In this document: one piece after another, positions 1-64,000 of the stretch
How positions within the stretch are numbered: position 1 is the first letter of the stretch
Layout of the letters: each line of letters opens with the position of its first letter
Assembly (NCBI GenBank): GCA_011033025.1
Contig: WFMF01000039.1
Span: forward strand, 744,001 to 808,000
Length of the DNA: 64,000 bases
Source of the DNA: Beroe forskalii
Lineage: Eukaryota > Ctenophora > Nuda > Beroida > Beroidae
Reading direction: 5' to 3'
The notes under the pieces: model-generated
Seen by the model: the letters and a program-made list of their open reading frames with translations, nothing else
Told to the model about the DNA's origin: nothing
Databases searched by the model: none
Made by a program: the position numbers and the translations under genes

Positions 1-469
1 GTAGTGTGGCGCGTACGCAGCATTGTGCGATGAGGCGATAAAAATAAAATTGCGCGAACTGGCGATAAGCTTGCGCGCACAGTCTAATTGTACTGCGCGC
101 GAAGTTTTCTTAATAAAATACTACTGATTCAAACCACTGATATCCTGAATGAAAGTATTTGGCGTTTAGACATTTTAAATATCGCCATTTCTTCCTCAGG
201 CGAAACCAAGGTTCATCGTTGGTGATAATGATATCAACTATCCGGTTGTGGAGCAAGTAAGAGACTAAATTTATTAAAATATACTTCAGAAATTTGATGG
301 AAAGAATTCCAAATTCATTGCTTCTTTGATTTTTCAACTAATTTTCTTAACTTCTTTTCTTAATAGTTCTTTTGAATCGTTATCGCCACCCCTCTAAGTT
401 GGTTAATTCCATTTCATCAGCCCCTAATAATTCCAGTCAAACATCAACAACCGAAGAATATACTACATT
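1..469. other. Non-coding flank, probably intron of the LPP gene
   Basis: No exon is supported here. The first 110 bases carry several GCGCG-containing words resembling the minisatellites at 3.3 and 9.2 kb; the rest is AT-rich. Because an LPP exon with an upstream acceptor follows at 799, this is most simply intron sequence of that gene. Confidence 0.5.
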
Positions 470-798
470 CTCTCATGAAAATGACCTCTTTCCTTAGACC
501 CTGACCACTTTCTCTCATGGCCCCCTCAGACCCTGACCTAGATGGAAAGAATTCCAAATTCACCTCTTCCTCATCAAGTACAGAAAATACCACTTTAGCA
601 CTATCTCTCATGACCCCTTTCCTCAGAGTCAGACCCTTACAGCTCATGACCTCCCACCTCAGACCCTTACCACTTTCTCTTATAACCCCTTCCGACCCTA
701 ACTGCTCTCTTTCCTCAGACCTTAACTACACTCTATTTCCTCAGACTTTAGGCTTAGCACTTTCTCTCACAACCTCTTTCCTCAAACCCTGACTGCAG
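470..798 (+). repeat. Decayed tandem repeat of acceptor-like pyrimidine tracts
   Basis: About eight degenerate units of 36-40 bases share the words CTCTCATGACC, CTTTCCTCAGACC and CTGACCACTTT. Each unit contains a pyrimidine tract ending in CAG, as the real acceptor at 797-798 does. The array runs directly into the first visible exon, so it looks like an old amplification of the intron's 3' end. Open frames across it are by-products of the repeat. Confidence 0.6.
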
Positions 799-923
799 GG
801 GCAGCTGCAGGCCTCATGTTCATCTACCCCTTCGTAGCGCTGATAATCCACTGTGCCGTCAAGTCCCGGATTTGGGGCGTCAGCTTCTGCGATAAGAGGG
901 TCCTGATCTACTGGTGGGATAAG
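799..923 (+). CDS. Lipid phosphate phosphatase (PAP2/LPP), visible exon 1
   Basis: This internal exon encodes a hydrophobic stretch (LMFIYPFVALIIHCAV) followed by polar residues with CDKRVLIYWWDK, which fits an N-terminal membrane segment of a lipid phosphate phosphatase. These integral membrane enzymes remove phosphate from lipids such as phosphatidate and lysophosphatidate. The acceptor is TGACTGCAG and the donor AAG|GTATTT. The first two bases finish a codon begun upstream and the exon ends in phase 0, matching the next exon. Upstream exons, holding the start codon and about 60-70 residues judging from the usual 280-310 residue length of the family, lie outside the window. An alternative acceptor at 809-810 would shorten the exon. 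Identity rests mainly on motifs in the following exons. Confidence 0.75.
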
Positions 924-1205
924 GTATTTCTCTCTTTACTGATGAATTGATATCCCTTTACTGAGTGCCCATTTTTATGAATTATTGTTAATTTTATTCG
1001 TGAGTTGAGATACCAAACTTTAATGATACATTATTTTTAGTTATAATTTTGCGATGAAATACCAAGCTATAACTTAATAACTATATATAATCATTTATGA
1101 AATTAATTGCATCCTTTAAATTACAGACGATTGATCACTTTTTTTCATCGGCAATTTTCAGAAAAAAATTCGTATTGTATTTTTTGCCGTACTTTTAAAA
1201 ACCTA

Positions 1206-1403
1206 CCTTAGGAGGTGTATTTATGGAGGTTGTAATTTGGGGATTTTTCGGAAAAATCTCCATTTTTTCACCCACCATGACACTTCAAAATGACGTCATT
1301 ATCATATGTTAACTAGAGTAATGACTTGATAAAGATCCCCAAATTGCACCCTACAAACTTGTAAACACCAAAATTTTGTTCCACATAAATACACCTCCTT
1401 AGG
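1206..1403. mobile_element. Foldback MITE, TA-flanked (Tc1/mariner-like)
   Basis: The ends CCTTAGGAGGTGTATTTATG and its near-perfect inverse (CATAAATACACCTCCTTAGG) face each other, and a second inverted stretch (AATTTGGGGAT against ATCCCCAAATT) lies further in. Both ends are bordered by TA (1204-1205 and 1404-1405), the usual Tc1/mariner target duplication. It has no coding capacity. Its centre holds a minus-oriented copy of the CRE palindrome family seen from 21 to 58 kb. Confidence 0.65.
1290..1330 (-). repeat. CRE-palindrome core copy inside an LPP-intron MITE
   Basis: The reverse strand reads GTCATTACTC, then an 11-base-class spacer, then ATGATAATGACGTCAT. This is the same order and nearly the same spacing as the family at 21-58 kb. 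It shows that the family occurs outside the second gene and can reside in a TA-flanked foldback element. Confidence 0.55.
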
Positions 1404-1423
1404 TATTTTACAACCCCCCGCAG

Positions 1424-1550
1424 ACGTGGTGCGGCGTGTTCGTCTGCTTCATCTTCGTGCTCTACTCGGAGTTCCTCAAGAGGTGGGTGGGCCGACTCCG
1501 ACCCAACTTCATGGACATGTGCAGTCCGGAGTACTCCACTCCCGAGAAGG
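1424..1550 (+). CDS. Lipid phosphate phosphatase, visible exon 2 (motif C1)
   Basis: The exon encodes a membrane segment (TWCGVFVCFIFVLYSEFL) followed by KRWVGRLRP, an exact match to the PAP2 motif C1, K-x6-RP, which binds the substrate phosphate. The residues after it, NFMDMCSPE, resemble the RPHFLxxCxP stretch of animal LPPs. The acceptor CCCCCGCAG and donor GGTGAGT are strong. The exon starts in phase 0 after the previous exon and leaves one base, which the next exon completes. Confidence 0.9.
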
Positions 1551-1748
1551 GTGAGTCGTGAAACACAAGGAAATATTTCGTAGAAGCGATGGTAAAGCGA
1601 ATACTTGGGAGTGATTGATTTAATTGCTTGATAAATAAAGTAATAAATTTGAGTTCCCCTCAGTAAATCTAATTTGAATCCCCTCATAAAATCTAATTCC
1701 AGTTCCCCTCAATAACTCTAATGCTAGTCTAATGAATGTTCCCCTCAG

Positions 1749-1936
1749 TTTCAGGTAACATCGTCACCTCCTACACGTGTCCTGCGGACCCCTCGGGCGA
1801 GTCAGTGCGGTCCTTCCCCTCCGGCCACGCGCTCTTCTCCATCCTTCTTTTCTGTGCGTTGGGGAATCTGTTCGAGGGTCACAGAGCCAGGGATAGGGTC
1901 AATGATACCACCTGGGCCTCCAGAGTCATGTTCCAG
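1749..1936 (+). CDS. Lipid phosphate phosphatase, visible exon 3 (motif C2)
   Basis: It encodes a luminal or extracellular loop (SYTCPADPSGESV) and then VRSFPSGHALFSILLF. The PSGH core is PAP2 motif C2, whose histidine takes part in catalysis, and it leads into the next membrane helix (ALFSILLFCALGNLF). A polar segment EGHRARDRVNDTTW follows. The acceptor is CCCCTCAG and the donor CAG|GTGAGT. The first two bases complete the valine codon split with the previous exon. The last nine bases, ATGTTCCAG, recur exactly at the end of the following intron, which may confuse junction mapping. Confidence 0.92.
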
Positions 1937-2327
1937 GTGAGTGGGGCTGTCGCAAGTGTGGACAGATCGGTCAATTGACGGAGGGCTCGATGAAAGCAAG
2001 CATTCTTACCGTATGCGAGTCTAATTTCTATAAATTCTGACGAAAGTACACTTAGAGCAAAATTGTGCATCATCATCGAGCCCTCTGCATCGATCTGCAA
2101 ACATCTTGATCTACCCTTCAATATGTTATTTTTAGATCAAAGTCAATGATTTGCACGTCTTGAAAGCCACACTAACTCATGAAATTAAAAACCTCTGAAA
2201 TTTGGCATTTTGAATTTGATGAAAATCTTGCGTGGCACTTTGTTGTTGTTTTTTACTGTATGCTTGGTATTTTTGTCTTTATCGGTATGACCAAACGATT
2301 AACCAACTCACATGTGCAATGTTCCAG

Positions 2328-2576
2328 GCAGTGCTCTCAGTGATAGTAGGACCAGCTATCGCCCTGACCCGTTACACCGAACACTACCACCACGCTACCG
2401 ACGTGCTCGTGGGAATCATATCCGGGTATATCGCATTCTTCTTCCTCCTCTACATGGAGAAGGTGTTTATAAAGGAGCCCTCCTCCACTCTTAAGGAGGA
2501 GTGTGTTAAGACTCAAGGGGAGGTTCAGGAGTTTTGTGAAGTGACGGGACAGGAGGACAATGCCAGCTCCAGTTGA
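2328..2576 (+). CDS. Lipid phosphate phosphatase, terminal exon copy A (motif C3)
   Basis: This last exon encodes AVLSVIVGPAIALTRYTEHY followed by HHATD, so TR-x5-H-x3-D fills the PAP2 motif C3. The usual serine of SR is a threonine here; the catalytic histidine and aspartate are kept. A final membrane helix (VGIISGYIAFFFLLYM) and an acidic cytoplasmic tail ending NASSS precede the TGA stop at 2574-2576. The acceptor is AATGTTCCAG, and the exon joins exon 3 in phase 0. An alternative copy of the whole exon lies at 8239-8487. Confidence 0.92.
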   Translation, partial: AVLSVIVGPAIALTRYTEHYHHATDVLVGIISGYIAFFFLLYMEKVFIKEPSSTLKEECVKTQGEVQEFCEVTGQEDNASSS

Positions 2577-2605
2577 GCGCATTATCATTTCTTCACAGGC
2601 ACCTG

Positions 2606-2742
2606 CATCGTTTCGCGTTGAGCGAATGAACTGATCAAATGAAAGACACACACAATCGCTTGCGCTTGCTTTTTTGCGCGGACATCAGTGTATTGTGCGC
2701 GTTTTTCATTTGATCAGTCAATTTGATCGACGCAAAACGATG
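2606..2742. repeat. Inverted repeat in the 3' flank, copy A
   Basis: Arms of about 37 bases (2606-2642 against 2706-2742) share CATCGTTTcGCG and ACTGATCAAATGA and its inverse, around a loop of about 63 bases. It lies 30 bases past the stop codon, hence within the probable 3' UTR. It may be a short foldback element or an RNA hairpin. Copy B has the same structure at 8517-8655. Confidence 0.7.
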
Positions 2743-2966
2743 AAACCACCTTATTCATTTCTTCACAATCACTCACAGTCACAGCATCAGATCATATTCA
2801 CACCATTTCATTCATCAAGATGCTGAAGAGCGAAGACAATTAAAAGGAGTTAAAACACATAAGCCTTCAGCGACCAAATTCTTCACATGGTCATGCTCAG
2901 TACGACAAGTTATAGTGTCAAGTATCCATTTTGTATCTTTTTACTTTTGGTTTTAGATTAATGATT

Positions 2967-2972
2967 AATAAA
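2967..2972 (+). promoter_or_regulatory. Candidate poly(A) signal, copy A
   Basis: AATAAA lies about 390 bases after the stop codon, with T-rich sequence downstream. It is conserved at 8876-8881 in the duplicate. Confidence 0.55.
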
Positions 2973-3300
2973 GCAAATCGATTTTGTTCATGATTGACTC
3001 ATTGACAATTGGGGCTCATTGAAGTTCATTAATTGTAAATATTTTGTATCTGGGGTTTACTTGACGTTTTCGTTGACCATTAAAAGTTCAAATTGTACTT
3101 GTTGTGAACAAAATATTTTAATGGACGTGCGCCATATAACATACCATTGACTTGAAATGCGAAATGCCGAAATATGTGGCGACATTCGACAAAAATGAGT
3201 ATGACATGATTTAGTTTTACGAAAGTTTCTGACGATAACATTCTCGTATCAGTTATATTTTAACCTCTTGCAGTTGCAGAGAAATAAATGAATTTAAACC

Positions 3301-4075
3301 TACGCCGCGTAGTTCTTCGTGCGCGCAGCGTAGTTGTACGGGCGCGCGGCGTAGTTCTACTCGCGCGCAGCGTAGTTCTACTCGCGCGCAGCGTAGTTCT
3401 ACTCGCGCGCAGCGTAGTTGTACGCGCGCGCGGCGTAGTTCTACTCGCGCGCAGCGTAGTTGTACGCGCGCGCGGCGTAGTTCTACTCGCGCGCAGCGTA
3501 GTTGTACGCACGCGCGGCGTAGTTCCACTCGCGCGCAGCGTAGTTCTACGCGCGCGCAGCGTAGTTCTACGCGCGCGCAGCGTAGTTCTACGCGCGCGCA
3601 GCGTAGTTCTACGCGCGCGCAGCGTAGTTCTACGCGCGCGCAGCGTAGTTCTACGCGGGCGCAGCGTAGTTCTACGCGGGCGCAGCGTAGTTCTACGCGG
3701 GCGCAGCGTAGTTCTACGCGCGCGCAGCGTAGTTCTACGCGCGCGCAGCGTAGTTCTACGCGCGCGCAGCGTAGTCCTACGCGCGCGCAGCGTAGTTCTA
3801 CGCGCGCGCAGCGTAGTCCTACGCGCGCGCAGCGTAGTTCTACAGGCGCAGCGTAGTTCTACGCGCGCGCAGCGTAGTTCTACGCGCGCTTCGTAGTTCT
3901 ACGCGCGCGCAGCGTAGTTCCCACGCGCGCAGCGTAGTTCTAGGCGCGCGCAGCGTAGTTCTAGGCGCGCGCAGCGTAGTTCTACGCGCGCGCAGCGTAG
4001 TTCTAGGCGCGCGCAGCGTAGTTCTACGCGCGCGCAGCGTAGTTCTACGCGCGCGCAGCTGCAGCGTAGTCCACA
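3301..4075. repeat. 21-bp GC-rich minisatellite, array A
   Basis: About 36 units of roughly 21 bases follow the pattern GCGTAGTTCTACGCGCGCGCA. Each unit contains a 6-bp stem (GCGTAG-TT-CTACGC) followed by alternating GC. Since the unit is divisible by three, long open frames such as (RSVVLRA)n appear on both strands; they have no protein-like features and should not be called genes. Confidence 0.95.
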
Positions 4076-4150
4076 GTGGCTGCGTAGTAACAAACTATCG
4101 CGCGATCACGAATTTCGCGCGCTCCGAAAAAGAATTTGCAAACATTCGGC

Positions 4151-4218
4151 GCAAAATTTGCCAATTGTGACACTGCGCGGCGCTTGTGCCGCGCAGTGTC
4201 ACAATTGGCAAATTTTGC
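4151..4218. repeat. Perfect 31-bp palindrome with 6-base loop
   Basis: The arms 4151-4181 and 4188-4218 are exact reverse complements around the loop GCTTGT. The arm begins GCAAAATTTGCCAATTGTGA and ends in a GC-rich CACTGCGCGGC. It sits just beyond minisatellite array A. The perfect pairing implies a recent or actively kept structure. Confidence 0.95.
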
Positions 4219-4254
4219 ATTTGTCTGAATTCCGCAGCGTAATTCCGGTTTTTA

Positions 4255-4600
4255 ATCATTCATAAGGATCCGGAATTTGTATTGTTTACCTTTATATTCC
4301 CAAAGGCTAGAAGTAGAAACCTCGAGTTTATTTATAAGGACCCAGAATGTTAACTTTTGTATTCATATTGGCTAAGGCGACGCGATATTCTCGGTTTATA
4401 AATATAAGGACGCTAGTAGAAGTGGAATTTTCAATTTTATTCATCATTCACAATGCAAAGGTAAAATCCTCGAGTCCGTTGATAAGGACCCGGAATATTA
4501 TTATTACCTTGAAGTTTAAAATCGCAAAGGCAAGATCCTCGAGTAAGTTCACAACGACCCGGAATGTTTACAACAACCCGGAATGCTTTTAAAAATGGTC
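4255..4600. repeat. Degenerate tandem repeat, unit about 95-110 bp
   Basis: Four to five units share CAAAGGxxAxxATCCTCGAGT and ATAAGGACCCGGAAT. Identity among units is moderate, so the array is old. No coding content is seen. Confidence 0.6.
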
Positions 4601-6380
4601 ACGGTTAGGGCCTGGGTTTTCATGAGGGCCAGGGTACTCTGTAGCTGTGTAAGATTTGCATTCACTGATCGTAAAATCCACAATAATAATCAGTGCGTTT
4701 ATAGGTACCTACCTATTGATTCATTAGTTTAATGGTTTATGATTGCCCTAACCAGGACCTTGGTTTATGAGCATGATTTTAAATGAGCAATTATAGCGTT
4801 GATCGGTATCAATCTAATCATCAGCATCATGAATATCTTGAACGATGAATTCAAATTCAACTGCAGTGTCCGCGTGCCGCCTTTTTCATTTTCCACTTTG
4901 CAAATACAAAACACATCCCGCTACAAATAACTCCCGCACTTTATAATTGTACAAAAGCTTGAGCTTCATCGTTGATCGTATCACTATCAGATCTCAATCT
5001 CATGATGTACCGAGCTACGTAATAATAATATTTTACCAATTATAATATGCCTGCACTGAATGTTTGGAATTTGTCACTTGGATACACCCATTTCCCTTGA
5101 AAAGAAATGAGACAATTCCTACTTCTTAATTTCATAAATATTTTGTGGTTCCGGTTGTCTGGGGTGAGGAAACTCCTAGCTCCAGCTATATCATGACTTC
5201 AAAGCCATGAGCTCTTGCTGCGCTGTTTGAATTTAGATGTTAGATCATCATCCAATTCTGACATTCTAAAGTTGTTTATTATTATTAATACTTCCCAGTT
5301 CCCCAGTACTAAAGTAGGAACAGCTATTTTATGATATCTGATGCTCATAATATGCTTTGAGTGCAGTGCTCCATCGATTTAAAAGCTTAAATCCTGACAC
5401 ATACGATCGCGCGGAAAATCATCGCGCAAATAACGGACGTACAATTTTTCGTGCGATCATTTCGTGTTTTAGTACCTAATTCCTAAAAACTCATCCATTA
5501 ACTATAATTCATCAAGATTTCTCACAAAGACAACACCTACCTGTGATATGTTTTATGTCTAACCCCGTTGTTCCTGTACAGAATATCTGCGGTAGATCTG
5601 CAGTGGATCTGCGGTTATTAAAATGTGCTGTGAATCTGCAGTCCGATGTTCCGTAAATCTGCGGTCATTAAAGTCTGCAGTGCAGATCGACCAGATCGAC
5701 CGCAGATCTAGGGAATATTATCTGCTGTAGAAATCAACAACAGATCGAGTGCGATTCTGCGCTGCTCCAATTAAGTGGAGTAGTCACGTGCCCTACAGTA
5801 AAACTCATTGGGCTTCCTGAATGTTAATTAGGAAAATGGGCCAGTTCGTAACGATTAATCAGTGAACGCTAGTTCTTTCCAATTCGAACGAAATTTCTAG
5901 GACAATTATAAGCAAAAGATATGCCATACATCATTTCAGAATCAAATTACCCGAATGAATTGACATATCTATGCTATCAAAGCAGGTGATATTTTTGATA
6001 ACTACATAATATTTTGATAACTGGGACCCTCAATACCTATTTAAAATGCGACGGAAAATGATTCTTCAAACGATCCAGAAACTGTTAATGCTAGGTTCCC
6101 AATCAAGTAACATTATCCTGGTTAGCTAAGCCAAATTAACCCATCGGAGCGTGAAATTGCAGTACTTTCACTACTCAATAGTACTGGGATAACTGAATTA
6201 TGCCAAATTAGTAAAAACAATGTGGTTGTTTTTAGCACTTTTACATTGTTATTATTGCTGTAGATCTATAGGCAATTGTTTGTTAGTACCTAATCTACGT
6301 ACACATGCGATTATGTATTCCATGTAATCAAAACATGCTTCATTTGCCAATGTTCATTTGATATCAGAGAGTTGTTTTGA
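4601..6380. other. Non-coding AT-rich stretch
   Basis: No exon, RNA gene or transposon is supported. At 5577-5760 the words AGATCTGCGGT and ACCGCAGATCT recur in both orientations, giving a loose inverted-repeat patch of about 180 bases. Confidence 0.5.
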
Positions 6381-7390
6381 CCTCCATGATGTTTCCTACA
6401 TTTTCCACTTACCACTCTGATAGCAGACGCAAGTTTACTTACTATCTACTCTAATTTCTGAACTCTGCTGACTTACCAATCCAATTTCAGTCCACTAACA
6501 CGCTTATCTTACCTGCAGTCTGATCTCAATCCACTTATCACTCTGCTTTCTCAATCCACTTATAATATACCATTCTGTTCCCAGTTCACGTATCACTCTG
6601 ATACAAGTCCATTTGACAATGACGTCTGTCCTGAGTCCACTTTCCACTCTGATCCCAGTCTGCTTTACGACTCTGAACCCAATCGAATGTCCATTTACCA
6701 CTCTGATGCAGGTCCATTGCCACCCTGGTCTCAGTAGTAGTACTGAGTTCAATTTCCACTCTAATTCCCGTCAATAAACCACTTCTATCCCAGTCTATTT
6801 GCCAACCTGATTCATGATTTTAGTCAGGAGTCCACTTTCCCTCTATTTCCCGTATACTAACCACTTAAATTATCCCAGTCCATTCGTCACTTTGAGAACA
6901 CAGTCTTGACTCCTGATTCCACTTTGCAATCTGATTCCAGAACACGTACCACTATAATCTCAGTCAATTGCCACTCTAATATCAGTCCTGACTCCTGAGT
7001 CCACTTTCTACTCCGATTCCTGTTTACTAACCACTTTTATCCCAGTCCTCCCCGTCCATTTTTTTACTCTGATCCCAGTCTGCTTAAAACTCTGAACCCA
7101 GTCAAATGTCCATTTACCACTCTGAGTCTCAATATGTATGGCAGTTACCACTTTGATTCCATTCTACTTACCTGCTTACCTCTGATCGCAGTCTGCTTAC
7201 CACTCTGAACTCCAGTCCAATGGCCATTTACCACTCTGATGCCAATCCACTTAGCACTCTGATCCCAGCTCAATCTTTCTATGCCCATTTTCAACTATAG
7301 ATCTAACCATGTTATCCCCAGTCCATTTGCCACTAGGCACCCTGATTCCATTCAATTAGTACCATTCTGATCTCTCTCCACTATATGTCC
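6381..7390. repeat. Decayed minisatellite, unit about 22 bp
   Basis: Degenerate units of the form CCATTTACCACTCTGATCCC followed by AGT recur for about 1 kb. Units vary in length and many are mutated. At 7489-7525 a separate 13-base word, CTGATAAAGTTTT, occurs three times in tandem. Confidence 0.65.
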
Positions 7391-7734
7391 AATGAATGAT
7401 ACATCCATTGAAATACTGCAAGAAACACGGCGTTTCACTTGTTACAATTAAAGATGTTTGTCACCACACTACTCGTACTCTTATTTCTGATAAAGTTTTC
7501 TGATAAAGTTTTCTGATAAAGTCTCTATATTCTACGCACCTATTTTGATCTATTGCTACCTACTGTTTATCAAATCGAAATCCAAATAAAATTGCTGATA
7601 GAAAGTTTGCAAGGGTTTCACTTCTATGCAGGGCGTGTCAATATGGATGTAAGCCACTTACACTCAATCTGCTGTTATACAGGAACATCGGACAAAATAT
7701 TCCCCCGATCTGCAGTAGAACCCGCTTTTTTAAA

Positions 7735-8020
7735 AATTTCAGCAGAACCCTCTCCGAACTTTGGGCAAGGGGGGTTTTTAAAAAAGGGGAGAAATTTATT
7801 CTGGTAAGGGGGGGGGGGGGGGGTTTTTTTTTTTTTTTTTTTAAACAACGGCGTAAGAAAGGGGAAAACTTTTTTTGGGGAAAGGAAAGCGGGGGAAAAA
7901 TTTTGCCCCCTTTTCTCCTGTTTTTTCATGGTTTTTTTTTTGTTATATTTTTTGGGTTTTTTTTTGAAAAGGGCCCCTTTATGGGGGTTTTTGGGAAAAA
8001 AAAGCTTTCCTTTTTTGCAA
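7735..8020. other. Homopolymer-rich, possibly unreliable sequence
   Basis: The stretch is dominated by homopolymer runs, including 16 G (7808-7823) followed by 19 T (7824-7842), and many runs of 4-10 identical bases. This differs from everything around it and stops where duplicate copy B begins. It may be a low-quality consensus or a gap-filled join rather than true genome. Confidence 0.6.
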
Positions 8021-8238
8021 CGATGCAAGTGCGCCGTTTACTACGTAAATTTCTAATCTCAATTTAGTACAGCAAAATTGTGCGTCTTTATCGAACCCTC
8101 CTTCAAACGAGCGATCTGCGAACATCTACGTTTCAAATAAAATTCAATGATTTGCACTTGAAACCCACCCCAAATCATGATATTGACGTTTCAGTTTGAC
8201 CATACTTTGATGTACCAACTCACATTTCTACGCCTCAG

Positions 8239-8487
8239 GCAGTGCTCTCAGTGATAGTAGGACCTGCTATCGCCCTAACCCGCTACACTGAACACTACCA
8301 CCACGCTACCGACGTGCTCGTGGGAATCATATCCGGGTATATCGCGTTCTTCTTCCTCCTCTACATGGAGAAGGTGTTTATAAAGGAGCCCTCATCCATT
8401 CTCAAGGAGGAGTGTGTCAAAACACAAGGGGAGGTTCAGGAGTTTTGTGAGGTGACGGGACAGGAAGACAATGCCAGCTCCAGTTGA
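8239..8487 (+). CDS. Lipid phosphate phosphatase, terminal exon copy B
   Basis: This is a second, full-length copy of the terminal LPP exon with its own acceptor (TTTCTACGCCTCAG), intact C3 motif (TR-x5-H-x3-D), final helix, tail and TGA stop (8485-8487). By my alignment it differs from copy A at 13 positions: 12 are silent and one changes a tail threonine to isoleucine. Such a pattern means selection has acted on the protein since the two sequences separated. It could serve as an alternative last exon of the same gene, be the end of an independent gene copy, or be an unmerged second haplotype. No copies of exons 1-3 lie before it. Confidence 0.75.
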   Translation, partial: AVLSVIVGPAIALTRYTEHYHHATDVLVGIISGYIAFFFLLYMEKVFIKEPSSILKEECVKTQGEVQEFCEVTGQEDNASSS

Positions 8488-8516
8488 GCGCATTATCATT
8501 TCTTCACAGGCACCTG

Positions 8517-8655
8517 CATCGTTTCGCGTCGATCGAATGTGAACTGATCAAATGAAAGACACACACAATCGCTTGCGCTTGCTTTTTTGCGCGGACATCA
8601 GTGTATTGTGCGCGTTTTTCATTTGATCAGTCAATTTGATCGACGCAAAACGATG
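8517..8655. repeat. Inverted repeat in the 3' flank, copy B
   Basis: It has the same arms as 2606-2742. Here the left arm (CATCGTTTCGCGTCGATCGA...) pairs slightly better with the right arm than in copy A. Confidence 0.7.
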
Positions 8656-8875
8656 AAACCACCTTATATTCATTTATTCACAATTACTCACAGCATCAGA
8701 TCATATTCACACCATTTCATTCATCAAGATGCTGAAGAGCGAAGACAATTAAAAGGAGTTAAAACACATAAGCCTTCAGCGACCAAATTCTTCACATGGT
8801 CATGCTCAGTACGACAAGTTATAGTGTCAAGTATCCATTTTGTATCTTTTTACTTTTGGTTTTAGATTAATGATT

Positions 8876-8881
8876 AATAAA
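8876..8881 (+). promoter_or_regulatory. Candidate poly(A) signal, copy B
   Basis: AATAAA lies about 390 bases after the copy B stop codon, in the same context as copy A. Confidence 0.5.
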
Positions 8882-9199
8882 GCAAATCGATTTTGTTCAT
8901 GATTGACTCATTGACAATTGGGGCTCATTGAAGTTCATTAATTGTAAATATTTTGTATCTGGGGTTTACTTGACGTTTTCGTTGACCATTAAAAGTTCAA
9001 ATTGTACTTGTTGTGAACAAAATATTTTAATGGACGTGCGCCATATAACATACCATTGACTTGAAATGCGAAATATGTGGCGACAAAAATGAGTATGACA
9101 TGATTTAGTTTTACGAAAGTTTCCGACGATAACATTCTCGTATCAGTTATATTTTAACCTCTTGTAGTTGCGGAGAAATGAATGAATTAAAACCTACAC

Positions 9200-10060
9200 C
9201 GCGCGCGGCGTAGTTCTACTCGCGCGCGGCGTAGTTCTACTCGAGCGCGGCGTAGTTCTACTCGAGCGCGGCGTAGTTCTACTCGCGCGCGGCGTAGTTC
9301 TACTCGCGCGCAGCGTAGTTCTACTCGCGCGGCGTATTTCTACTCGCGCGCGGCGTAGTTCTACTCGCGCGCGGCGTAGTTCTACTCGCGCGCAGCGTAG
9401 TTCTACGCGCGCGCGTCGTAGTTCTACTCGCGCGCAGCGTAGTTCTAAGCGCGCGCGGCGTAGTTCTACGCGCGCGGCGTAGTTTTACGCGCACAGGGCG
9501 TAGTTTTACGCGCGCGCGGCGTAGTTTAACGCGCGCGGCGTAGTTCAACGCGCGCGCGGCGTAGTTCTACGCGCGCGCGGCGTACTTTTACGCGCGCGCG
9601 GCGTACTTTTACGCGCGCGCGGTGTAGTTTAACGCGCGCGCGGCGTAGTTTAACGTGCGCGCGGCGTAGTTTTACGCGCGCGCGGCGTAGTTTTACGCGC
9701 GCGGCGTAGTTTTACGCGCGCGCGGCGTAGTTTTACGCGCGCGCGGCGTAGTTTTACGCGCGCGTGGCGTAGTTTTACGCGCGCGCGGCGTAGTTTTACG
9801 CGCGCGGCGTAGTTTTACGCGCAGGCAGCGTAGTTTTACGCGCAGGCAGCGTAGTTTTACGCGCAGGCAGCGTAGTTTTACGCGCAGGCAGCGTAGTTTT
9901 ACGCACAGGCAGCGTAGTTTTACGGGCGCGCAGCGTAGATCTACGCGCGCGCAGTGTATTTCTCCGCGCGCGCAGCGTAGTTCTACGGGCGCGCAGTGAA
10001 GTTCTACGGGCGCGCAGTGAAGTTCTACGCACGTCACTCGACGTAGTAGAATTTCGTCGC
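9200..10060. repeat. 21-bp GC-rich minisatellite, array B
   Basis: About 40 units of 19-21 bases share the GCGTAGTTCTAC / GCGTAGTTTTAC core and GC alternation. It is more heterogeneous than array A, with blocks of CGCGCGGC, CGCAGGCA and GTGCGCGC variants. Open frames through it are artefacts of the repeat. Confidence 0.95.
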
Positions 10061-10184
10061 AAGCGCTGTAGTTCTATAATATACGAGCGGCGTAGTTTCA
10101 CGTGCAGAGCGTTGTATTTTCATGCGCGCGTGGTGCATCTAATCTTTACGCTTGCACGGCGTAATTATTTTGCGCGCGGCGTTG

Positions 10185-10640
10185 TTATGCGTGCGGCGTT
10201 GTTTCAATTTCATTCTGCGTGTGCTTGCCAGGCGTTGTCTGGTCGGGGCGCGCGAAGCGCGCGCGCCCCGACTCGCAGAGTTTTTGAAAAAAAATATGGG
10301 GCAGGCTTGTCAGACGTTGTCTGACCCCTTCGCCTTCGGTGGGCGCGCGTCCGCCGAAGGCCCGTCTGACAAGGGCAGGCAACGTCTGGCTAGCGTGTGC
10401 GTCGTTGTTTTGCACAAGTTGCTTACTTCACTTGTCGCCGTTGACTGACAAAACTGTCACAAAGTTGTGTTTTCGCCATGATCTGTGCCAGTGAGAAACT
10501 GAAAGAAATAAACGGGCAATGAGCGTCGGGGCAATTACTAGGCGGTTCTTGGCCCCGTCTGCGCGTTTGCGCGCCGCGCCCAGACTCCATATTTTGAAAA
10601 ATGGGGCAGACAACGTCTGGGGCATTGCAACTACAAAAAC
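10185..10640. repeat. GC-rich palindromic repeat pair
   Basis: The word GTCGGGGCGCGCG is answered after AAG by its inverse at 10230-10262. A related arrangement (GGCCCCGTCTGCGCG, TTTTGAAAAATGGGGCAGAC, AACGTCTGG) lies at 10525-10622, and both share TTTTTGAAAAA..ATGGGGCAG. This looks like two diverged copies of a GC-rich foldback repeat. No transposase is seen. Confidence 0.5.
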
Positions 10641-12475
10641 AAAAATTGCATCTCTTTTAAGCATTCTCAGGAATAAACATTTTAATATTTCCTTTACCGA
10701 ATCACAAAATTTGTCCTATACTTATGCTGGACAGGATTAACTCGTTGTTGAGTGGTAGGACTTCATTACTTTAAAGTTTAAAATGATAACATTCATTATT
10801 TTGTGTATGATTTAAAACATTTTCTTCATTTCATGAATATCGTTTTTGGCTTCTTGTTTAATGCAGAATGCTTCCATGAAAGATTTTCTTTGCCCAATTG
10901 AGTTGGAACAGCTTTTGTGTCAAGTGTTGTTTTATACAAATTGTATTTCTCAACACAAACTCAGAATGCTTCATGGCAAATAATAAATATTTATATTATC
11001 TTCTTTGTATTATCATTTCTTATCCTCTTTGTAGATGAAGTTTATTAGTTTCTAATTTTTGCAGACCCATTATTGTTACATTATTGTAAAACCATTATAT
11101 TATTATATGATAGAACATGTTTGAATTAAAAAGAAATCTTTCTTCAAGACATCAATCTGCAAGATTTTTCTCCAACTCCGTACTTGAACACCAACATGAT
11201 TCCTTTAGGTAATGCAATGTGAGAGCAGTAGGATCTTAATGAGTCACACCAAGATGAGTGGTGTGCAGGCATCTTCAGTCCAATACCTACCTCAGCTTTC
11301 GGGTGTTTAAATTGAGAGCTTTTTATGAGGTAGGCCCCCCAGCAGTCACCCCTGGTACCAGGGTATAGCACCGTCAAGTGCAGTGACCACCTGCCTGAAT
11401 GAATCTGAAACTTGCTCTTTGGTCTTTGTCTTTACTCCAAGCACCAAGAAATTAAGCAACACACTAAGTGAGAAGTAGAGGACCGGCGGATGGATCCGGG
11501 TCATTTGTGTCCTTTTACGTTGCACATTAATGAAATTAATGCGAGTGGCATGCATCCTGATCCAATACTCCATCTTGAGAGATGCTTCTCCTGAAAATCA
11601 GGGTTAAAACATGTTTGAATTAAAAAGAAATCTTTTTGATAGAAATCTTTTTGATAGAACAAATAAAGTCATCTTCGTAGTCTTTGTAGTCTTTTCTTAT
11701 CTTTTCTCATTTATTCTTTAAGTCATAATGAAAACTTTCTTGAAGATATCAATCTAATTTCTGTTATTATTTTGTTTGTTAAATTTGTTTCTTGATTTTT
11801 CTCTAATGCTGCTTTTTCTTATCTGTCCCTCATATTTCAGTTTCTAATGTATCCATTACTGGTACCTGCGTGTGGTATAATGGTTAAGTTTTTAAAAACT
11901 TTTTGTTGTGTTTTGAGTACCTTGTTAGGGTACATGTTAACTAGAGGCCACTTAATGTGATAATAACTAGTTCACAGTGTAAAATATATGTAAATATTAT
12001 TAGATAATTCCTCATGATTTTTCTCTAGCATGGTGCCCCAGGCTGTAATGAGGTATCATCATTCCATTACATACCTCAATTTTATAACCATGCACATATA
12101 TTTTAGCTTTTCAACTTTTCATCTGAATATATTGATTTTAATCCTAAGATCCCAAAGATTCCAACTTAACATATAGTGGGTTCTGAGCTTTTAAAGTTTT
12201 AAGGATACACATTATCTTTTTTGTAGAACAAATACAGTCATCTTTGTAGTCAAGCCACAGAACTCTCCAAAAACTCCAACTGTAGTCTTTGAAGGGATCC
12301 ATGCCAAAGAAATGCCTTCATCAGAGAGCTAGGCAGATCAAAATAAAGCACAAGACACCAAAAATGATATATGTTGTAATGAAGGCTAACACTGCACCAC
12401 ACAGACTTGTGACCATGTTGTGGGGTTGAATGCATTTGACAGGCACCCAACACTCCCAACTTTGTGTTTGTTAGG
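10641..12475. other. AT-rich stretch with internal short duplications
   Basis: The 28-base neighbourhood of CATGTTTGAATTAAAAAGAA occurs at about 11115 and 11610, and TAGAACAAATA(A/C)AGTCATCTT occurs at about 11656 and 12224. Apart from the possible minus-strand exon listed separately, nothing coding is supported. A minus-strand frame near 12.3-12.45 kb encodes a membrane-like run (LAFITTYIIFGVLCFILICL), but it ends in stops with no clear splice site. Confidence 0.4.
11346..11590 (-). CDS. Possible exon of an unrecognised membrane protein
   Basis: On the minus strand a strong acceptor (CCTGATTTTCAG) precedes an open stretch of about 80 codons up to a stop at 11346-11348. It contains one likely membrane segment (VLYFSLSVLLNFLVLGV) followed by a polar part (KTKTKEQVSDSFRQVV). 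I do not recognise the protein. If real it would be a terminal exon, with its 5' partners to the right, possibly disrupted by the 12.5-16.8 kb insertion. No partner exon with matching phase was found, so a chance frame or gene remnant is also possible. Confidence 0.28.
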
Positions 12476-12483
12476 GTTTCCTA
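12476..12483. other. Left target site duplication GTTTCCTA
   Basis: The eight bases GTTTCCTA precede the element's first base and are repeated exactly at 16821-16828. Confidence 0.85.
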
Positions 12484-12975
12484 GGCTAAAAAATGGGTGG
12501 ACTTAACTCCGCGGCGGACCCGCTGCGGACCCGGTGGACCCGCTGCGGGTCCGCCGCGGACTCCACTAAAGTCCAACATAAAAATTTTTTGGTGGACTTT
12601 GGTGGACCCGCAGCGGACTTTTCGAAACTCCGCCGCGGAGTGGTGGGTCCGCTGCGGGTCCACTTGGGCTCCGCCGCGCACTGGTGGACAGTCCACCGAC
12701 AAAGTCCACCAAAAAAGTCCACCGTGGACTAAAATAATTGTGGAGGTAAGTCCGCCGCGGAGTCAGTGGACTCCACCGGCGGAGTCCACTGGCGGAGTCA
12801 AGTCCACTGGCGGACTCCAGCAGTGGAGTCCACTGGTGGACTCGACTCCGCCAGTGGACTCAACTCCGCCAGTGGACTCGAATCCGCCAGTGGACTCGAA
12901 TCCGCCAGTGGACTCCGCGGGTGGAGTCCACCAGTAAACTCCACTGGTGGAATCCGCCAGTGGACTCCGCCATAA
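12484..12975. repeat. Left terminal inverted repeat with internal subrepeats
   Basis: The outer half contains nested palindromes such as GCGGACCC...GGGTCCGC, and the inner half is a string of GTGGACTC / GAGTCCAC words in both orientations. It can therefore fold on itself as well as pair with the right repeat. Confidence 0.85.
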
Positions 12976-13039
12976 AGGCTGTATGGTTTTTGGAAAGGAG
13001 TGCCATGTGTACACATAGCTTAGTCTTAGTAGTCTTAGT

Positions 13040-13445
13040 AGAAAGGCCAAGGTCGGTTTAATCGACCAGGCCGGTGGCAGCCATGCTGAGCATAGAGACT
13101 ATCCCTAATACGCTAGGCCAAGGGTGTGAACTCCTGGGTGGTTTTTTAGGCCACCCGACTGCCGGGCTATATCCTGAGCTGAGCAGCCAGCCTGTCCAGG
13201 ACCTCTCTGGACTGGCAAGCTGCCAACGCCCGTGGCATCAATCAGACTGCAAAGCAAGACGAGACTTGCCTGCATATTAAGTCGGAGATCTGCCGAAGGT
13301 GGTTATGTACCACCTCCCTTCGTCTAGATGGGTCACAGGGAGGCCTGACCCAACCAGACTGTGTAAATCATATTCCCATCGATTGGGATTTAACTGGGCT
13401 CAATGGGCAAAGCCCAGTTCCAGGATACTGCCTGGAACGGAAGAC
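13040..13445. other. Hairpin-rich segment, possible structured RNA or SINE-like piece
   Basis: Successive short stems are visible: GGTCG-CGACC inside GGCC-GGCC (13043-13071), GGTGG-CCACC (13290-13312), ATTCCCA-TGGGAT (about 13373-13390), CTGGGCT-AGCCCAG (13395-13420) and TTCCAGG-CCTGGAA (13419-13439). It is followed at 13455-13535 by an imperfect TTG-rich tail. This could be a SINE or the structured end of a non-LTR element carried inside the foldback element. I find no convincing tRNA promoter boxes. Confidence 0.4.
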
Positions 13446-13582
13446 AAAGAACTGTTGAAAATGTTGTAAATGTTGTTATTGTTGCCGTTGTTGTCCTTAT
13501 GTCTGTTGTTGTTGCTGTTGATGTTGTTTTGAGCAGAGCATGGGTCCTTTGGCGTTTCCTTTGATTGGCTTGCGCCTGATCG

Positions 13583-15223
13583 GCTCGGGCTAAGCGAAAG
13601 TATATAACATGGTTAAATTATATTCTTGTGTTTAAGAAAAGAAATCTTAAATGACGTTGTCAAGCTAACATAGAGCCAGAGGCGAAAATATCGAAAAATT
13701 ATGAACATATACCGTTTTAAGTCATTTTATAGCTGTAAAAGCAAAGCATTGATTGGAGGCAGTCTACTAGCTGTGTGTTTAATGGGACAAGAGCTACATT
13801 ACAAGTTACACGCATGAAAATACTGCAGCATTATCATAACTTACAAAATCGTTATCAGTGTAATACCAACTATAAAGGCTGTGTGTGATACACAAATTAC
13901 ACGCAGGTGATTCAGAATTGAAATAGACACATAAAATCTTTTAGGAATAAGATAAGCCGTAAAAAACTTGTCATAATATGTTAGTGTATAGAGATAATTG
14001 AATTAACAGTGGTTTGAGAGTTGAATGGTTGGATTGATAATGTTTAGTTTGTTTTCAAATGCTCTCAAGGAGCGGGGCGGTCAGCCTGGCAGTTCTGACA
14101 TGTACCAGAATGTGTGAATGACAATGCAGTCTTAGCTCGGGCTAAGCAGTATATAACATGGTTAAATGATATTCTTGTGTTTAAGAAAAGAAATCTTAAA
14201 TGACGTTGTCAAGCTAACATAGAGCCAGAGGCGAAAATATCGAAAAATTATGAACATATACCGTTTTAAGTCATTTTATAGCTGTAAAAGCAAAGCATTG
14301 ATTGGAGGCAGTCTACTACCTGGGTGTTTAATGGGACAAGAGCTACATTACAAGTTACATGCATGAAAATACTCGCAGCATTATCATAACTTACAAAATC
14401 GTTATCAGTGTAATACCAACTATATAGACTGAGTGTGATACACAAATTACATGGGTGATTCAGAATTGAAATAGACACATAAAAATCTTTTAGAATAAGA
14501 TAAGCCGTAAAACCCGTCATAATATGTTAGTGTATAGAGATAATTGAATTAACAGTGGTTTGAGAGTTGAATGGTTGGATTGATAATGTTTAGTTTGTTT
14601 TCAAATGCTCTCAAGGAGCGGGCGGTCAGCCTGGCAGTTCTGACATGTGTACCAGAATGTGTGAATGACAATGCAGTCTTAGCTCGGGCTAAGCGAAAGT
14701 ATATAACATGGTTAAATGATATTCTTGTGTTTAAGAAAAGAAATCTTAAATGACGTTGTCAAGCTAACATAGAGGCGAAAATATCGAAAAATTATGAACA
14801 TATACCGTTTTAAGTCATTTTATAGCTGTAAAAGCAAAGCATTGATTGGAGGCAGTCTACTAGCTGTGTGTTTAATGGGACAAGAGCTACATTACAAGTT
14901 ACACGCATGAAAATACTCGCAGCATTATCATAAATTACAAAACCGTTATCAGTGTAATACCAACTATAAAGACTGGGTGTGATACACAAATTACACGCAG
15001 GTGATTCAGAATTGAAATAGACACATAAAATCTTTTAGGAATAAGATAGGCCATAAAAAACTTATCATATAATATGTTAGTGTATGGAGATAATTGAATT
15101 AACAGTGGTTTGAGAGTTGAATGGTTGGATTGATAATGTTTAGTTTGTTTTCAAATGCTCTCAAGGAGCGGGCGGTCAGCCTGGCGGTTCTGACATGTGT
15201 ACCAGAATGTGTGAATGACAATG
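13583..15223 (+). repeat. Three tandem units of about 545 bp
   Basis: Units start at 13583, 14135 and 14682, each with GCTCGGGCTAAGC followed by AGTATATAACATGG, and end with GTGTGAATGACAATGC. They are about 95% alike, with small indels. Short frames inside are not conserved between units. The units make up the core of the foldback element. Confidence 0.92.
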
Positions 15224-15234
15224 CCGAGTACACA

Positions 15235-15640
15235 TAGCTTTCTCAGATTCGGTCGATATTTCAAAGGGACCATCCATAAAAGGCGTCGCAATGAGAGGGG
15301 AGGGGTGAGTAGACCCTCTCAGATTTGAATGATATTTCAAAATCAACTTGGGGCCATCCATATTAAAGGACATTCATAAAGTTTTGGCCATTTCAGACCC
15401 CTCCCTCCCCTTGTCCGCAAACGTCCGCAATCCAGAAACCCCTAATTTCAATGCTTTTTCCAGCTGGAATTGGAAAAAAGGGTGTGTCCGGTGCGAATGT
15501 GAAATTAAGGATTTGACCAAAAATAAACATGTCACACCTCTTTTTAAGACAAATGGGGGATAATTAGATCACCACCAAAAAGTTGATATTAGCTCAAATC
15601 TGAGAGGGTCCTGGGGGAATCTGGCCAATACGTCTCCCAT
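15235..15640. repeat. Decayed nested short element
   Basis: CTCAGATT..GATATTTCAAA and the GGGACCATCCATA/GGGGCCATCCATA words occur twice in direct order. GACCCTCTCAGATTTGA (about 15312) faces its inverse TCAAATCTGAGAGGGTC (about 15594). This looks like a small, old transposon derivative inside the 4.3-kb element. No coding content is seen. Confidence 0.4.
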
Positions 15641-15854
15641 GTAAACGAGAGCCTTCATTTTCCATGACAATGACGTCACTCAGAAAAGTATAATCAAGCG
15701 CATCCAGCACTTTGAAGGTTATGGTCGGGATTAGGATCAAGATTTGTTAGGTTTAGGGTCAGGATTATGGTAAGGGTTTTGCTAAGAGTCTCGGTAAGGT
15801 TTAGGATAGAGAAAAATTGACCTTCGGATCTGTGACGGCACTCAGCCCCGTTTA

Positions 15855-16252
15855 CCTTATCGGACATAATTATCACGGACATTAAATTAATGTCCGTAAT
15901 ATTCAGGTCCGTGAAAATCAAGTCCGGCATTTCGTCCTAAAATTTATAGGCGGTAGAGACGCAAAATTTCTGACCTCCTCTCTTGAAATGCACAAATAAT
16001 AGAATTTGTAAGGAAATTATGCTTCTTTTTAATGCTTAGTACCTGCAATATGGAAATTTATCATATTTATCAAAGAAAAATATTGAAAAAATCTTCAATT
16101 CAAGCATTCAAGTGGGGGAAAATGGGAGAAATCGAGCCGATAATTTTGAAGATTTTTTGAAATTTGAAGTGGCTGGATCGAGCGTGAATATTAATGTCCG
16201 TGAAGTTTTATGTCCGTAAAACTAAAGTCCGTGATAATTATGTCCAATAAGG
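15855..16252. mobile_element. Nested MITE with TA target duplication
   Basis: The ends CCTTATCGGACATAATTATC and the inverse of its partner (CCTTATTGGACATAATTATC) match at 19 of 20 bases and continue into CACGGAC. TA borders both sides (15853-15854 and 16253-16254), as for Tc1/mariner-type elements. Inside are further GTCCGT words in both orientations. It lies within the 4.3-kb foldback element, so it inserted after or together with it. Confidence 0.65.
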
Positions 16253-16359
16253 TATATCGGACATAATGCGGACGTCCGCAATTCATGGAAATTTTAAGCA
16301 ATTTGACGGCTATTTCACAAGAAAATCATGGAATTGTCGGGGCCAAAAATGTTATCCGC

Positions 16360-16820
16360 GAGAGGACTCCGCTGGTGTAGTTGGACTCCACAAGTGGACT
16401 CCGCTGATGGACTCCACCTGTGGACTCCGCTGGTGGAATCCACCTGTGGACTCCGCTGGTGGACTCCACCAGTGGACTCCGCCAGTGGACCAAAGTCCGC
16501 TGGTGGAGTCCACCTGGGGAGTCCACCAGTGGACAACAACTCCGCGGTGGACTCCAATCCACGGTGGACTTTTTTTCCCTGGTGGACTTCTTTGGTGGAC
16601 TTTTTCGGTGGACTGTCCACCAGTGCGCGGCGGAGCCCAAGCGGACCCGCAGCGGACCCACCACTCCGCGGCGGAGTTTTGAAAAGTCCGCTGCGGGTCC
16701 ACCAAAGTCCACCAAAAAAAATTTATGGTGGACTTTAGTGGAGTCCGCGGCGGACCCGCAGCGGGTCCACCGGGTCCGCAGCGGGTCCGCCGCGGAGTTA
16801 AGTCCACCCATTTTTTAGCC
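16360..16820. repeat. Right terminal inverted repeat
   Basis: It is the inverted counterpart of 12484-12975 and ends ...CCCATTTTTTAGCC. The inner subrepeat block differs in order and number from the left one. Confidence 0.85.
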
Positions 16821-16828
16821 GTTTCCTA
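16821..16828. other. Right target site duplication GTTTCCTA
   Basis: Exact copy of 12476-12483. Confidence 0.85.
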
Positions 16829-19089
16829 TTATTTCTTAGGTTACTGATTCATGCAGTTGATGTAGTTTCACCCATAAAAGCATAAATGGGGATTATATTA
16901 TATGATTTGATATACGAGATTGGATGCAACCTCTGGGACCCCAAAATTTCTAGTAAATAATTACTGGGATATAGGCCAGTCATTCAAGAAATGCAGAAAA
17001 TCTCCTGCATGCTATTCAATCCTATCAGGTGATAAAATGTCACCCTCATTTCATTGATAAAGCTGAATATTTGTAAATAATCATTATGCAGAAGGATTGA
17101 TCCCCAATTGAATAAAGTAGCTAAACTCTGGGAACATTGTTATGATATATGCAAAAGATCAGTCTCTACACCCCCAAAAATATGATACTATTAACCTTGA
17201 TCTCTTACAACAGCACAATGGATTGAATAATCTCTGAAAATTGGACTTATAAGTTTACCAGTGTGTTGAAATTCGATTTCACGAAGTGCTCTAGCATAAG
17301 CAAGCAAGTTACAACAAACTTATAAGTTTGAAAACTTACCTTTGTTTTGGTGAAGGGGTGAGCAAGAACATGTATTTGCCATAATTTAAAATGTTTTTTT
17401 CGTGATGTCAGAAAATGGGTTGAAATGGCTCCAATTTTTGTTTTGAAGTCAATCAGATCTTTGTTTTTTTTTTCACGAAATATTAATGCTAGGTATAACC
17501 TCCTCATCCCCTGAATTTTAACCCCTCCCCCCCATTGTGAAAACCTTCCCCCCTGAATTTCAAAATTTTACCCCCTCTTTTAGACACCTTAGCCTTGAAT
17601 TTGAATTGAAAAATCCAACTAACACACAACCAAAATTTTAAATGATTTTTATTATGAATTGAAATAGGGCTGGCAAGTATGAGAGCCCAAAAAACCCACA
17701 AATTTGAGACCTCACATATTCAGGGCCCTTCAAATATTGGGTTAATCCCAGGTCTACCTCTATAATGGCAATGATTGGAGGCAAACCCATATTATGTATG
17801 AGGCAACAGGCTCTAGTAGTATAAAAATCTCAACATTGAGTTTTTGTCCCATGAATCCAAAACAGATCCATGTGCTCCCCCTAGTTGCCAATCCCATTGA
17901 TTCCGAAAATAATCACCCTGCAAATTAGTTGAGTGATTATGACAAAATTTAAGTAACGAGAGGCTTTGAGAAAAATATTGCAGAAGTATGATTTCTATCT
18001 TATTTTGAAATTCTCATGCCATGTCCCAATCCCCCTTAATTTTTTCACTCCCCCAGAATCCTTGAAATAGGGGCAACTCCTATATACCTTTTCTGACCAA
18101 AAATCTTCACCCCCCTTTCCAGGGGGGATTAAGGTATGAAAATATTTAGCAAAGCTGAAAAATATCAAGTTAGAAGGATGGATCTTTTAACTGCTCAAAA
18201 CAGTAGGTGCTCAATTGATGAAATTCTGGTGGAAATTGTCCAAATTTTATAATTTTTCAAAGGTAGATATTTCTCTTTTATGGCTTAAATTATAGATCAC
18301 AAGATTCCTTATCCTAGTATGTGCTTAGAATTATGAAAAATTTTCTTGGCTAATAATTTTGAATATAAAGTTAACTGATTTTTTTTCATGAAGTTCTTTA
18401 AACATAGTTTTTGTAGCCAAATACTTGTGGTGGTAGCCGAAATAGTTATGGTTGTAGGTAATCTTAGAAGTAAAAGATCTAAATGAACACCTTATCATCT
18501 CAGTCTAAACGTTTAATTCACTTTTTAGATCAGGTTTGATTAAGATAGATAATGGTGTGTCATGAACTATCATATTCAGGTATTCAGGAGTGTTCATCAT
18601 GATAATACAGAGCATCAATTAAGTTCTAACAGTATAACCTTTTCACTTTTGGTTGATTAAAGAAGTAGGTAAAAGTACTGTATAAGTTAGCTGGATTGTT
18701 TCACTTTGCAAAACCAAGAGGGTTATTGAAAATCACATATTATAGATAGTGACTGATTTGATTTAAGAAATGTACATAGATGACTACTTAAGCCTTTAAA
18801 AGTTCTCAAATCATTTTATTTCGTAAGACGAAGACAAACTCCAACCTTCTTGAAAGTGACCTTGCTAAAGCTCCCATGCATATTATAACCAGGCCTTTGG
18901 ATACTGATCTTCCAAACTTGAACATTAAATATATCTCATGAGCACTAGCAGCAAATCATTGTTACTACATGGAGGCATTTAATAAATGAGAAAATTTAGT
19001 GTTGCACATTTCAAGGGATGATTTTAATCATAACATGACGAATCTGAATAGCGATGTTCATGATTTTCCATCATTTCTATGTTCCATAG
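16829..19089. other. Non-coding AT-rich stretch
   Basis: I see no supported exon, RNA gene or intact element. A C-rich patch at 17510-17580 has two imperfect CCCCTGAATTT...CCCC words. Confidence 0.45.
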
Positions 19090-19287
19090 ATTGCACAAAA
19101 CGTGTTCGAATCATTGAATGTGACACAAACTCTGCCCCCTCATCTTGAATGGTCAGGACGCCTAAAGAACATGACTTGGAGTGACGTGTACATTTATAAC
19201 ATGCTTAATCACTTACATCAACATGCACCAAGCCCTGGACTCCTTTTCAAATACAAGTCCAAATGCCGTTCTTACAACGCGAACTAA
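19090..19287 (+). CDS. Orphan terminal exon, unrecognised product
   Basis: A pyrimidine-rich acceptor (TTTCTATGTTCCATAG) precedes an open stretch of 65 codons that ends at a TAA. It reads IAQNVFESLNVTQTLPPHL, continues with an aromatic, polar segment (WSDVYIYNMLNHLHQH) and ends in a basic tail (KYKSKCRSYNAN). Composition and codon use look protein-like rather than repeat-derived. No upstream exon with a matching donor was found. It may be the last exon of a gene beginning to the left, or a remnant. I do not recognise a domain. Confidence 0.4.
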   Translation: MAQNVFESLNVTQTLPPHLEWSGRLKNMTWSDVYIYNMLNHLHQHAPSPGLLFKYKSKCRSYNAN

Positions 19288-19537
19288 TCAAGTAATCGTG
19301 CATGGAACTGCCAAAATTAAATGTCGTTTATGTCATAGTATATAAAGTTTAATTCCCCTGATTTAGGCTGGATTTTAAATTATATTGCACCAATTATGCG
19401 CAGTAGTGGCAATTCTTAGTTGCTACAGTTTAGAGTGGTTATATATATAATCCACCGGGTTACTAGCTGCGCTAAATTACTCTGGACCTGGTAATCAAGG
19501 GGAATTTAATGCTTAACGAACATGTAATTAAGGACGA

Positions 19538-19591
19538 GTCACGTGACCGTGTCGACCAATCAGAGGGCAGGGATTCGGTGCAATGACCAAT
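19538..19591. promoter_or_regulatory. E-box/CCAAT cluster 1
   Basis: GTCACGTGAC (19538-19547) lies next to CCAATCAGAG (19556-) and a second CCAAT (19587-19591). A TATATATATAA run lies 90 bases upstream at about 19440. The combination is promoter-like, and a TSS of the downstream gene near here is possible but unproven. A (GTAT)n microsatellite follows at 19722-19748. Confidence 0.4.
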
Positions 19592-20985
19592 TGGGCGGGT
19601 TATTCCAGGGTGGGTCGTGGAGAGGACTTGTCTCGGATCTGTTTATTCCGTGTTAACTTGTTCGCTGCTCAGAGGCTGCGGAGAGTGGTCAGGCAGCTGT
19701 GTAGTAGTGCTGTACAATGTGTATATGTATGTATGTATGTATGTATGTGCTGTAGCTCCTCCCTGTTTTCCTGTTGAATCAGTGATTTCTCTGGCTGTTT
19801 TTTGCACAGATTTCACCGTGACCAATATAGGATACTATTCGAAAAGTGTGATTACTGTCCCCTGAACTCTGAAGAGGTGAAGAGTATGCAGACTATACAT
19901 TAGATGTATACTATTCAACTATACTTTGCTCTAACTGTATATTGTAGAAACATTGCATTCACCCAATTCCAAATGACTATCATTCCGTTCACCAGATTGC
20001 AAACCATCTGTAGGTACTAACAGTTTATGCACCAAGAAACTGTGCTTATACTCATATTCTTTTAGATATGAATTTGTAACTGTGTGAAAAGTAAGGGATT
20101 CAGGTAATAGAGTAATAGGAGCGGTCTCCTTTTGCCATGGGAAGTGGGAGCAGCCATATTGAAAGTAGGTCTTGCTATTCAAGGCAAGTATAACGTTCCA
20201 TAGTTATAAGTTACCCCGATATAATGTGAAGAAGGACTACCGAGAGAGGTGTCCCAAAGAAGGGCACAATTTCAGTCATAATAAATAGGCAGCGAGCAAA
20301 ATTCACCATTATTAAACGTTTACCGGATTTCTTGAAGTTGATCCTTCATAACGTGTATTGGTTATAAAGCCTTGCTGATTTCCTAATATTAAGCATGTGG
20401 GAGAATTCACCAGATCACTCCCTCCTTATTATTTAACGTTTCCCGGACTTCTTGATCCCGCGCAGACTTCCCGCTTATACCATATTGAATAATATAATAT
20501 TCTCATATATATTGAAGTTTCAAATAATCCTGCAACTGCTCCTCCTGATGCTCTCCGCTGGGTATCAGGGGAACTGGGAAGTCATTAATATTATGATTAT
20601 GAGCCTTCGCTCCTGAATATCTAATCGCATGATAAATTCTTTTCACCTTGAAGCTCTGATCCTGCCGTTGACTCACAGCTCTTAGACCTCAGATTGCATC
20701 ATCTCCATGCTTCAACATGACGATTTGGTGACGAATTCTGCACCTATTTCCCCTGTACTCTGGCTTGCTCCGGCGTTATATGCTTTACATAACAAGCATC
20801 AGAAACCGTTAATAGGGGTCTGTCGCCAGTCACTCTGTCCGTGCTTAACAAGTATTGTTTCTAACAGCATCTATTAGATTGTATAAGTATCAATTATACC
20901 CGGGAACTCGGCCAATTACAGCTCCGAGCGTTTGAAACATCTAGCACATGTCAAACTTGCAGGGAATAAATGGCTGCGTGCCAGG

Positions 20986-21041
20986 AATAGGCGGTGTGAC
21001 GTCATCAGTGCATTGGTATAAGCTCTGATAATGACGTCGTC
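20986..21041 (+). repeat. CRE palindrome copy 1
   Basis: Starts AATAGGCGG, then ACGTCATC, and ends with CTGATAATGACGTCGTC. The middle is diverged. Confidence 0.75.
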
Positions 21042-22403
21042 AGTGAGGGTGTTCTGATCATGGGGGGCCAGGGATGGTGTAATGGTTAACCAAATTAGAG
21101 GCGGCGCTCAATTGCTGCATATTGGGCTATATATTCCTGATCAATTACTGTAGACCTTGTGAAAGTTCGTGGTTTGTCGACCGGACTTTGTCGATTGAAA
21201 GTCATTCATGAGAGTGAAATGTTAGTGATGAGGCCGAACGCCGAAGTTTTTAAAATCGAGTGATTGATGCGAAATTAATGCATTCGTTTCGGTCGATTAA
21301 CAGCTATAGTTGACATGATTTATTCTTGAGTCAGATCGGCCGAAGCCATCTGATTTCGTTCGAGATTTTAGTCAGTAATCGAATAGGTCACTAGTTTATA
21401 AGACTCTTGTAAATGAGTTACCAATAACTGACATGATCTTAACTCTAAATTAATAATAAAAAACCAGAAGTTGAAATAATAATCTCCCGATTTTGTTTTA
21501 TAAGAAAGTTGCGGTAGGTTATTTTTGGGTTCGTAAGGGTATATGTGAAATTGATAGCAATTCCTCAATTGCTCAATTCCTGTTCTTTATAAACCTTCGA
21601 GGTAAATCATATTGGTAACTTATTGACTTGAATTAACTCAGAGTATTTTAAACTTGCGACATCACCCTCGTCACGGCCTCAATTTGTTCACATAATTGCT
21701 CTGAGTCTGTATTTCATTGTCTTGAAACAGTAATTGTTGTAGGTAAAATTGTTGATGGTAAAATTGTAAAAGATTTTCTTTTTTTTCTTTTTTTTCTTTC
21801 CCAGGACGAAAATAGTTTTTACAACTATTTCAATCTTGTTTTTTCGACAAAATACCCCCATGAACTTTGGTCGTGATGAATTGTCCGAATTCTCTTACCT
21901 CTGCACCTGTGATTGTCTAGGAGATACTATTTAAGAAGAGAATGAAATTATACCAACCTGACCATAGAATAGGAGGGGAAGAGAATAGACATGCAGTTGA
22001 AACAATACAATCATATTCTCCTATTCTGTATTCTGTAACCATTTAGCTATTATATTGCCAGGTGATCCACGAATCGGCATTCGGGATTAAACACGATATG
22101 ATATATCTGTTTTTAAATCATGTGATACGTACCACGTGATATAATGAAATGTTTAATCCATCGCGTGGGTTTCAGTTCAGCACACGCTTTTAGTAGGAAA
22201 TTATGAAGGTCTATCTACTTTTCCCCAAAACCTGGCACCCGCACGCTCTTCAATACCTAGTCATTATATAATGCCATTGACTATGAATCGATTATTGAAA
22301 GGTAGAAAAGAGGGAGTTCTTCCTAACTTCCAAGGCTAACTTCTCTATAACATTTGAATAGTGTTACTGTTACAATATGTATAACTAGATCCCACGCCAA
22401 AAA

Positions 22404-22472
22404 AATAGGTGGTTCAACTTCATCAACTCACTAAACTTGGCTATGATAATGACGTCATCTTAACCGCCTATT
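22404..22472 (+). repeat. CRE palindrome copy 2 (complete, 69 bp)
   Basis: Best complete copy: AATAGGTGG at the left end, CATCAACTCAC, an 11-base spacer, ATGATAATGACGTCATC, then CCGCCTATT at the right end. The outer ends are inverse to each other, which defines the element. Confidence 0.88.
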
Positions 22473-23471
22473 ATTCTCGTGCAGGCATATATTAGTACAA
22501 ATCCACCCCTCGAGTAAGTCCTTGATTTGGACTGCATATTGGGGTGTTTACCACGTATAATACCATTGACAGTAGAATCAGAGCATGCCTCCATCCTCTT
22601 TATTATAAAACCAGAAATTATATAATTCCAAGTTGTATATAACATAACCTAGGAATTATAATCGTCTTCTGATAGGACACACCTGCTGCAGCAGAGATCG
22701 CTTTGGAGCCAGTCATTTGGAACACCCGCTTCCACTCCCACCTAAAGAATTCCACCCGTGATTTCCCCTATTTCTCACATGATATTCCCCCTTATTTCAA
22801 CCATACTCCTAGGTTCACTCCTAGTTTCACTCTTCTTCACTGCTGGTTTTACTCTTCTTCTAAGTACAGACAGCCAAGTAAACAGGCACGTTCAACGTTC
22901 ACCAACCTCTGTGAAAGGTCCCCCTACTCTTCCCTCTAAACTGTATTGATTCCCTTAAACTAACAATTTACTGCTACATACAATCTGAACAATATACTAC
23001 TGAAAGATCGACCAACAAAAGACTCTCGTGATTATTATAACTTATTGCTTCGTATTGCATGCTCATGTGTCACAGAAATGTTTGAAATCCATACTTTTAT
23101 ATTGCCTTAATCTATATACCTATATAGGTAATTTGGGGGCTGATTTTGAGATTTAGGAAATTAGTTTGGGGTTTATTACGGACATGATCGGTGTAATTAC
23201 TGTCAGTAGGTCAATAGAGTTATATGGGAGCTGCTAGACTGAGTCCCCTCAATCTCTCAATTCCGTTCTCTCTCTATTCAGTGTTTCAACTGTATAAACT
23301 CGCGATCATTTATCGATACCCGAAATAGCAATAGTTGGACAGTGTTTTTAATCAAAATAATAAATTCCCAATTTAACTTGTTGTTTCATATTTATAATTA
23401 TCAGTCGCATTAACTACCTTTTTTCGTTGGGTTTTACCAAATAAGCTGAGAATTCATAATGTAATAGATAT

Positions 23472-23509
23472 CTTTTACCATGATAGATATCTATCTATCA
23501 TGGTAAAAG
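23472..23509. repeat. Perfect 18-bp palindrome
   Basis: CTTTTACCATGATAGATA faces its exact inverse with a 2-base centre (TC). It is AT-rich, with no other element structure around it. Confidence 0.85.
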
Positions 23510-23708
23510 CCAGCTTGTTCTAGCAGAATATCCAGTCCTATCAGCTCTGGCGATACCCATCTAACTACCTAACCTCGTCTATTACTGTACCTATAAGTAT
23601 TTTAGAACTAATTTTGAGCTATCAGAATATATCGCTACCTGTTCCGCTGTTAAGCAGTTACTATTTGCCACGGTGCCATCAGCAGCTATAAAACCTAGGA
23701 TTGCTCTC

Positions 23709-23825
23709 CAATTGGTTATCGCAATCAATAAAGTTCTCTGATTGGTCCTCTTGGTATTAGCAACGCTCCCAATTGGTCGTGACACAAAAAGGAGCTCTCT
23801 CATTGGTAGATTGGTATCACGTGAC
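23709..23825. promoter_or_regulatory. E-box/CCAAT cluster 2
   Basis: Four inverted CCAAT boxes (ATTGG at 23711, 23741, 23772 and 23802) are spaced about 30 bases apart and end next to CACGTGAC at 23818-23825. The even spacing suggests ancient tandem units or a promoter-type NF-Y arrangement. Confidence 0.4.
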
Positions 23826-25182
23826 AATTGATTGCAGAGTAAATTTGTTACTTAGGTCTGCTATTAATGAGTGAAACTTTAAAGTAATTGTGACATTAAT
23901 AACGATGTTACCTGAAATGCAGAATTAACGATTTTACCTTTATTAAAGTCGTTATATTTAGTCGAAAGGGGAAATTACAATCTTACCAGTGTTGTCTTAT
24001 AAAAAATCGATAGATACTATCTCGCATAATTTCTACACCCCCGCTACACCCCCGTTTGATCCGACGGTTTGGGACCCGATATTTTGCTTCAGGCTCCTGA
24101 TTGTAACACTGCCATTAAGGCGGAATTTCGCTACACTTTCGATAGAACTTATATCGTTAAATTTCACCTCTTTATCGAGCCTTCCGTCAATTGAGCGATC
24201 TGGATGGTCCAATGGTTCCCGGTTATTTTACCTTGGTCTTAAGTCTGCCACTTTCTTTAAAAGCGATGACCAGACATCCCAGGTATATAATACTACGTAT
24301 TACGTTGCTTTCAGAACATGCCTGGAGTGCTTTCCTAGCAAATTCTAGAAAATATCGCAGTGGGGACATAGTGGTATGGTCTGCCGGTTCATGACCTGAC
24401 TTTCAACTGGCGGTGGTCCTGGTGGCAAGTTGGCAACTCTCTAACTCTGCCATGCACTAATAACAGTTCATGAGCAGACACCCCAATTACGTTATATATT
24501 ACTTTCCACCTACCACTGTGTCCAGCTGATCAGCTGCAGCTCTGAAACCCACCCAATATAACCAAGCAATCTGTCTGATACAGGTATGTGGTTAAAAAGT
24601 AGCGTGGGTAAAATGCTCCTGTACTGTAACAGTCAGTAAATGGTGGTTAACTCTATATATTATAGCTGAGAACTGATGGTTCTCTCAATTTATATTAGAT
24701 ATAACTTTGCGGAGTATATTTTAATTGATCTGCCCAATATAATCTTGTTGGAAATTTCGATTGCTGTCTATAGTTTGACTAGGATTTCTGCTGCTAGAGA
24801 CTAGAAGCATTTTAAACATTCAAGGAATTCAAGGGATTCAAGGAATAATATATTGAACTTTCCACATCTTCTACAGATATCAGGAAGGTAAAATTCCTTA
24901 CTTGCTCATGGAAAAGAGATTCTTGGATTCTGTGCTTCACTGCGTTGCTTATTTAACTATTGGTACAAGACGTATTGTTTTAATAGGTGGGAAGCTTCCA
25001 ATAGCACGTGCCAAAATCGTGTTCAGCTGATCATCAATTCGATCATGAAAATCATCAAAAACACCTCACTTAATTGCACATTTATGAAGACTCCCTGTTC
25101 CACGTTAGGGGTCTTTTTGATGGAGGGCAGTCTCAAGTTGTACAGCAGAGCACTGTCATTATAGAGAAATTTGGAGCTGATG

Positions 25183-25220
25183 CTACCAACTCACCACTCT
25201 CGGCCATGATAATGACGTTA
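25183..25220 (+). repeat. CRE palindrome copy 3
   Basis: CTACCAACTCAC, an 11-base spacer, then ATGATAATGACGTTA. The CRE is mutated at one base; the ends are not evident. A weak minus-oriented copy lies nearby at about 25424-25465. Confidence 0.65.
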
Positions 25221-26541
25221 CTGGACCCTAACCAATTAGTGTGCTCGCTTATATTACTGTTCGCTTATTAAATTGATAGCTGAAAGTTAGCTCATATTTT
25301 GTACCCCTTACAGCACATTATTGACAGTTCATTAACTCTAAAACTGCCCTCAAAACCTTCCCTTTATAATATATTGACTAGCGGCAGAACCCTTCTACCA
25401 GTTCGGAAATAAGCGGCTGCGGCTGACGTAATTATCATAGATCAACATGACCAACTGCTGAGGTAGTTCAGGCACAAATGTTTCTCAGTGTGCGATGTCT
25501 CTAGTGTTTCATTAGTGCTCCTTGATTGAATAATAAGTGAGGGTTTCTTCTTCTGGTTCCATTTTTGATGGTTCTCTCTAGGCTACCAATTCCTTTTTAA
25601 CTTGTTGCAGTTTGCACCACTTTTCTGATTTTCAGCATTTTAGCAAACATAATCTTGATTGGGGAGTTTGAACAATTATCGTTAAATTTTTAGCTTCTGC
25701 ATGTACTACTTAAATTAACTATTGAGCCTTATTTTCGTAACAACGTGTTGCTGTTCACTTGATATCCACAAGACCTGACTTTTTTATTGAGGGGGTGGTT
25801 TCTATCTTGTCGTCCGTGATATAAGCCAATCAGTGATACATTAACCATGACTGTAATAACAGGCACCAGACTTAACACAACACTGCTAAACAGCTGGGTT
25901 ATTATACAGAATGTGAAAACTAATACCCAATCAGTAATTAGAACAGAACTGAGAACGTTGATGGTGATTGGTGTTGGAATATTGGATTGGTATGAACTGA
26001 TATAGATAAACTATCAACGCGGTGTAATAACAACTTTCAGTATTAATTCTTATCAGTCATTGGTGGTTGGTCGCAGAATCAGGCTTGAACAGCACTGAGT
26101 TGATTAGCTCTATTATCATTCTGTTAGTTTGTAGTTTTGCTTACGCTGTAGTTTTGCTTATGCCCGTTATTAACAGTTGACATTGGAGTTTTCACGATAC
26201 CGGTAGTTACTATTTACCAGCAGGTACCAAAGACTCCACTGCCGTCCCAAGTAATCCAATTATTGCTATCTGATATTATATCAGAAAACATTGAAGGGGT
26301 TTGATATCAGATAGTTTTTAAAGTAATTGGCTGGCAATCCCGAGATGAAGCATTATGAGCAGCACTGACATGCCCATTGCCCTGTATGGGGTGCCTAAGA
26401 TATCTGTTGTCGCTAGTAATTTACCTTGACCAGCACATTATTGACTGATTCAGATATCCCCGCGTATATATTATACATTAACACGAGTCCTCCAACCATG
26501 AGCCATTTATCAGACCCCCGTGCAAAACATAGGCCTTCCCT

Positions 26542-26583
26542 CGTCATCAACACACCACGTTAAGCTCTGATAATGACGTCATC
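26542..26583 (+). repeat. CRE palindrome copy 4
   Basis: CGTCATCAACACACC, an 11-base-class spacer, CTGATAATGACGTCATC. A left end like ATAGGC lies at about 26529. Confidence 0.8.
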
Positions 26584-26642
26584 GTTCCTGCCAATTAATA
26601 GGACCATTTATAGGACCCCCCTAGAGTGATGCAAGCAATCAA

Positions 26643-26769
26643 CCGACTCATTAATCAAGTGGCCAATCAAGCCACCTCTCTAAGCCCGCTCCACCAATCA
26701 GCAGCCCGGGATTACACCACGTGACTGCCGTCCACCAATAGGAAGCCGGGATTAGGGTCACGTGACCCA
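26643..26769. promoter_or_regulatory. E-box/CCAAT cluster 3 with duplicated module
   Basis: Three CCAAT boxes (26663, 26694, 26735) and two CACGTGAC sites (26718, 26759). The module CCACCAAT..-GCC(C)GGGATTA-..CACGTGAC occurs twice in a row (26691-26725 and 26732-26766), a direct duplication of a composite site. Confidence 0.5.
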
Positions 26770-26925
26770 GGGATTGCAATCACTGCTCATTAATCACAGA
26801 TGAGTGTATGATTAAGCTGGTGTTGCGAGGCAGGGAGGATCGCGGAGAGGCTCTGACTCTTGATTGTTTGCCTGCGCACCGCATTGTTTGCTTTGGGAAT
26901 GTTTGGGAGTTTATATTGGAGGGTT

Positions 26926-26968
26926 GTGACGTCATTATCATGGATTAGAATGGTGAATTGGTGACGTT
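26926..26968 (-). repeat. CRE palindrome copy 5
   Basis: Reads GTGACGTCATTATCATGG, spacer, TGGTGAATTGGTGACG on the plus strand, hence reverse orientation. The CRE is intact. Confidence 0.82.
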
Positions 26969-27728
26969 TGAGCGCGTACTTCATTGCTCAGCACATACCC
27001 CAACCTCAGGGGAGTTATTATAGCCAACCTTTCGTTGCAGCTTTTAGCATATTTGTATATTTCTGGAATTTTGTCCTCGTGATGCTATTTAATTTCTTCC
27101 AAATGTGAAGCCACATGGCCTGTTGACTTTTTAATTAATTAGTTCAAATTTTGATTCTCATTAAATTTGACCTTTTTGTGCGTTTAAATTTCACGGATAG
27201 TTCTAACAATCTCGAAATATAAAACTTGATATGACACATGCTAACCTGGATAGTCCGATAATTGGGTGAAAATACGAGGGGTAATTGTATGATAACTGTT
27301 TAATTGGCGGGTAAGAGGATAAGCGATCAATTAGTGACCAAATTGCAAATCATTAAACATCTTCATGCCCAACTCCTCTCACGTCTTGTAAGCTCCGTAA
27401 CTTTACCTTTTTCAAGAAAAACACTGCATATCATCATACTTGTAAAGTTCTTGCCTACGACCAGCGTTTAGGAAGCGTTTTGGTCGGGTAATTGACACAT
27501 TTAGACACGTATTGGTTGACTAATTGACACATTTGAACTCGTATATTGATTGACTAATTGGCACGTTTAAAGTATTTATTAATTGTTCCGTGCCAGCTAT
27601 ATCAGATATTGATAATCCGATGATTCGCTCAGACCTCGGATCTGTTGAACCAGAATCCTGTCAATCCTGTAGTTATTCTACTAACAACCATTAATATAAC
27701 CACTAATCGGTAAATATACGCAGTTTAT

Positions 27729-27783
27729 CTCACTGTTGTACCATGTTTAGCCATGATAATGACGTCATTATCAACCGTCTATT
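27729..27783 (+). repeat. CRE palindrome copy 6
   Basis: The right half is intact (CCATGATAATGACGTCATT, then CCGTCTATT). The left half is decayed. Confidence 0.7.
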
Positions 27784-27938
27784 ACTCATTCGAAGTCTAT
27801 ATAATCACTTATCTATTTATATAAATGCCAAAGTTAACAGCCGTTTCACTTTGTGGTAATCAAATAATTGTGCTAAATTAGAGCTATTATCTCAGATCAG
27901 TTTGTGTCGCTCGTAAACATAACTGGACGGTCTCATTC

Positions 27939-27979
27939 GTCATCAACTCACTGTTATAAGCCATGATAATGACGTCATT
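27939..27979 (+). repeat. CRE palindrome copy 7
   Basis: CGTCATCAACTCAC, 11-base spacer, ATGATAATGACGTCATT. Only about 155 bases separate it from copy 6. Confidence 0.85.
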
Positions 27980-29029
27980 CTCGACCATCTTTCATTGGTG
28001 TGCGACGTTTCGTTGCCCAGCCCTTATTTCCAAGCTGATATAGCTTTACACTCCTAATAAGTCCCTCTATACTCTACCTCCCGCTAATAGTATTGACGCT
28101 TGCAAGAGAGTGGTTTGAAGCAGTATAGAATGATGCGCCTATTTCAATGATTTAAAATCGTGCCGTTTGGTGGGTTGCACGGGATCTAGATTTGATGCCC
28201 ATTTTTCTTTTTCGGTTTACATCTGTACATCTATGATAAGCTATAAATTGTAAAACTTATTTTTCGATGAAATAAGAAATATTGTTTAGTAATTCCCATT
28301 TTTCATTCCAATTTATGTTTAAATGAGTCACTTCTTAAAATGTAAAATCTTATCTATCAATGCTATCAAATTTGCCTCGTGTGCGCTTGATATATCGGTG
28401 ATTTTGATAATTATCAAATTATTATCCTTACGTTTAATGTTTTAAAGTTTAATGTGGCGGTATTACCATAATTAAAATATTTCCTGTGATTATTAACAGG
28501 CTAATAAATCGATATAATTAATAATTATATCGTCAGTTCGAAGGATTTACTCGGCAATTCGTTAGTTTCGTAGCGTAGAATGATATGTTCTTTGATGTTC
28601 CTCTTTGATTGATCTCCGATAGTTCCGAAAGTCCGAATACCGAAATTGCCAACTTTCACGTCACGAGAATATCAAATTATTGACCAATGTTTTGACCCCT
28701 AAATTTAAAGTCATGATAGATCTATCCGAGCCGTAGTTTGTAAATTGTTGCTGTATAATTTGAGGTTGTGAGAATGTCTCCAAATCGTGCGGGCATAACA
28801 AAGCTTCGTTTAGGCTGTGAGCAACGTATCATGGTTTATTTGCATGAAGAAATCGTCCTCTTTTCTTATTTTTGTGGGTAGTTGACGTCCTTGAACTCAC
28901 GATAAATGCAGAAATAATTGGTAGAAGATCTAAATTTTTTGACATAACTTACAGCTGCTAAAAATTCAAATCAGGGAGGATTTAAACCCCCTGATTTAAG
29001 ACTGATTGTGACGCTATCATCTCATCTTG

Positions 29030-29156
29030 AAACAGTGAGTTGATGACGTATTATAACCTTATCTTCTGAGTTGATAACGTATTATACCCTTCTTTTCTGA
29101 GTTGATGACGTATTATAACCTTATCTTCTGAGTTGATGACGTATTATACCCCCTCT
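29030..29156 (+). repeat. Four tandem 31-bp units with the CRE-family half motif
   Basis: Units read GAGTTGATGACGTATTATA followed by a pyrimidine-rich part (CCTTATCTTCT). GAGTTGATGACGT is the same 13 bases as the left half of the CRE palindrome family on the opposite strand, so the array may have grown from half of one such element. Confidence 0.75.
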
Positions 29157-29371
29157 CTCCTGCAAGACGTATAAATTGGAGTCCCTCTGTCGGGACTTGA
29201 TAGACGCCTTATTACCTCTCTTTGTCTCCCGTTACGCTTGAAAAACCCAGAATTCTCTCCTGCAATTGCGCGAGTATCTAGTTTTATATTTAAAGACATT
29301 CTTTTGTTCTGCTGAACCAACAGAGCTAGAGGATGGTGATTAACAGAATATACTTGAACAGGAAACAGGCA

Positions 29372-29442
29372 AACAGGGCGGTATGGTTTCATTAACCCGC
29401 CATTTTAAACCATGATAATGATTCTACTTCAAGCAGGCTATT
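29372..29442 (+). repeat. CRE palindrome copy 8
   Basis: Both ends are visible (AACAGGGCGG and CAGGCTATT). The middle has CATTTTAAACCATGATAATGA; the CRE itself is mutated. Confidence 0.65.
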
Positions 29443-29689
29443 TTTTGCACGTGCTCATTAAGAAGATGTACTTAGCGGCACTGCAATTGCAGGCTATTTT
29501 CATAATGCCCCATTTATCCAATTACCCTAATTACTCAGATTTTCCCTAATTACTCGCTCAGGAGGGGGTTTAATCTTCAGAACTGTTTGAATTAGAAGCA
29601 ACCAACTGTGTCGATTTACATTAAAACGTTCACTGTTATTTAGTTCGGAGTAGTAGTTTATTAAGACGATTATGTTTCTAACTTTCAGT

Positions 29690-29985
29690 GTTCAGATTTC
29701 ATTGTTCATACTTCATATAAGCATGTTCAGTGCTCATACGTTCAGTGCTCATGAGTTTGGAGCAGAAGTTTATTCAGGAGATTATGTTTCTAACTTTCAG
29801 TGTTCATAAGTTCAGATTTCATTGTTCATGCTTCATAAGCAAGTTCAGTGCTCATTTAAAGTTCAGTGCTCATGAGTTTGGAGTAGAAGTTTATTCAGGA
29901 GATTATGTTTCTAATTTTCTGTTCGGTGTTCATAATCCTAGTGTTCATAAGCCCAGTGTTCATAAGTTCAGTTCTCATAAGTTCA
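29690..29985 (+). repeat. Tandem repeats of GTTCA-rich units
   Basis: A unit of about 120 bases (GTTCAGTGCTCATGAGTTTG, then GAAGTTTATTCAGGAGATTA) occurs about twice. It is surrounded by shorter GTTCATAAG(T/C)(T/C)CAG repeats. The open frame across it reflects repeat periodicity, not a gene. Confidence 0.65.
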
Positions 29986-30025
29986 CATCAGCAACAAATT
30001 GCACTTGGAGTTACGACACATGACT

Positions 30026-30084
30026 AAACTGCGACTTATTAAGCGACAATTTGACTCAAATTGTCGCTTAATAAGTCGCGGTTT
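30026..30084. repeat. 29-bp palindrome with 1-base loop
   Basis: GCGACTTATTAAGCGACAAT with TTGA is answered after a single C by its exact inverse. Five further bases each side pair with one mismatch. Confidence 0.9.
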
Positions 30085-30564
30085 GAAGAACTGAAGTTTT
30101 ATAGAACTGGGCGCACTGGATTCTTCTACACTGCGCTAAGATCCTCCTAAAGATATAACAGCTCGGCGGTGAATACTGAAATAAGAAAGTTTCCTCCCTG
30201 CAAATTACTAAATTATGGCTCATGATATTTAAGTTTGTACGGTGCCCCCTGCGATATACTGTTAATTACACTTTGCCGAATCCTGTATAATATCACATCT
30301 ACTGCGTTAATAAAATGTCTTTATATTTGAAAAGTAGGCAGGTTGGAGCGGTGTCAATTCACCTGTTTAACCCTTGACGGTGATGTCAATTTGACCCGCC
30401 AATCACTCGAATATGTGCCGGACATTAATAACAACGGCCGTAGTGACATTAGTTAATTTCCAGTAAATCATATTGTAATAATACGTTAATGGATGAGCAA
30501 TTAGCTACACTATGTAATATCAATCTATCACCCCTCATTTGCCCGGATCAAAGGAGTCCTGCCC

Positions 30565-30640
30565 GTTCATTGGTTGACGATCCCGGAATACTGGCCGCTC
30601 ATTGGTCAATGGACATGGGATGTTCGGTTCTAATTGGTCG
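30565..30640. promoter_or_regulatory. Inverted CCAAT cluster 4
   Basis: Three ATTGG boxes at about 30569, 30601 and 30633, spaced about 32 bases, with intervening CCCGG and GGCC words. It resembles clusters 2 and 3 but lacks an E-box. Confidence 0.35.
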
Positions 30641-30711
30641 GTGAGATTAGAGCCTTTGTCAGCCTTTTATAACTCATTGTAGGCCTCCTCTTGGAGCTGT
30701 TTAAACAGAGG

Positions 30712-30747
30712 GAAATTGACGGATTTTAAATAAAATCCATCAATTTC
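30712..30747. repeat. 17-bp hairpin
   Basis: GAAATTGACGGATTTTA and its inverse (one mismatch) surround AA. Minor structure; no function inferred. Confidence 0.7.
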
Positions 30748-31267
30748 ACTCTCCTCTCGGAGGGTGGTATTATACAGATTTATTTAACTTGAGAGTGGGA
30801 TTCGTTCAATATAAATGCACGAGCTTGCGAGTGCAATTACGATGGTAATTTCAACACCAAAGCGTGCATTTACGTGCGCAGTAAATATATGATTTATTAT
30901 TTAGCTCATGATTCAGGATAGTTGACAGTTTTTGATTATCCCTATGACATGAAATTAATCAGAGAATAAGAGACAAATTATCGTAATTTTAGCGACAATC
31001 AGCTCGTATGTTCTGCAAGGTCTGCTCATATATAATCGTTACATATATTCCAATCGTGTCGCTATATATTTCATTTAGCAACTGCAATATATAACCGAGG
31101 AGAGAGGTTACGAATGCTCTCGAGACTAATTTATTATTTAGAAATCATTTACATAACAATCTAAATGGAAGATGATGAGCTGCGCGCGCCGTCGTACCGC
31201 GGCACTGGGTGATACATCTCGTAGAATGTAATTGTTTCTAATTGCTGACTATATGTTCTGAACGAAA

Positions 31268-31323
31268 AATAGGTGGGTGAAGGAGGTTAAAGTACCGTTT
31301 TGAGCTATGATAATGACTTCATC
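31268..31323 (+). repeat. CRE palindrome copy 9
   Basis: Left end AATAGGTGGGT; right core GCTATGATAATGACTTCATC with one base changed in the CRE. Confidence 0.6.
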
Positions 31324-32261
31324 AAAGAGTATGTATATGTGTCTAATTGTCGATTCTCTCAAAGATTTATATTAGTGGATCTGTAACTGTGATTCGGGCT
31401 GTATATTATTTCGGTGGGAGTGGAGTGAGAGAGCTTAACTTAGTAGCTGTGTTATTGGACTGATAGTGGCTGAGATATTAACCGAAACGTTTCACAGAAT
31501 CGAAATATCTGCTGTATTTTTCGAATAATCAAAAAAGTAAAACGGGCCAAGACGTTTGGCGCACCCTGTAGAATCAATGATCACACGGTTACTTATTTTT
31601 TATTAAAGCTCACATGTTAACTCACCATCGGTCGAAAATGAGATTTCCAGTTCAATCCGAGGAGATTGAAATTATCATTGTTATTATAATTATAAATCTC
31701 GCCCAGATGCAGGGAAGACTCCTGTGATTTAAGGGCTGCAAACCAATAGACCGATACACCAGCATCAAGTTGTAATCTTATCTTTACCATTCTTCATTAT
31801 GGGGTTGGTTTACCATTCTTGAAGAATATTTGTGATAATACTTAACTCAAGTTTTTCACTAGGTTAAATGTGTTATGACTCAACAAGCTATGAAATTAGA
31901 GACTAGTCAGGCTAATAACGTAAGTTTTATTTAATTATAATTAATGAAGTAATATCAGTTATCATTTTAATAAATTAACAACTCATTTTCCTTTTCTCAA
32001 TTGTCAACCAAATTTCAAAATCACTTGGAGGGTCTTGCAATACCCTCGCAAGAGTCAGGCGTTGCGTCCTCTTAAAGTAAGGAAGCATTGCATTTCTTAA
32101 TTTTTGAATTTACAAGATTTAATCCCTCCAATTTAATTTAATTTAATCCCTTTCTTAACTTTTTATTTTCAGAGAAGTCTGACATTTTTTGAAGTAATTT
32201 TAAGTAATTTTTTTGTAATTTGAAGTAATTTCGATTTATAATAACCTCGGACTACCGTCAG

Positions 32262-32384
32262 GTGCCCCTTCGTCAGTTCTCCCTGTACCGTCCACCATAC
32301 GAGGAACTCTATACCTTCTGGTGGAAATGCATGCAGATAACCCTACACGATAAGGGGACCCAGACCATAACCTTGGGGGAAAAG
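32262..32384 (+). CDS. Second gene, visible exon 1 (product unrecognised)
   Basis: This 41-codon exon reads VPLRQFSLYRPPYEEL, TFWWKCMQITLHDKG and ends TITLGEK at a strong donor (AAAAG|GTAAG). It is rich in aromatic residues and looks like part of a folded domain, but I recognise no family. The acceptor is ACCGTCAG; a second in-frame acceptor (CTTCGTCAG) 15 bases on would drop five residues. It ends in phase 0, matching the exon at 34904. The last 35-40 bases of this exon, with the donor, are the source or sister of the tandem array that fills the next intron. Upstream exons were not found in the window. Confidence 0.72.
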
Positions 32385-34765
32385 GTAAGCCTCAGGATAA
32401 GGGACCCAGACCATAACATTGGGGGAAAAGGTAAGGAAATAAGGGGGCCCAGACCATCACATTGGGGGAAAAGGTAAGGGAATAAGGGGACCCAGACCAT
32501 AACCTTGGGGGAAAAGGTAAGGGGACCCAGACCATCACATTGGGGGAAAAGGTAAGGGGACCCAGACCATCACATTGGGGAAAAGGTAAGGGAACTCAGA
32601 CCATAACCTCAGGATAAGGGGACCCAGACCATCACATTGGGGGAAAAGGTAAGGAAATAAGGGGGCCCAGACCATCACATTGGGGGAAAAGGTAAGGGAA
32701 TAAGGGGACCCAGACCATAACCTTGGGGGAAAAGGTAAGGGGACCCAGACCATTACATTGGGGGAAAAGGTAAGGGGACCCAGACCATCACATTGGGGAA
32801 AAGGTAAGGGAACTCAGACCATAACCTCAGGATAAGGGGACCCAGACCATCACATTGGGGGAAAGGGTAAGGGACCCAGACCATAGCCTACACGATAAGG
32901 GGACCCAGACAATAACCTTGGGGGAAAAGGTAAGGGAATAAGGGGGCCCAGACCATAACATTGGGGGAAAAGGTAAGTGGGGGGAGTAAGGGGACCCAGA
33001 CCATCACATTGGGGGAAAAGGTAAGTGGGGGATAAGGGGACCCAGACCATAACACTGGGGGAAAAGGTATTAGGTAAGGAAATAAGGGGGCCCAGACCAT
33101 AACCTTGAAGGAAAAGGTAAGTGGGGGATAAGGGGACCCAGACCATCACATTGGGGGAAAAGGTAAGTGGGGGATAAGGGGACCCAGACCATAACACTGG
33201 GGGAAAAGGTAAGAGGACCCAGACCATCACATTGGGGGAAAGGTAAGGGGGCCCAGACCATCACATTGGGGGAAAAGGTAAGGAAATAAACGGGCCCAGA
33301 CCATCACATTGGGGGAAAAGGTTAGGGATCGTTCACATATTACGTAATCACCTAGAGGGGGGGAGGGGGTTTCCGAATGATTACGTTACATGTTATTGTA
33401 ACAAATACAACTACTGTAAACTTGATTACAAGGGGGAGGGGGGGTTGAAATCAGCCAAAAATTGATTACGTAATATGTGAACGATCCCTTAGTGGGGGAT
33501 AACCGGATAAGGGGACCCAGACCATCACATTGGGGGAAAAGGTAAGGGAACTCAGACCATCACATTGGGGGAAAAGGTAAGGGGACCCAGACCATCACAT
33601 TGGGGGAAAAGGTAAGGAAATAAGGGGGCCCAGACCATAACATTGGGGGAAAGGTAAGCTGGGGAGCTGGGGATAAGGGGACCCAGACCATCACATTGGG
33701 GGAAAAGGTAAGGGAACTCAGACCATCACATTGGGGGAAAAGGTAAGGGAACCCAGACCATAAAACCCGGGGAGAAGATAAGGGGACCCAGACCATCACA
33801 TTGGGAAAAAAGGTAAGGGAACTCAGACCAATACATCCGGGGAAAAGGTAAGGGAACCAGAAGGGAACCATCCGGGGGAAAAGGTAAGGGAACTCAGACC
33901 ATAATATCCGGGGAAAAGGTAAGGGAACTCAGACCATAACCTTGGGGGAAAAGGTAAGGGAACTCAGACCATTACATCCGGGGAAAAGGTAAGGGAACTC
34001 AGACCAATACATCCGGGGAAAAGGTAAGGGAACTCAGACCAATACATCCGGGGAAAAGGTAAGGGAACTCAGACCATAATATCCGGGGAAAAGGTAAGGG
34101 AACTCAGACCATAACCTTGGGGGAAAAGGTAAGCTTGGAAATAAGGGGACCCAGACCATAAAATCCGGAGAAAAAGTAAAGGGGGGAACTCAGGGGACCA
34201 GACCGTCATCACATGGGGAAAAGGTAAGGGACAGCACTATACCCGGGGAACAGGTAAGGGAACTAAGACAATAACATCCGGGGAAAAGGTAAGGGAACTC
34301 AGACCATAATATCGGAGAAAAGGTAAGGGAACTCAGACCATAATATCCGGGGAAAAGGTAAGGGAACTCAGACCATAATATCGGAGAAAAGGTAAGGGAA
34401 CTCAGACCATAATATCCGGGGAAAAGGTAAGGGAACTCAGACCAATACATCCGGGGAAAAGGTAAAGGAACTCAGACCATAATATCCGGGGAAAAGGTAA
34501 GGGAACTCAGACCAATACATCCGGGGAAAAGGTAAAGGAACTCAGACCATAATATCCGGGGAAAAGGTAAGGGAACTCAGACCAATACATCCGGGGAAAA
34601 GGTAAGGGGACCCATACCATAAAACGCGGGGAGAAGAAAGATAAAGTGACCCAGACCATAAAATACGGAGAAAAGGTAAGTGGGGGATAACCGGATAAGG
34701 GGACCCAGACCATTACATGGGGTGAAAAAGGTAAGGATACCCAGACCATAACATCCGGGAAAAGT
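32345..34765 (+). repeat. Minisatellite made of exon 3' end plus splice donor
   Basis: About 60 units of 35-41 bases repeat the pattern GGGACCCAGACCATaAC..TTGGGGGAAAAGGTAAG. The first unit is the true end of the coding exon and its GTAAG donor; almost every later unit keeps AAAAGGTAAG. The left block mostly has GGGACCCAGACCATCACATT, while the right block has GGAACTCAGACCATAATATC followed by CGGGG. One unit near 32885 carries extra exon sequence (CTACACGATAAGG), supporting the exon as the source. Frames on either strand (for example the MVWVPLPFPP repeats) are by-products. A Harbinger-like MITE interrupts it at 33325-33488. Confidence 0.95.
33325..33488. mobile_element. 164-bp MITE, Harbinger-like
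   Basis: Terminal inverted repeats GGGATCGTTCACATATTACG continuing TAATCA match exactly at the other end. TTA borders both sides (33322-33324 and 33489-33491). A three-base TWA duplication and a GGG start are typical of PIF/Harbinger elements. Its interior has two G-rich runs. It inserted into an existing minisatellite unit, so the array is older than the insertion. Confidence 0.75.
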
Positions 34766-34903
34766 TTAGTTGGGAGTCATTACTGCTCCGCAGTAATCCA
34801 GGCTCTAAGATTCGTGTAGAAACGTTTGTTGTGAATAAATTCTTAGATTTTGTATCTAGAACCCCGATTATTTAACCAACTAATGCTGATGTTATCATTT
34901 CAG

Positions 34904-34962
34904 GCTTGTTCACCAAATGAAGGGTCTCCAGTACAAGCGAATGATACCAACACTGAGTCTAA
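34904..34962 (+). CDS. Second gene, visible exon 2
   Basis: Bounded by TTATCATTTCAG and AA|GTGAGT. It encodes 19 residues, ACSPNEGSPVQANDTNTES, a polar and probably disordered linker. It starts in phase 0 after the exon at 32262 and leaves two bases that the next exon completes to a lysine codon. Confidence 0.72.
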
Positions 34963-35921
34963 GTGAGTATTTTGAAGATTTAATTGTTTGTTGCGACTTC
35001 TTAAACTTCTAATCTTCTTCCGAATAACTGTCAGTGGTTTGCAATCAACCAACAATTTTCCCAAAGCAATACTTCTCCTTTTAAAGGGGAGAATTTGAGC
35101 AATATCAAGATGAGAACAGCAATGTTTCATTAGCTTTTGATAAATATATCTGATTCCATTATCTATTTGAAAATCTTTTAGCTGAAACTTTCATAAGACT
35201 TGGGTATAAACTTCGGTATAAAGACTTCAGTAAAATCAATCAAGTTTGATATCAGTCCACCCAGTAATTAAGCAGTTGGCAATACTTTAACGATTGATTG
35301 ATGTTCTTAATAATAACATGAAATGGCTTAATACATCTAACTTCAGAAATTCTTTTAACAGATATCAGAGCTTTTTAGGTACCTAGATATCAGTTTAATC
35401 ATTTTACACTTCAAAACGTTATACTGGTAACTAGAACCGATCAGCATCTGATGCACCCAAAAAAAGCTAATCGTTTAAGTAACACCTCCTACCCTTCTGT
35501 ACAACCATCTAACTATCCAAATACCGGGTGTCGGCTGATTAATATTTGATACCCGCGGAATCGCGGATTTACGAATTCAAAGCTTAATAACTTCCGTTCG
35601 CATAAAACATGGTAAATCTCATTAAATCTTTTAGCCACTCACCAGTTCACCACTAGAATTTTCAACTTCTGCCATGCTTATATTAGAGTATTAGAGTTTG
35701 GACCATGTTGTCATCCTCGAACCATCGTGCCAGCCTTGGGGCTTGGATTACACAAATCATTATTTTACGGACGGCAATTTTTTCAGGTTGGGTCAGTGTA
35801 ACATATTGAACTGTATAATGAATGAACATCTGTATGTACATCTGAATGTGCATGTATGAATGTATGAATGTACATATTCTGAATGTAAGAATTTATGGAT
35901 ATGTATTTTCCATGTTGTCAG

Positions 35922-35992
35922 GAGTTCAGAGAACGACCAGTTGAAGCAGTTGATGGCGATGGTAAACTACTACAACTCTGTCGGAAGAGAAA
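35922..35992 (+). CDS. Second gene, visible exon 3
   Basis: Bounded by CATGTTGTCAG and AA|GTGAGT. After the split lysine it encodes SSENDQLKQLMAMVNYYNSV followed by GRE, a short amphipathic segment. It leaves one base, and the exon at 60785 supplies two, completing a serine codon. The following intron is about 24.8 kb if nothing was missed between. Confidence 0.72.
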
Positions 35993-36979
35993 GTGAGTGT
36001 TTTACTTTGATAATAACCCTTAATTATTGTTTCATTGAGTTGGTTTTTGGCGCAGTATCCACTGCCCATCAATCATCATTGAGTTCCATCTGATCTGAAC
36101 AAGGGCGTTGTCTATAACATCCCTTCATAAGTTCATAGTCCTTCATAAGTTTCCTGTTTCCCTGCATAGGAGCATCTCATGAATTGCAGAATTCGGGGCT
36201 CAGTCACATGTGGGGCAATAAAATATCACCCACCACTGCAAGTTTATCATTTCCCATTGAGTTTATCATTTCCCAATTCCCAGCCATAAGTCCATAAACT
36301 GCCTTTGTCTCTCTATCGATATATTAAATCCGGAAATTCAATCAAAGTACGGAGTCCACAGATTAACTTATTAATCTGTGGAGGAATTCCGGCTGAACAT
36401 ATTTGCTATTTTGTATGATTTATTAATCAAAGCACAAAGTCCATTTACCTCTATAGATTAACTTATTGGATAGTTCAGATGGTATTACAATCTTACGGAA
36501 TATGGTTAGGTAACTAATCGGAAAGTCAAAATTTTGGGGGGAACGGCCAGGCTATATTCTTTATTATTATGGTTTATTGAATTTGAAGTTTATAAGATCC
36601 ATTCTCTTAGTACCTAAACCATAAGAAGGGATGGTAGCAATCCTGGAACATTATGAAAAAAAGAATCGAAATTCAAATTACAACATGTAATTAATGTATC
36701 AGACTTCCCTAAAAAAAAATGATTATTCTGTCAAATGATTCCAATAAGCAAAAATAGGGTTAATAAATATCAGTTTCTATAGATTTGATCAATTTATCCG
36801 TTATCAAGATCGAGTCTTAAAGTGACACACAGTGCTATTCAATAAGTTCCTCTCAATTTCATTAGAACTCCCTTCCTGATAATAGACCGTGCAATAAATC
36901 TGAGGGAATGCCATTCGTTATTAAATGAACTATGCAATAAATACTTGCAGCAAGAAAATAGACTGTTCTGTGTCCTCAA

Positions 36980-37011
36980 TTTGGTGTTTTAAACTATGAT
37001 AAAAACGTCAC
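36980..37011 (+). repeat. CRE palindrome copy 10 (weak)
   Basis: GTTTTAAACTATGATAAAAACGTCAC keeps the spacer and GATAA but has lost the full CRE. Confidence 0.45.
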
Positions 37012-37433
37012 AGTTCCGCTATCAGCTGTTTATATCAGAGTGCGCCTATCAGCTTTATAAGGGGTCCTATATATGTACCTATATATCCGGAAAGACAATA
37101 AAGTAATCAAGGATTCCCTGACAGATTTGACATTAGGCAGGACTTATTAATTTATTATTAAACGCTAACCCACCTGCAATGTTCTACCTGTGCATCACGT
37201 ATAGAATTATTATTGATATTATTTGATTTATATTTGATATATAAATCATTTATTAATAATATCATTTTATATATATGTTGGACTGAAACTGCCAGTGCCA
37301 TTTGAACAGGTATTATGAAATTCAGCTCACATGTGAGCGTTTCCTTTGTAATTTAACGTGAATGCCCCACCTGGAAATATCTGCTAATATCTTAATATCA
37401 TCATCACAAGTACGAAATACAGGAGGTTGAGGG

Positions 37434-37597
37434 CAGGGGCGTAGCCAGGGGGAAGCGACACAGGCAACCGCCTCCCTAATTTTGGACTGAGGTAGTGAAA
37501 ATTTTCTAATGATTAGAACTTGGATCCAAGCAAAATAAGACAACAGGTTTTGAATGTACCTCGGCGACCCCTATCTAAAAACCTGGCCGGGCTCCTG
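37434..37597. mobile_element. hAT-like MITE, copy 1
   Basis: Begins CAGGGGCGTAGCCAGG, a classic hAT end, and closes with a worn inverse (CCTGGCCGGGCTCCTG). Flanks GTTGAGGG and GTTGAAAG agree at 6 of 8 bases. The interior aligns with the copy at 39184. Confidence 0.65.
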
Positions 37598-39183
37598 GTT
37601 GAAAGTGATATCATTACGACGGTTCTAAGTGGTAAGTTTATCACGTCAAACTGCTTGGTTTTGAGGTCCTTTGTGGTGTTTTGATTCAGCTGCCCTGGGA
37701 CTATAATTCATAGATTGCTGTTCAAATTTCCTGGAAGTGACCATCAGAACAATCAATAAATAATAATAAACCTTTCACGAAATAGCACTGAGATGATTGT
37801 GACTGAGACTTGCTTTGGGCCACCTATAAAGCTATAATAGTGTGAGGTTTGAAAGAACATCGACCATCGATACCCTTATTGTAATATTCAGTAGCTGTCT
37901 GACTGTTTAATAAATCAATCAGTACCTTCCCAGTTGTCACTTTGAGAGCCCTGAACGTTACGACTTAGCTGTGTGAGGGCGTTGCACGCTCTTGAGAAAG
38001 TATTAATTCATTGTAACAAATGTGATGGACATTGAACACTGCCAACCCTCACTCTACAGTCCAAACTCAGGCCGCCATCCGGCGAATTTTAGACTTGCGA
38101 ATTCCCCACCCAACCCTTCTTTTGATAATATCTGACTTGGTATGAAGTGAAAGTCAAATTCTTCGGAATTTATGGGATGTGATACCAATCAGGAATCGTT
38201 TCCAGCTAATATTGATAACGTCAAATGGCAATTAATTTTAATAAGGTTGCTTCTGCTGGCACTCTGAATCCTACAACTTGCTCTGCACCCACATATTCTC
38301 TCCACAACGTCTTGACACCTCACTCAATAAAGATAATTAATAAGTTGCTGTCACTAATATTATCGATGAATCCTGCGCCCTTATTAATCATAATAAGCTA
38401 TAACTGATTATTGTCAGAAACAGTAATTTAGTTCATGATATTACAGTAAAACCACTTCAGGAGTTTTACTAAGCGGATCATCCATGTTTCAAAGTTCTAT
38501 AATTGCCACATTGTGTTGTTTTTTATAGCCAAGATGCACTTTACACATCATTATTATTATTATTTTGCGGTCGAGCTTTGATAGCTTTGATCCGACTAAT
38601 AACTTAATAACATTAATAATGATAGATGATAATTTAAACGTATTTACACGCCATATGTATCACTTATTAACAAGACGATTAGTAATAGGATTATCTGGAT
38701 TATTTATTGAAGACACCTTACCTAATAATTATCATCAAGATAGTATGCGTTTTTAAAACCAGCCGTAATTCCAAAATCAGTCTTAACCAAATCAGACATA
38801 ATCTTAAGCCAACCGCGTTTTTCAATTCGGCCACGGTGCAATACTTACAAAATATCTCATCACGATATTTCTATTGCCTCAACTTGAAATGACCTCTATC
38901 AGCTCTTACAGCGTTATTGCGAAGTTTTAGTTAAGTCAAATGCTTCTTGATGACCCACAATATAATTACAATCAAAATGATTGTTCTTGGTGACAAAAGA
39001 CTCCATTTCGTTGATGGAAGTTGTAAAATCATAAGATTAAACTCAAAGAAGAAATTGATTCCCCTCAAAAATAAAAGGGAATAATGTGCGAATAGTTGAC
39101 GTTGCAAATGATGAGATGATGAGCGTCACATAAAAGTTTGACGTCAAGGAAAGCCATCCGGCTGCTGGAGCCTATAATTCAGA

Positions 39184-39352
39184 CAGGGGCGTAGCCAGGG
39201 AAAGGCGAACCAGGCGGCTCTTTGAACAGAAAATGTGAAAACTTTGTTCATTTTGTTGTAATGATTGGAGCTTAGAGTCAAGCAAATAAAACATTCAACA
39301 AGTTTTCAATGTAACTCGCTACCTCCTTTTTAGAAACCTGGCTACGCCGCTG
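39184..39352. mobile_element. hAT-like MITE, copy 2
   Basis: CAGGGGCGTAGCCAGG at the left and CCTGGCTACGCCGCTG at the right. The 8-base flanks AATTCAGA and CATTCAGA agree at 7 of 8. The interior shares TAATGATT..AGCTT..CAAGCAAATAA with copy 1. No coding capacity. Confidence 0.75.
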
Positions 39353-39845
39353 CATTCAGAATGGGGCCATTCGTTACCGGCCTATAATAATTTCATGAAA
39401 GTATGAAAATTTTTGAAAATTCTTTACATCAAAATAAGGCATGCGGGATCGAGGATTTCCATTTCGAGGATTTCCATTTCTTAGTAAGAAATTCATTGAA
39501 ATCTACTGACCTGAATTCTACCAACCTCATCTCGTTCTTTCGTTTACATGCGTGTGTTATTGCTTTTCGTCCTTTCTATGCCTTCCAAATAGCTAAAAGA
39601 AGTTCTTTACTTCACTGCAATTAAATTAACAAATGATGAATATTCGTGTAAATTAGCCTCGGTGGGAGAGAAGGGGGCGGGTGCACTAGTTATTAGTTCC
39701 CGTCATACCGCGAATAGTTTTGTTTAAAACGTTTTGACTCTCTCAACAGACAGAGCTCAATTGCATCTAACAATTACTCTAAATTGCCATCTTGTGATAA
39801 AAATAAGTCCCAACACCATTAGTCCGCACGGCTCTGGATATTTCG

Positions 39846-39934
39846 ACCAATCGTAACGCAGAACTCCCGTCACGTGACATGGCGTAACCAATCAGAGGCC
39901 AGCTTTCCGATTACCAGTCGATTGATGGCCAATG
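39846..39934. promoter_or_regulatory. E-box/CCAAT cluster 5
   Basis: CCAATCG (39847), GTCACGTGAC (39869-39878), CCAATCAGAGG (39888) and GGCCAATGAG (39928) within 90 bases. CCAATCAGAGG also follows the E-box in cluster 1. Confidence 0.4.
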
Positions 39935-41074
39935 AGAGAGTATGCACTCCAGAATAAATGTCCAATTTGATTGCCAGTTCATCGGCCTGGTTCAATTACC
40001 TGAGTATCACGCGGCTGTGCTGCAATACTTCTATTCACCCCTCACGGTCACATTAAATTAGATTTAACATTTCATAACCGATTTTTATACTATTATATTA
40101 TTTGATAGTGTAATTAGCTGGAGCTGCCAATATATTATAAATATAAAATCTATTTGATCAAAACGAAGCTCCCCCAACACCATTAGTCCAATTAGTTTAC
40201 TACAATAACAACCCATGATGGGACCCTTGCTCCACAGGTAGAGAAGATTATTGACAGAGGGTAATCAAATGAGCGGGGAAATAATTTTATATATATGACG
40301 ATTTTATAAATTATATATTTTACTAACTTTATAAAGGTTATGGTGAATATAATATTCGATTCTAATTATTCAATGCCGATGAGGGTTTTCGCTATAAAAT
40401 GTAAATATGTGGCTCAACTCGACATTAGGCTTTCGTGATGGTAGATTACGGTGGATTAAAACGGTTACTGAGTCAAAGAAAAGTCCCAACTCAACTCTTC
40501 TATAGTCCTTATAGTGACATTTTATTCTTAATTTTGAATAAATTTTCTTGTTCCCATAATCCCACTTTTACCATAATTTCCTTTTAATGAGGCAAATTAT
40601 GAACCATGGTATTACAAAATATTTCTATTCCTCTGATTTTTGCATATGAACCCAAAAATAATGACATTGTAAACATATTTCATGAAAAATTTGAATTTTG
40701 AAACGATAAAATCAATTATTATCCTGAATCATGATGAGCCATAATATTGAAATTTAGTCATCGGAGCGTAACTTTAATGAAGTTTGGCAAATTGCGAGAA
40801 AACAATTATAATTTTCAGCTTTTGTAATTAAAACGCTACGTGAAAGTTCGTAGGCACTTCGTGAAAATTACAGAAAAGCACACCTTATATCTCTCTGATT
40901 ATCAAAGTTTTAATATATCTATTTCCTGCTCGATTTCTCCCAACATTTCTCCTCTTTTTTCTCCAAAGGAGCTGCGCTAGCTGGTTTCTGTCACCATATT
41001 GCTTTCTCTCTCCCCGAGACATTATTATATCCTGTTGAAAACCCTACCGTTATACGTGAAAACACGACACCTTC

Positions 41075-41117
41075 ACGTCACTAACTCACCACTTAAAACC
41101 ATGATAATGACGTCATC
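41075..41117 (+). repeat. CRE palindrome copy 11
   Basis: CGTCACTAACTCACCA, spacer, ATGATAATGACGTCATC. CRE intact. Confidence 0.85.
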
Positions 41118-42273
41118 ATAAAATCGAGCTCCTACTTTAAATTGCTCTCAGTGTAACGAAGTAGAGGAAGACCTAGGTCAGTTAATAAGGCAGCAATTAA
41201 CTGCGTTAGTGCTGAGGAGACTAAACGAGAGAGGACATAAGTCATGTTTGTTAACGAGGTCTGGGGTATATAATTCATTCGTTATCGTATGTGGAATATA
41301 TAATTCATACGTTATTGTATGTGTTTCGGAGTATATATTTCCAATGTTATGGTATGTAATGTGTAATATAGGGATTATATATAGGAAGGTTGCAATGCAG
41401 GTTTTAATGGGTAGGTACGCCTTGAAGAATGACAGTGAAAGCAGGGTTTAGATTGGGAATATCGGGAACTGTTAGCCGCCTATTATTTTCCATGGGGCAA
41501 CAAGAACATATATAACGTATAACTGAGACAAGGATTCTTAACGTCTAGAAGTTTAATTACTCTGCCCTACTCAATTAAAACAGCCTTGCTAATAACGTCC
41601 CCCGTTTATATAATTTATTTAAATAACATGTTATATAATTTATTTAAATATATATCATTCCTGCCGTATGGGTTAAATCTCATTAATTTTACCCTGGACT
41701 AGCTTCTTAATTCTGGTGGGAGATTTTGATAGATTTTATAAATTGTAGGTATGAGCATGGCATGCTATTAAAGTACATCGGAATTTAGACAGACCATTAA
41801 AATATCGAATTGAGACAGGACACAAAATTCATACCTAAAATTCTATAAAGAAGCACACTGTGGTTCTGTGCGAAAGCTATATTGAAAATGAAGCTAACGA
41901 TGCTGATGATTGGCTTATTAAAAACCATGAAATGTTGTCATGTGCTGCATGCTGTCAAAACACCTTGTCTTTAGACTAAATTCCATTAAGATACATATTA
42001 TAATTTAAAGATATATATAATAATTATTGATATGCTGGGAGTATGCTCCACGACTGTACTGATTTCTCTGCTAATAATATATATGCTAATGATTAGGAGA
42101 AATATACCCGTGTATATATATATATATCTCTTCTATCTTCTGTGAGTCTTAACATGCTTTAATTCACCTCCTCCATTGCCCAATGTTAAAATACACTGCG
42201 AGTTATATATTGATGACTTGATTGCTCAGCTAATTAGAAAGGGAACCTCTAATTACTGCCTCATTTGTTAGGC

Positions 42274-42375
42274 GATCACGTGACGATCACGTGACATGAC
42301 ATGTCTCACATGATCCTTCAATCCCATGTAATCACTATGGAGACACCTGCCACGTGGGCTATGTCACGTGGTGTC
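42274..42375. promoter_or_regulatory. E-box cluster 6
   Basis: Four CACGTG sites at 42277, 42288, 42351 and 42365. The first two are a tandem GATCACGTGAC 11-mer. Confidence 0.4.
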
Positions 42376-42999
42376 TAAATTTTTAACTTCTACAATAGTA
42401 ATTAAATCCGAGTTTGCAAAGGGGCCGTAATTGCAGTAACTATAGGGAATCCAGGGTTCGAGTCTGGTGTAATCAGTGTTAATAACAACGCGCTCCGGGA
42501 AGAATCGCCTAAAATTATGGGATTCCGGAGGTATAGAAATATATATAATTTATATAACGAGAGTGTGTGGGTGGGTGTATCAAAGAAGAGGGAACCCGGA
42601 ACATATGATTTGTATCCCCTGAAACATAAATAGACCATGGTGAAGTAGAGTGTAACGAACATTAAGTGGAGAGAAGAGGAGTTACTGAGAGAGAAGGGGA
42701 GAGGAGGCAGAGGAGGAGGAAAGCTAACGCAATGCTGTAATTAATTGCTATTCTTCTTGCGAACTTGCCAATTATAACTGTCGCTTGATATCGGAAATTT
42801 ATATTTGGCATATCCCGAGAGAGCCTAATAGTAACTTTAGGGTGGTCTCAGTTCTCTGGAAAGACCCCAGTCCCCAGTACCTCAGTACTTCAGTGAGGCC
42901 TCAGGAGTCAGGACAACTGGGATTTTTCGAAATTAGCTTCTAAATTTTTAAACAGGTTCAAATGCTTTGAAGACCAGGACCTCACCAGTCTTCACTGAC

Positions 43000-43615
43000 A
43001 GTCTTCTCCATCACTTCAAAAACTGGTTTCATTCTCTGATCCACCTCTTCTCCAACTGGCACTTTCTCGTTGAGTGATCTTATCGACATCTTAACGCTTT
43101 AACAATCGCCATCTTAACGCTTTAACGATTGACAACTCAGCGATTAATCGCTTCTGCTTCCCGCTGATAAAGAGCAATAAGCTGTTAGCTGTACGTGCAC
43201 CCCACAGCAAGATGATCGTGTGTGTGCTTTTAACGAAGCTTTAATCTTTTAATGAGCTGACACTTTGATGAAAGTTCACTAAAACCAAGTTCAATCTGAC
43301 GGATGGTTGCTCCATCATTTCAAAAAAACGGCACAGGAACATTGCAACTTTGTTTTATTCTCACATCTAAATATCTCTTTTACAACTGGCACTTTCTCGT
43401 TGAGTGATCCTATCGACATTAGACATCTTAACGATTGACTTCTCAACGCTTTAACGATCGAAAACTCAGCGATTAATCGCTTCTGATAAAGAGCAATCTA
43501 AGATCTTAGGTGTACGTGCACCACACACTAAGATGATCGTGTGTGTGTGCTTTAAAGTTGATATAAAGAAACTATAATGAGCTGAAACTTTGATGAAAGT
43601 CATGTACGGGTCTCA
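43000..43615 (+). repeat. Tandem duplication of about 305 bp
   Basis: ACTGGCACTTTCTCGTTGAG, CAGCGATTAATCGCTTCTG, GTACGTGCACC and AAGATGATCGTGTGTGTG occur in the same order in two adjacent copies (about 43053 and 43384 for the first word). The copies are clearly diverged by indels. No coding content is seen. Confidence 0.8.
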
Positions 43616-44760
43616 TTATAGTTTGCAACGTTTTCATTATAGAGCAATCTGTTTCATTAACTGATGTTTCATTAACTGCTGCTATAAGGGGTGCTCGCTA
43701 ATTTGCATAATGGGAGCACTGGGTTATATATTTAGTTGATCGAATCACTGAAACTTTGTACTGTGTTTTGTAGATTGAAATAGGTACCATAAAAAGTAGT
43801 TTAATATTCATTTATTGCGGGCAAATCAATTTATATCAAAATATGTATATTTAGTCTAGTTAATTTGTTCATTTACTTTATATCTCAGCTTTTCGTACGG
43901 CGTGTCGGCGTACGCGTCACACGTAAACACTAAACTTGAGTCGTTCTTCTTTTTTTGTTTCTAGAAATTTTGCCACGATTAAGAATTGCCCTGTTGCCAT
44001 GGATCCACACTTTTATCGGGCCCGCACCAGTGCAGTACCTACCGGTGTTCTCAAATCTCTAGTAGCAACAAAGTATCGATGGCTTACCACAGGTTTATTT
44101 GTAATTTGAAATCGACCAATCAGCGCGTGTAGCGCGATTTGACCATAAAATCTTTCGCTGAATGATCAATGGCAAACTACTTAGAAATCCTATGGGTAAA
44201 CTAAGACGTCGCTAATATTAGTCAATATTATGTTAATCATTCTACCGTTGGTACACTTTTCAATGCTAATTATGCAAATTATGAATAATTTTTACGGGAT
44301 CATTGAAGCAGTTCAAAAGTCAAAACTTCTAAAATATGCCGCGTAAATCGGAGATTTCTTCGCTAATAATTACACATCACAATTATAATTTGCATTATTC
44401 TTTGTCACTTTTACCGACCGGTGATCACCTCCGTACTTAACGCTTTAATTAACGACAAATTCCCGTAAATATTGGATGGTAATTTTAAAAACAATAAAGA
44501 TTGTAATTTATTATTCCTAACTCCTGGAATAGACTGATAGGCGTCAAAGAGCGATGTCATAATCATTAATTAGAACGGTGAAATGATGAAATCCTACCTC
44601 CTATTCCTCCAAATGTAGCATTTTATCACTGGTTCTGCTCACCTCTATAAAAAGTAGAATATTCCCGCTTCCATGAAATGGCCGGCTTACACAGTTACCA
44701 CTTTACAGACAGAATACTAATCTAATATCCTCTGCACGCGCTGAAAAGTAAGCGATCCTA

Positions 44761-44802
44761 CGACATCAACTTACTACATTGTGCTATGATAATGACGTCA
44801 TC
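44761..44802 (+). repeat. CRE palindrome copy 12
   Basis: CGACATCAACTTAC, spacer, ATGATAATGACGTCATC. Confidence 0.82.
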
Positions 44803-44979
44803 TTCTGCAGATGAATCATAATCACACTTCATATATTCTGATTTCTGAATGTATTCTAATCTAATCATCGGATCATCAACCCGAGAGAATCAGTGACAAT
44901 CGTCCGACATTACTGCGCGCTGGTAGATTCAGCTCCAGTTGGATTATAATATTTCCACACGAAAATAATAAGATGTTAA

Positions 44980-45034
44980 GATGACGTCATTATCATAGAG
45001 TGATGTGGTGAGTTGATAACGTTGAACCGCCTAT
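44980..45034 (-). repeat. CRE palindrome copy 13
   Basis: GATGACGTCATTATCATAG, spacer, GTGGTGAGTTGATAACG, then CCGCCTATT. It lies in inverted orientation to copy 12, about 180 bases away. A weaker minus-oriented copy follows at about 45070-45111. Confidence 0.85.
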
Positions 45035-45971
45035 TTTAAGCAAAGGTTTAGGTTCTGATGAAAGTGATGCCATCATCAGCATATTCTGGAGTAGCGAGTT
45101 GTTGACGTGAAAATGCGAAATATCAATTTTTCACGTTCTCTAAATTCTTAGATGAAAGGAAATCCGTGTAAAATGGTATGTGTTTTATGGTAATAACATT
45201 GTTATAGCTTTATAGATTAGATTACTTTTAATATTTGGTGTAAAAGTGCTGCAATTGGTGTAAAAGTGGTGTAAAAGTGCTGCACGATTTATACTGTGAA
45301 CATGAGTAATGAGGCTGAGAGAGGGCCAAGAAGCAATTATTACACGTTTTTATTGGCATTTTTATCAACAAAAAACAGTACAAAGTTGCAGTGATTCGAT
45401 CAAATCATGTCTCTGTATCTTACACAGGCCATCGTTAATAGTCGTGATTTTAGAAGTACAGGAAATTCAGCAGAATTTTTGTCTGCTTTTGAAAAAAGTG
45501 AAGATGCTAGTTGAGCTCATGAAATGCTCGCCTATGCACAATCTAAGTTTATGACTTTTTAGGCCTCAATCAATAGCCTTTCTAAGCTCTGTTGGTTGGG
45601 TTGTTTAAGAAAATAATAATTGACACGAGCTTGGTTTTCTGGTCGCTTTTAAATAGCTTATGCTTATCGTCTTCAGCCTCTTTACTAGTTATAAAAGCAG
45701 TGAGAATCACACCTCTTTTCCTTCCCCTTCTAAGCTTCTAGAGGCTTAGAGGCCGGATGCCTCTTTCCCTTCCTCCTCTAGGGGGTGCCAGTTTGGCGCA
45801 TAACCTGCACATATTGTCTTTTCAAGAATCAGAGGTTCGGTATTTCCCTCCCCAATTTCAGAGCATTAATTGGTACCCCCCTTTTAATTGTTGCAACATA
45901 TATTATGTCAAGGTAAACAATAAATTGTTACAGCTTGTTTGTCCATATCCTGCCCGCTACACAGACTATTC

Positions 45972-46029
45972 CACCTCACTAACACCCCATTATAACCCCT
46001 GATAATGACGTCACATTACGCCGCCTACT
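45972..46029 (+). repeat. CRE palindrome copy 14
   Basis: CTCACTAACACCCCA, spacer, CTGATAATGACGTCAC, then CCGCCTA. Confidence 0.8.
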
Positions 46030-46233
46030 GCTTGCAGGAGGAGCTTGTATTGGTGTCGGTATGTAAGCTATCGGTTCCTGCCCGCCACTGCGTAATGAGA
46101 TGCGTTTAGCCAGCTGTCCAATAAATGTGGGCAGCTCAGAAACCACATTTCTCATATGCTGTGGTTATTAACGGCAACAATAATATAAACTCTGAGAACA
46201 CCTCGTAAGAAGAGGAAAGGGAAGGAGTATGGG

Positions 46234-46286
46234 GTGTCATTGTCTTGGGTTAGAGTGGGGAATTGATGACGTCACACCGCCTATTT
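46234..46286 (-). repeat. CRE palindrome copy 15
   Basis: GTGTCATTGTCTTGG (worn CRE), spacer, GTGGGGAATTGATGACGTCA, then CCGCCTATT. Here the partner half carries the full CRE, and it again faces the preceding copy. Confidence 0.72.
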
Positions 46287-46440
46287 TCACCCTGCTACCC
46301 TCCTTTTCTGTCCCGGTAGTTTTCCAATGCCAAGACTCCTTGGCTCTCCTTAGAATGCTTCCTTAATGCTTTCTAAGGCTGTCAAAGGTGCTTAGGGTTA
46401 AATGATAGCTTGTTATGCCAACTTGTTAAGATAAGTGGGG

Positions 46441-46530
46441 TCTTACTAAAACTTGAGGACTTAATAAAACATACTAAAACTTACTAAAACTTACTAAAAC
46501 TTACTAAAACTTACTAAAACTTACGAAAAC
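46441..46530 (+). repeat. 10-bp tandem repeat (TTACTAAAAC)n
   Basis: About six near-perfect units between 46470 and 46530, with two diverged units before them. Confidence 0.85.
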
Positions 46531-47082
46531 TTTTTGGTGCATCCACTCTGTTTTTGAAATCCTTCAGCCCTGAAATTGAGTCTCTAAGTTCAACTTCAAT
46601 TCGCTCTCTCAAGAACTTTATTCTTGGCCCAATTAAAACTTCCAGCATCAACGGAACCACTTGATATAATTTGAGTTATTAGCTACAGTAGTAAAGTAGT
46701 AATGTTGGTAACGCCTATACCAGCTAAACAGGTTGAAGTCTTATCGTCAGCTATTTCAAGTTTTTAGGATTTCAAACCCTATCTCCTGAATTATTTGTTA
46801 GTACCATTTACTCTTCACTTGTTCATTTTAGCATGATCTTCTCTTCTACTTTTCACTAACCTAACTGACATGGACTGATCAGGGTACAGCAATTCTGTAC
46901 TGTGGTTAGTAGATAAAAATACTTTGGATTTCAACCCCTATCACCTATACTATATTGTGAGCTATAATATATCATCGCCTATCTCCTACAAAATCCACTG
47001 GGTTTATTGCCTGACAAGGTCCTCTGACGATCCCAGATTCACGCACCACATAATTCGTGCAATCAAGTTAATTGCTACCCTC

Positions 47083-47135
47083 TGATTGGTTCATTCCCGT
47101 CACGTGACGCGCCACCTGCGCTCCCATTGGTCGAG
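47083..47135. promoter_or_regulatory. E-box/CCAAT cluster 7
   Basis: GATTGGTTC, GTCACGTGACGCGCC (47099-) and CCATTGGTCG within about 50 bases. The E-box is flanked by inverted CCAAT boxes. Confidence 0.45.
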
Positions 47136-47309
47136 GCGTGAGATTGCCATGGCAATACCTGTCAGAGGTTGATTGCTTCTTGATTAAGATACGGTATGTT
47201 AAATACACGAGTGATCGTTAAACAAGGAGCTTTATATGTGTGTCACAATGTGAAGTTAATAGGATATCACTCATGGATGGCTTTGTTGGGCAGTGAGATA
47301 TGGGGTGAC

Positions 47310-47585
47310 GTCACATCAGTATTCATCCTTTCAAGTCAATCATCGATATATTCATCATTTTAAGTCAATTGACAATATTGACACATTCATCATTTTAGGC
47401 CAATCATCAATATTCATCATTTTAAGTCAATCAATATTGACACCTTCATCATTTCAGGTCAATCATCAGTATTCATTATTTCAAGTCAATCATCAATATT
47501 ATCATTTTAAGTCATGTCAATAATCATCATTTCAAGTCAATCATCATTTCAAGTCAATCATCAATAACATCATTTTAAATGATCA
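47310..47585 (+). repeat. Tandem repeat of about 28 bp
   Basis: Units like TCATCATTTTAAGTCAATCA followed by TCAATAT recur about ten times with variation. Frames through it are not genes. Confidence 0.8.
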
Positions 47586-49114
47586 TTGTCAATCGTAAAT
47601 GTTTGATTATCAATGACGTTCAATGAAGTATTGATAATCGGGAAAATAGAATAATATTTACAAAATAGTTCATAAAATCTCAATGTCAGTGTAAGCTTTC
47701 TTACAGGAACCATTTTCGTGTCAACGTTTTTTCACAAAAGATCGTATAATGTGATCATTTATTAAACCATGAAATTTGAGAGTATTAGGAAACTTTTAAA
47801 CTAGGTGATGATAAATACCACGAATAGTTTTATATCTATTTTTGAGGAATGAGAAATTTCTGTGTTAATTAACAACTTCTAAAATTTCAAAGCATTATGA
47901 TTCAGAATAAGACATATTTTCTGAAGTCCTCTAAGACCACACAAAATTTCTTACACTTATATCAAGAATATCGATATAGTCATGGCTAATTGAGAATCTA
48001 TTAGAATGAAGTTGATGAATTCAATCAAAGAGCCTCTACATTTCGATGTTGAGAAATTAATCACAGCTCTTGGTGAGACTGTGATGCTCCTTTATTTCTC
48101 CCTTTCACGATAAGAATAGAGAAGATGAATGCTTTCACATGAATGGTATATTGTGCTCTTCCAAAGGGTGACATAATCGAGCATATTTACTTCTTCCTTT
48201 GTTAAAATTCCCCCATTTTTGCAGATTTTTTCGGGGAAAATCAATCAGTTGGTGATCTTTTTTTGTATGGTCGCGTATTAAAAACCAAAATGAGGCAGTT
48301 ATTGAACTTAAATAAATGGCATTGAGGACGCTGCATGCAGGCATGCTTTTGAGAACTCACTAAATGGCGTTATATTTTGTCACCCGAGCCTTCTACTTGA
48401 GCTTTAGAGTTACAAATTGAATCCATCATCAACCAAAGATCAAAAATGTAACATACCGAAATAATAAGCTGTTCGAATTTAAATATTCTCGAGAAGTTCG
48501 CGCAGCCATTCTTTGGCCCGTTTGATATAATCAAGAGAAGCAAATTTTCATCAACGATTTTGAAGAAATAAAGATTTTTTGATTAGACGGGAGTCAAAGT
48601 TCAAAGTTGGTCATCATATTGTGTGAAAATGTTGTATTGGTCGAAATAACATTGCGTCTTATTGAAGATGTTTTAGGCTTGGCTTGGATACAATTTCCGA
48701 CCGTTAAATAACAATCTATAACATCTGCGACAAAAGTTTTATCTCTTCTTTTTATCACTACCTAATTGTTTTTCTGATGGAACGAGTGCCATATTCCCCA
48801 AATCTCACGAAAGAGAACAATATTGTCCACTATGGACAATATCATCAATATATACGTGTCCACCACCACCAACATCAGCTCATTTAGCTGGGGAGTTACT
48901 AAATGTCATCTTCCCTCTGATTCCGAGAAACCCACACGTCCTTTTCACTCGCAGCATTTTCATTTCAGCAAAATACCAAATCCCTTGATCACGTGACCGC
49001 TGGCTGGAAATTTTAATTGCTTTCTTAATGAAAATCTCCGTACAATTGTTGTTATTGCCTTTTACTTTGATTGCATTGCCATTGTGATAAGAAATGGGAA
49101 TGTCTCGGGCGGAA

Positions 49115-49170
49115 AACAGGCGGCGTGAGGTCCACAATGCGCCATTTTAAGTTATGATAATGACGTCATC
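49115..49170 (+). repeat. CRE palindrome copy 16
   Basis: Left end AACAGGCGG, middle CGCCATTTTAAGTT, right core ATGATAATGACGTCATC. Confidence 0.78.
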
Positions 49171-49971
49171 ATCCAACGTGCACGTGTTTCTCAGCGCGAC
49201 CTATCGTCTGATTGTTAAAAATATGGGATGGTAAATCAGGATAGTAGATGAGTGACAGTCGGCAATTGTTTGCCTGAGTCTCTCAATAGTTACCCTGGTG
49301 GGGCATAACATACAAATAAATAATATATTTTCAAATAGCAAAAAGTGTTTTTTTGATGATACTATAACGTATATATCGCAACCGATTTTATTTTCCCGGA
49401 GCTATTCGTCATTGGGGAAATTGCAAAACATTTCTGGGGAAATTTTTACAGTTTACTGTCGAAAAAACTCACATACTCTACTTACAAACATCCAATAAAT
49501 TTGATAAATCAATATATTCAATGCACTCGTTTAATTAAGCTAAACCTGTGTCCTGTACCCCTGTAAAAGTACACTGGTCAGCATTCCAATCAACACAATC
49601 AAACACTCCAGTGTAAATCCATGTAGATGTATTGATATTTTACTATTTTTACAGGGAATGAGTATAGATTTTATGATGGAATTCTGAATCATGGGGCCTT
49701 TTCTTGGTCATGTCACAAGACTTCGAGATGTTACATCATGTTTCATTTTTTCAACACATTCGAGCAAAAATTGAGAATGATGCTTATAAATTCGTGGTCC
49801 CCGCGACTGCCTCTTATTTCTTTGCATTGGTTTTTCTACCCTACCTCATTTTTGTTTAGATCGTGACCCTTTACGCTAATTCAGAAATTGGTTTAAGAGT
49901 AAGAAATGAACTCCGGTTTGACATTGTATTATCACACCAAATAGATTGTGCAAGTTCATATTCTCAAAACT

Positions 49972-50050
49972 AATGTCAGATGAATCTGACATCAATTCTG
50001 ATGTCAGATATTAATCTGACATCAATATTCTGATGTCAGATCTGACATCA
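49972..50050. repeat. Alternating palindromic decamers
   Basis: TGATGTCAGA and its inverse TCTGACATCA alternate six to seven times in about 78 bases, separated by AT-rich links. The string can form several different hairpins. Confidence 0.85.
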
Positions 50051-50195
50051 CCACTACCATTGCGATACACCTAGTACTCTAAGCGTGGTGGAAGTTAGGG
50101 TGAATAGTTAGGGAGTTAGTAGACCAAGGATCCCTACCTCCAACCCTGTTATCTACAAGTTTAAATAGAACTGTTTAGGGTATACGTGGTTTAGA

Positions 50196-50237
50196 GTGAC
50201 GTCATTATCATGGTTTAGAATGGTGAGTTGATGATGT
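50196..50237 (-). repeat. CRE palindrome copy 17
   Basis: GTGACGTCATTATCATGG, spacer, TGGTGAGTTGATGATG. Very close to consensus. Confidence 0.85.
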
Positions 50238-51006
50238 GGTTAAGTCTTATTATCCAGGCAGATAGTTAGTCATGTAAATTGAGGGATAGAACGCTACTAA
50301 CTAGCAGGGTTGTTTTAATATCAGTAGCAATTTCAGGGGTAATTTTATTCAAATTACTGACGAAGGAGTTAGAGTTAATAGGTTAATAAGTGGGAAAATT
50401 TAAACCCAGCCTGCATGCTATATGTGTTCTAAGTCTGTGATTCTAAACCTGTTCAGCAAATTATATATGCTTTTCGAAACCAAAACCACTTTCGAAAAAA
50501 TCACAATTTCTGTTTGAATGATAATAAAATGTTTTACGATTTGAGGCAATTAGCATGGAAATAATATCGCAGCTTTAAATCAGAATCAGGCCTGTGTTGT
50601 ATAGTGAACTATTGGAGTTTGGACCAATTCTAAACCAAAAACACCATGACAAATCAGTCATTTTGTTGTATCTAGGTTTGTCAAATTATGAAAATGTTCC
50701 ATGCCGCAAAAAGAAGATTTCCCTCCGCAGAGTTGTGGAAACTTATGGCTATTTCTTTGAAACTACATTTTACCCAAACCCACATTTACCAAATATATAA
50801 ACCATATCCCCTCAATCATCCGATATCTTCGGAATTTCCTAGACAGTGTGAAGCCCACGTGAAGTCAATTTATCATCACACGATCCTCGAGGTCTGAACT
50901 CAATTTAAACTATCATCGTGTCAATATACGATGATCTTCAGTCTGATATAAAAACTAGATCTATATAAAACCAAACCCGCAATCGCTTAGCGAAGTGGTT
51001 GGGATA

Positions 51007-51063
51007 GTGACGTCATTATCATGGTTTGAAATGTTGAACTGATGACGTTTCCTACCGCCTATT
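51007..51063 (-). repeat. CRE palindrome copy 18
   Basis: GTGACGTCATTATCATGG, spacer, TGAACTGATGACG, then CCGCCTATT. Confidence 0.85.
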
Positions 51064-51208
51064 CCTCGTTACAGGGGATCCAGATAATAATCCAAAACAC
51101 ACACACTCACCTATCTTTATATCTATATAGTGTGTCTATTTCCCTGAGATTGTACGGCTTTACTGTGACTCTACAGAGATCTCAGTAGGACAGCAGATTA
51201 CCCTTTGA

Positions 51209-51262
51209 ACGTCACTAACACACCATGTTAATCCATGATAATGACGTCACTGACTTCCGCCT
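51209..51262 (+). repeat. CRE palindrome copy 19
   Basis: ACGTCACTAACACACCA, spacer, ATGATAATGACGTCAC, then CCGCCTT. Opposite orientation to copy 18, about 145 bases away. Confidence 0.82.
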
Positions 51263-52217
51263 TCACTTTCCTGTCGCTATAGGATAATAGTAGAGAATCC
51301 AACTCTACCTGCTATCTGCGATACGGATTCAATACTTTCACAAAGCCATCGGAATCTGATGAGAGGGGATCGCGATCTAGACACTGATCCAGACACAGTG
51401 ATCCAGAGGAGGAGATTTGGATGTTTCTTTAAGGGAAGATTATAGGTGTTCCAGCGTCATATTAATTATTGTTTTTATGAATGGCTCACTGAGTACGTAA
51501 GTAGGTAGTAATGCTCAAACTTCATACCAAAATTTCTTGAAATTACTAAAATATTCAGTAAATTTTCTTTTGTTGATTTAAAAGTAAATGTTCAATATTT
51601 TGGTCATTTCACATGTTTCATTTCCACGATCCCGATCTAGACAGTCCTCCGGTAAGAGAACTGCTGGAATCTTCAGTTTTGATTATCATTAAAACACTTA
51701 GCACTCCAGACTTGCCATTTAACGGCTTAACGGTTCAAAAATGATGTTGGCAGACAATCTACATCTATCCAAAAAGATCATTTCATGGAACTTACAATTG
51801 ATAAATGATAAGTACCAAATCTCTGATTAACTTGAGACGGTATGCTTGATTGAGTCGCATCGTCCGACGTCGTTGAAATTAACTGCACTGGCTCGAATCT
51901 AAATGCTCAAGAAAGCTTCAACCGTGATTCAAATATGTCTTCATAACCTTGATATTCTTTTTTAAATCTCGAATAGCTCAGTAAATAGGTAGGTACGGCT
52001 TCAGATGATACCTACCAAAATTTCTTGAAATTACTGAATTGTTCAAAAATCTCAAAAAGTATGTCCTCAATAATTTTGGTCAATTCCACAAGTTTTAAAA
52101 CTTTTCAGACCACTTCTCTCTCGTGTCTGTACTTAGTAATGATAATATTATTACTTCTCCTTATCATTTTATGCTTATTGCCGGACTGTCTTACGACATG
52201 CGAGGTTCACACTAAAA

Positions 52218-52285
52218 AATAGGCGTTTTAACGTCATCAATTCACCATTTTAAACCCTCATAATGACGTCATCTTTAAACCGCTA
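52218..52285 (+). repeat. CRE palindrome copy 20 (complete)
   Basis: AATAGGCG, ACGTCATCAATTCACCA, spacer, CTCATAATGACGTCATC, then AACCGCTA. Total about 68 bp. Confidence 0.85.
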
Positions 52286-52407
52286 ACTTTTTAGTCTCGT
52301 GTTTCCAAGCGGTTTTGCTTGACCTCTCCCCGTGTCTTATCTGTCACATGGTGTAAGTTCGGGTTCCCAATTTAATTACCCTAATCAGCCCGATAACTAG
52401 CGCCTTT

Positions 52408-52485
52408 TCCACCAATCACAGCCCGGTATCCTAGTCACGTGACCGGTATTTTGTCACGTGACCGGTATTTTGTCACGTGACCTTT
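52408..52485. promoter_or_regulatory. E-box/CCAAT cluster 8 with tandem E-boxes
   Basis: CCACCAATCACAGCCCGG is followed by three GTCACGTGAC sites at 52434, 52453 and 52472. They lie in a perfect 19-base tandem repeat (GTCACGTGACCGGTATTTT). The CCAAT-GCCCGG-GTCACGTGAC order is the same as in cluster 3. Confidence 0.5.
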
Positions 52486-52645
52486 ACCCAAATCGAGTTG
52501 TTACCTAAGTTTTATTATTATATCTGTGCTAAATATGCCAAGTTGTCAATCAATCAGTCCTCTCCACCGGTTACCCACCAGTGCATTTGCTGGAATATAT
52601 ATTCCAATAATAAATTGCCGAGATAATCGCTGCGCGACACGAGAT

Positions 52646-52755
52646 GTCACGTGACGCGCATATCTTCCGTGATCTGAAAAGAGATTACCCAATCAGGGAG
52701 GTTCTAACTGATTCAGCCAATCAGCGATAGGCTGGATCAGGCGTTATCCAATCAC
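52646..52755. promoter_or_regulatory. E-box/CCAAT cluster 9
   Basis: GTCACGTGACGCGC followed by three CCAATCA boxes at about 52689, 52717 and 52748, and a GC-alternating word (GAGCGCGCGCG) just downstream. Confidence 0.45.
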
Positions 52756-53417
52756 GCACGAGCGCGCGCGTGTCAATTACCAGCAGCAGCTGCTGCTCGG
52801 ACTGCGCAATCACAGTTCTCATTTTTAATAAATTTGATGTAATTTATGTGATAAATCCGTAATTTATGAAGTGATAAAGTGACGGACGACGGTAATAAAA
52901 TTACCAAGTACCACCGTTTGACAGAGTGATAATTTAAGTGTTTTGAAACTTGAGCAATCCAAGTACAGAAGTACGCAGCTTTCTAGCAACAGTATTCCTT
53001 GATGAATTAAAGTAGCTGGAAACATGAATATTGAATTTTGTTAAAGCTTGAAACATGATGAATTTTATCGCGGGTGTAACATTATATATCAACCCAATTT
53101 CCAGTTAAGTCCCGCAGAAAATTAATAATGATAATTTGAATATACCTACAGCCTTTTTTGTACCCGAATATAGCTGCCTCGCGTGATTTATAAAACTGAT
53201 TTCCTAAAATTATATATTACCTGCAAAAATTCACCACCTTTTTCATTTTTACGGGCCTTGAAAAATGACTTATACTCCGAAAAGACAACGTGGGATCTGT
53301 AAAAATAATTAACTAAAGACCAATTTTCTGTGTAATAATATAAAGTTGTTGAATGATAATAATCGTTCGATATCATCTCTCAGAGCTCTTAAAACTCTCG
53401 GATAATTGGAGGGGGTG

Positions 53418-53457
53418 ATGATGTCATTATCAGGGCTGAAAGTGGTGCGTTTATGAC
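53418..53457 (-). repeat. CRE palindrome copy 21
   Basis: GATGATGTCATTATCAGG, spacer, GTGGTGCGTTTATGAC; CRE changed at one base. Confidence 0.65.
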
Positions 53458-53551
53458 ACTAAAAACAGCGTGAATTCTGATCCCGTTTTTCATTGTATGT
53501 TGCATGACTCATTATGCAGGATAGCAAAGATAATATTCTCTCGAGTTGAAC

Positions 53552-53604
53552 TTGGCGGAATCACGTCATCAACTCACCACGTTAACCTATGATAATGACG
53601 TCAT
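53552..53604 (+). repeat. CRE palindrome copy 22
   Basis: TTGGCGG, CGTCATCAACTCACCA, spacer, ATGATAATGACGTCAT. Opposite to copy 21, about 95 bases away. Confidence 0.87.
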
Positions 53605-54062
53605 GATTCTAACTCCGTGCCCTCGGGTGCAGATGATTCCCCACCGGAGCGTGTTATAATTCCTTGTATATGATTTACTAAAGACAAGATAGAACAGCTC
53701 CTTGGAGCAGTAGATCTCTCAGGGAAATAGGCTGCTGAAATGAAAATAGGCTGCTGAAATGACGCGATTATCACGGTTAAACACAGATAAATTATGAGGG
53801 TGTGAGAGATTATTGGGCGGTGTGAGAACAACTATCAGGAGATATATTTTCCGTCCTCCGTAGTTAATAAGGGCCCTGGATCTTTATATAAAGTACATAT
53901 CTCTCTCTCGTAGATGATCTCAGATAATTATTCAGTGATTGCAGTTGATTATCATCCGTGCTAATCAGTGCAGGGAGGAGCAGGAGAGTCAATAGATGGA
54001 TTATATATAATACTCGCTTGCGTTTATATAACCATGGGTGCGTATATGTGAAGTGCGAGATA

Positions 54063-54103
54063 TGGCGTCATTATCATAGCTTAACGTAGTGAATTGTTGG
54101 CGA
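54063..54103 (-). repeat. CRE palindrome copy 23
   Basis: TGGCGTCATTATCATAG, spacer, AGTGAATTGTTGGCG; CRE changed at one base. Confidence 0.68.
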
Positions 54104-54490
54104 TTTTCCGGCTATAAATTCGGTGTTAAGCCGGGAGAATCGCCGCGCTGCGATTTCTCGCGTGTGTTTATCTCTCAGCGAACGTCTGTATATTATTATT
54201 ACACAGCAGGAGAAGAAGATTTAGAACCTTAATTACTCGGCTCATCACCACCAAATGACTTGACACGAATATATAAATATATAGAGAGGGAGAGCTTGGA
54301 AATACCGGCAGCTAATCAACAGCCTGGATTCCGACTTTTGGACCAATGGGAGGGAAGTATTTCTCATCACGTGATCTAATTTGAAATCCTATGTAATTAG
54401 AGGGAGTGTTGGGATAAGATGGCCGTGTTAATAAGGGATTAATAAGAGCATGTCGCCCATAATGATCAACGGTGAGAAAGACCAACGTAT

Positions 54491-54695
54491 CACGTGCGGA
54501 GTTTCCCGGTCGATGATTGGTCAGCGCACTCTTTTCCGCGCGTCCATTGGTTCCCAACCCGTGATGATGATACAACATCGATTGTCTGATTTTGGACATT
54601 TTTGAGCAGGTCAAACTATAGCAAGTAATGTGTATTGGTGTTAATCCACCAATCAAGCGCGAGCTGGTGGGAGGCTCGACCAATGGCAAGCGGTA
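54491..54695. promoter_or_regulatory. E-box/CCAAT cluster 10
   Basis: CACGTG at 54491, inverted CCAAT boxes at about 54516 and 54546, and direct CCAAT boxes at about 54650 and 54679. A TATATATATATGG run follows at about 54745. Confidence 0.4.
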
Positions 54696-54739
54696 TCCGA
54701 GCGCTGGAGTCAATTAGTGTGATTATACGAGGCTAAGGA

Positions 54740-55095
54740 CCTATAGTATATATATATGGCAACGGAGGGAGAGTGATACCAGTATAGTAGATCTGGAATG
54801 TGAGATAATGGCTTAACGTCTAAATCACTCATCCTGTCAGAAGACGCACACAGTCAGTCAAACAAACACATTCCAGAGACACAAACAATCGGACAAAGAT
54901 ATGTTCCCGTGAGACAGAGGACTATATTCATTCAGACAAACTTTCAGACACTCACTCAGACAGGCAAATCGGTTCAGACAGGACCACAAGACTCACAACG
55001 AACGAACACTTGGCAACAAACTTTCAGACAAACATTCAGACAAACCCTCAGACACACGCAGCAAGTTCCTGGCCAAAGCACTGGATCAGGGTAAA
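54740..55095 (+). promoter_or_regulatory. TATA-like run and CAGACA-rich stretch, possible 5' UTR
   Basis: A TATATATATATGG run (about 54745) is followed by about 250 bases rich in imperfect TTCAGACAAAC / CTCAGACAC words with few T-tracts. The layout resembles a promoter and first exon, and CAGG|GTAAAT near 55090 could be a donor. The open frame (many Gln and Thr) follows the repeat and is not convincing protein. An alternative start of the second gene is possible. Confidence 0.25.
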
Positions 55096-55319
55096 TTGGT
55101 AAAATCAACAGCTTTGGTTAAGTCTGGGAGATATAATGCTGTACACACGCCCTCTTACATGACACAAAACAAGGGTAAGATACCAATCCAGCTGCTACCC
55201 ACGGGTTGGTGTATTATTTCGGGAAATTACTCTAATTTCGCGAAAAATTGCTGTAATTTTTGGAAAACCTCACGCCGTGATGGTATGTAGATTGTGCCAT
55301 TGACTCGAGGTCAATTATA

Positions 55320-55660
55320 CAGTTACAGTGTGAGTTGAGTTGCTGTAATCAGCTCAAAAATTCCTGCGTTTTTCCTAAAACAAGTATGTGGGCAGCCATT
55401 CCGTGGCTTCATAACTATGCAAATTTTTGACCAAATATTATCAGAATGTTTTGCAATTTTTGAATAACTACAATACTTTCCATTTATCACCATCCACTGG
55501 GGATATATTATATATTGGTCGGCATTCATTTTTTGTCCAGAATATGTCACGGTCTTGATTTTCTTAACGCAAGACTGCCCAGAGCATTGGGAGATGCTTC
55601 TAAACTTGCAGAAAACACTGAATTTCTTCAAAGGAAGAACTTGAAGAAAAGTCAGATTTT
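55320..55660 (-). mobile_element. Tc1/mariner-like transposase fossil
   Basis: The minus strand encodes SGQKMNADQYI, resembling the G-x-MNAxxYI stretch of Tc1/mariner transposases. About 36 residues later comes NGCPHT, resembling the (Q)DxAPxHT catalytic segment, and next to it KTQEFL appears in another frame. A PMLWAV word upstream also recalls the VMVWGA motif. At least two frame changes separate these words, so this is a decayed internal fragment. No terminal repeats were found. Confidence 0.45.
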
Positions 55661-56147
55661 ATTTTAGACCGATCCAAATTCATCAATCATCATCTGCTAA
55701 AAAATCTCATCAAACCATGGATTAAACCGCACTCAACGGTCTATAATTCAATTCCCTTAGAATATGCCACATACCTAACCATAACCATAAGCTCTGTAAT
55801 TAGCTGTAATTGGAGTAGACGTCATGCGCTGGAATGAAAATCATACTTTGCTGTGTGGTTTCTAACATGTCCAATATATGCTCAACCGCAACCATATTCT
55901 CTCTGTCTCTCATATTGAACCATATAACAAAGTCAAAACATAATATACTGACAGGGCCTCACCATAACAATAATAATAATCAAGATTAGGTACCCCAGGG
56001 TTCTGTATTATTGTGTATGACAAACACATACTGATAGCAGCTGAGCTCAGTGTGTTTGGGTGGTGATAGGTCAATTAAATATCCCATTTTAAGGATTGAC
56101 AGCCCAGTCGATCCCTCCCATACTCGCTCTAAACGCAGAGAATTTGG

Positions 56148-56178
56148 TGCGTTGTTTGACCTATAATAGTGACGTCAC
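56148..56178 (+). repeat. CRE palindrome copy 24 (partial)
   Basis: GACCTATAATAGTGACGTCAC preserves the right half; the left half is decayed. Confidence 0.5.
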
Positions 56179-56831
56179 ATATTAGATCGACAGCCTTGGT
56201 TGATGGAGTCTTACCCCTCCTATATTGTTTTGTGGTTGTAATTAAAGTGCTGTCAGCTCTGGAATGACGCACTAGCGCACGCTCAAATTACGCACTCAAA
56301 TTAATACGCACTCATGTGCGTGCTCAAATGGAGAAAAACGCATACGCGCTCAAAGCAGTCATTCATTAGAGCAAATTCTGTAACAAACGATTGAATTGCT
56401 CACAACCACATGGATGGACGCACAAAATTTTCGCATACTTGCTCAGTTACTCGGACGCATCACATTTTGTTAATCATACCTATTCCGGAGGGGAAAGCAT
56501 GTTCATTGTCCACTAAAAACACAAAAAAGATGAAAAGCACATTAGCGCGTTGTACGCAAAAATCCAGTTATGAACATGGAATTTTTTCACTTTTTATTAA
56601 AAATTTCACAAAGCTTATTGCATCACCATGAATCATCTCAGTAGATTTCTTTTAAGATTAATAAATCCCAAGCATCGGCAATAAATTAATTCATTATTAC
56701 CTCTTGCATCAGCTTAATAATCATTTCCGATTTCCATTTATTATTACCCACACGTGACTTTGTGACACTTTACATTTTCCCAAACTTCCCTCTCATTTTG
56801 AGTGTTGTGCACGGAAATAATACGCAGTTTT

Positions 56832-56870
56832 ACGTCATCAACTCACCCTTGAGGAGCAAGATTTTGACGC
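56832..56870 (+). repeat. CRE palindrome copy 25 (partial)
   Basis: ACGTCATCAACTCACC is intact; the CRE half is reduced to TTTTGACGCATTC. Confidence 0.6.
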
Positions 56871-57893
56871 ATTCTCAGATGGGCATATTATTCGGGCACA
56901 GCCAGCATTATCTGCCCGGCCCTCAGTGAACTAGACTTCCTTAGATTCTATATGATTATTAGCTGTGTGCGCGATTAATAAGACGTCAAACCCAAGGATA
57001 TTTATGAGCCTTTATATTAATCTATAACCCGGTAGTATGTGAAATCTATCATGATTGACAGCCCAGTATATGTTCCTAAAATCACAGTTATTAATTATTG
57101 AACACCGGCTGATTCTCCTTCCATCAGTTTGATAGTTTGTTATTCTGTCATCCAAAATGATCTTATGTGTGGGTCTGGTAACGATAAATACCTTAAATTT
57201 AGAATTGATCTGAATTCTAGCTGGTATTTTATAAACGTTGTGAAAAACAAATTTCAAGAAAAACTTATCTATTTTTTACATCCGTTAAAATTACCTCAAG
57301 TTTGATTTCATCCAAGCCCCCATAAATTCATAAATATGTCCGACCAATTTATGCCCGTTAACTGATAAGGTATTATGGATGCATCTTCTGTGCCATCTTC
57401 GTATGTGCTACTACTTAATAATAAACTTGGATATATATCGAAACTATATCATCAATTATATATCAGAAAGCAAGAACCATCAAATAATAATAATCCAATA
57501 CCTGATATAGTTGAACTATCAAATACGACGATAATCACATGAATTTCGAGTCTTTCAACTCATTTTAGTTGTTATTTCACATTAAACCTCTCAAACTCAG
57601 TTATTTCAAAATAAATCAACCTCTTGAGATATCAAAATAATATAATCCAATACCTGATACAATGCTGCGTGAGCATACATTTCATGATATATAGCTATAT
57701 AGTTCCCTCAGTACCAAGTACTACTCGATGTCTTATTCATTAGACCATGCTTCAATCTGGACAGCCTGACGTTCTCCATTATTGAACCCCGGGATAATAT
57801 TATATATATAGTTCCCTGACAGAAAACCTCCGTTCCGCGGCTTTTGACATAGTTATTATGAGCTGAATTGATGCACGGTTTAGGTGATGTGAT

Positions 57894-57935
57894 ATGACGT
57901 CATTATTATAGAATGACGTGGGGTGTTGATGGTGT
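57894..57935 (-). repeat. CRE palindrome copy 26
   Basis: ATGACGTCATTATTATAG, spacer, GTGGGGTGTTGATGGTGTC. Confidence 0.75.
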
Positions 57936-58767
57936 CAGACTGGCTATCCTGTATTTTGAACGCGGGTTTAGGACGGTTTATTGGAACAATCTAATATATA
58001 ATATCATGTTATTGAGAGTCGTCTCCCTGAATAAATTTATTGGGTTTATTTCTCTCTCTCTCGCACTATATATCATTTCAATTTGCAATTATTAATAAAG
58101 TATTAACGGTTGTCTTACTACGTAAAGACTATAACTAATCCTGCTTTTCATTAACCTGATACAGTCGACTGTACGACACCCAATGGGAAGTGTTTAATAT
58201 ATAATATATATGCTTCTTTACGACTTCTTGAGATCTAACAGATATTCTAATAGATATTTTAATAATCTAATAAACACTGCTATTTGGTCCACTACCAGTA
58301 AGTATTAAGTAACCATGTTCAGCTGCTAATGGCGATGGCCATCGCATTAGATTTTATGTAATATTGAGAACACTGAAACAGGGTAACTCATTAACCAAAT
58401 CTACTGGCAAAGCTAACGCTCTTAAAAAGCTAGTGATTGAGCTGCTTCTGATTGGCTCTCAGAAGCAAACTATTATAATAATAAGTACGGTGACCGGTTT
58501 TATAAAGTTAAAATTACGTACAACCGTTCGTATATAAGTCCGTTATAGATTGACAGATAACTTCACAATTTTCCTAAATATTGGCCTTCGTAAGTTCGTA
58601 CCTCATTCACCGATTATTATTGGTGGTTTGTCTTTTTCATAGCAACAGTCCTGGGTAAAAAACCAGTACTAAAACGTATTCGGGAGTTCGATACTTTTAT
58701 TAAGCTTTTAGTTCTGTTTGAATATTTAATAATCTGAATCCTGGGCCAAAACTATGAAAAATATGAT

Positions 58768-59690
58768 TTCAGACGGGCCCACAACCTCTGCTCTCCTCAA
58801 CACCTCGACGCGGAACTTCAGACAGTACGACACACCCTCCTACAGAACGGATTCCCTCCCTCCCGCATCTCCTCCATCATGACAGAGGTCTCCCAGAAGT
58901 TCAACAATCCCTCCACCCACCAATCTCTCGCTGCCTTCAACAGAGACATCAAACCACGACCCTCCTTGAAGACCTTCCTCCCTTCCATCCCTCCCTCTCC
59001 AAACCCATCAAGAAGATCCTCAACGACCACGACATCGACGTCACCTTCTCCTCCAACACCTCCCTCCGGAACCTCCTCACCAAGACAAAGACTACTCCTC
59101 CCTCCTCCCAGACTCCCAACACCATCTACGAGATCAGCTGCCTCGACTGCCCCGCCAAGTACAACGGACAGACCTACCGCCCCTCCTCGACAGGATGAAA
59201 GAACACGAGAGATGCTACAGACTGAATAACGCAGTTGACGACACTACAGACAGAGTGAAATCTGCTCCAGCTCATCACTCCCTCACCACTGGACACAACA
59301 TTGCCTGGAACGACATCCACATCCTCAAGTCCCTCTCCTCCCGCTCCCACCTAGACCTGACAGAACAGGCTGCCATAGCCACTAGGAAACCATCTATGAA
59401 CAGAACAGACAGCGCTCCAAAGTGCAGCACCCTGTGGAACCCCATCCTCCCCAAGATCTCCTCAACCTTCAGACCTACTGACTCAGGAATCCTCTTCCCT
59501 AACTACTGACACCACTTTTTCTTGTTTATGTTATTAGTGATATTGTATTTGATTATCCCGTCACCTAATCACTCACACCCTCCACCCTTCCCCCACTCCC
59601 TGACACCCTCATTTCATTTATAAGCATCCTCTCACCTTCCATCTTCAGCTGACGACGATAATCACATGATTTTCGAAAGCTCCTGATTTA
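58768..59690 (+). mobile_element. Penelope-like retroelement, 3' end remnant with GIY-YIG domain
   Basis: The first part reads FRRAHNLC, DAELQTVRHTL and NGFPPSRI, typical of the C-terminal end of Penelope-like reverse transcriptases. It is followed by TIYEISCLDCPAKYNGQTYR and DRMKEHERCYR, then TTGHNIAWNDIHIL and TLWNPILPKI. The latter words are a GIY-YIG endonuclease domain (Tyr, Tyr-x-Gly and Arg motifs). The frame ends at TGA 59507-59509, followed by an unremarkable 3' UTR. It is truncated at the 5' end and broken in a few places, so inactive. It is GC-richer than the surrounding intron. Confidence 0.8.
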
Positions 59691-60784
59691 AAGTTTATCG
59701 TATCATTTAAACGTTTTAACTTGCTCTCTAAGATCTGTATATAATATATTAAATAAGTTTAAATAGAAATTTTCTATGATGATTATGGCCGATGTAATTC
59801 AGGCATGGATAGAAGCAATTCACTCCTTTATATCCCCCATACCCTTGACTCACTGTCATATTAGAATATAAGATTCCAATGCGCAACAAGTTAATTGGCT
59901 AAATTTCTTTAAATCACCGAATCCTTCAATCGGTCGAGCAATTTAAACAGTTCCCAATATAATATTGAATCATAATTTATGTGGCATTTATTGATAGCCC
60001 ATATATTATGCCTCAAATTTTTGTGAAAATACCTTTCATTCCAATCATGCTATATTATTTGAAATAGGAGCGTATTAAAATATTAACTGGACGTCTAGGT
60101 TGGTATGCAGTTACCCAGTTAAATGCCATGTTTTGTTATGGCTTTTAGCTTTTCAGAGTGATATATACGTAATATTGAGATACATTGGAAATGGATATAA
60201 ACTTGAATCTCCGAAGTACATTGGCCTTTGAGGATTTGTGATCAGACCATTTCTGGGCCTAACAAAGTAGAAGCTGCAGAAGGGATTGTTCTCTGGTACT
60301 TGAAAATTTCCCGCAATTTATTAATTCCGGGTTAAATATAACATGCATCATCCCGCTAAAGTAGTTTAATTGGCATGGGTATAGACTACAGACAGGGGTT
60401 AGCTGTTTACTGGACGCAGTCTATCAACCGTTTACTCGATACCCACGTAAAATCTGGGAATATTAGAGTTTCCATACATGAATAATTCATGTCATAATTG
60501 GAACTGAGTATCTGTGAGAAAGATGTTTCTTGTGGGAGGTACAATGAAGGCTGTGCAATCGTCTGTTCCAATTCATTCCAATCATAATGTCACATAATTA
60601 TCAAATCAGGCCTCTTTCATTGCCCCAGATTAAGACTATTGCATTCAGAGTTATATGGCCGATGAAGGTATTGTGGTCATTGGTTGTCGGCCTCTGCAAA
60701 ACTCCCCGTTCATTTCTTTATCAGTTTATCAGTTTATCTCTGCCCCTGTTTTTAGGTCTCCCTACTAAGTCCCCTCTCTCCTAG

Positions 60785-60940
60785 GTAGAAACAAGTCCAC
60801 CAAGACGTTCAGAGGAGCGAGTGCCTTGGCGCCAGGGTTCACTGCGTCCATGCTGCCCTCTGTCCCGGAAAGTACCTCCTCAACCTCAACATCTTCTCCT
60901 GTTGGAAGTGTCGGGGTAGCTCTCGGAGGGGTTTCTTTAG
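60785..60940 (+). CDS. Second gene, visible exon 4
   Basis: Bounded by CTCTCCTAG and TTTAG|GTAAAT. It completes a serine codon and encodes a basic stretch (RNKSTKTFRGASALAPGF) followed by a Ser/Thr-rich low-complexity part (PSVPESTSSTSTSSPVGS). This looks like a disordered region. One base remains and the next exon supplies two. Codon use is GC-richer than the flanking introns. Confidence 0.75.
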
Positions 60941-61209
60941 GTAAATCTTTGCTATTTATTTATGATTTATGATGTGATTTATGGTGAAAAACTTAATTTT
61001 CTTTTTATTGAAACTTTCTCTTAATATTGCTTCAGATGAAATTCAAATATTACATAGCATTAATTGATCGGACAGTTGACCGGTGTGTTTTTGTGAAAAC
61101 GTTTCTAGAAAACGGTAGAAAACCACTGACTATCATATGCTTGGTGATTTACTTTAATTATTTGAAATTAAAATTTGACATCCCTCAAATTAACATTTTG
61201 CCTCGCTAG

Positions 61210-61350
61210 GAAGTGGAAATGTAAGTGGCTCACTATCCGGCTCCATGATGAGTGGTACCCTAGGGAGTGGGGGAGCGAGTGGTAACATGGAGGCTACAAC
61301 CCCTGTAATGGAACCCAGGCCTGTCTTCTCACCCTCTTCTGCCCTCACAG
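61210..61350 (+). CDS. Second gene, visible exon 5
   Basis: Bounded by GCCTCGCTAG and CTCACAG|GTATAG. It encodes Gly/Ser-rich sequence (GSLSGSMMSGTLGSGGASGN) then TPVMEPRPVFSPSSALT. Disordered and low in complexity, it continues exon 4 in phase 1. Confidence 0.72.
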
Positions 61351-61420
61351 GTATAGTTGGTTGGATGCTTGCTGTATTATGATCATTTTAAATCCAGCTC
61401 CAAGTTCTTTATTAATAAGT

Positions 61421-61560
61421 CACCAAAACCGTTGGACGGTTGGTCAAGTAACCCCCCGCTGGTTTGGATGTGATCAGCCCATTTTGTCTCTTTTCAGGTT
61501 CCGTTGTCACATCCAAACCCGCGGGGGGGTTACTTGACCAACCGTCCAACGGTTTTGGTG
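61421..61560. repeat. 53-bp inverted repeat pairing intron with exon 6
   Basis: The left arm (61421-61473, starting CACCAAAACCGTTGGACGG) lies in the intron. The right arm (61507-61560) is coding sequence of the next exon. The arms are nearly perfect complements, and the 33-base loop contains the branch/acceptor region TTGTCTCTTTTCAG. A diverged further copy of the left arm lies at about 62960-63008. Confidence 0.92.
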
Positions 61561-61577
61561 ACGATATCTTGACAGAT
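61498..61577 (+). CDS. Second gene, visible exon 6
   Basis: The acceptor GTCTCTTTTCAG, correct phase (two bases complete the split glycine) and donor GAT|GTATGT support an exon encoding SVVTSKPAGGLLDQPSNG followed by FGDDILTD. Most of it forms one arm of the inverted repeat described above. It could therefore be either a true exon that spawned an antisense copy or an exonised repeat arm. The open frame and both splice sites favour the exon. Confidence 0.58.
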
Positions 61578-61584
61578 GTATGTA

Positions 61585-61705
61585 GTTTGAACCCATGTTA
61601 ACTGCCCAAAGGCAGTTTGGACCCACATTACTTGCCCTCACGTAGTCTGAACCCACGTAACTAACCCACACGCAAGCCGAGCCCACGTAACTTACCCTGA
61701 CAAAG
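61585..61705 (+). repeat. Short tandem repeat after exon 6
   Basis: Three to four units of about 33 bases share TGAACCCACGTAACTTGCCC. Another worn unit precedes the second long repeat at about 63025-63060. Confidence 0.7.
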
Positions 61706-61713
61706 TCCAAAAT

Positions 61714-62955
61714 TACGTTATTCTAACTTGGAATTACTAGAATTGATATATTTCTTAATTTCTACAAATCGTCCACGCGAATTCACGTGCTTAAATATAG
61801 CAACCAGATCTAATTTCACGTACATAAGTCGTATTTGAACTTATTTCAACGTAACCAAGTCGAAAATCCCGTGCAAATATCAATTTCTTTAAACCTCCTA
61901 ATTTCTACAAAACGTCCGTGTGTACTCACGTGCTGAAGTATAGCACAGGCATCTTATTTCATGTGCATTAGTCGTATTTGAACTCATTTCAACGTAATCA
62001 AGTCGAAAATCCCGTGTAAATATCAATTTCTTTAAATCCCCTAATTTCTACAAAACGTCCGCGTGAACTCACGTGCTCCACTAGTTCATCGTATATTTCC
62101 CATCCCTATTCACTGTGAGACATAGAAAAACCATTATCAGTAGACCATCGTATCACAGAATAGGATTACAGTACAATTTTTCGTTATAAACGTAATTTCA
62201 ATCAATTTGCAGTTCAATTTTTAGAAGCCTCTCACGACAACAATCTTCGACTGATCGCCCTGAAACTCGTTTTATAGCTAAATCTTAAGGTCTTAAAGCA
62301 TCATATCAAAGTAAAACATAATCCGATGAAAAATCTTTGAGTCGGAGATGTCCAAATTAGCGCAAAATAGCATTCTATCGCAAAATACGCTATTTTAGTG
62401 GTTTTACGCGATTTTGATGACGTCATCATTGCACCAAAATAGGCTCAAACCAACTTCCCATATAGCCTAAGCCACAATTCCGCCTTAGCACAACATACTT
62501 TGACCGGTCTCATCTCAAGATAAGTCGCAGTTCTTGACATCTCACTCGTTTAAGTTTTGTCCAAAAATTTGAAAATCAATTTTTCACCGTACCTTAGAAA
62601 ATCGCGTATATCTCGATGAAAAATCGAGATATCCCAATAATCCATATGATTTTCTGAAAGCTCTTTAAATTTGCTAAAAATCATTCTGAAAAATCAGAGA
62701 GCTATCTCCTTTTCTTCTTTGTGAAAAATGCGCTCGAAAATGGCCTATTTTCGCTAAAAATGCAATAAAATTTCGCTAAGTTGATGACGTCATAGTGACG
62801 TGAAAATGACGTCACCAGAACTTCTCACATAGCCTAAGCCACACTCCCATCTTAGATCAACAAAACTTGACCTCGATCATGGCTCTACCATTTCCTGTTC
62901 TTGAGATCTCATCGTTTTAAATTGGGTCCCAAATTATCAGCTCTTATTATTATTA
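61714..62955. repeat. 1.3-kb direct repeat, copy 1
   Basis: Begins GTTATTCTAACTTGGAATTA and runs through ATTTCTACAAATCGTCCACG, GTTTTACGCGATTTTGATGA and TCGCGTATATCTCGATGAAA. It is about 85-90% like the sequence from 63066. Several TGACGTCA sites occur inside. It ends with GCTAAGTTGATGACGTCAT plus about 190 bases. No coding capacity. Confidence 0.88.
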
Positions 62956-63065
62956 TAGGCTCTCCAAAACCGAGACGGTTGTCGTAGTAACCCCCTGCTG
63001 ATTTGGTGACGTCAGTCCATTTCTTTCGGTTGGAACTAACGTAACTAAACCTCACGCATTCCGAA

Positions 63066-64000
63066 ACGTTATTCTAACTTGGAATTACTAGAATTGACCA
63101 ATTTCCTAATTTCTACAAATCGTCCACGTGAACTCACGTGCTGAAATGTAGCACCCAGATCTAATTCTTCGTGCATTAGTCGTTTTTGAACCCATTTCAA
63201 CGTTATCAAGTCGAAATCGCGTGTAAATATCAATTTATTTAAATCCCCTAATTTCTACAAAACGTCCACGTGAACTCACGTGATTCACTATTTCATCGTA
63301 TATTTCCCACATTTAGTAACTGCGAGACATGAAGAAACCATTATTAGTTCGTCATCGTAACACAGAATAAGGCTAAAGTACAATTTTTCATCATTAACGT
63401 AATTTCAACCATTTTGCGGCTCAATTTTTAGAGGCTTCGCATACGACAACATATTTCGACCGATCACCTTGAAACTCGTTTTATAGCTAAATCTCGAGGT
63501 CTAAAAGCAAAATATCGAAGTAAAACATATTCCGATGAAAACTCTTTCAGTTAGAGATGTTCAAAGTAGCGCAAATAGCATTTTATCGCAAAATACGCTA
63601 TTTTAGTGGTTTTACGCGATTTTGATGACGTCATCACAGCACCCAAATAGGCTCAAACCATCTTCCCATATAGCCTATAAGAAATTCCATATTAGTACAA
63701 CATACTTTGGCCGATCTCATCTCAAGATAAGTCGTAGTTCTTGACATCTCACTCATTAAAGTTTTGTCCTAAAATTTCGACATCGATTTTTCACCGCACC
63801 TTAGAAAATCGCGTATATCTCGATGAAAAATCGAGATAGCCGAATGATCAGTATGATTTTCTGAAAGCTCTTAAAATTTCCAACCAACGATTTTTCAAAA
63901 TTTTTGAGCTATCTCCATTCCTTCTTGGTGAAAAATGCGCTCGAAAAACGACCTATTTTCGCTAAAAAGCAGTAAAATTTCGCTAAGTTGATGACGTCAT
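63066..64000. repeat. 1.3-kb direct repeat, copy 2 (runs off the window)
   Basis: Same order of words as copy 1. The window ends inside GCTAAGTTGATGACGTCAT. The 62955-63065 spacer holds an antisense exon-6-like stretch, suggesting the duplicated unit is about 1.45 kb including that stretch. Confidence 0.88.

Follow-up and report, generated by a model that had tools for sequence, protein, structure and literature searches.

About thirty copies of one long element with a cAMP-response-type site (CRE), in both orientations, lie in 37 kb of animal-like and apparently non-coding DNA inside the 64-kb window (the whole stretch of DNA that was analysed) (Table 1).

A family of CRE-bearing elements confined to 37 kb

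With an iterated 53-column profile, 32 copies in the 64-kb window scored above 11, compared with a maximum of 2.3 in ten dinucleotide shuffles. A weak copy at 45082 (-) was excluded from later counts, and the 31 copies kept (17 on the plus strand, 14 on the minus strand) agree with the preliminary description, which had claimed at least 25 related copies in both orientations. All 31 are confined to 20.7-57.9 kb of the window (P ~1e-6 relative to uniform scatter in the window). The family had been thought to start at 20986, yet an earlier copy lies at 20708, and the density, first put at about one per 1.5 kb, was measured as a mean of one per 1.24 kb with a median gap of 0.9 kb between neighbouring copies. 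Gaps of 185-250 bp accounted for 7 of 30 against 1.3 expected (p 2e-4, for a statistic chosen post hoc). With up to 3 mismatches allowed, the left block matched 25 times in the window versus 0.46 expected; the right block matched 28 times versus 0.24 expected. Some of these matches are not family members, a few falling at 62-64 kb in a repeat that is unrelated. Copy quality is graded rather than bimodal and shades off continuously into copies that can hardly be recognised. More decayed relatives of the element were found at 1305 (-), 28862 (-), 30372 (+) and 56163 (+), the first of which is at least one relative outside the array.

One reading first offered, a regulatory code "of this gene", is unsupported: no recognisable gene was found inside 20.7-57.9 kb when ORFs of at least 62 aa were read by eye, and in a Pfam search (E up to 0.1) of ten chosen ORFs the seven that start inside this interval had no match at the curated cut-off. 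The same search gave a PAP2 match below the cut-off, outside the array. An RFX_DNA_binding match that stayed below threshold (E 0.0038, with 18.2 bits against a cut-off of 27) at 41122-41448 on the plus strand, directly after one copy, is probably due to chance. The element pattern had 0 matches in viral contigs; a looser pattern matched 1 viral and 2 bacterial contigs, which is attributed to chance since their profile scores were at most 3.6 compared with 26.8-63.0 for copies in the window. In the literature, strings of element sequence gave single-string matches only, in work on wheat SINEs and on mosquito kdr, and the arm and minisatellite strings gave no match.

Table 1. Positions in the window of the array, its copies and an associated tandem array.
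Position	Strand	Feature	Basis
20660..57955	.	Whole array, 31 copies, both orientations	profile
20690..20740	-	Weakest accepted copy, low end, anchor 20708	profile
20985..21042	+	Left arm good, left half altered	
22400..22472	+	Copy bearing both arms	
25170..25229	+	Copy, convergent pair with 25438 - (25408..25474)	
25408..25474	-	Copy, convergent partner of 25170..25229 +	
26524..26591	+	Copy, convergent pair with 26941 - (26919..26982)	
26919..26982	-	Copy, partner of 26567 + (26524..26591)	
27717..27783	+	Right half and right arm exact, left half decayed, one-base gap in left arm	
27928..27992	+	Copy	
28997..29066	-	Left half good, right half decayed; adjoins 31-base left-half array	
29036..29148	-	Tandem array, 3.6 copies of 31-base unit containing left half	
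29369..29442	+	Both arms, CRE decayed	
31294..31324	+	Right half remaining, left half lost	
36953..37017	+	Decayed copy	
37595..37662	-	Decayed copy	
41062..41122	+	Copy	
44536..44607	-	Decayed copy	
44743..44810	+	Copy	
44971..45037	-	Copy, perfect 11-base left arm	
45961..46028	+	Copy	
46230..46289	-	Left arm perfect, right half decayed	
49111..49181	+	Copy	
50181..50254	-	Highest position-weight score of copies	
50994..51064	-	Copy, two-base insertion between core and left arm	
51201..51263	+	Copy	
52214..52285	+	Best profile-HMM copy (nhmmer 58.3 bits), both arms visible: left arm AAAATAGGCG, left half, 9-base spacer TTTTAAACC, right half with CRE, right arm	
53405..53464	-	Copy	
53549..53610	+	Left block exact, right block one mismatch	
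53750..53786	-	Decayed copy, right arm tandemly doubled	
54050..54117	-	Copy	
56814..56847	+	Left half remaining, right half decayed	
57883..57950	-	Array's last copy	

Architecture, spacing and flanks of the element

The unit reads AACGTCATCAACTCACCA-YTTTAARCC-ATGATAATGACGTCAT, with weaker inverted arms AAAATAGGCGG and CCGCCTATT. Between the left half, ACGTCATCAACTCACCA, and the right half, which holds the CRE (ATGATAATGACGTCAT), lie 9 bases; the spacer from ...CACCA to ATGATAAT measures 9 bases rather than the 11 first given. The exact TGACGTCA palindrome of the CRE occurs in 16 of the 31 copies, which corrects the complete CREB/ATF site ascribed to the element. At up to 2 of 11 mismatches and a shift of up to 2, the left arm is present in 9/31 copies, as is the right arm at up to 2 of 9 mismatches; both arms (up to 4 of 13 mismatches each) were seen 47-49 bases apart in five copies. 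Inverted arms of the kind stated for the best copies are present, but they are weaker than the core, and the term "palindrome" fits the arms and the CRE but not the remainder of the element. Complementarity of the arms within a copy was no better than between copies (p=0.20, arms alone).

Fixed spacing had been reported for nearly all copies, and this was borne out: of 21 pairs of left and right halves whose offset differed from the expected one by no more than 40 bases, 20 showed exactly the expected value. In a set of 25 copies selected on their right half only, the left half was recognisable in 20, all with zero shift. The spacers of these 20 copies hold 63 differences from the spacer consensus, for which approximately 9-16 indels would be expected at ratios of 0.15-0.25, as calibrated on duplicated stretches within the window; none was seen (P(0) 8e-5 to 1e-7). 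At the lowest single ratio seen, 0.05, three spacer indels would be expected (P=0.04). Gaps were found only in the arms (copies 51064 and 27717) or in the dropped weak copy (45121).

Conservation was determined by cross-picking, in which a block is scored in copies chosen by another block; this replaced a first pass that overstated the core over the arms because the copies had been picked by the core. After correction for chance and in fixed register, the right half scored 0.73, the left half 0.64 and the left arm 0.42; on the same scale the spacer scored 0.35-0.49 and the right arm 0.13-0.16, the last becoming 0.21-0.34 once shifts of 2 were allowed. With shifts allowed, the left half and left arm scored 0.57 and 0.47. 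No excess of shared derived changes was found among the copies, which form a star-like set.

Beyond about -45/+30 the ungapped identity of flanks between copies is at random level, consistent with the unrelated surroundings noted in the preliminary description. Within ~200 bp of the copies, the flanks are richer in GC and have fewer A/T runs than the locus; at 45-150 bp the GC content is 0.396 compared with 0.372 (p=0.002), and A/T runs number 12.3 per kb compared with 21.0, a value that none of 1000 shifts matched or undercut. Around copies, up to 300 bp away, strings of the CCAAT, E-box, TATA-like, MYB-like and GATA-like types had no clearly higher density than at greater distance (CCAAT/ATTGG, 3.08 versus 2.88 per kb). 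Target-site duplications at the element ends, a check proposed at the outset, gave no signal, since 10 of 25 permuted pairings did at least as well as the best boundary pair, a test that is not decisive for old copies, which may have lost their duplications.

Regulatory sites, transposons or promoters

Of the two explanations first offered, the distributed regulatory code is better supported than the transposon family because of the exact spacing without indels, the restriction to one locus, the block-uneven conservation, the compositional halo and the fact that no target duplications were detected. Judged from sequence, the copies are probably composite protein-binding sites of fixed geometry, with a CREB/ATF-type CRE on one side, each centring a regulatory module of ~400 bp. 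The array would then comprise some 30 cis-acting composite elements, each with two half-sites at one exact distance and with inverted arms optional. The CRE would be occupied by a bZIP dimer of CREB/ATF type and the left half by one or more partners, or by one large multi-domain DNA-binding protein, all binding as a unit, and each bound element would nucleate its module, promoter or enhancer, in the non-coding 37-kb domain. Since copies lie on both strands, their function would be exerted at the DNA level or belong to independent units; the identity of the protein(s), the regulatory output and the target gene(s) of the array are matters that we infer. Several observations count against the regulatory reading: the exact TGACGTCA is limited to those 16 copies, the conservation gap between left half and left arm became smaller after cross-picking, the CCAAT, E-box and similar strings are not clearly enriched around copies, no TATA box is fixed relative to them, and the flank halo could reflect an insertion preference.

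The main rival, which we consider rather unlikely, is that a non-autonomous, MITE-like transposon of ~70-100 bp, bounded by short inverted repeats, multiplied in a burst long ago and that its copies, concentrated here by chance or local hopping, are in decay. The arms AAAATAGGCGG...CCGCCTATT, recognisable at matching distance in the five copies noted above, the unrelated flanks and the relative at 1305 are consistent with such an origin, as are the star-like set, which is also the outcome of a single transposition burst, and the continuum among copies, which is what neutral decay would give; these last two likewise weigh against the regulatory reading. However, recognisable copies are free of indels in spacer and core, decay is uneven by block with the arms worse than the half-sites, the arms show no co-variation within copies, and the copies are restricted to one locus within the window, with altered flank composition and without a target-duplication signal (subject to the caveat on old copies).

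A further proposal, which we regard as quite doubtful, is a non-coding domain made up of dozens of promoter units, independent and in inverted pairs, all with the same long, bipartite element based on a CRE. It would be either a small-RNA (piRNA-like) gene cluster driven by the CRE or a chromatin landing array specific to this locus, with an origin separate from the nematode and vertebrate systems known. Less probable again is that the array is a group of short non-coding RNA genes, independent of one another and each driven by one element, much as nematode piRNA genes are by their upstream motif. Such a group would fit a domain that appears to be non-coding and in which every unit has a single fixed motif of upstream type, on either strand, followed by unrelated sequence. 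On the sense strand downstream of the element, as far as about +300, AAAA runs are depleted (p=0.012). The CTCACC of the left half may resemble the start of vertebrate snRNA PSEs. On the other side, neither a conserved position downstream of the element nor a TATA box at a fixed place relative to it was found, and a 3′-box-like string showed no excess (11/31 versus 14.8 expected), results that bear on signals at a set distance and not on starts at variable distances; there was no excess of hairpins and no Rfam or tRNA match.

Other candidates were rejected. A coding origin was dismissed because the open frame RHQLTILNHDNDVI through the consensus has an in-frame stop in 7/31 copies and a stop within 30 codons in 31/31, with third codon positions conserved like the others (0.823 versus 0.820 and 0.806). 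An RNA hairpin was discounted, the arms lacking co-variation within copies and the element being less structured than its GC predicts. For a TATA-positioned promoter, a first count of loosely defined strings suggested enrichment between +45 and +75, but a weight matrix did not confirm it (2 and 3 of 31 copies versus 1.3 expected in two bins). Sense-biased splice-donor-like strings, which arose in part because the elements carry GGTGAGT on the other strand, numbered 11 near and 10 far after masking.

If the elements are as they seem, a rigid two-part protein-binding site is repeated about 30 times in a bounded 37-kb domain. Such a site would far exceed the usual enhancer grammar in both length and strictness, and the array could serve as a natural system for the spacing rules of CRE-containing enhanceosomes or for the origin of clustered promoters. 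Should the elements prove to be transposons, their ends would have decayed faster than an internal binding site.

Comparison with known systems

Nematode piRNA loci are described in one account as monocistronic, with a consensus motif upstream, and clustered in two large regions, and the same account reports two piRNA motifs that nearly always occur together in early-branching Plectus species (PMC6436959). The type I piRNA promoters (Ruby / SNAPc-type motif) resemble the array in repeating one upstream motif many times per locus. Their motif is a GTTTC consensus, whereas the array element is CRE-based, of ~43 bases and with inverted arms, and lacks a fixed downstream start signal.

The MHC class II S-X-X2-Y module consists of several boxes at fixed spacing, one of them a CRE (X2), bound as one enhanceosome. 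The array element similarly has a CRE plus a second box at fixed spacing, and by eye the RCCATGATAAT beside its CRE loosely resembles an RFX half-site. It differs in having no positioned Y box (by eye, CCAAT lies at +22 to +30 in only a few copies), in a left half that does not seem to match the S box, and in its non-vertebrate-looking context.

MITEs are short and non-coding, with inverted ends, many copies and unrelated flanks; the array elements share these features, the inverted ends only in weak form. In the array, however, the half-sites decay more slowly than the ends, spacing is exact without indels, target duplications were not detected at the copies, and the family is locus-bound. 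The pairing-centre motif arrays of C. elegans are homotypic binding-site clusters, with many copies of a motif in both orientations within a bounded non-coding region. The present array likewise holds many copies of one motif, in both orientations, in such a region, but its motif is far longer, bipartite and CRE-bearing.

Extent and anatomy of the family

The repeated blocks named in the preliminary description do constitute a family. With up to three mismatches, its left and right blocks matched the window 25 and 28 times, against 0.46 and 0.24 expected, and an iterated 53-column profile scored 32 copies above 11, compared with a maximum of 2.3 in ten shuffles. Exclusion of the weak copy at 45082 (-) from later counts left 31 copies (17 + and 14 -) ranging from 20708 to 57909; for 31 uniformly scattered points, confinement to so long an interval in 64 kb has P ~1e-6. 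When the window was compared with itself, nearly all reported pairs of at least 40 bases with both members at 20-58 kb (tandem arrays excluded) were element copies, the remainder being a handful.

The spacer, initially given as 11 bases, counts nine. Little information was present at -30 to -27 and +16 to +18, and no clear signal past about -45 and +30 (25 copies, ungapped); flank pairwise identity between copies was 0.27 and 0.26 (21 copies).

Blocks of the element (coordinate 0, first base of ATGATAAT) and decayed relatives outside the accepted set (window positions)
Feature	Position	Strand	Sequence or content
Left arm	about -41 to -31		
Left half	-26 to -10		ACGTCATCAACTCACCA
Spacer	-9 to -1		YTTTAARCC
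Right half	0 to 15		CRE (CREB/ATF site) at 7 to 14
Right arm	about +21 to +29		
Decayed relative	1305	-	
Decayed relative	15664	+	
Decayed relative	28862	-	
Decayed relative	30372	+	
Decayed relative	56163	+	

Spacing and conservation of the half-sites

Twenty of 21 half pairs located near the expected offset sit exactly on it. Since the profile was ungapped, the spacing test was redone on 25 copies selected on their right half only; a left half counted as recognisable if it reached 10/17 or more at a shift anywhere between -6 and +6. Recognisable left halves were found in 20, every one at shift zero, and one of the other five has its best left-half score (6/17) at a non-zero shift; the fixed spacing claimed in the preliminary description held. 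Against the consensus built from the spacers of these 20 copies, 63 differences were counted. Eight duplicated stretches in the window contain 67 gap openings for 272 mismatches. Taken singly, their ratios range from 0.05 to 0.81; the second longest, which diverges more than the other long stretches, has 0.15. For the 20 spacers, 9 to 16 indels would be expected at ratios of 0.15 to 0.25, and three at 0.05 (P=0.04). A maximum-sensitivity HMM search that allowed gaps placed them in three of the 36 top hits: in the left arm or next to it in two cases, and in the dropped weak copy in the third.

A first pass on copies picked by core gave identity to consensus of ~0.82 in the core and near 0.5 in the arms. 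Cross-picking, in which copies chosen by one block are scored in the others (chance-corrected, fixed register), gave 0.64 for the left half, 0.42 for the left arm, 0.49 for the spacer and 0.16 for the right arm in right-half-picked copies (n=25). Left-half-picked copies (n=24, among them the dropped copy and four hits within or adjoining a tandem array of 31-base units) gave 0.73 for the right half, 0.42, 0.35 and 0.13 for left arm, spacer and right arm. With shifts of up to 2 permitted, the left half scored 0.57 and the left arm 0.47. By these cross-picked scores the half-sites persist longer than arms and spacer, by a smaller margin than first thought.

Surroundings of the copies

At 45-150 bp from copies GC was 0.396 versus 0.372 (p=0.002) and A/T runs of four numbered 12.3 versus 21.0 per kb (0/1000 circular shifts); past about 200 bp composition was no different, and CpG density was unchanged at every distance. 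Gaps of 185-250 bp separate 7 of 30 neighbours (1.3 expected; post hoc). Orientation is opposite in 22 of 30 neighbours (permutation p 0.01) and in 10 of 12 less than 400 bp apart (p 0.02); these 10 comprise equal numbers of convergent and divergent pairs (five each). Neither a positioned TATA at copies nor an excess of hairpins was found; Rfam and tRNA searches gave no match inside the array, nor was a gene recognisable there (ORFs read by eye, Pfam on only ten of them). Directly after one copy, a short ORF (41122-41448) matches an RFX DNA-binding domain below threshold (E 0.0038). The stretches 26584-26920 and 52280-52490, which lie between or beside copies, contain several CCAAT boxes as well as E-boxes (CACGTG), among them a tandem GTCACGTGACCGGTATTTT.

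Other repeats occur in the window. Adjoining a full copy, the left half recurs in 3.6 tandem units of 31 bases (29036-29148), which looks like the multiplication of a single half-site. A large minisatellite of 35/43-base units (GGACCCAGACCAT...) within the array (32187-34680) contains zero accepted copies. Several raw pattern hits came from a tandem ~1.2 kb unit (61685-64000, ~86% alike), which has GATGACGTCATC palindromes of its own as well as a string resembling the left half. Minisatellite blocks of 13-base GTGGACTCCACC-type units, apparently oppositely oriented, occupy 12481-12972 and 16326-16825. A 90% duplicated block (2273-4058 and 8183-9954) carries a 21-base minisatellite (CGTAGTTCTACG core) and a PAP2-like exon; the exon, whose Pfam match is weak, is found at both 2273 and 8183. 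On visual inspection, a frame-broken fragment (58738-59509) resembles a Penelope-type GIY-YIG element; the single frame submitted to Pfam had no match. Judged by exon and fragment, the window is eukaryotic and animal-like.

Origin of the array

Shared derived changes showed no excess over margin-preserving randomisations (p=0.25, 21 copies; p=0.72, 31 copies, core), copy-to-copy identity was independent of distance, and arm complementarity within copies was not above that between copies. Target duplications, raised in the preliminary description, were not detected, 10 of 25 permuted pairings equalling or beating the best boundary pair. The main rival reading, an old burst of MITEs (short non-autonomous transposons), would account for the inverted arms, the star-like set of copies and the continuum of decay. 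However, the spacing is exact although the spacer varies freely, the arms decay faster than the half-sites, and the copies are restricted to the locus, with a local compositional halo. On these grounds we favour predicted composite binding sites under constraint over a decaying transposon family. We infer that the copies serve regulatory modules acting on one or more target genes, and, given the CRE, a CREB/ATF-type protein would be the natural guess for a candidate partner at that site.
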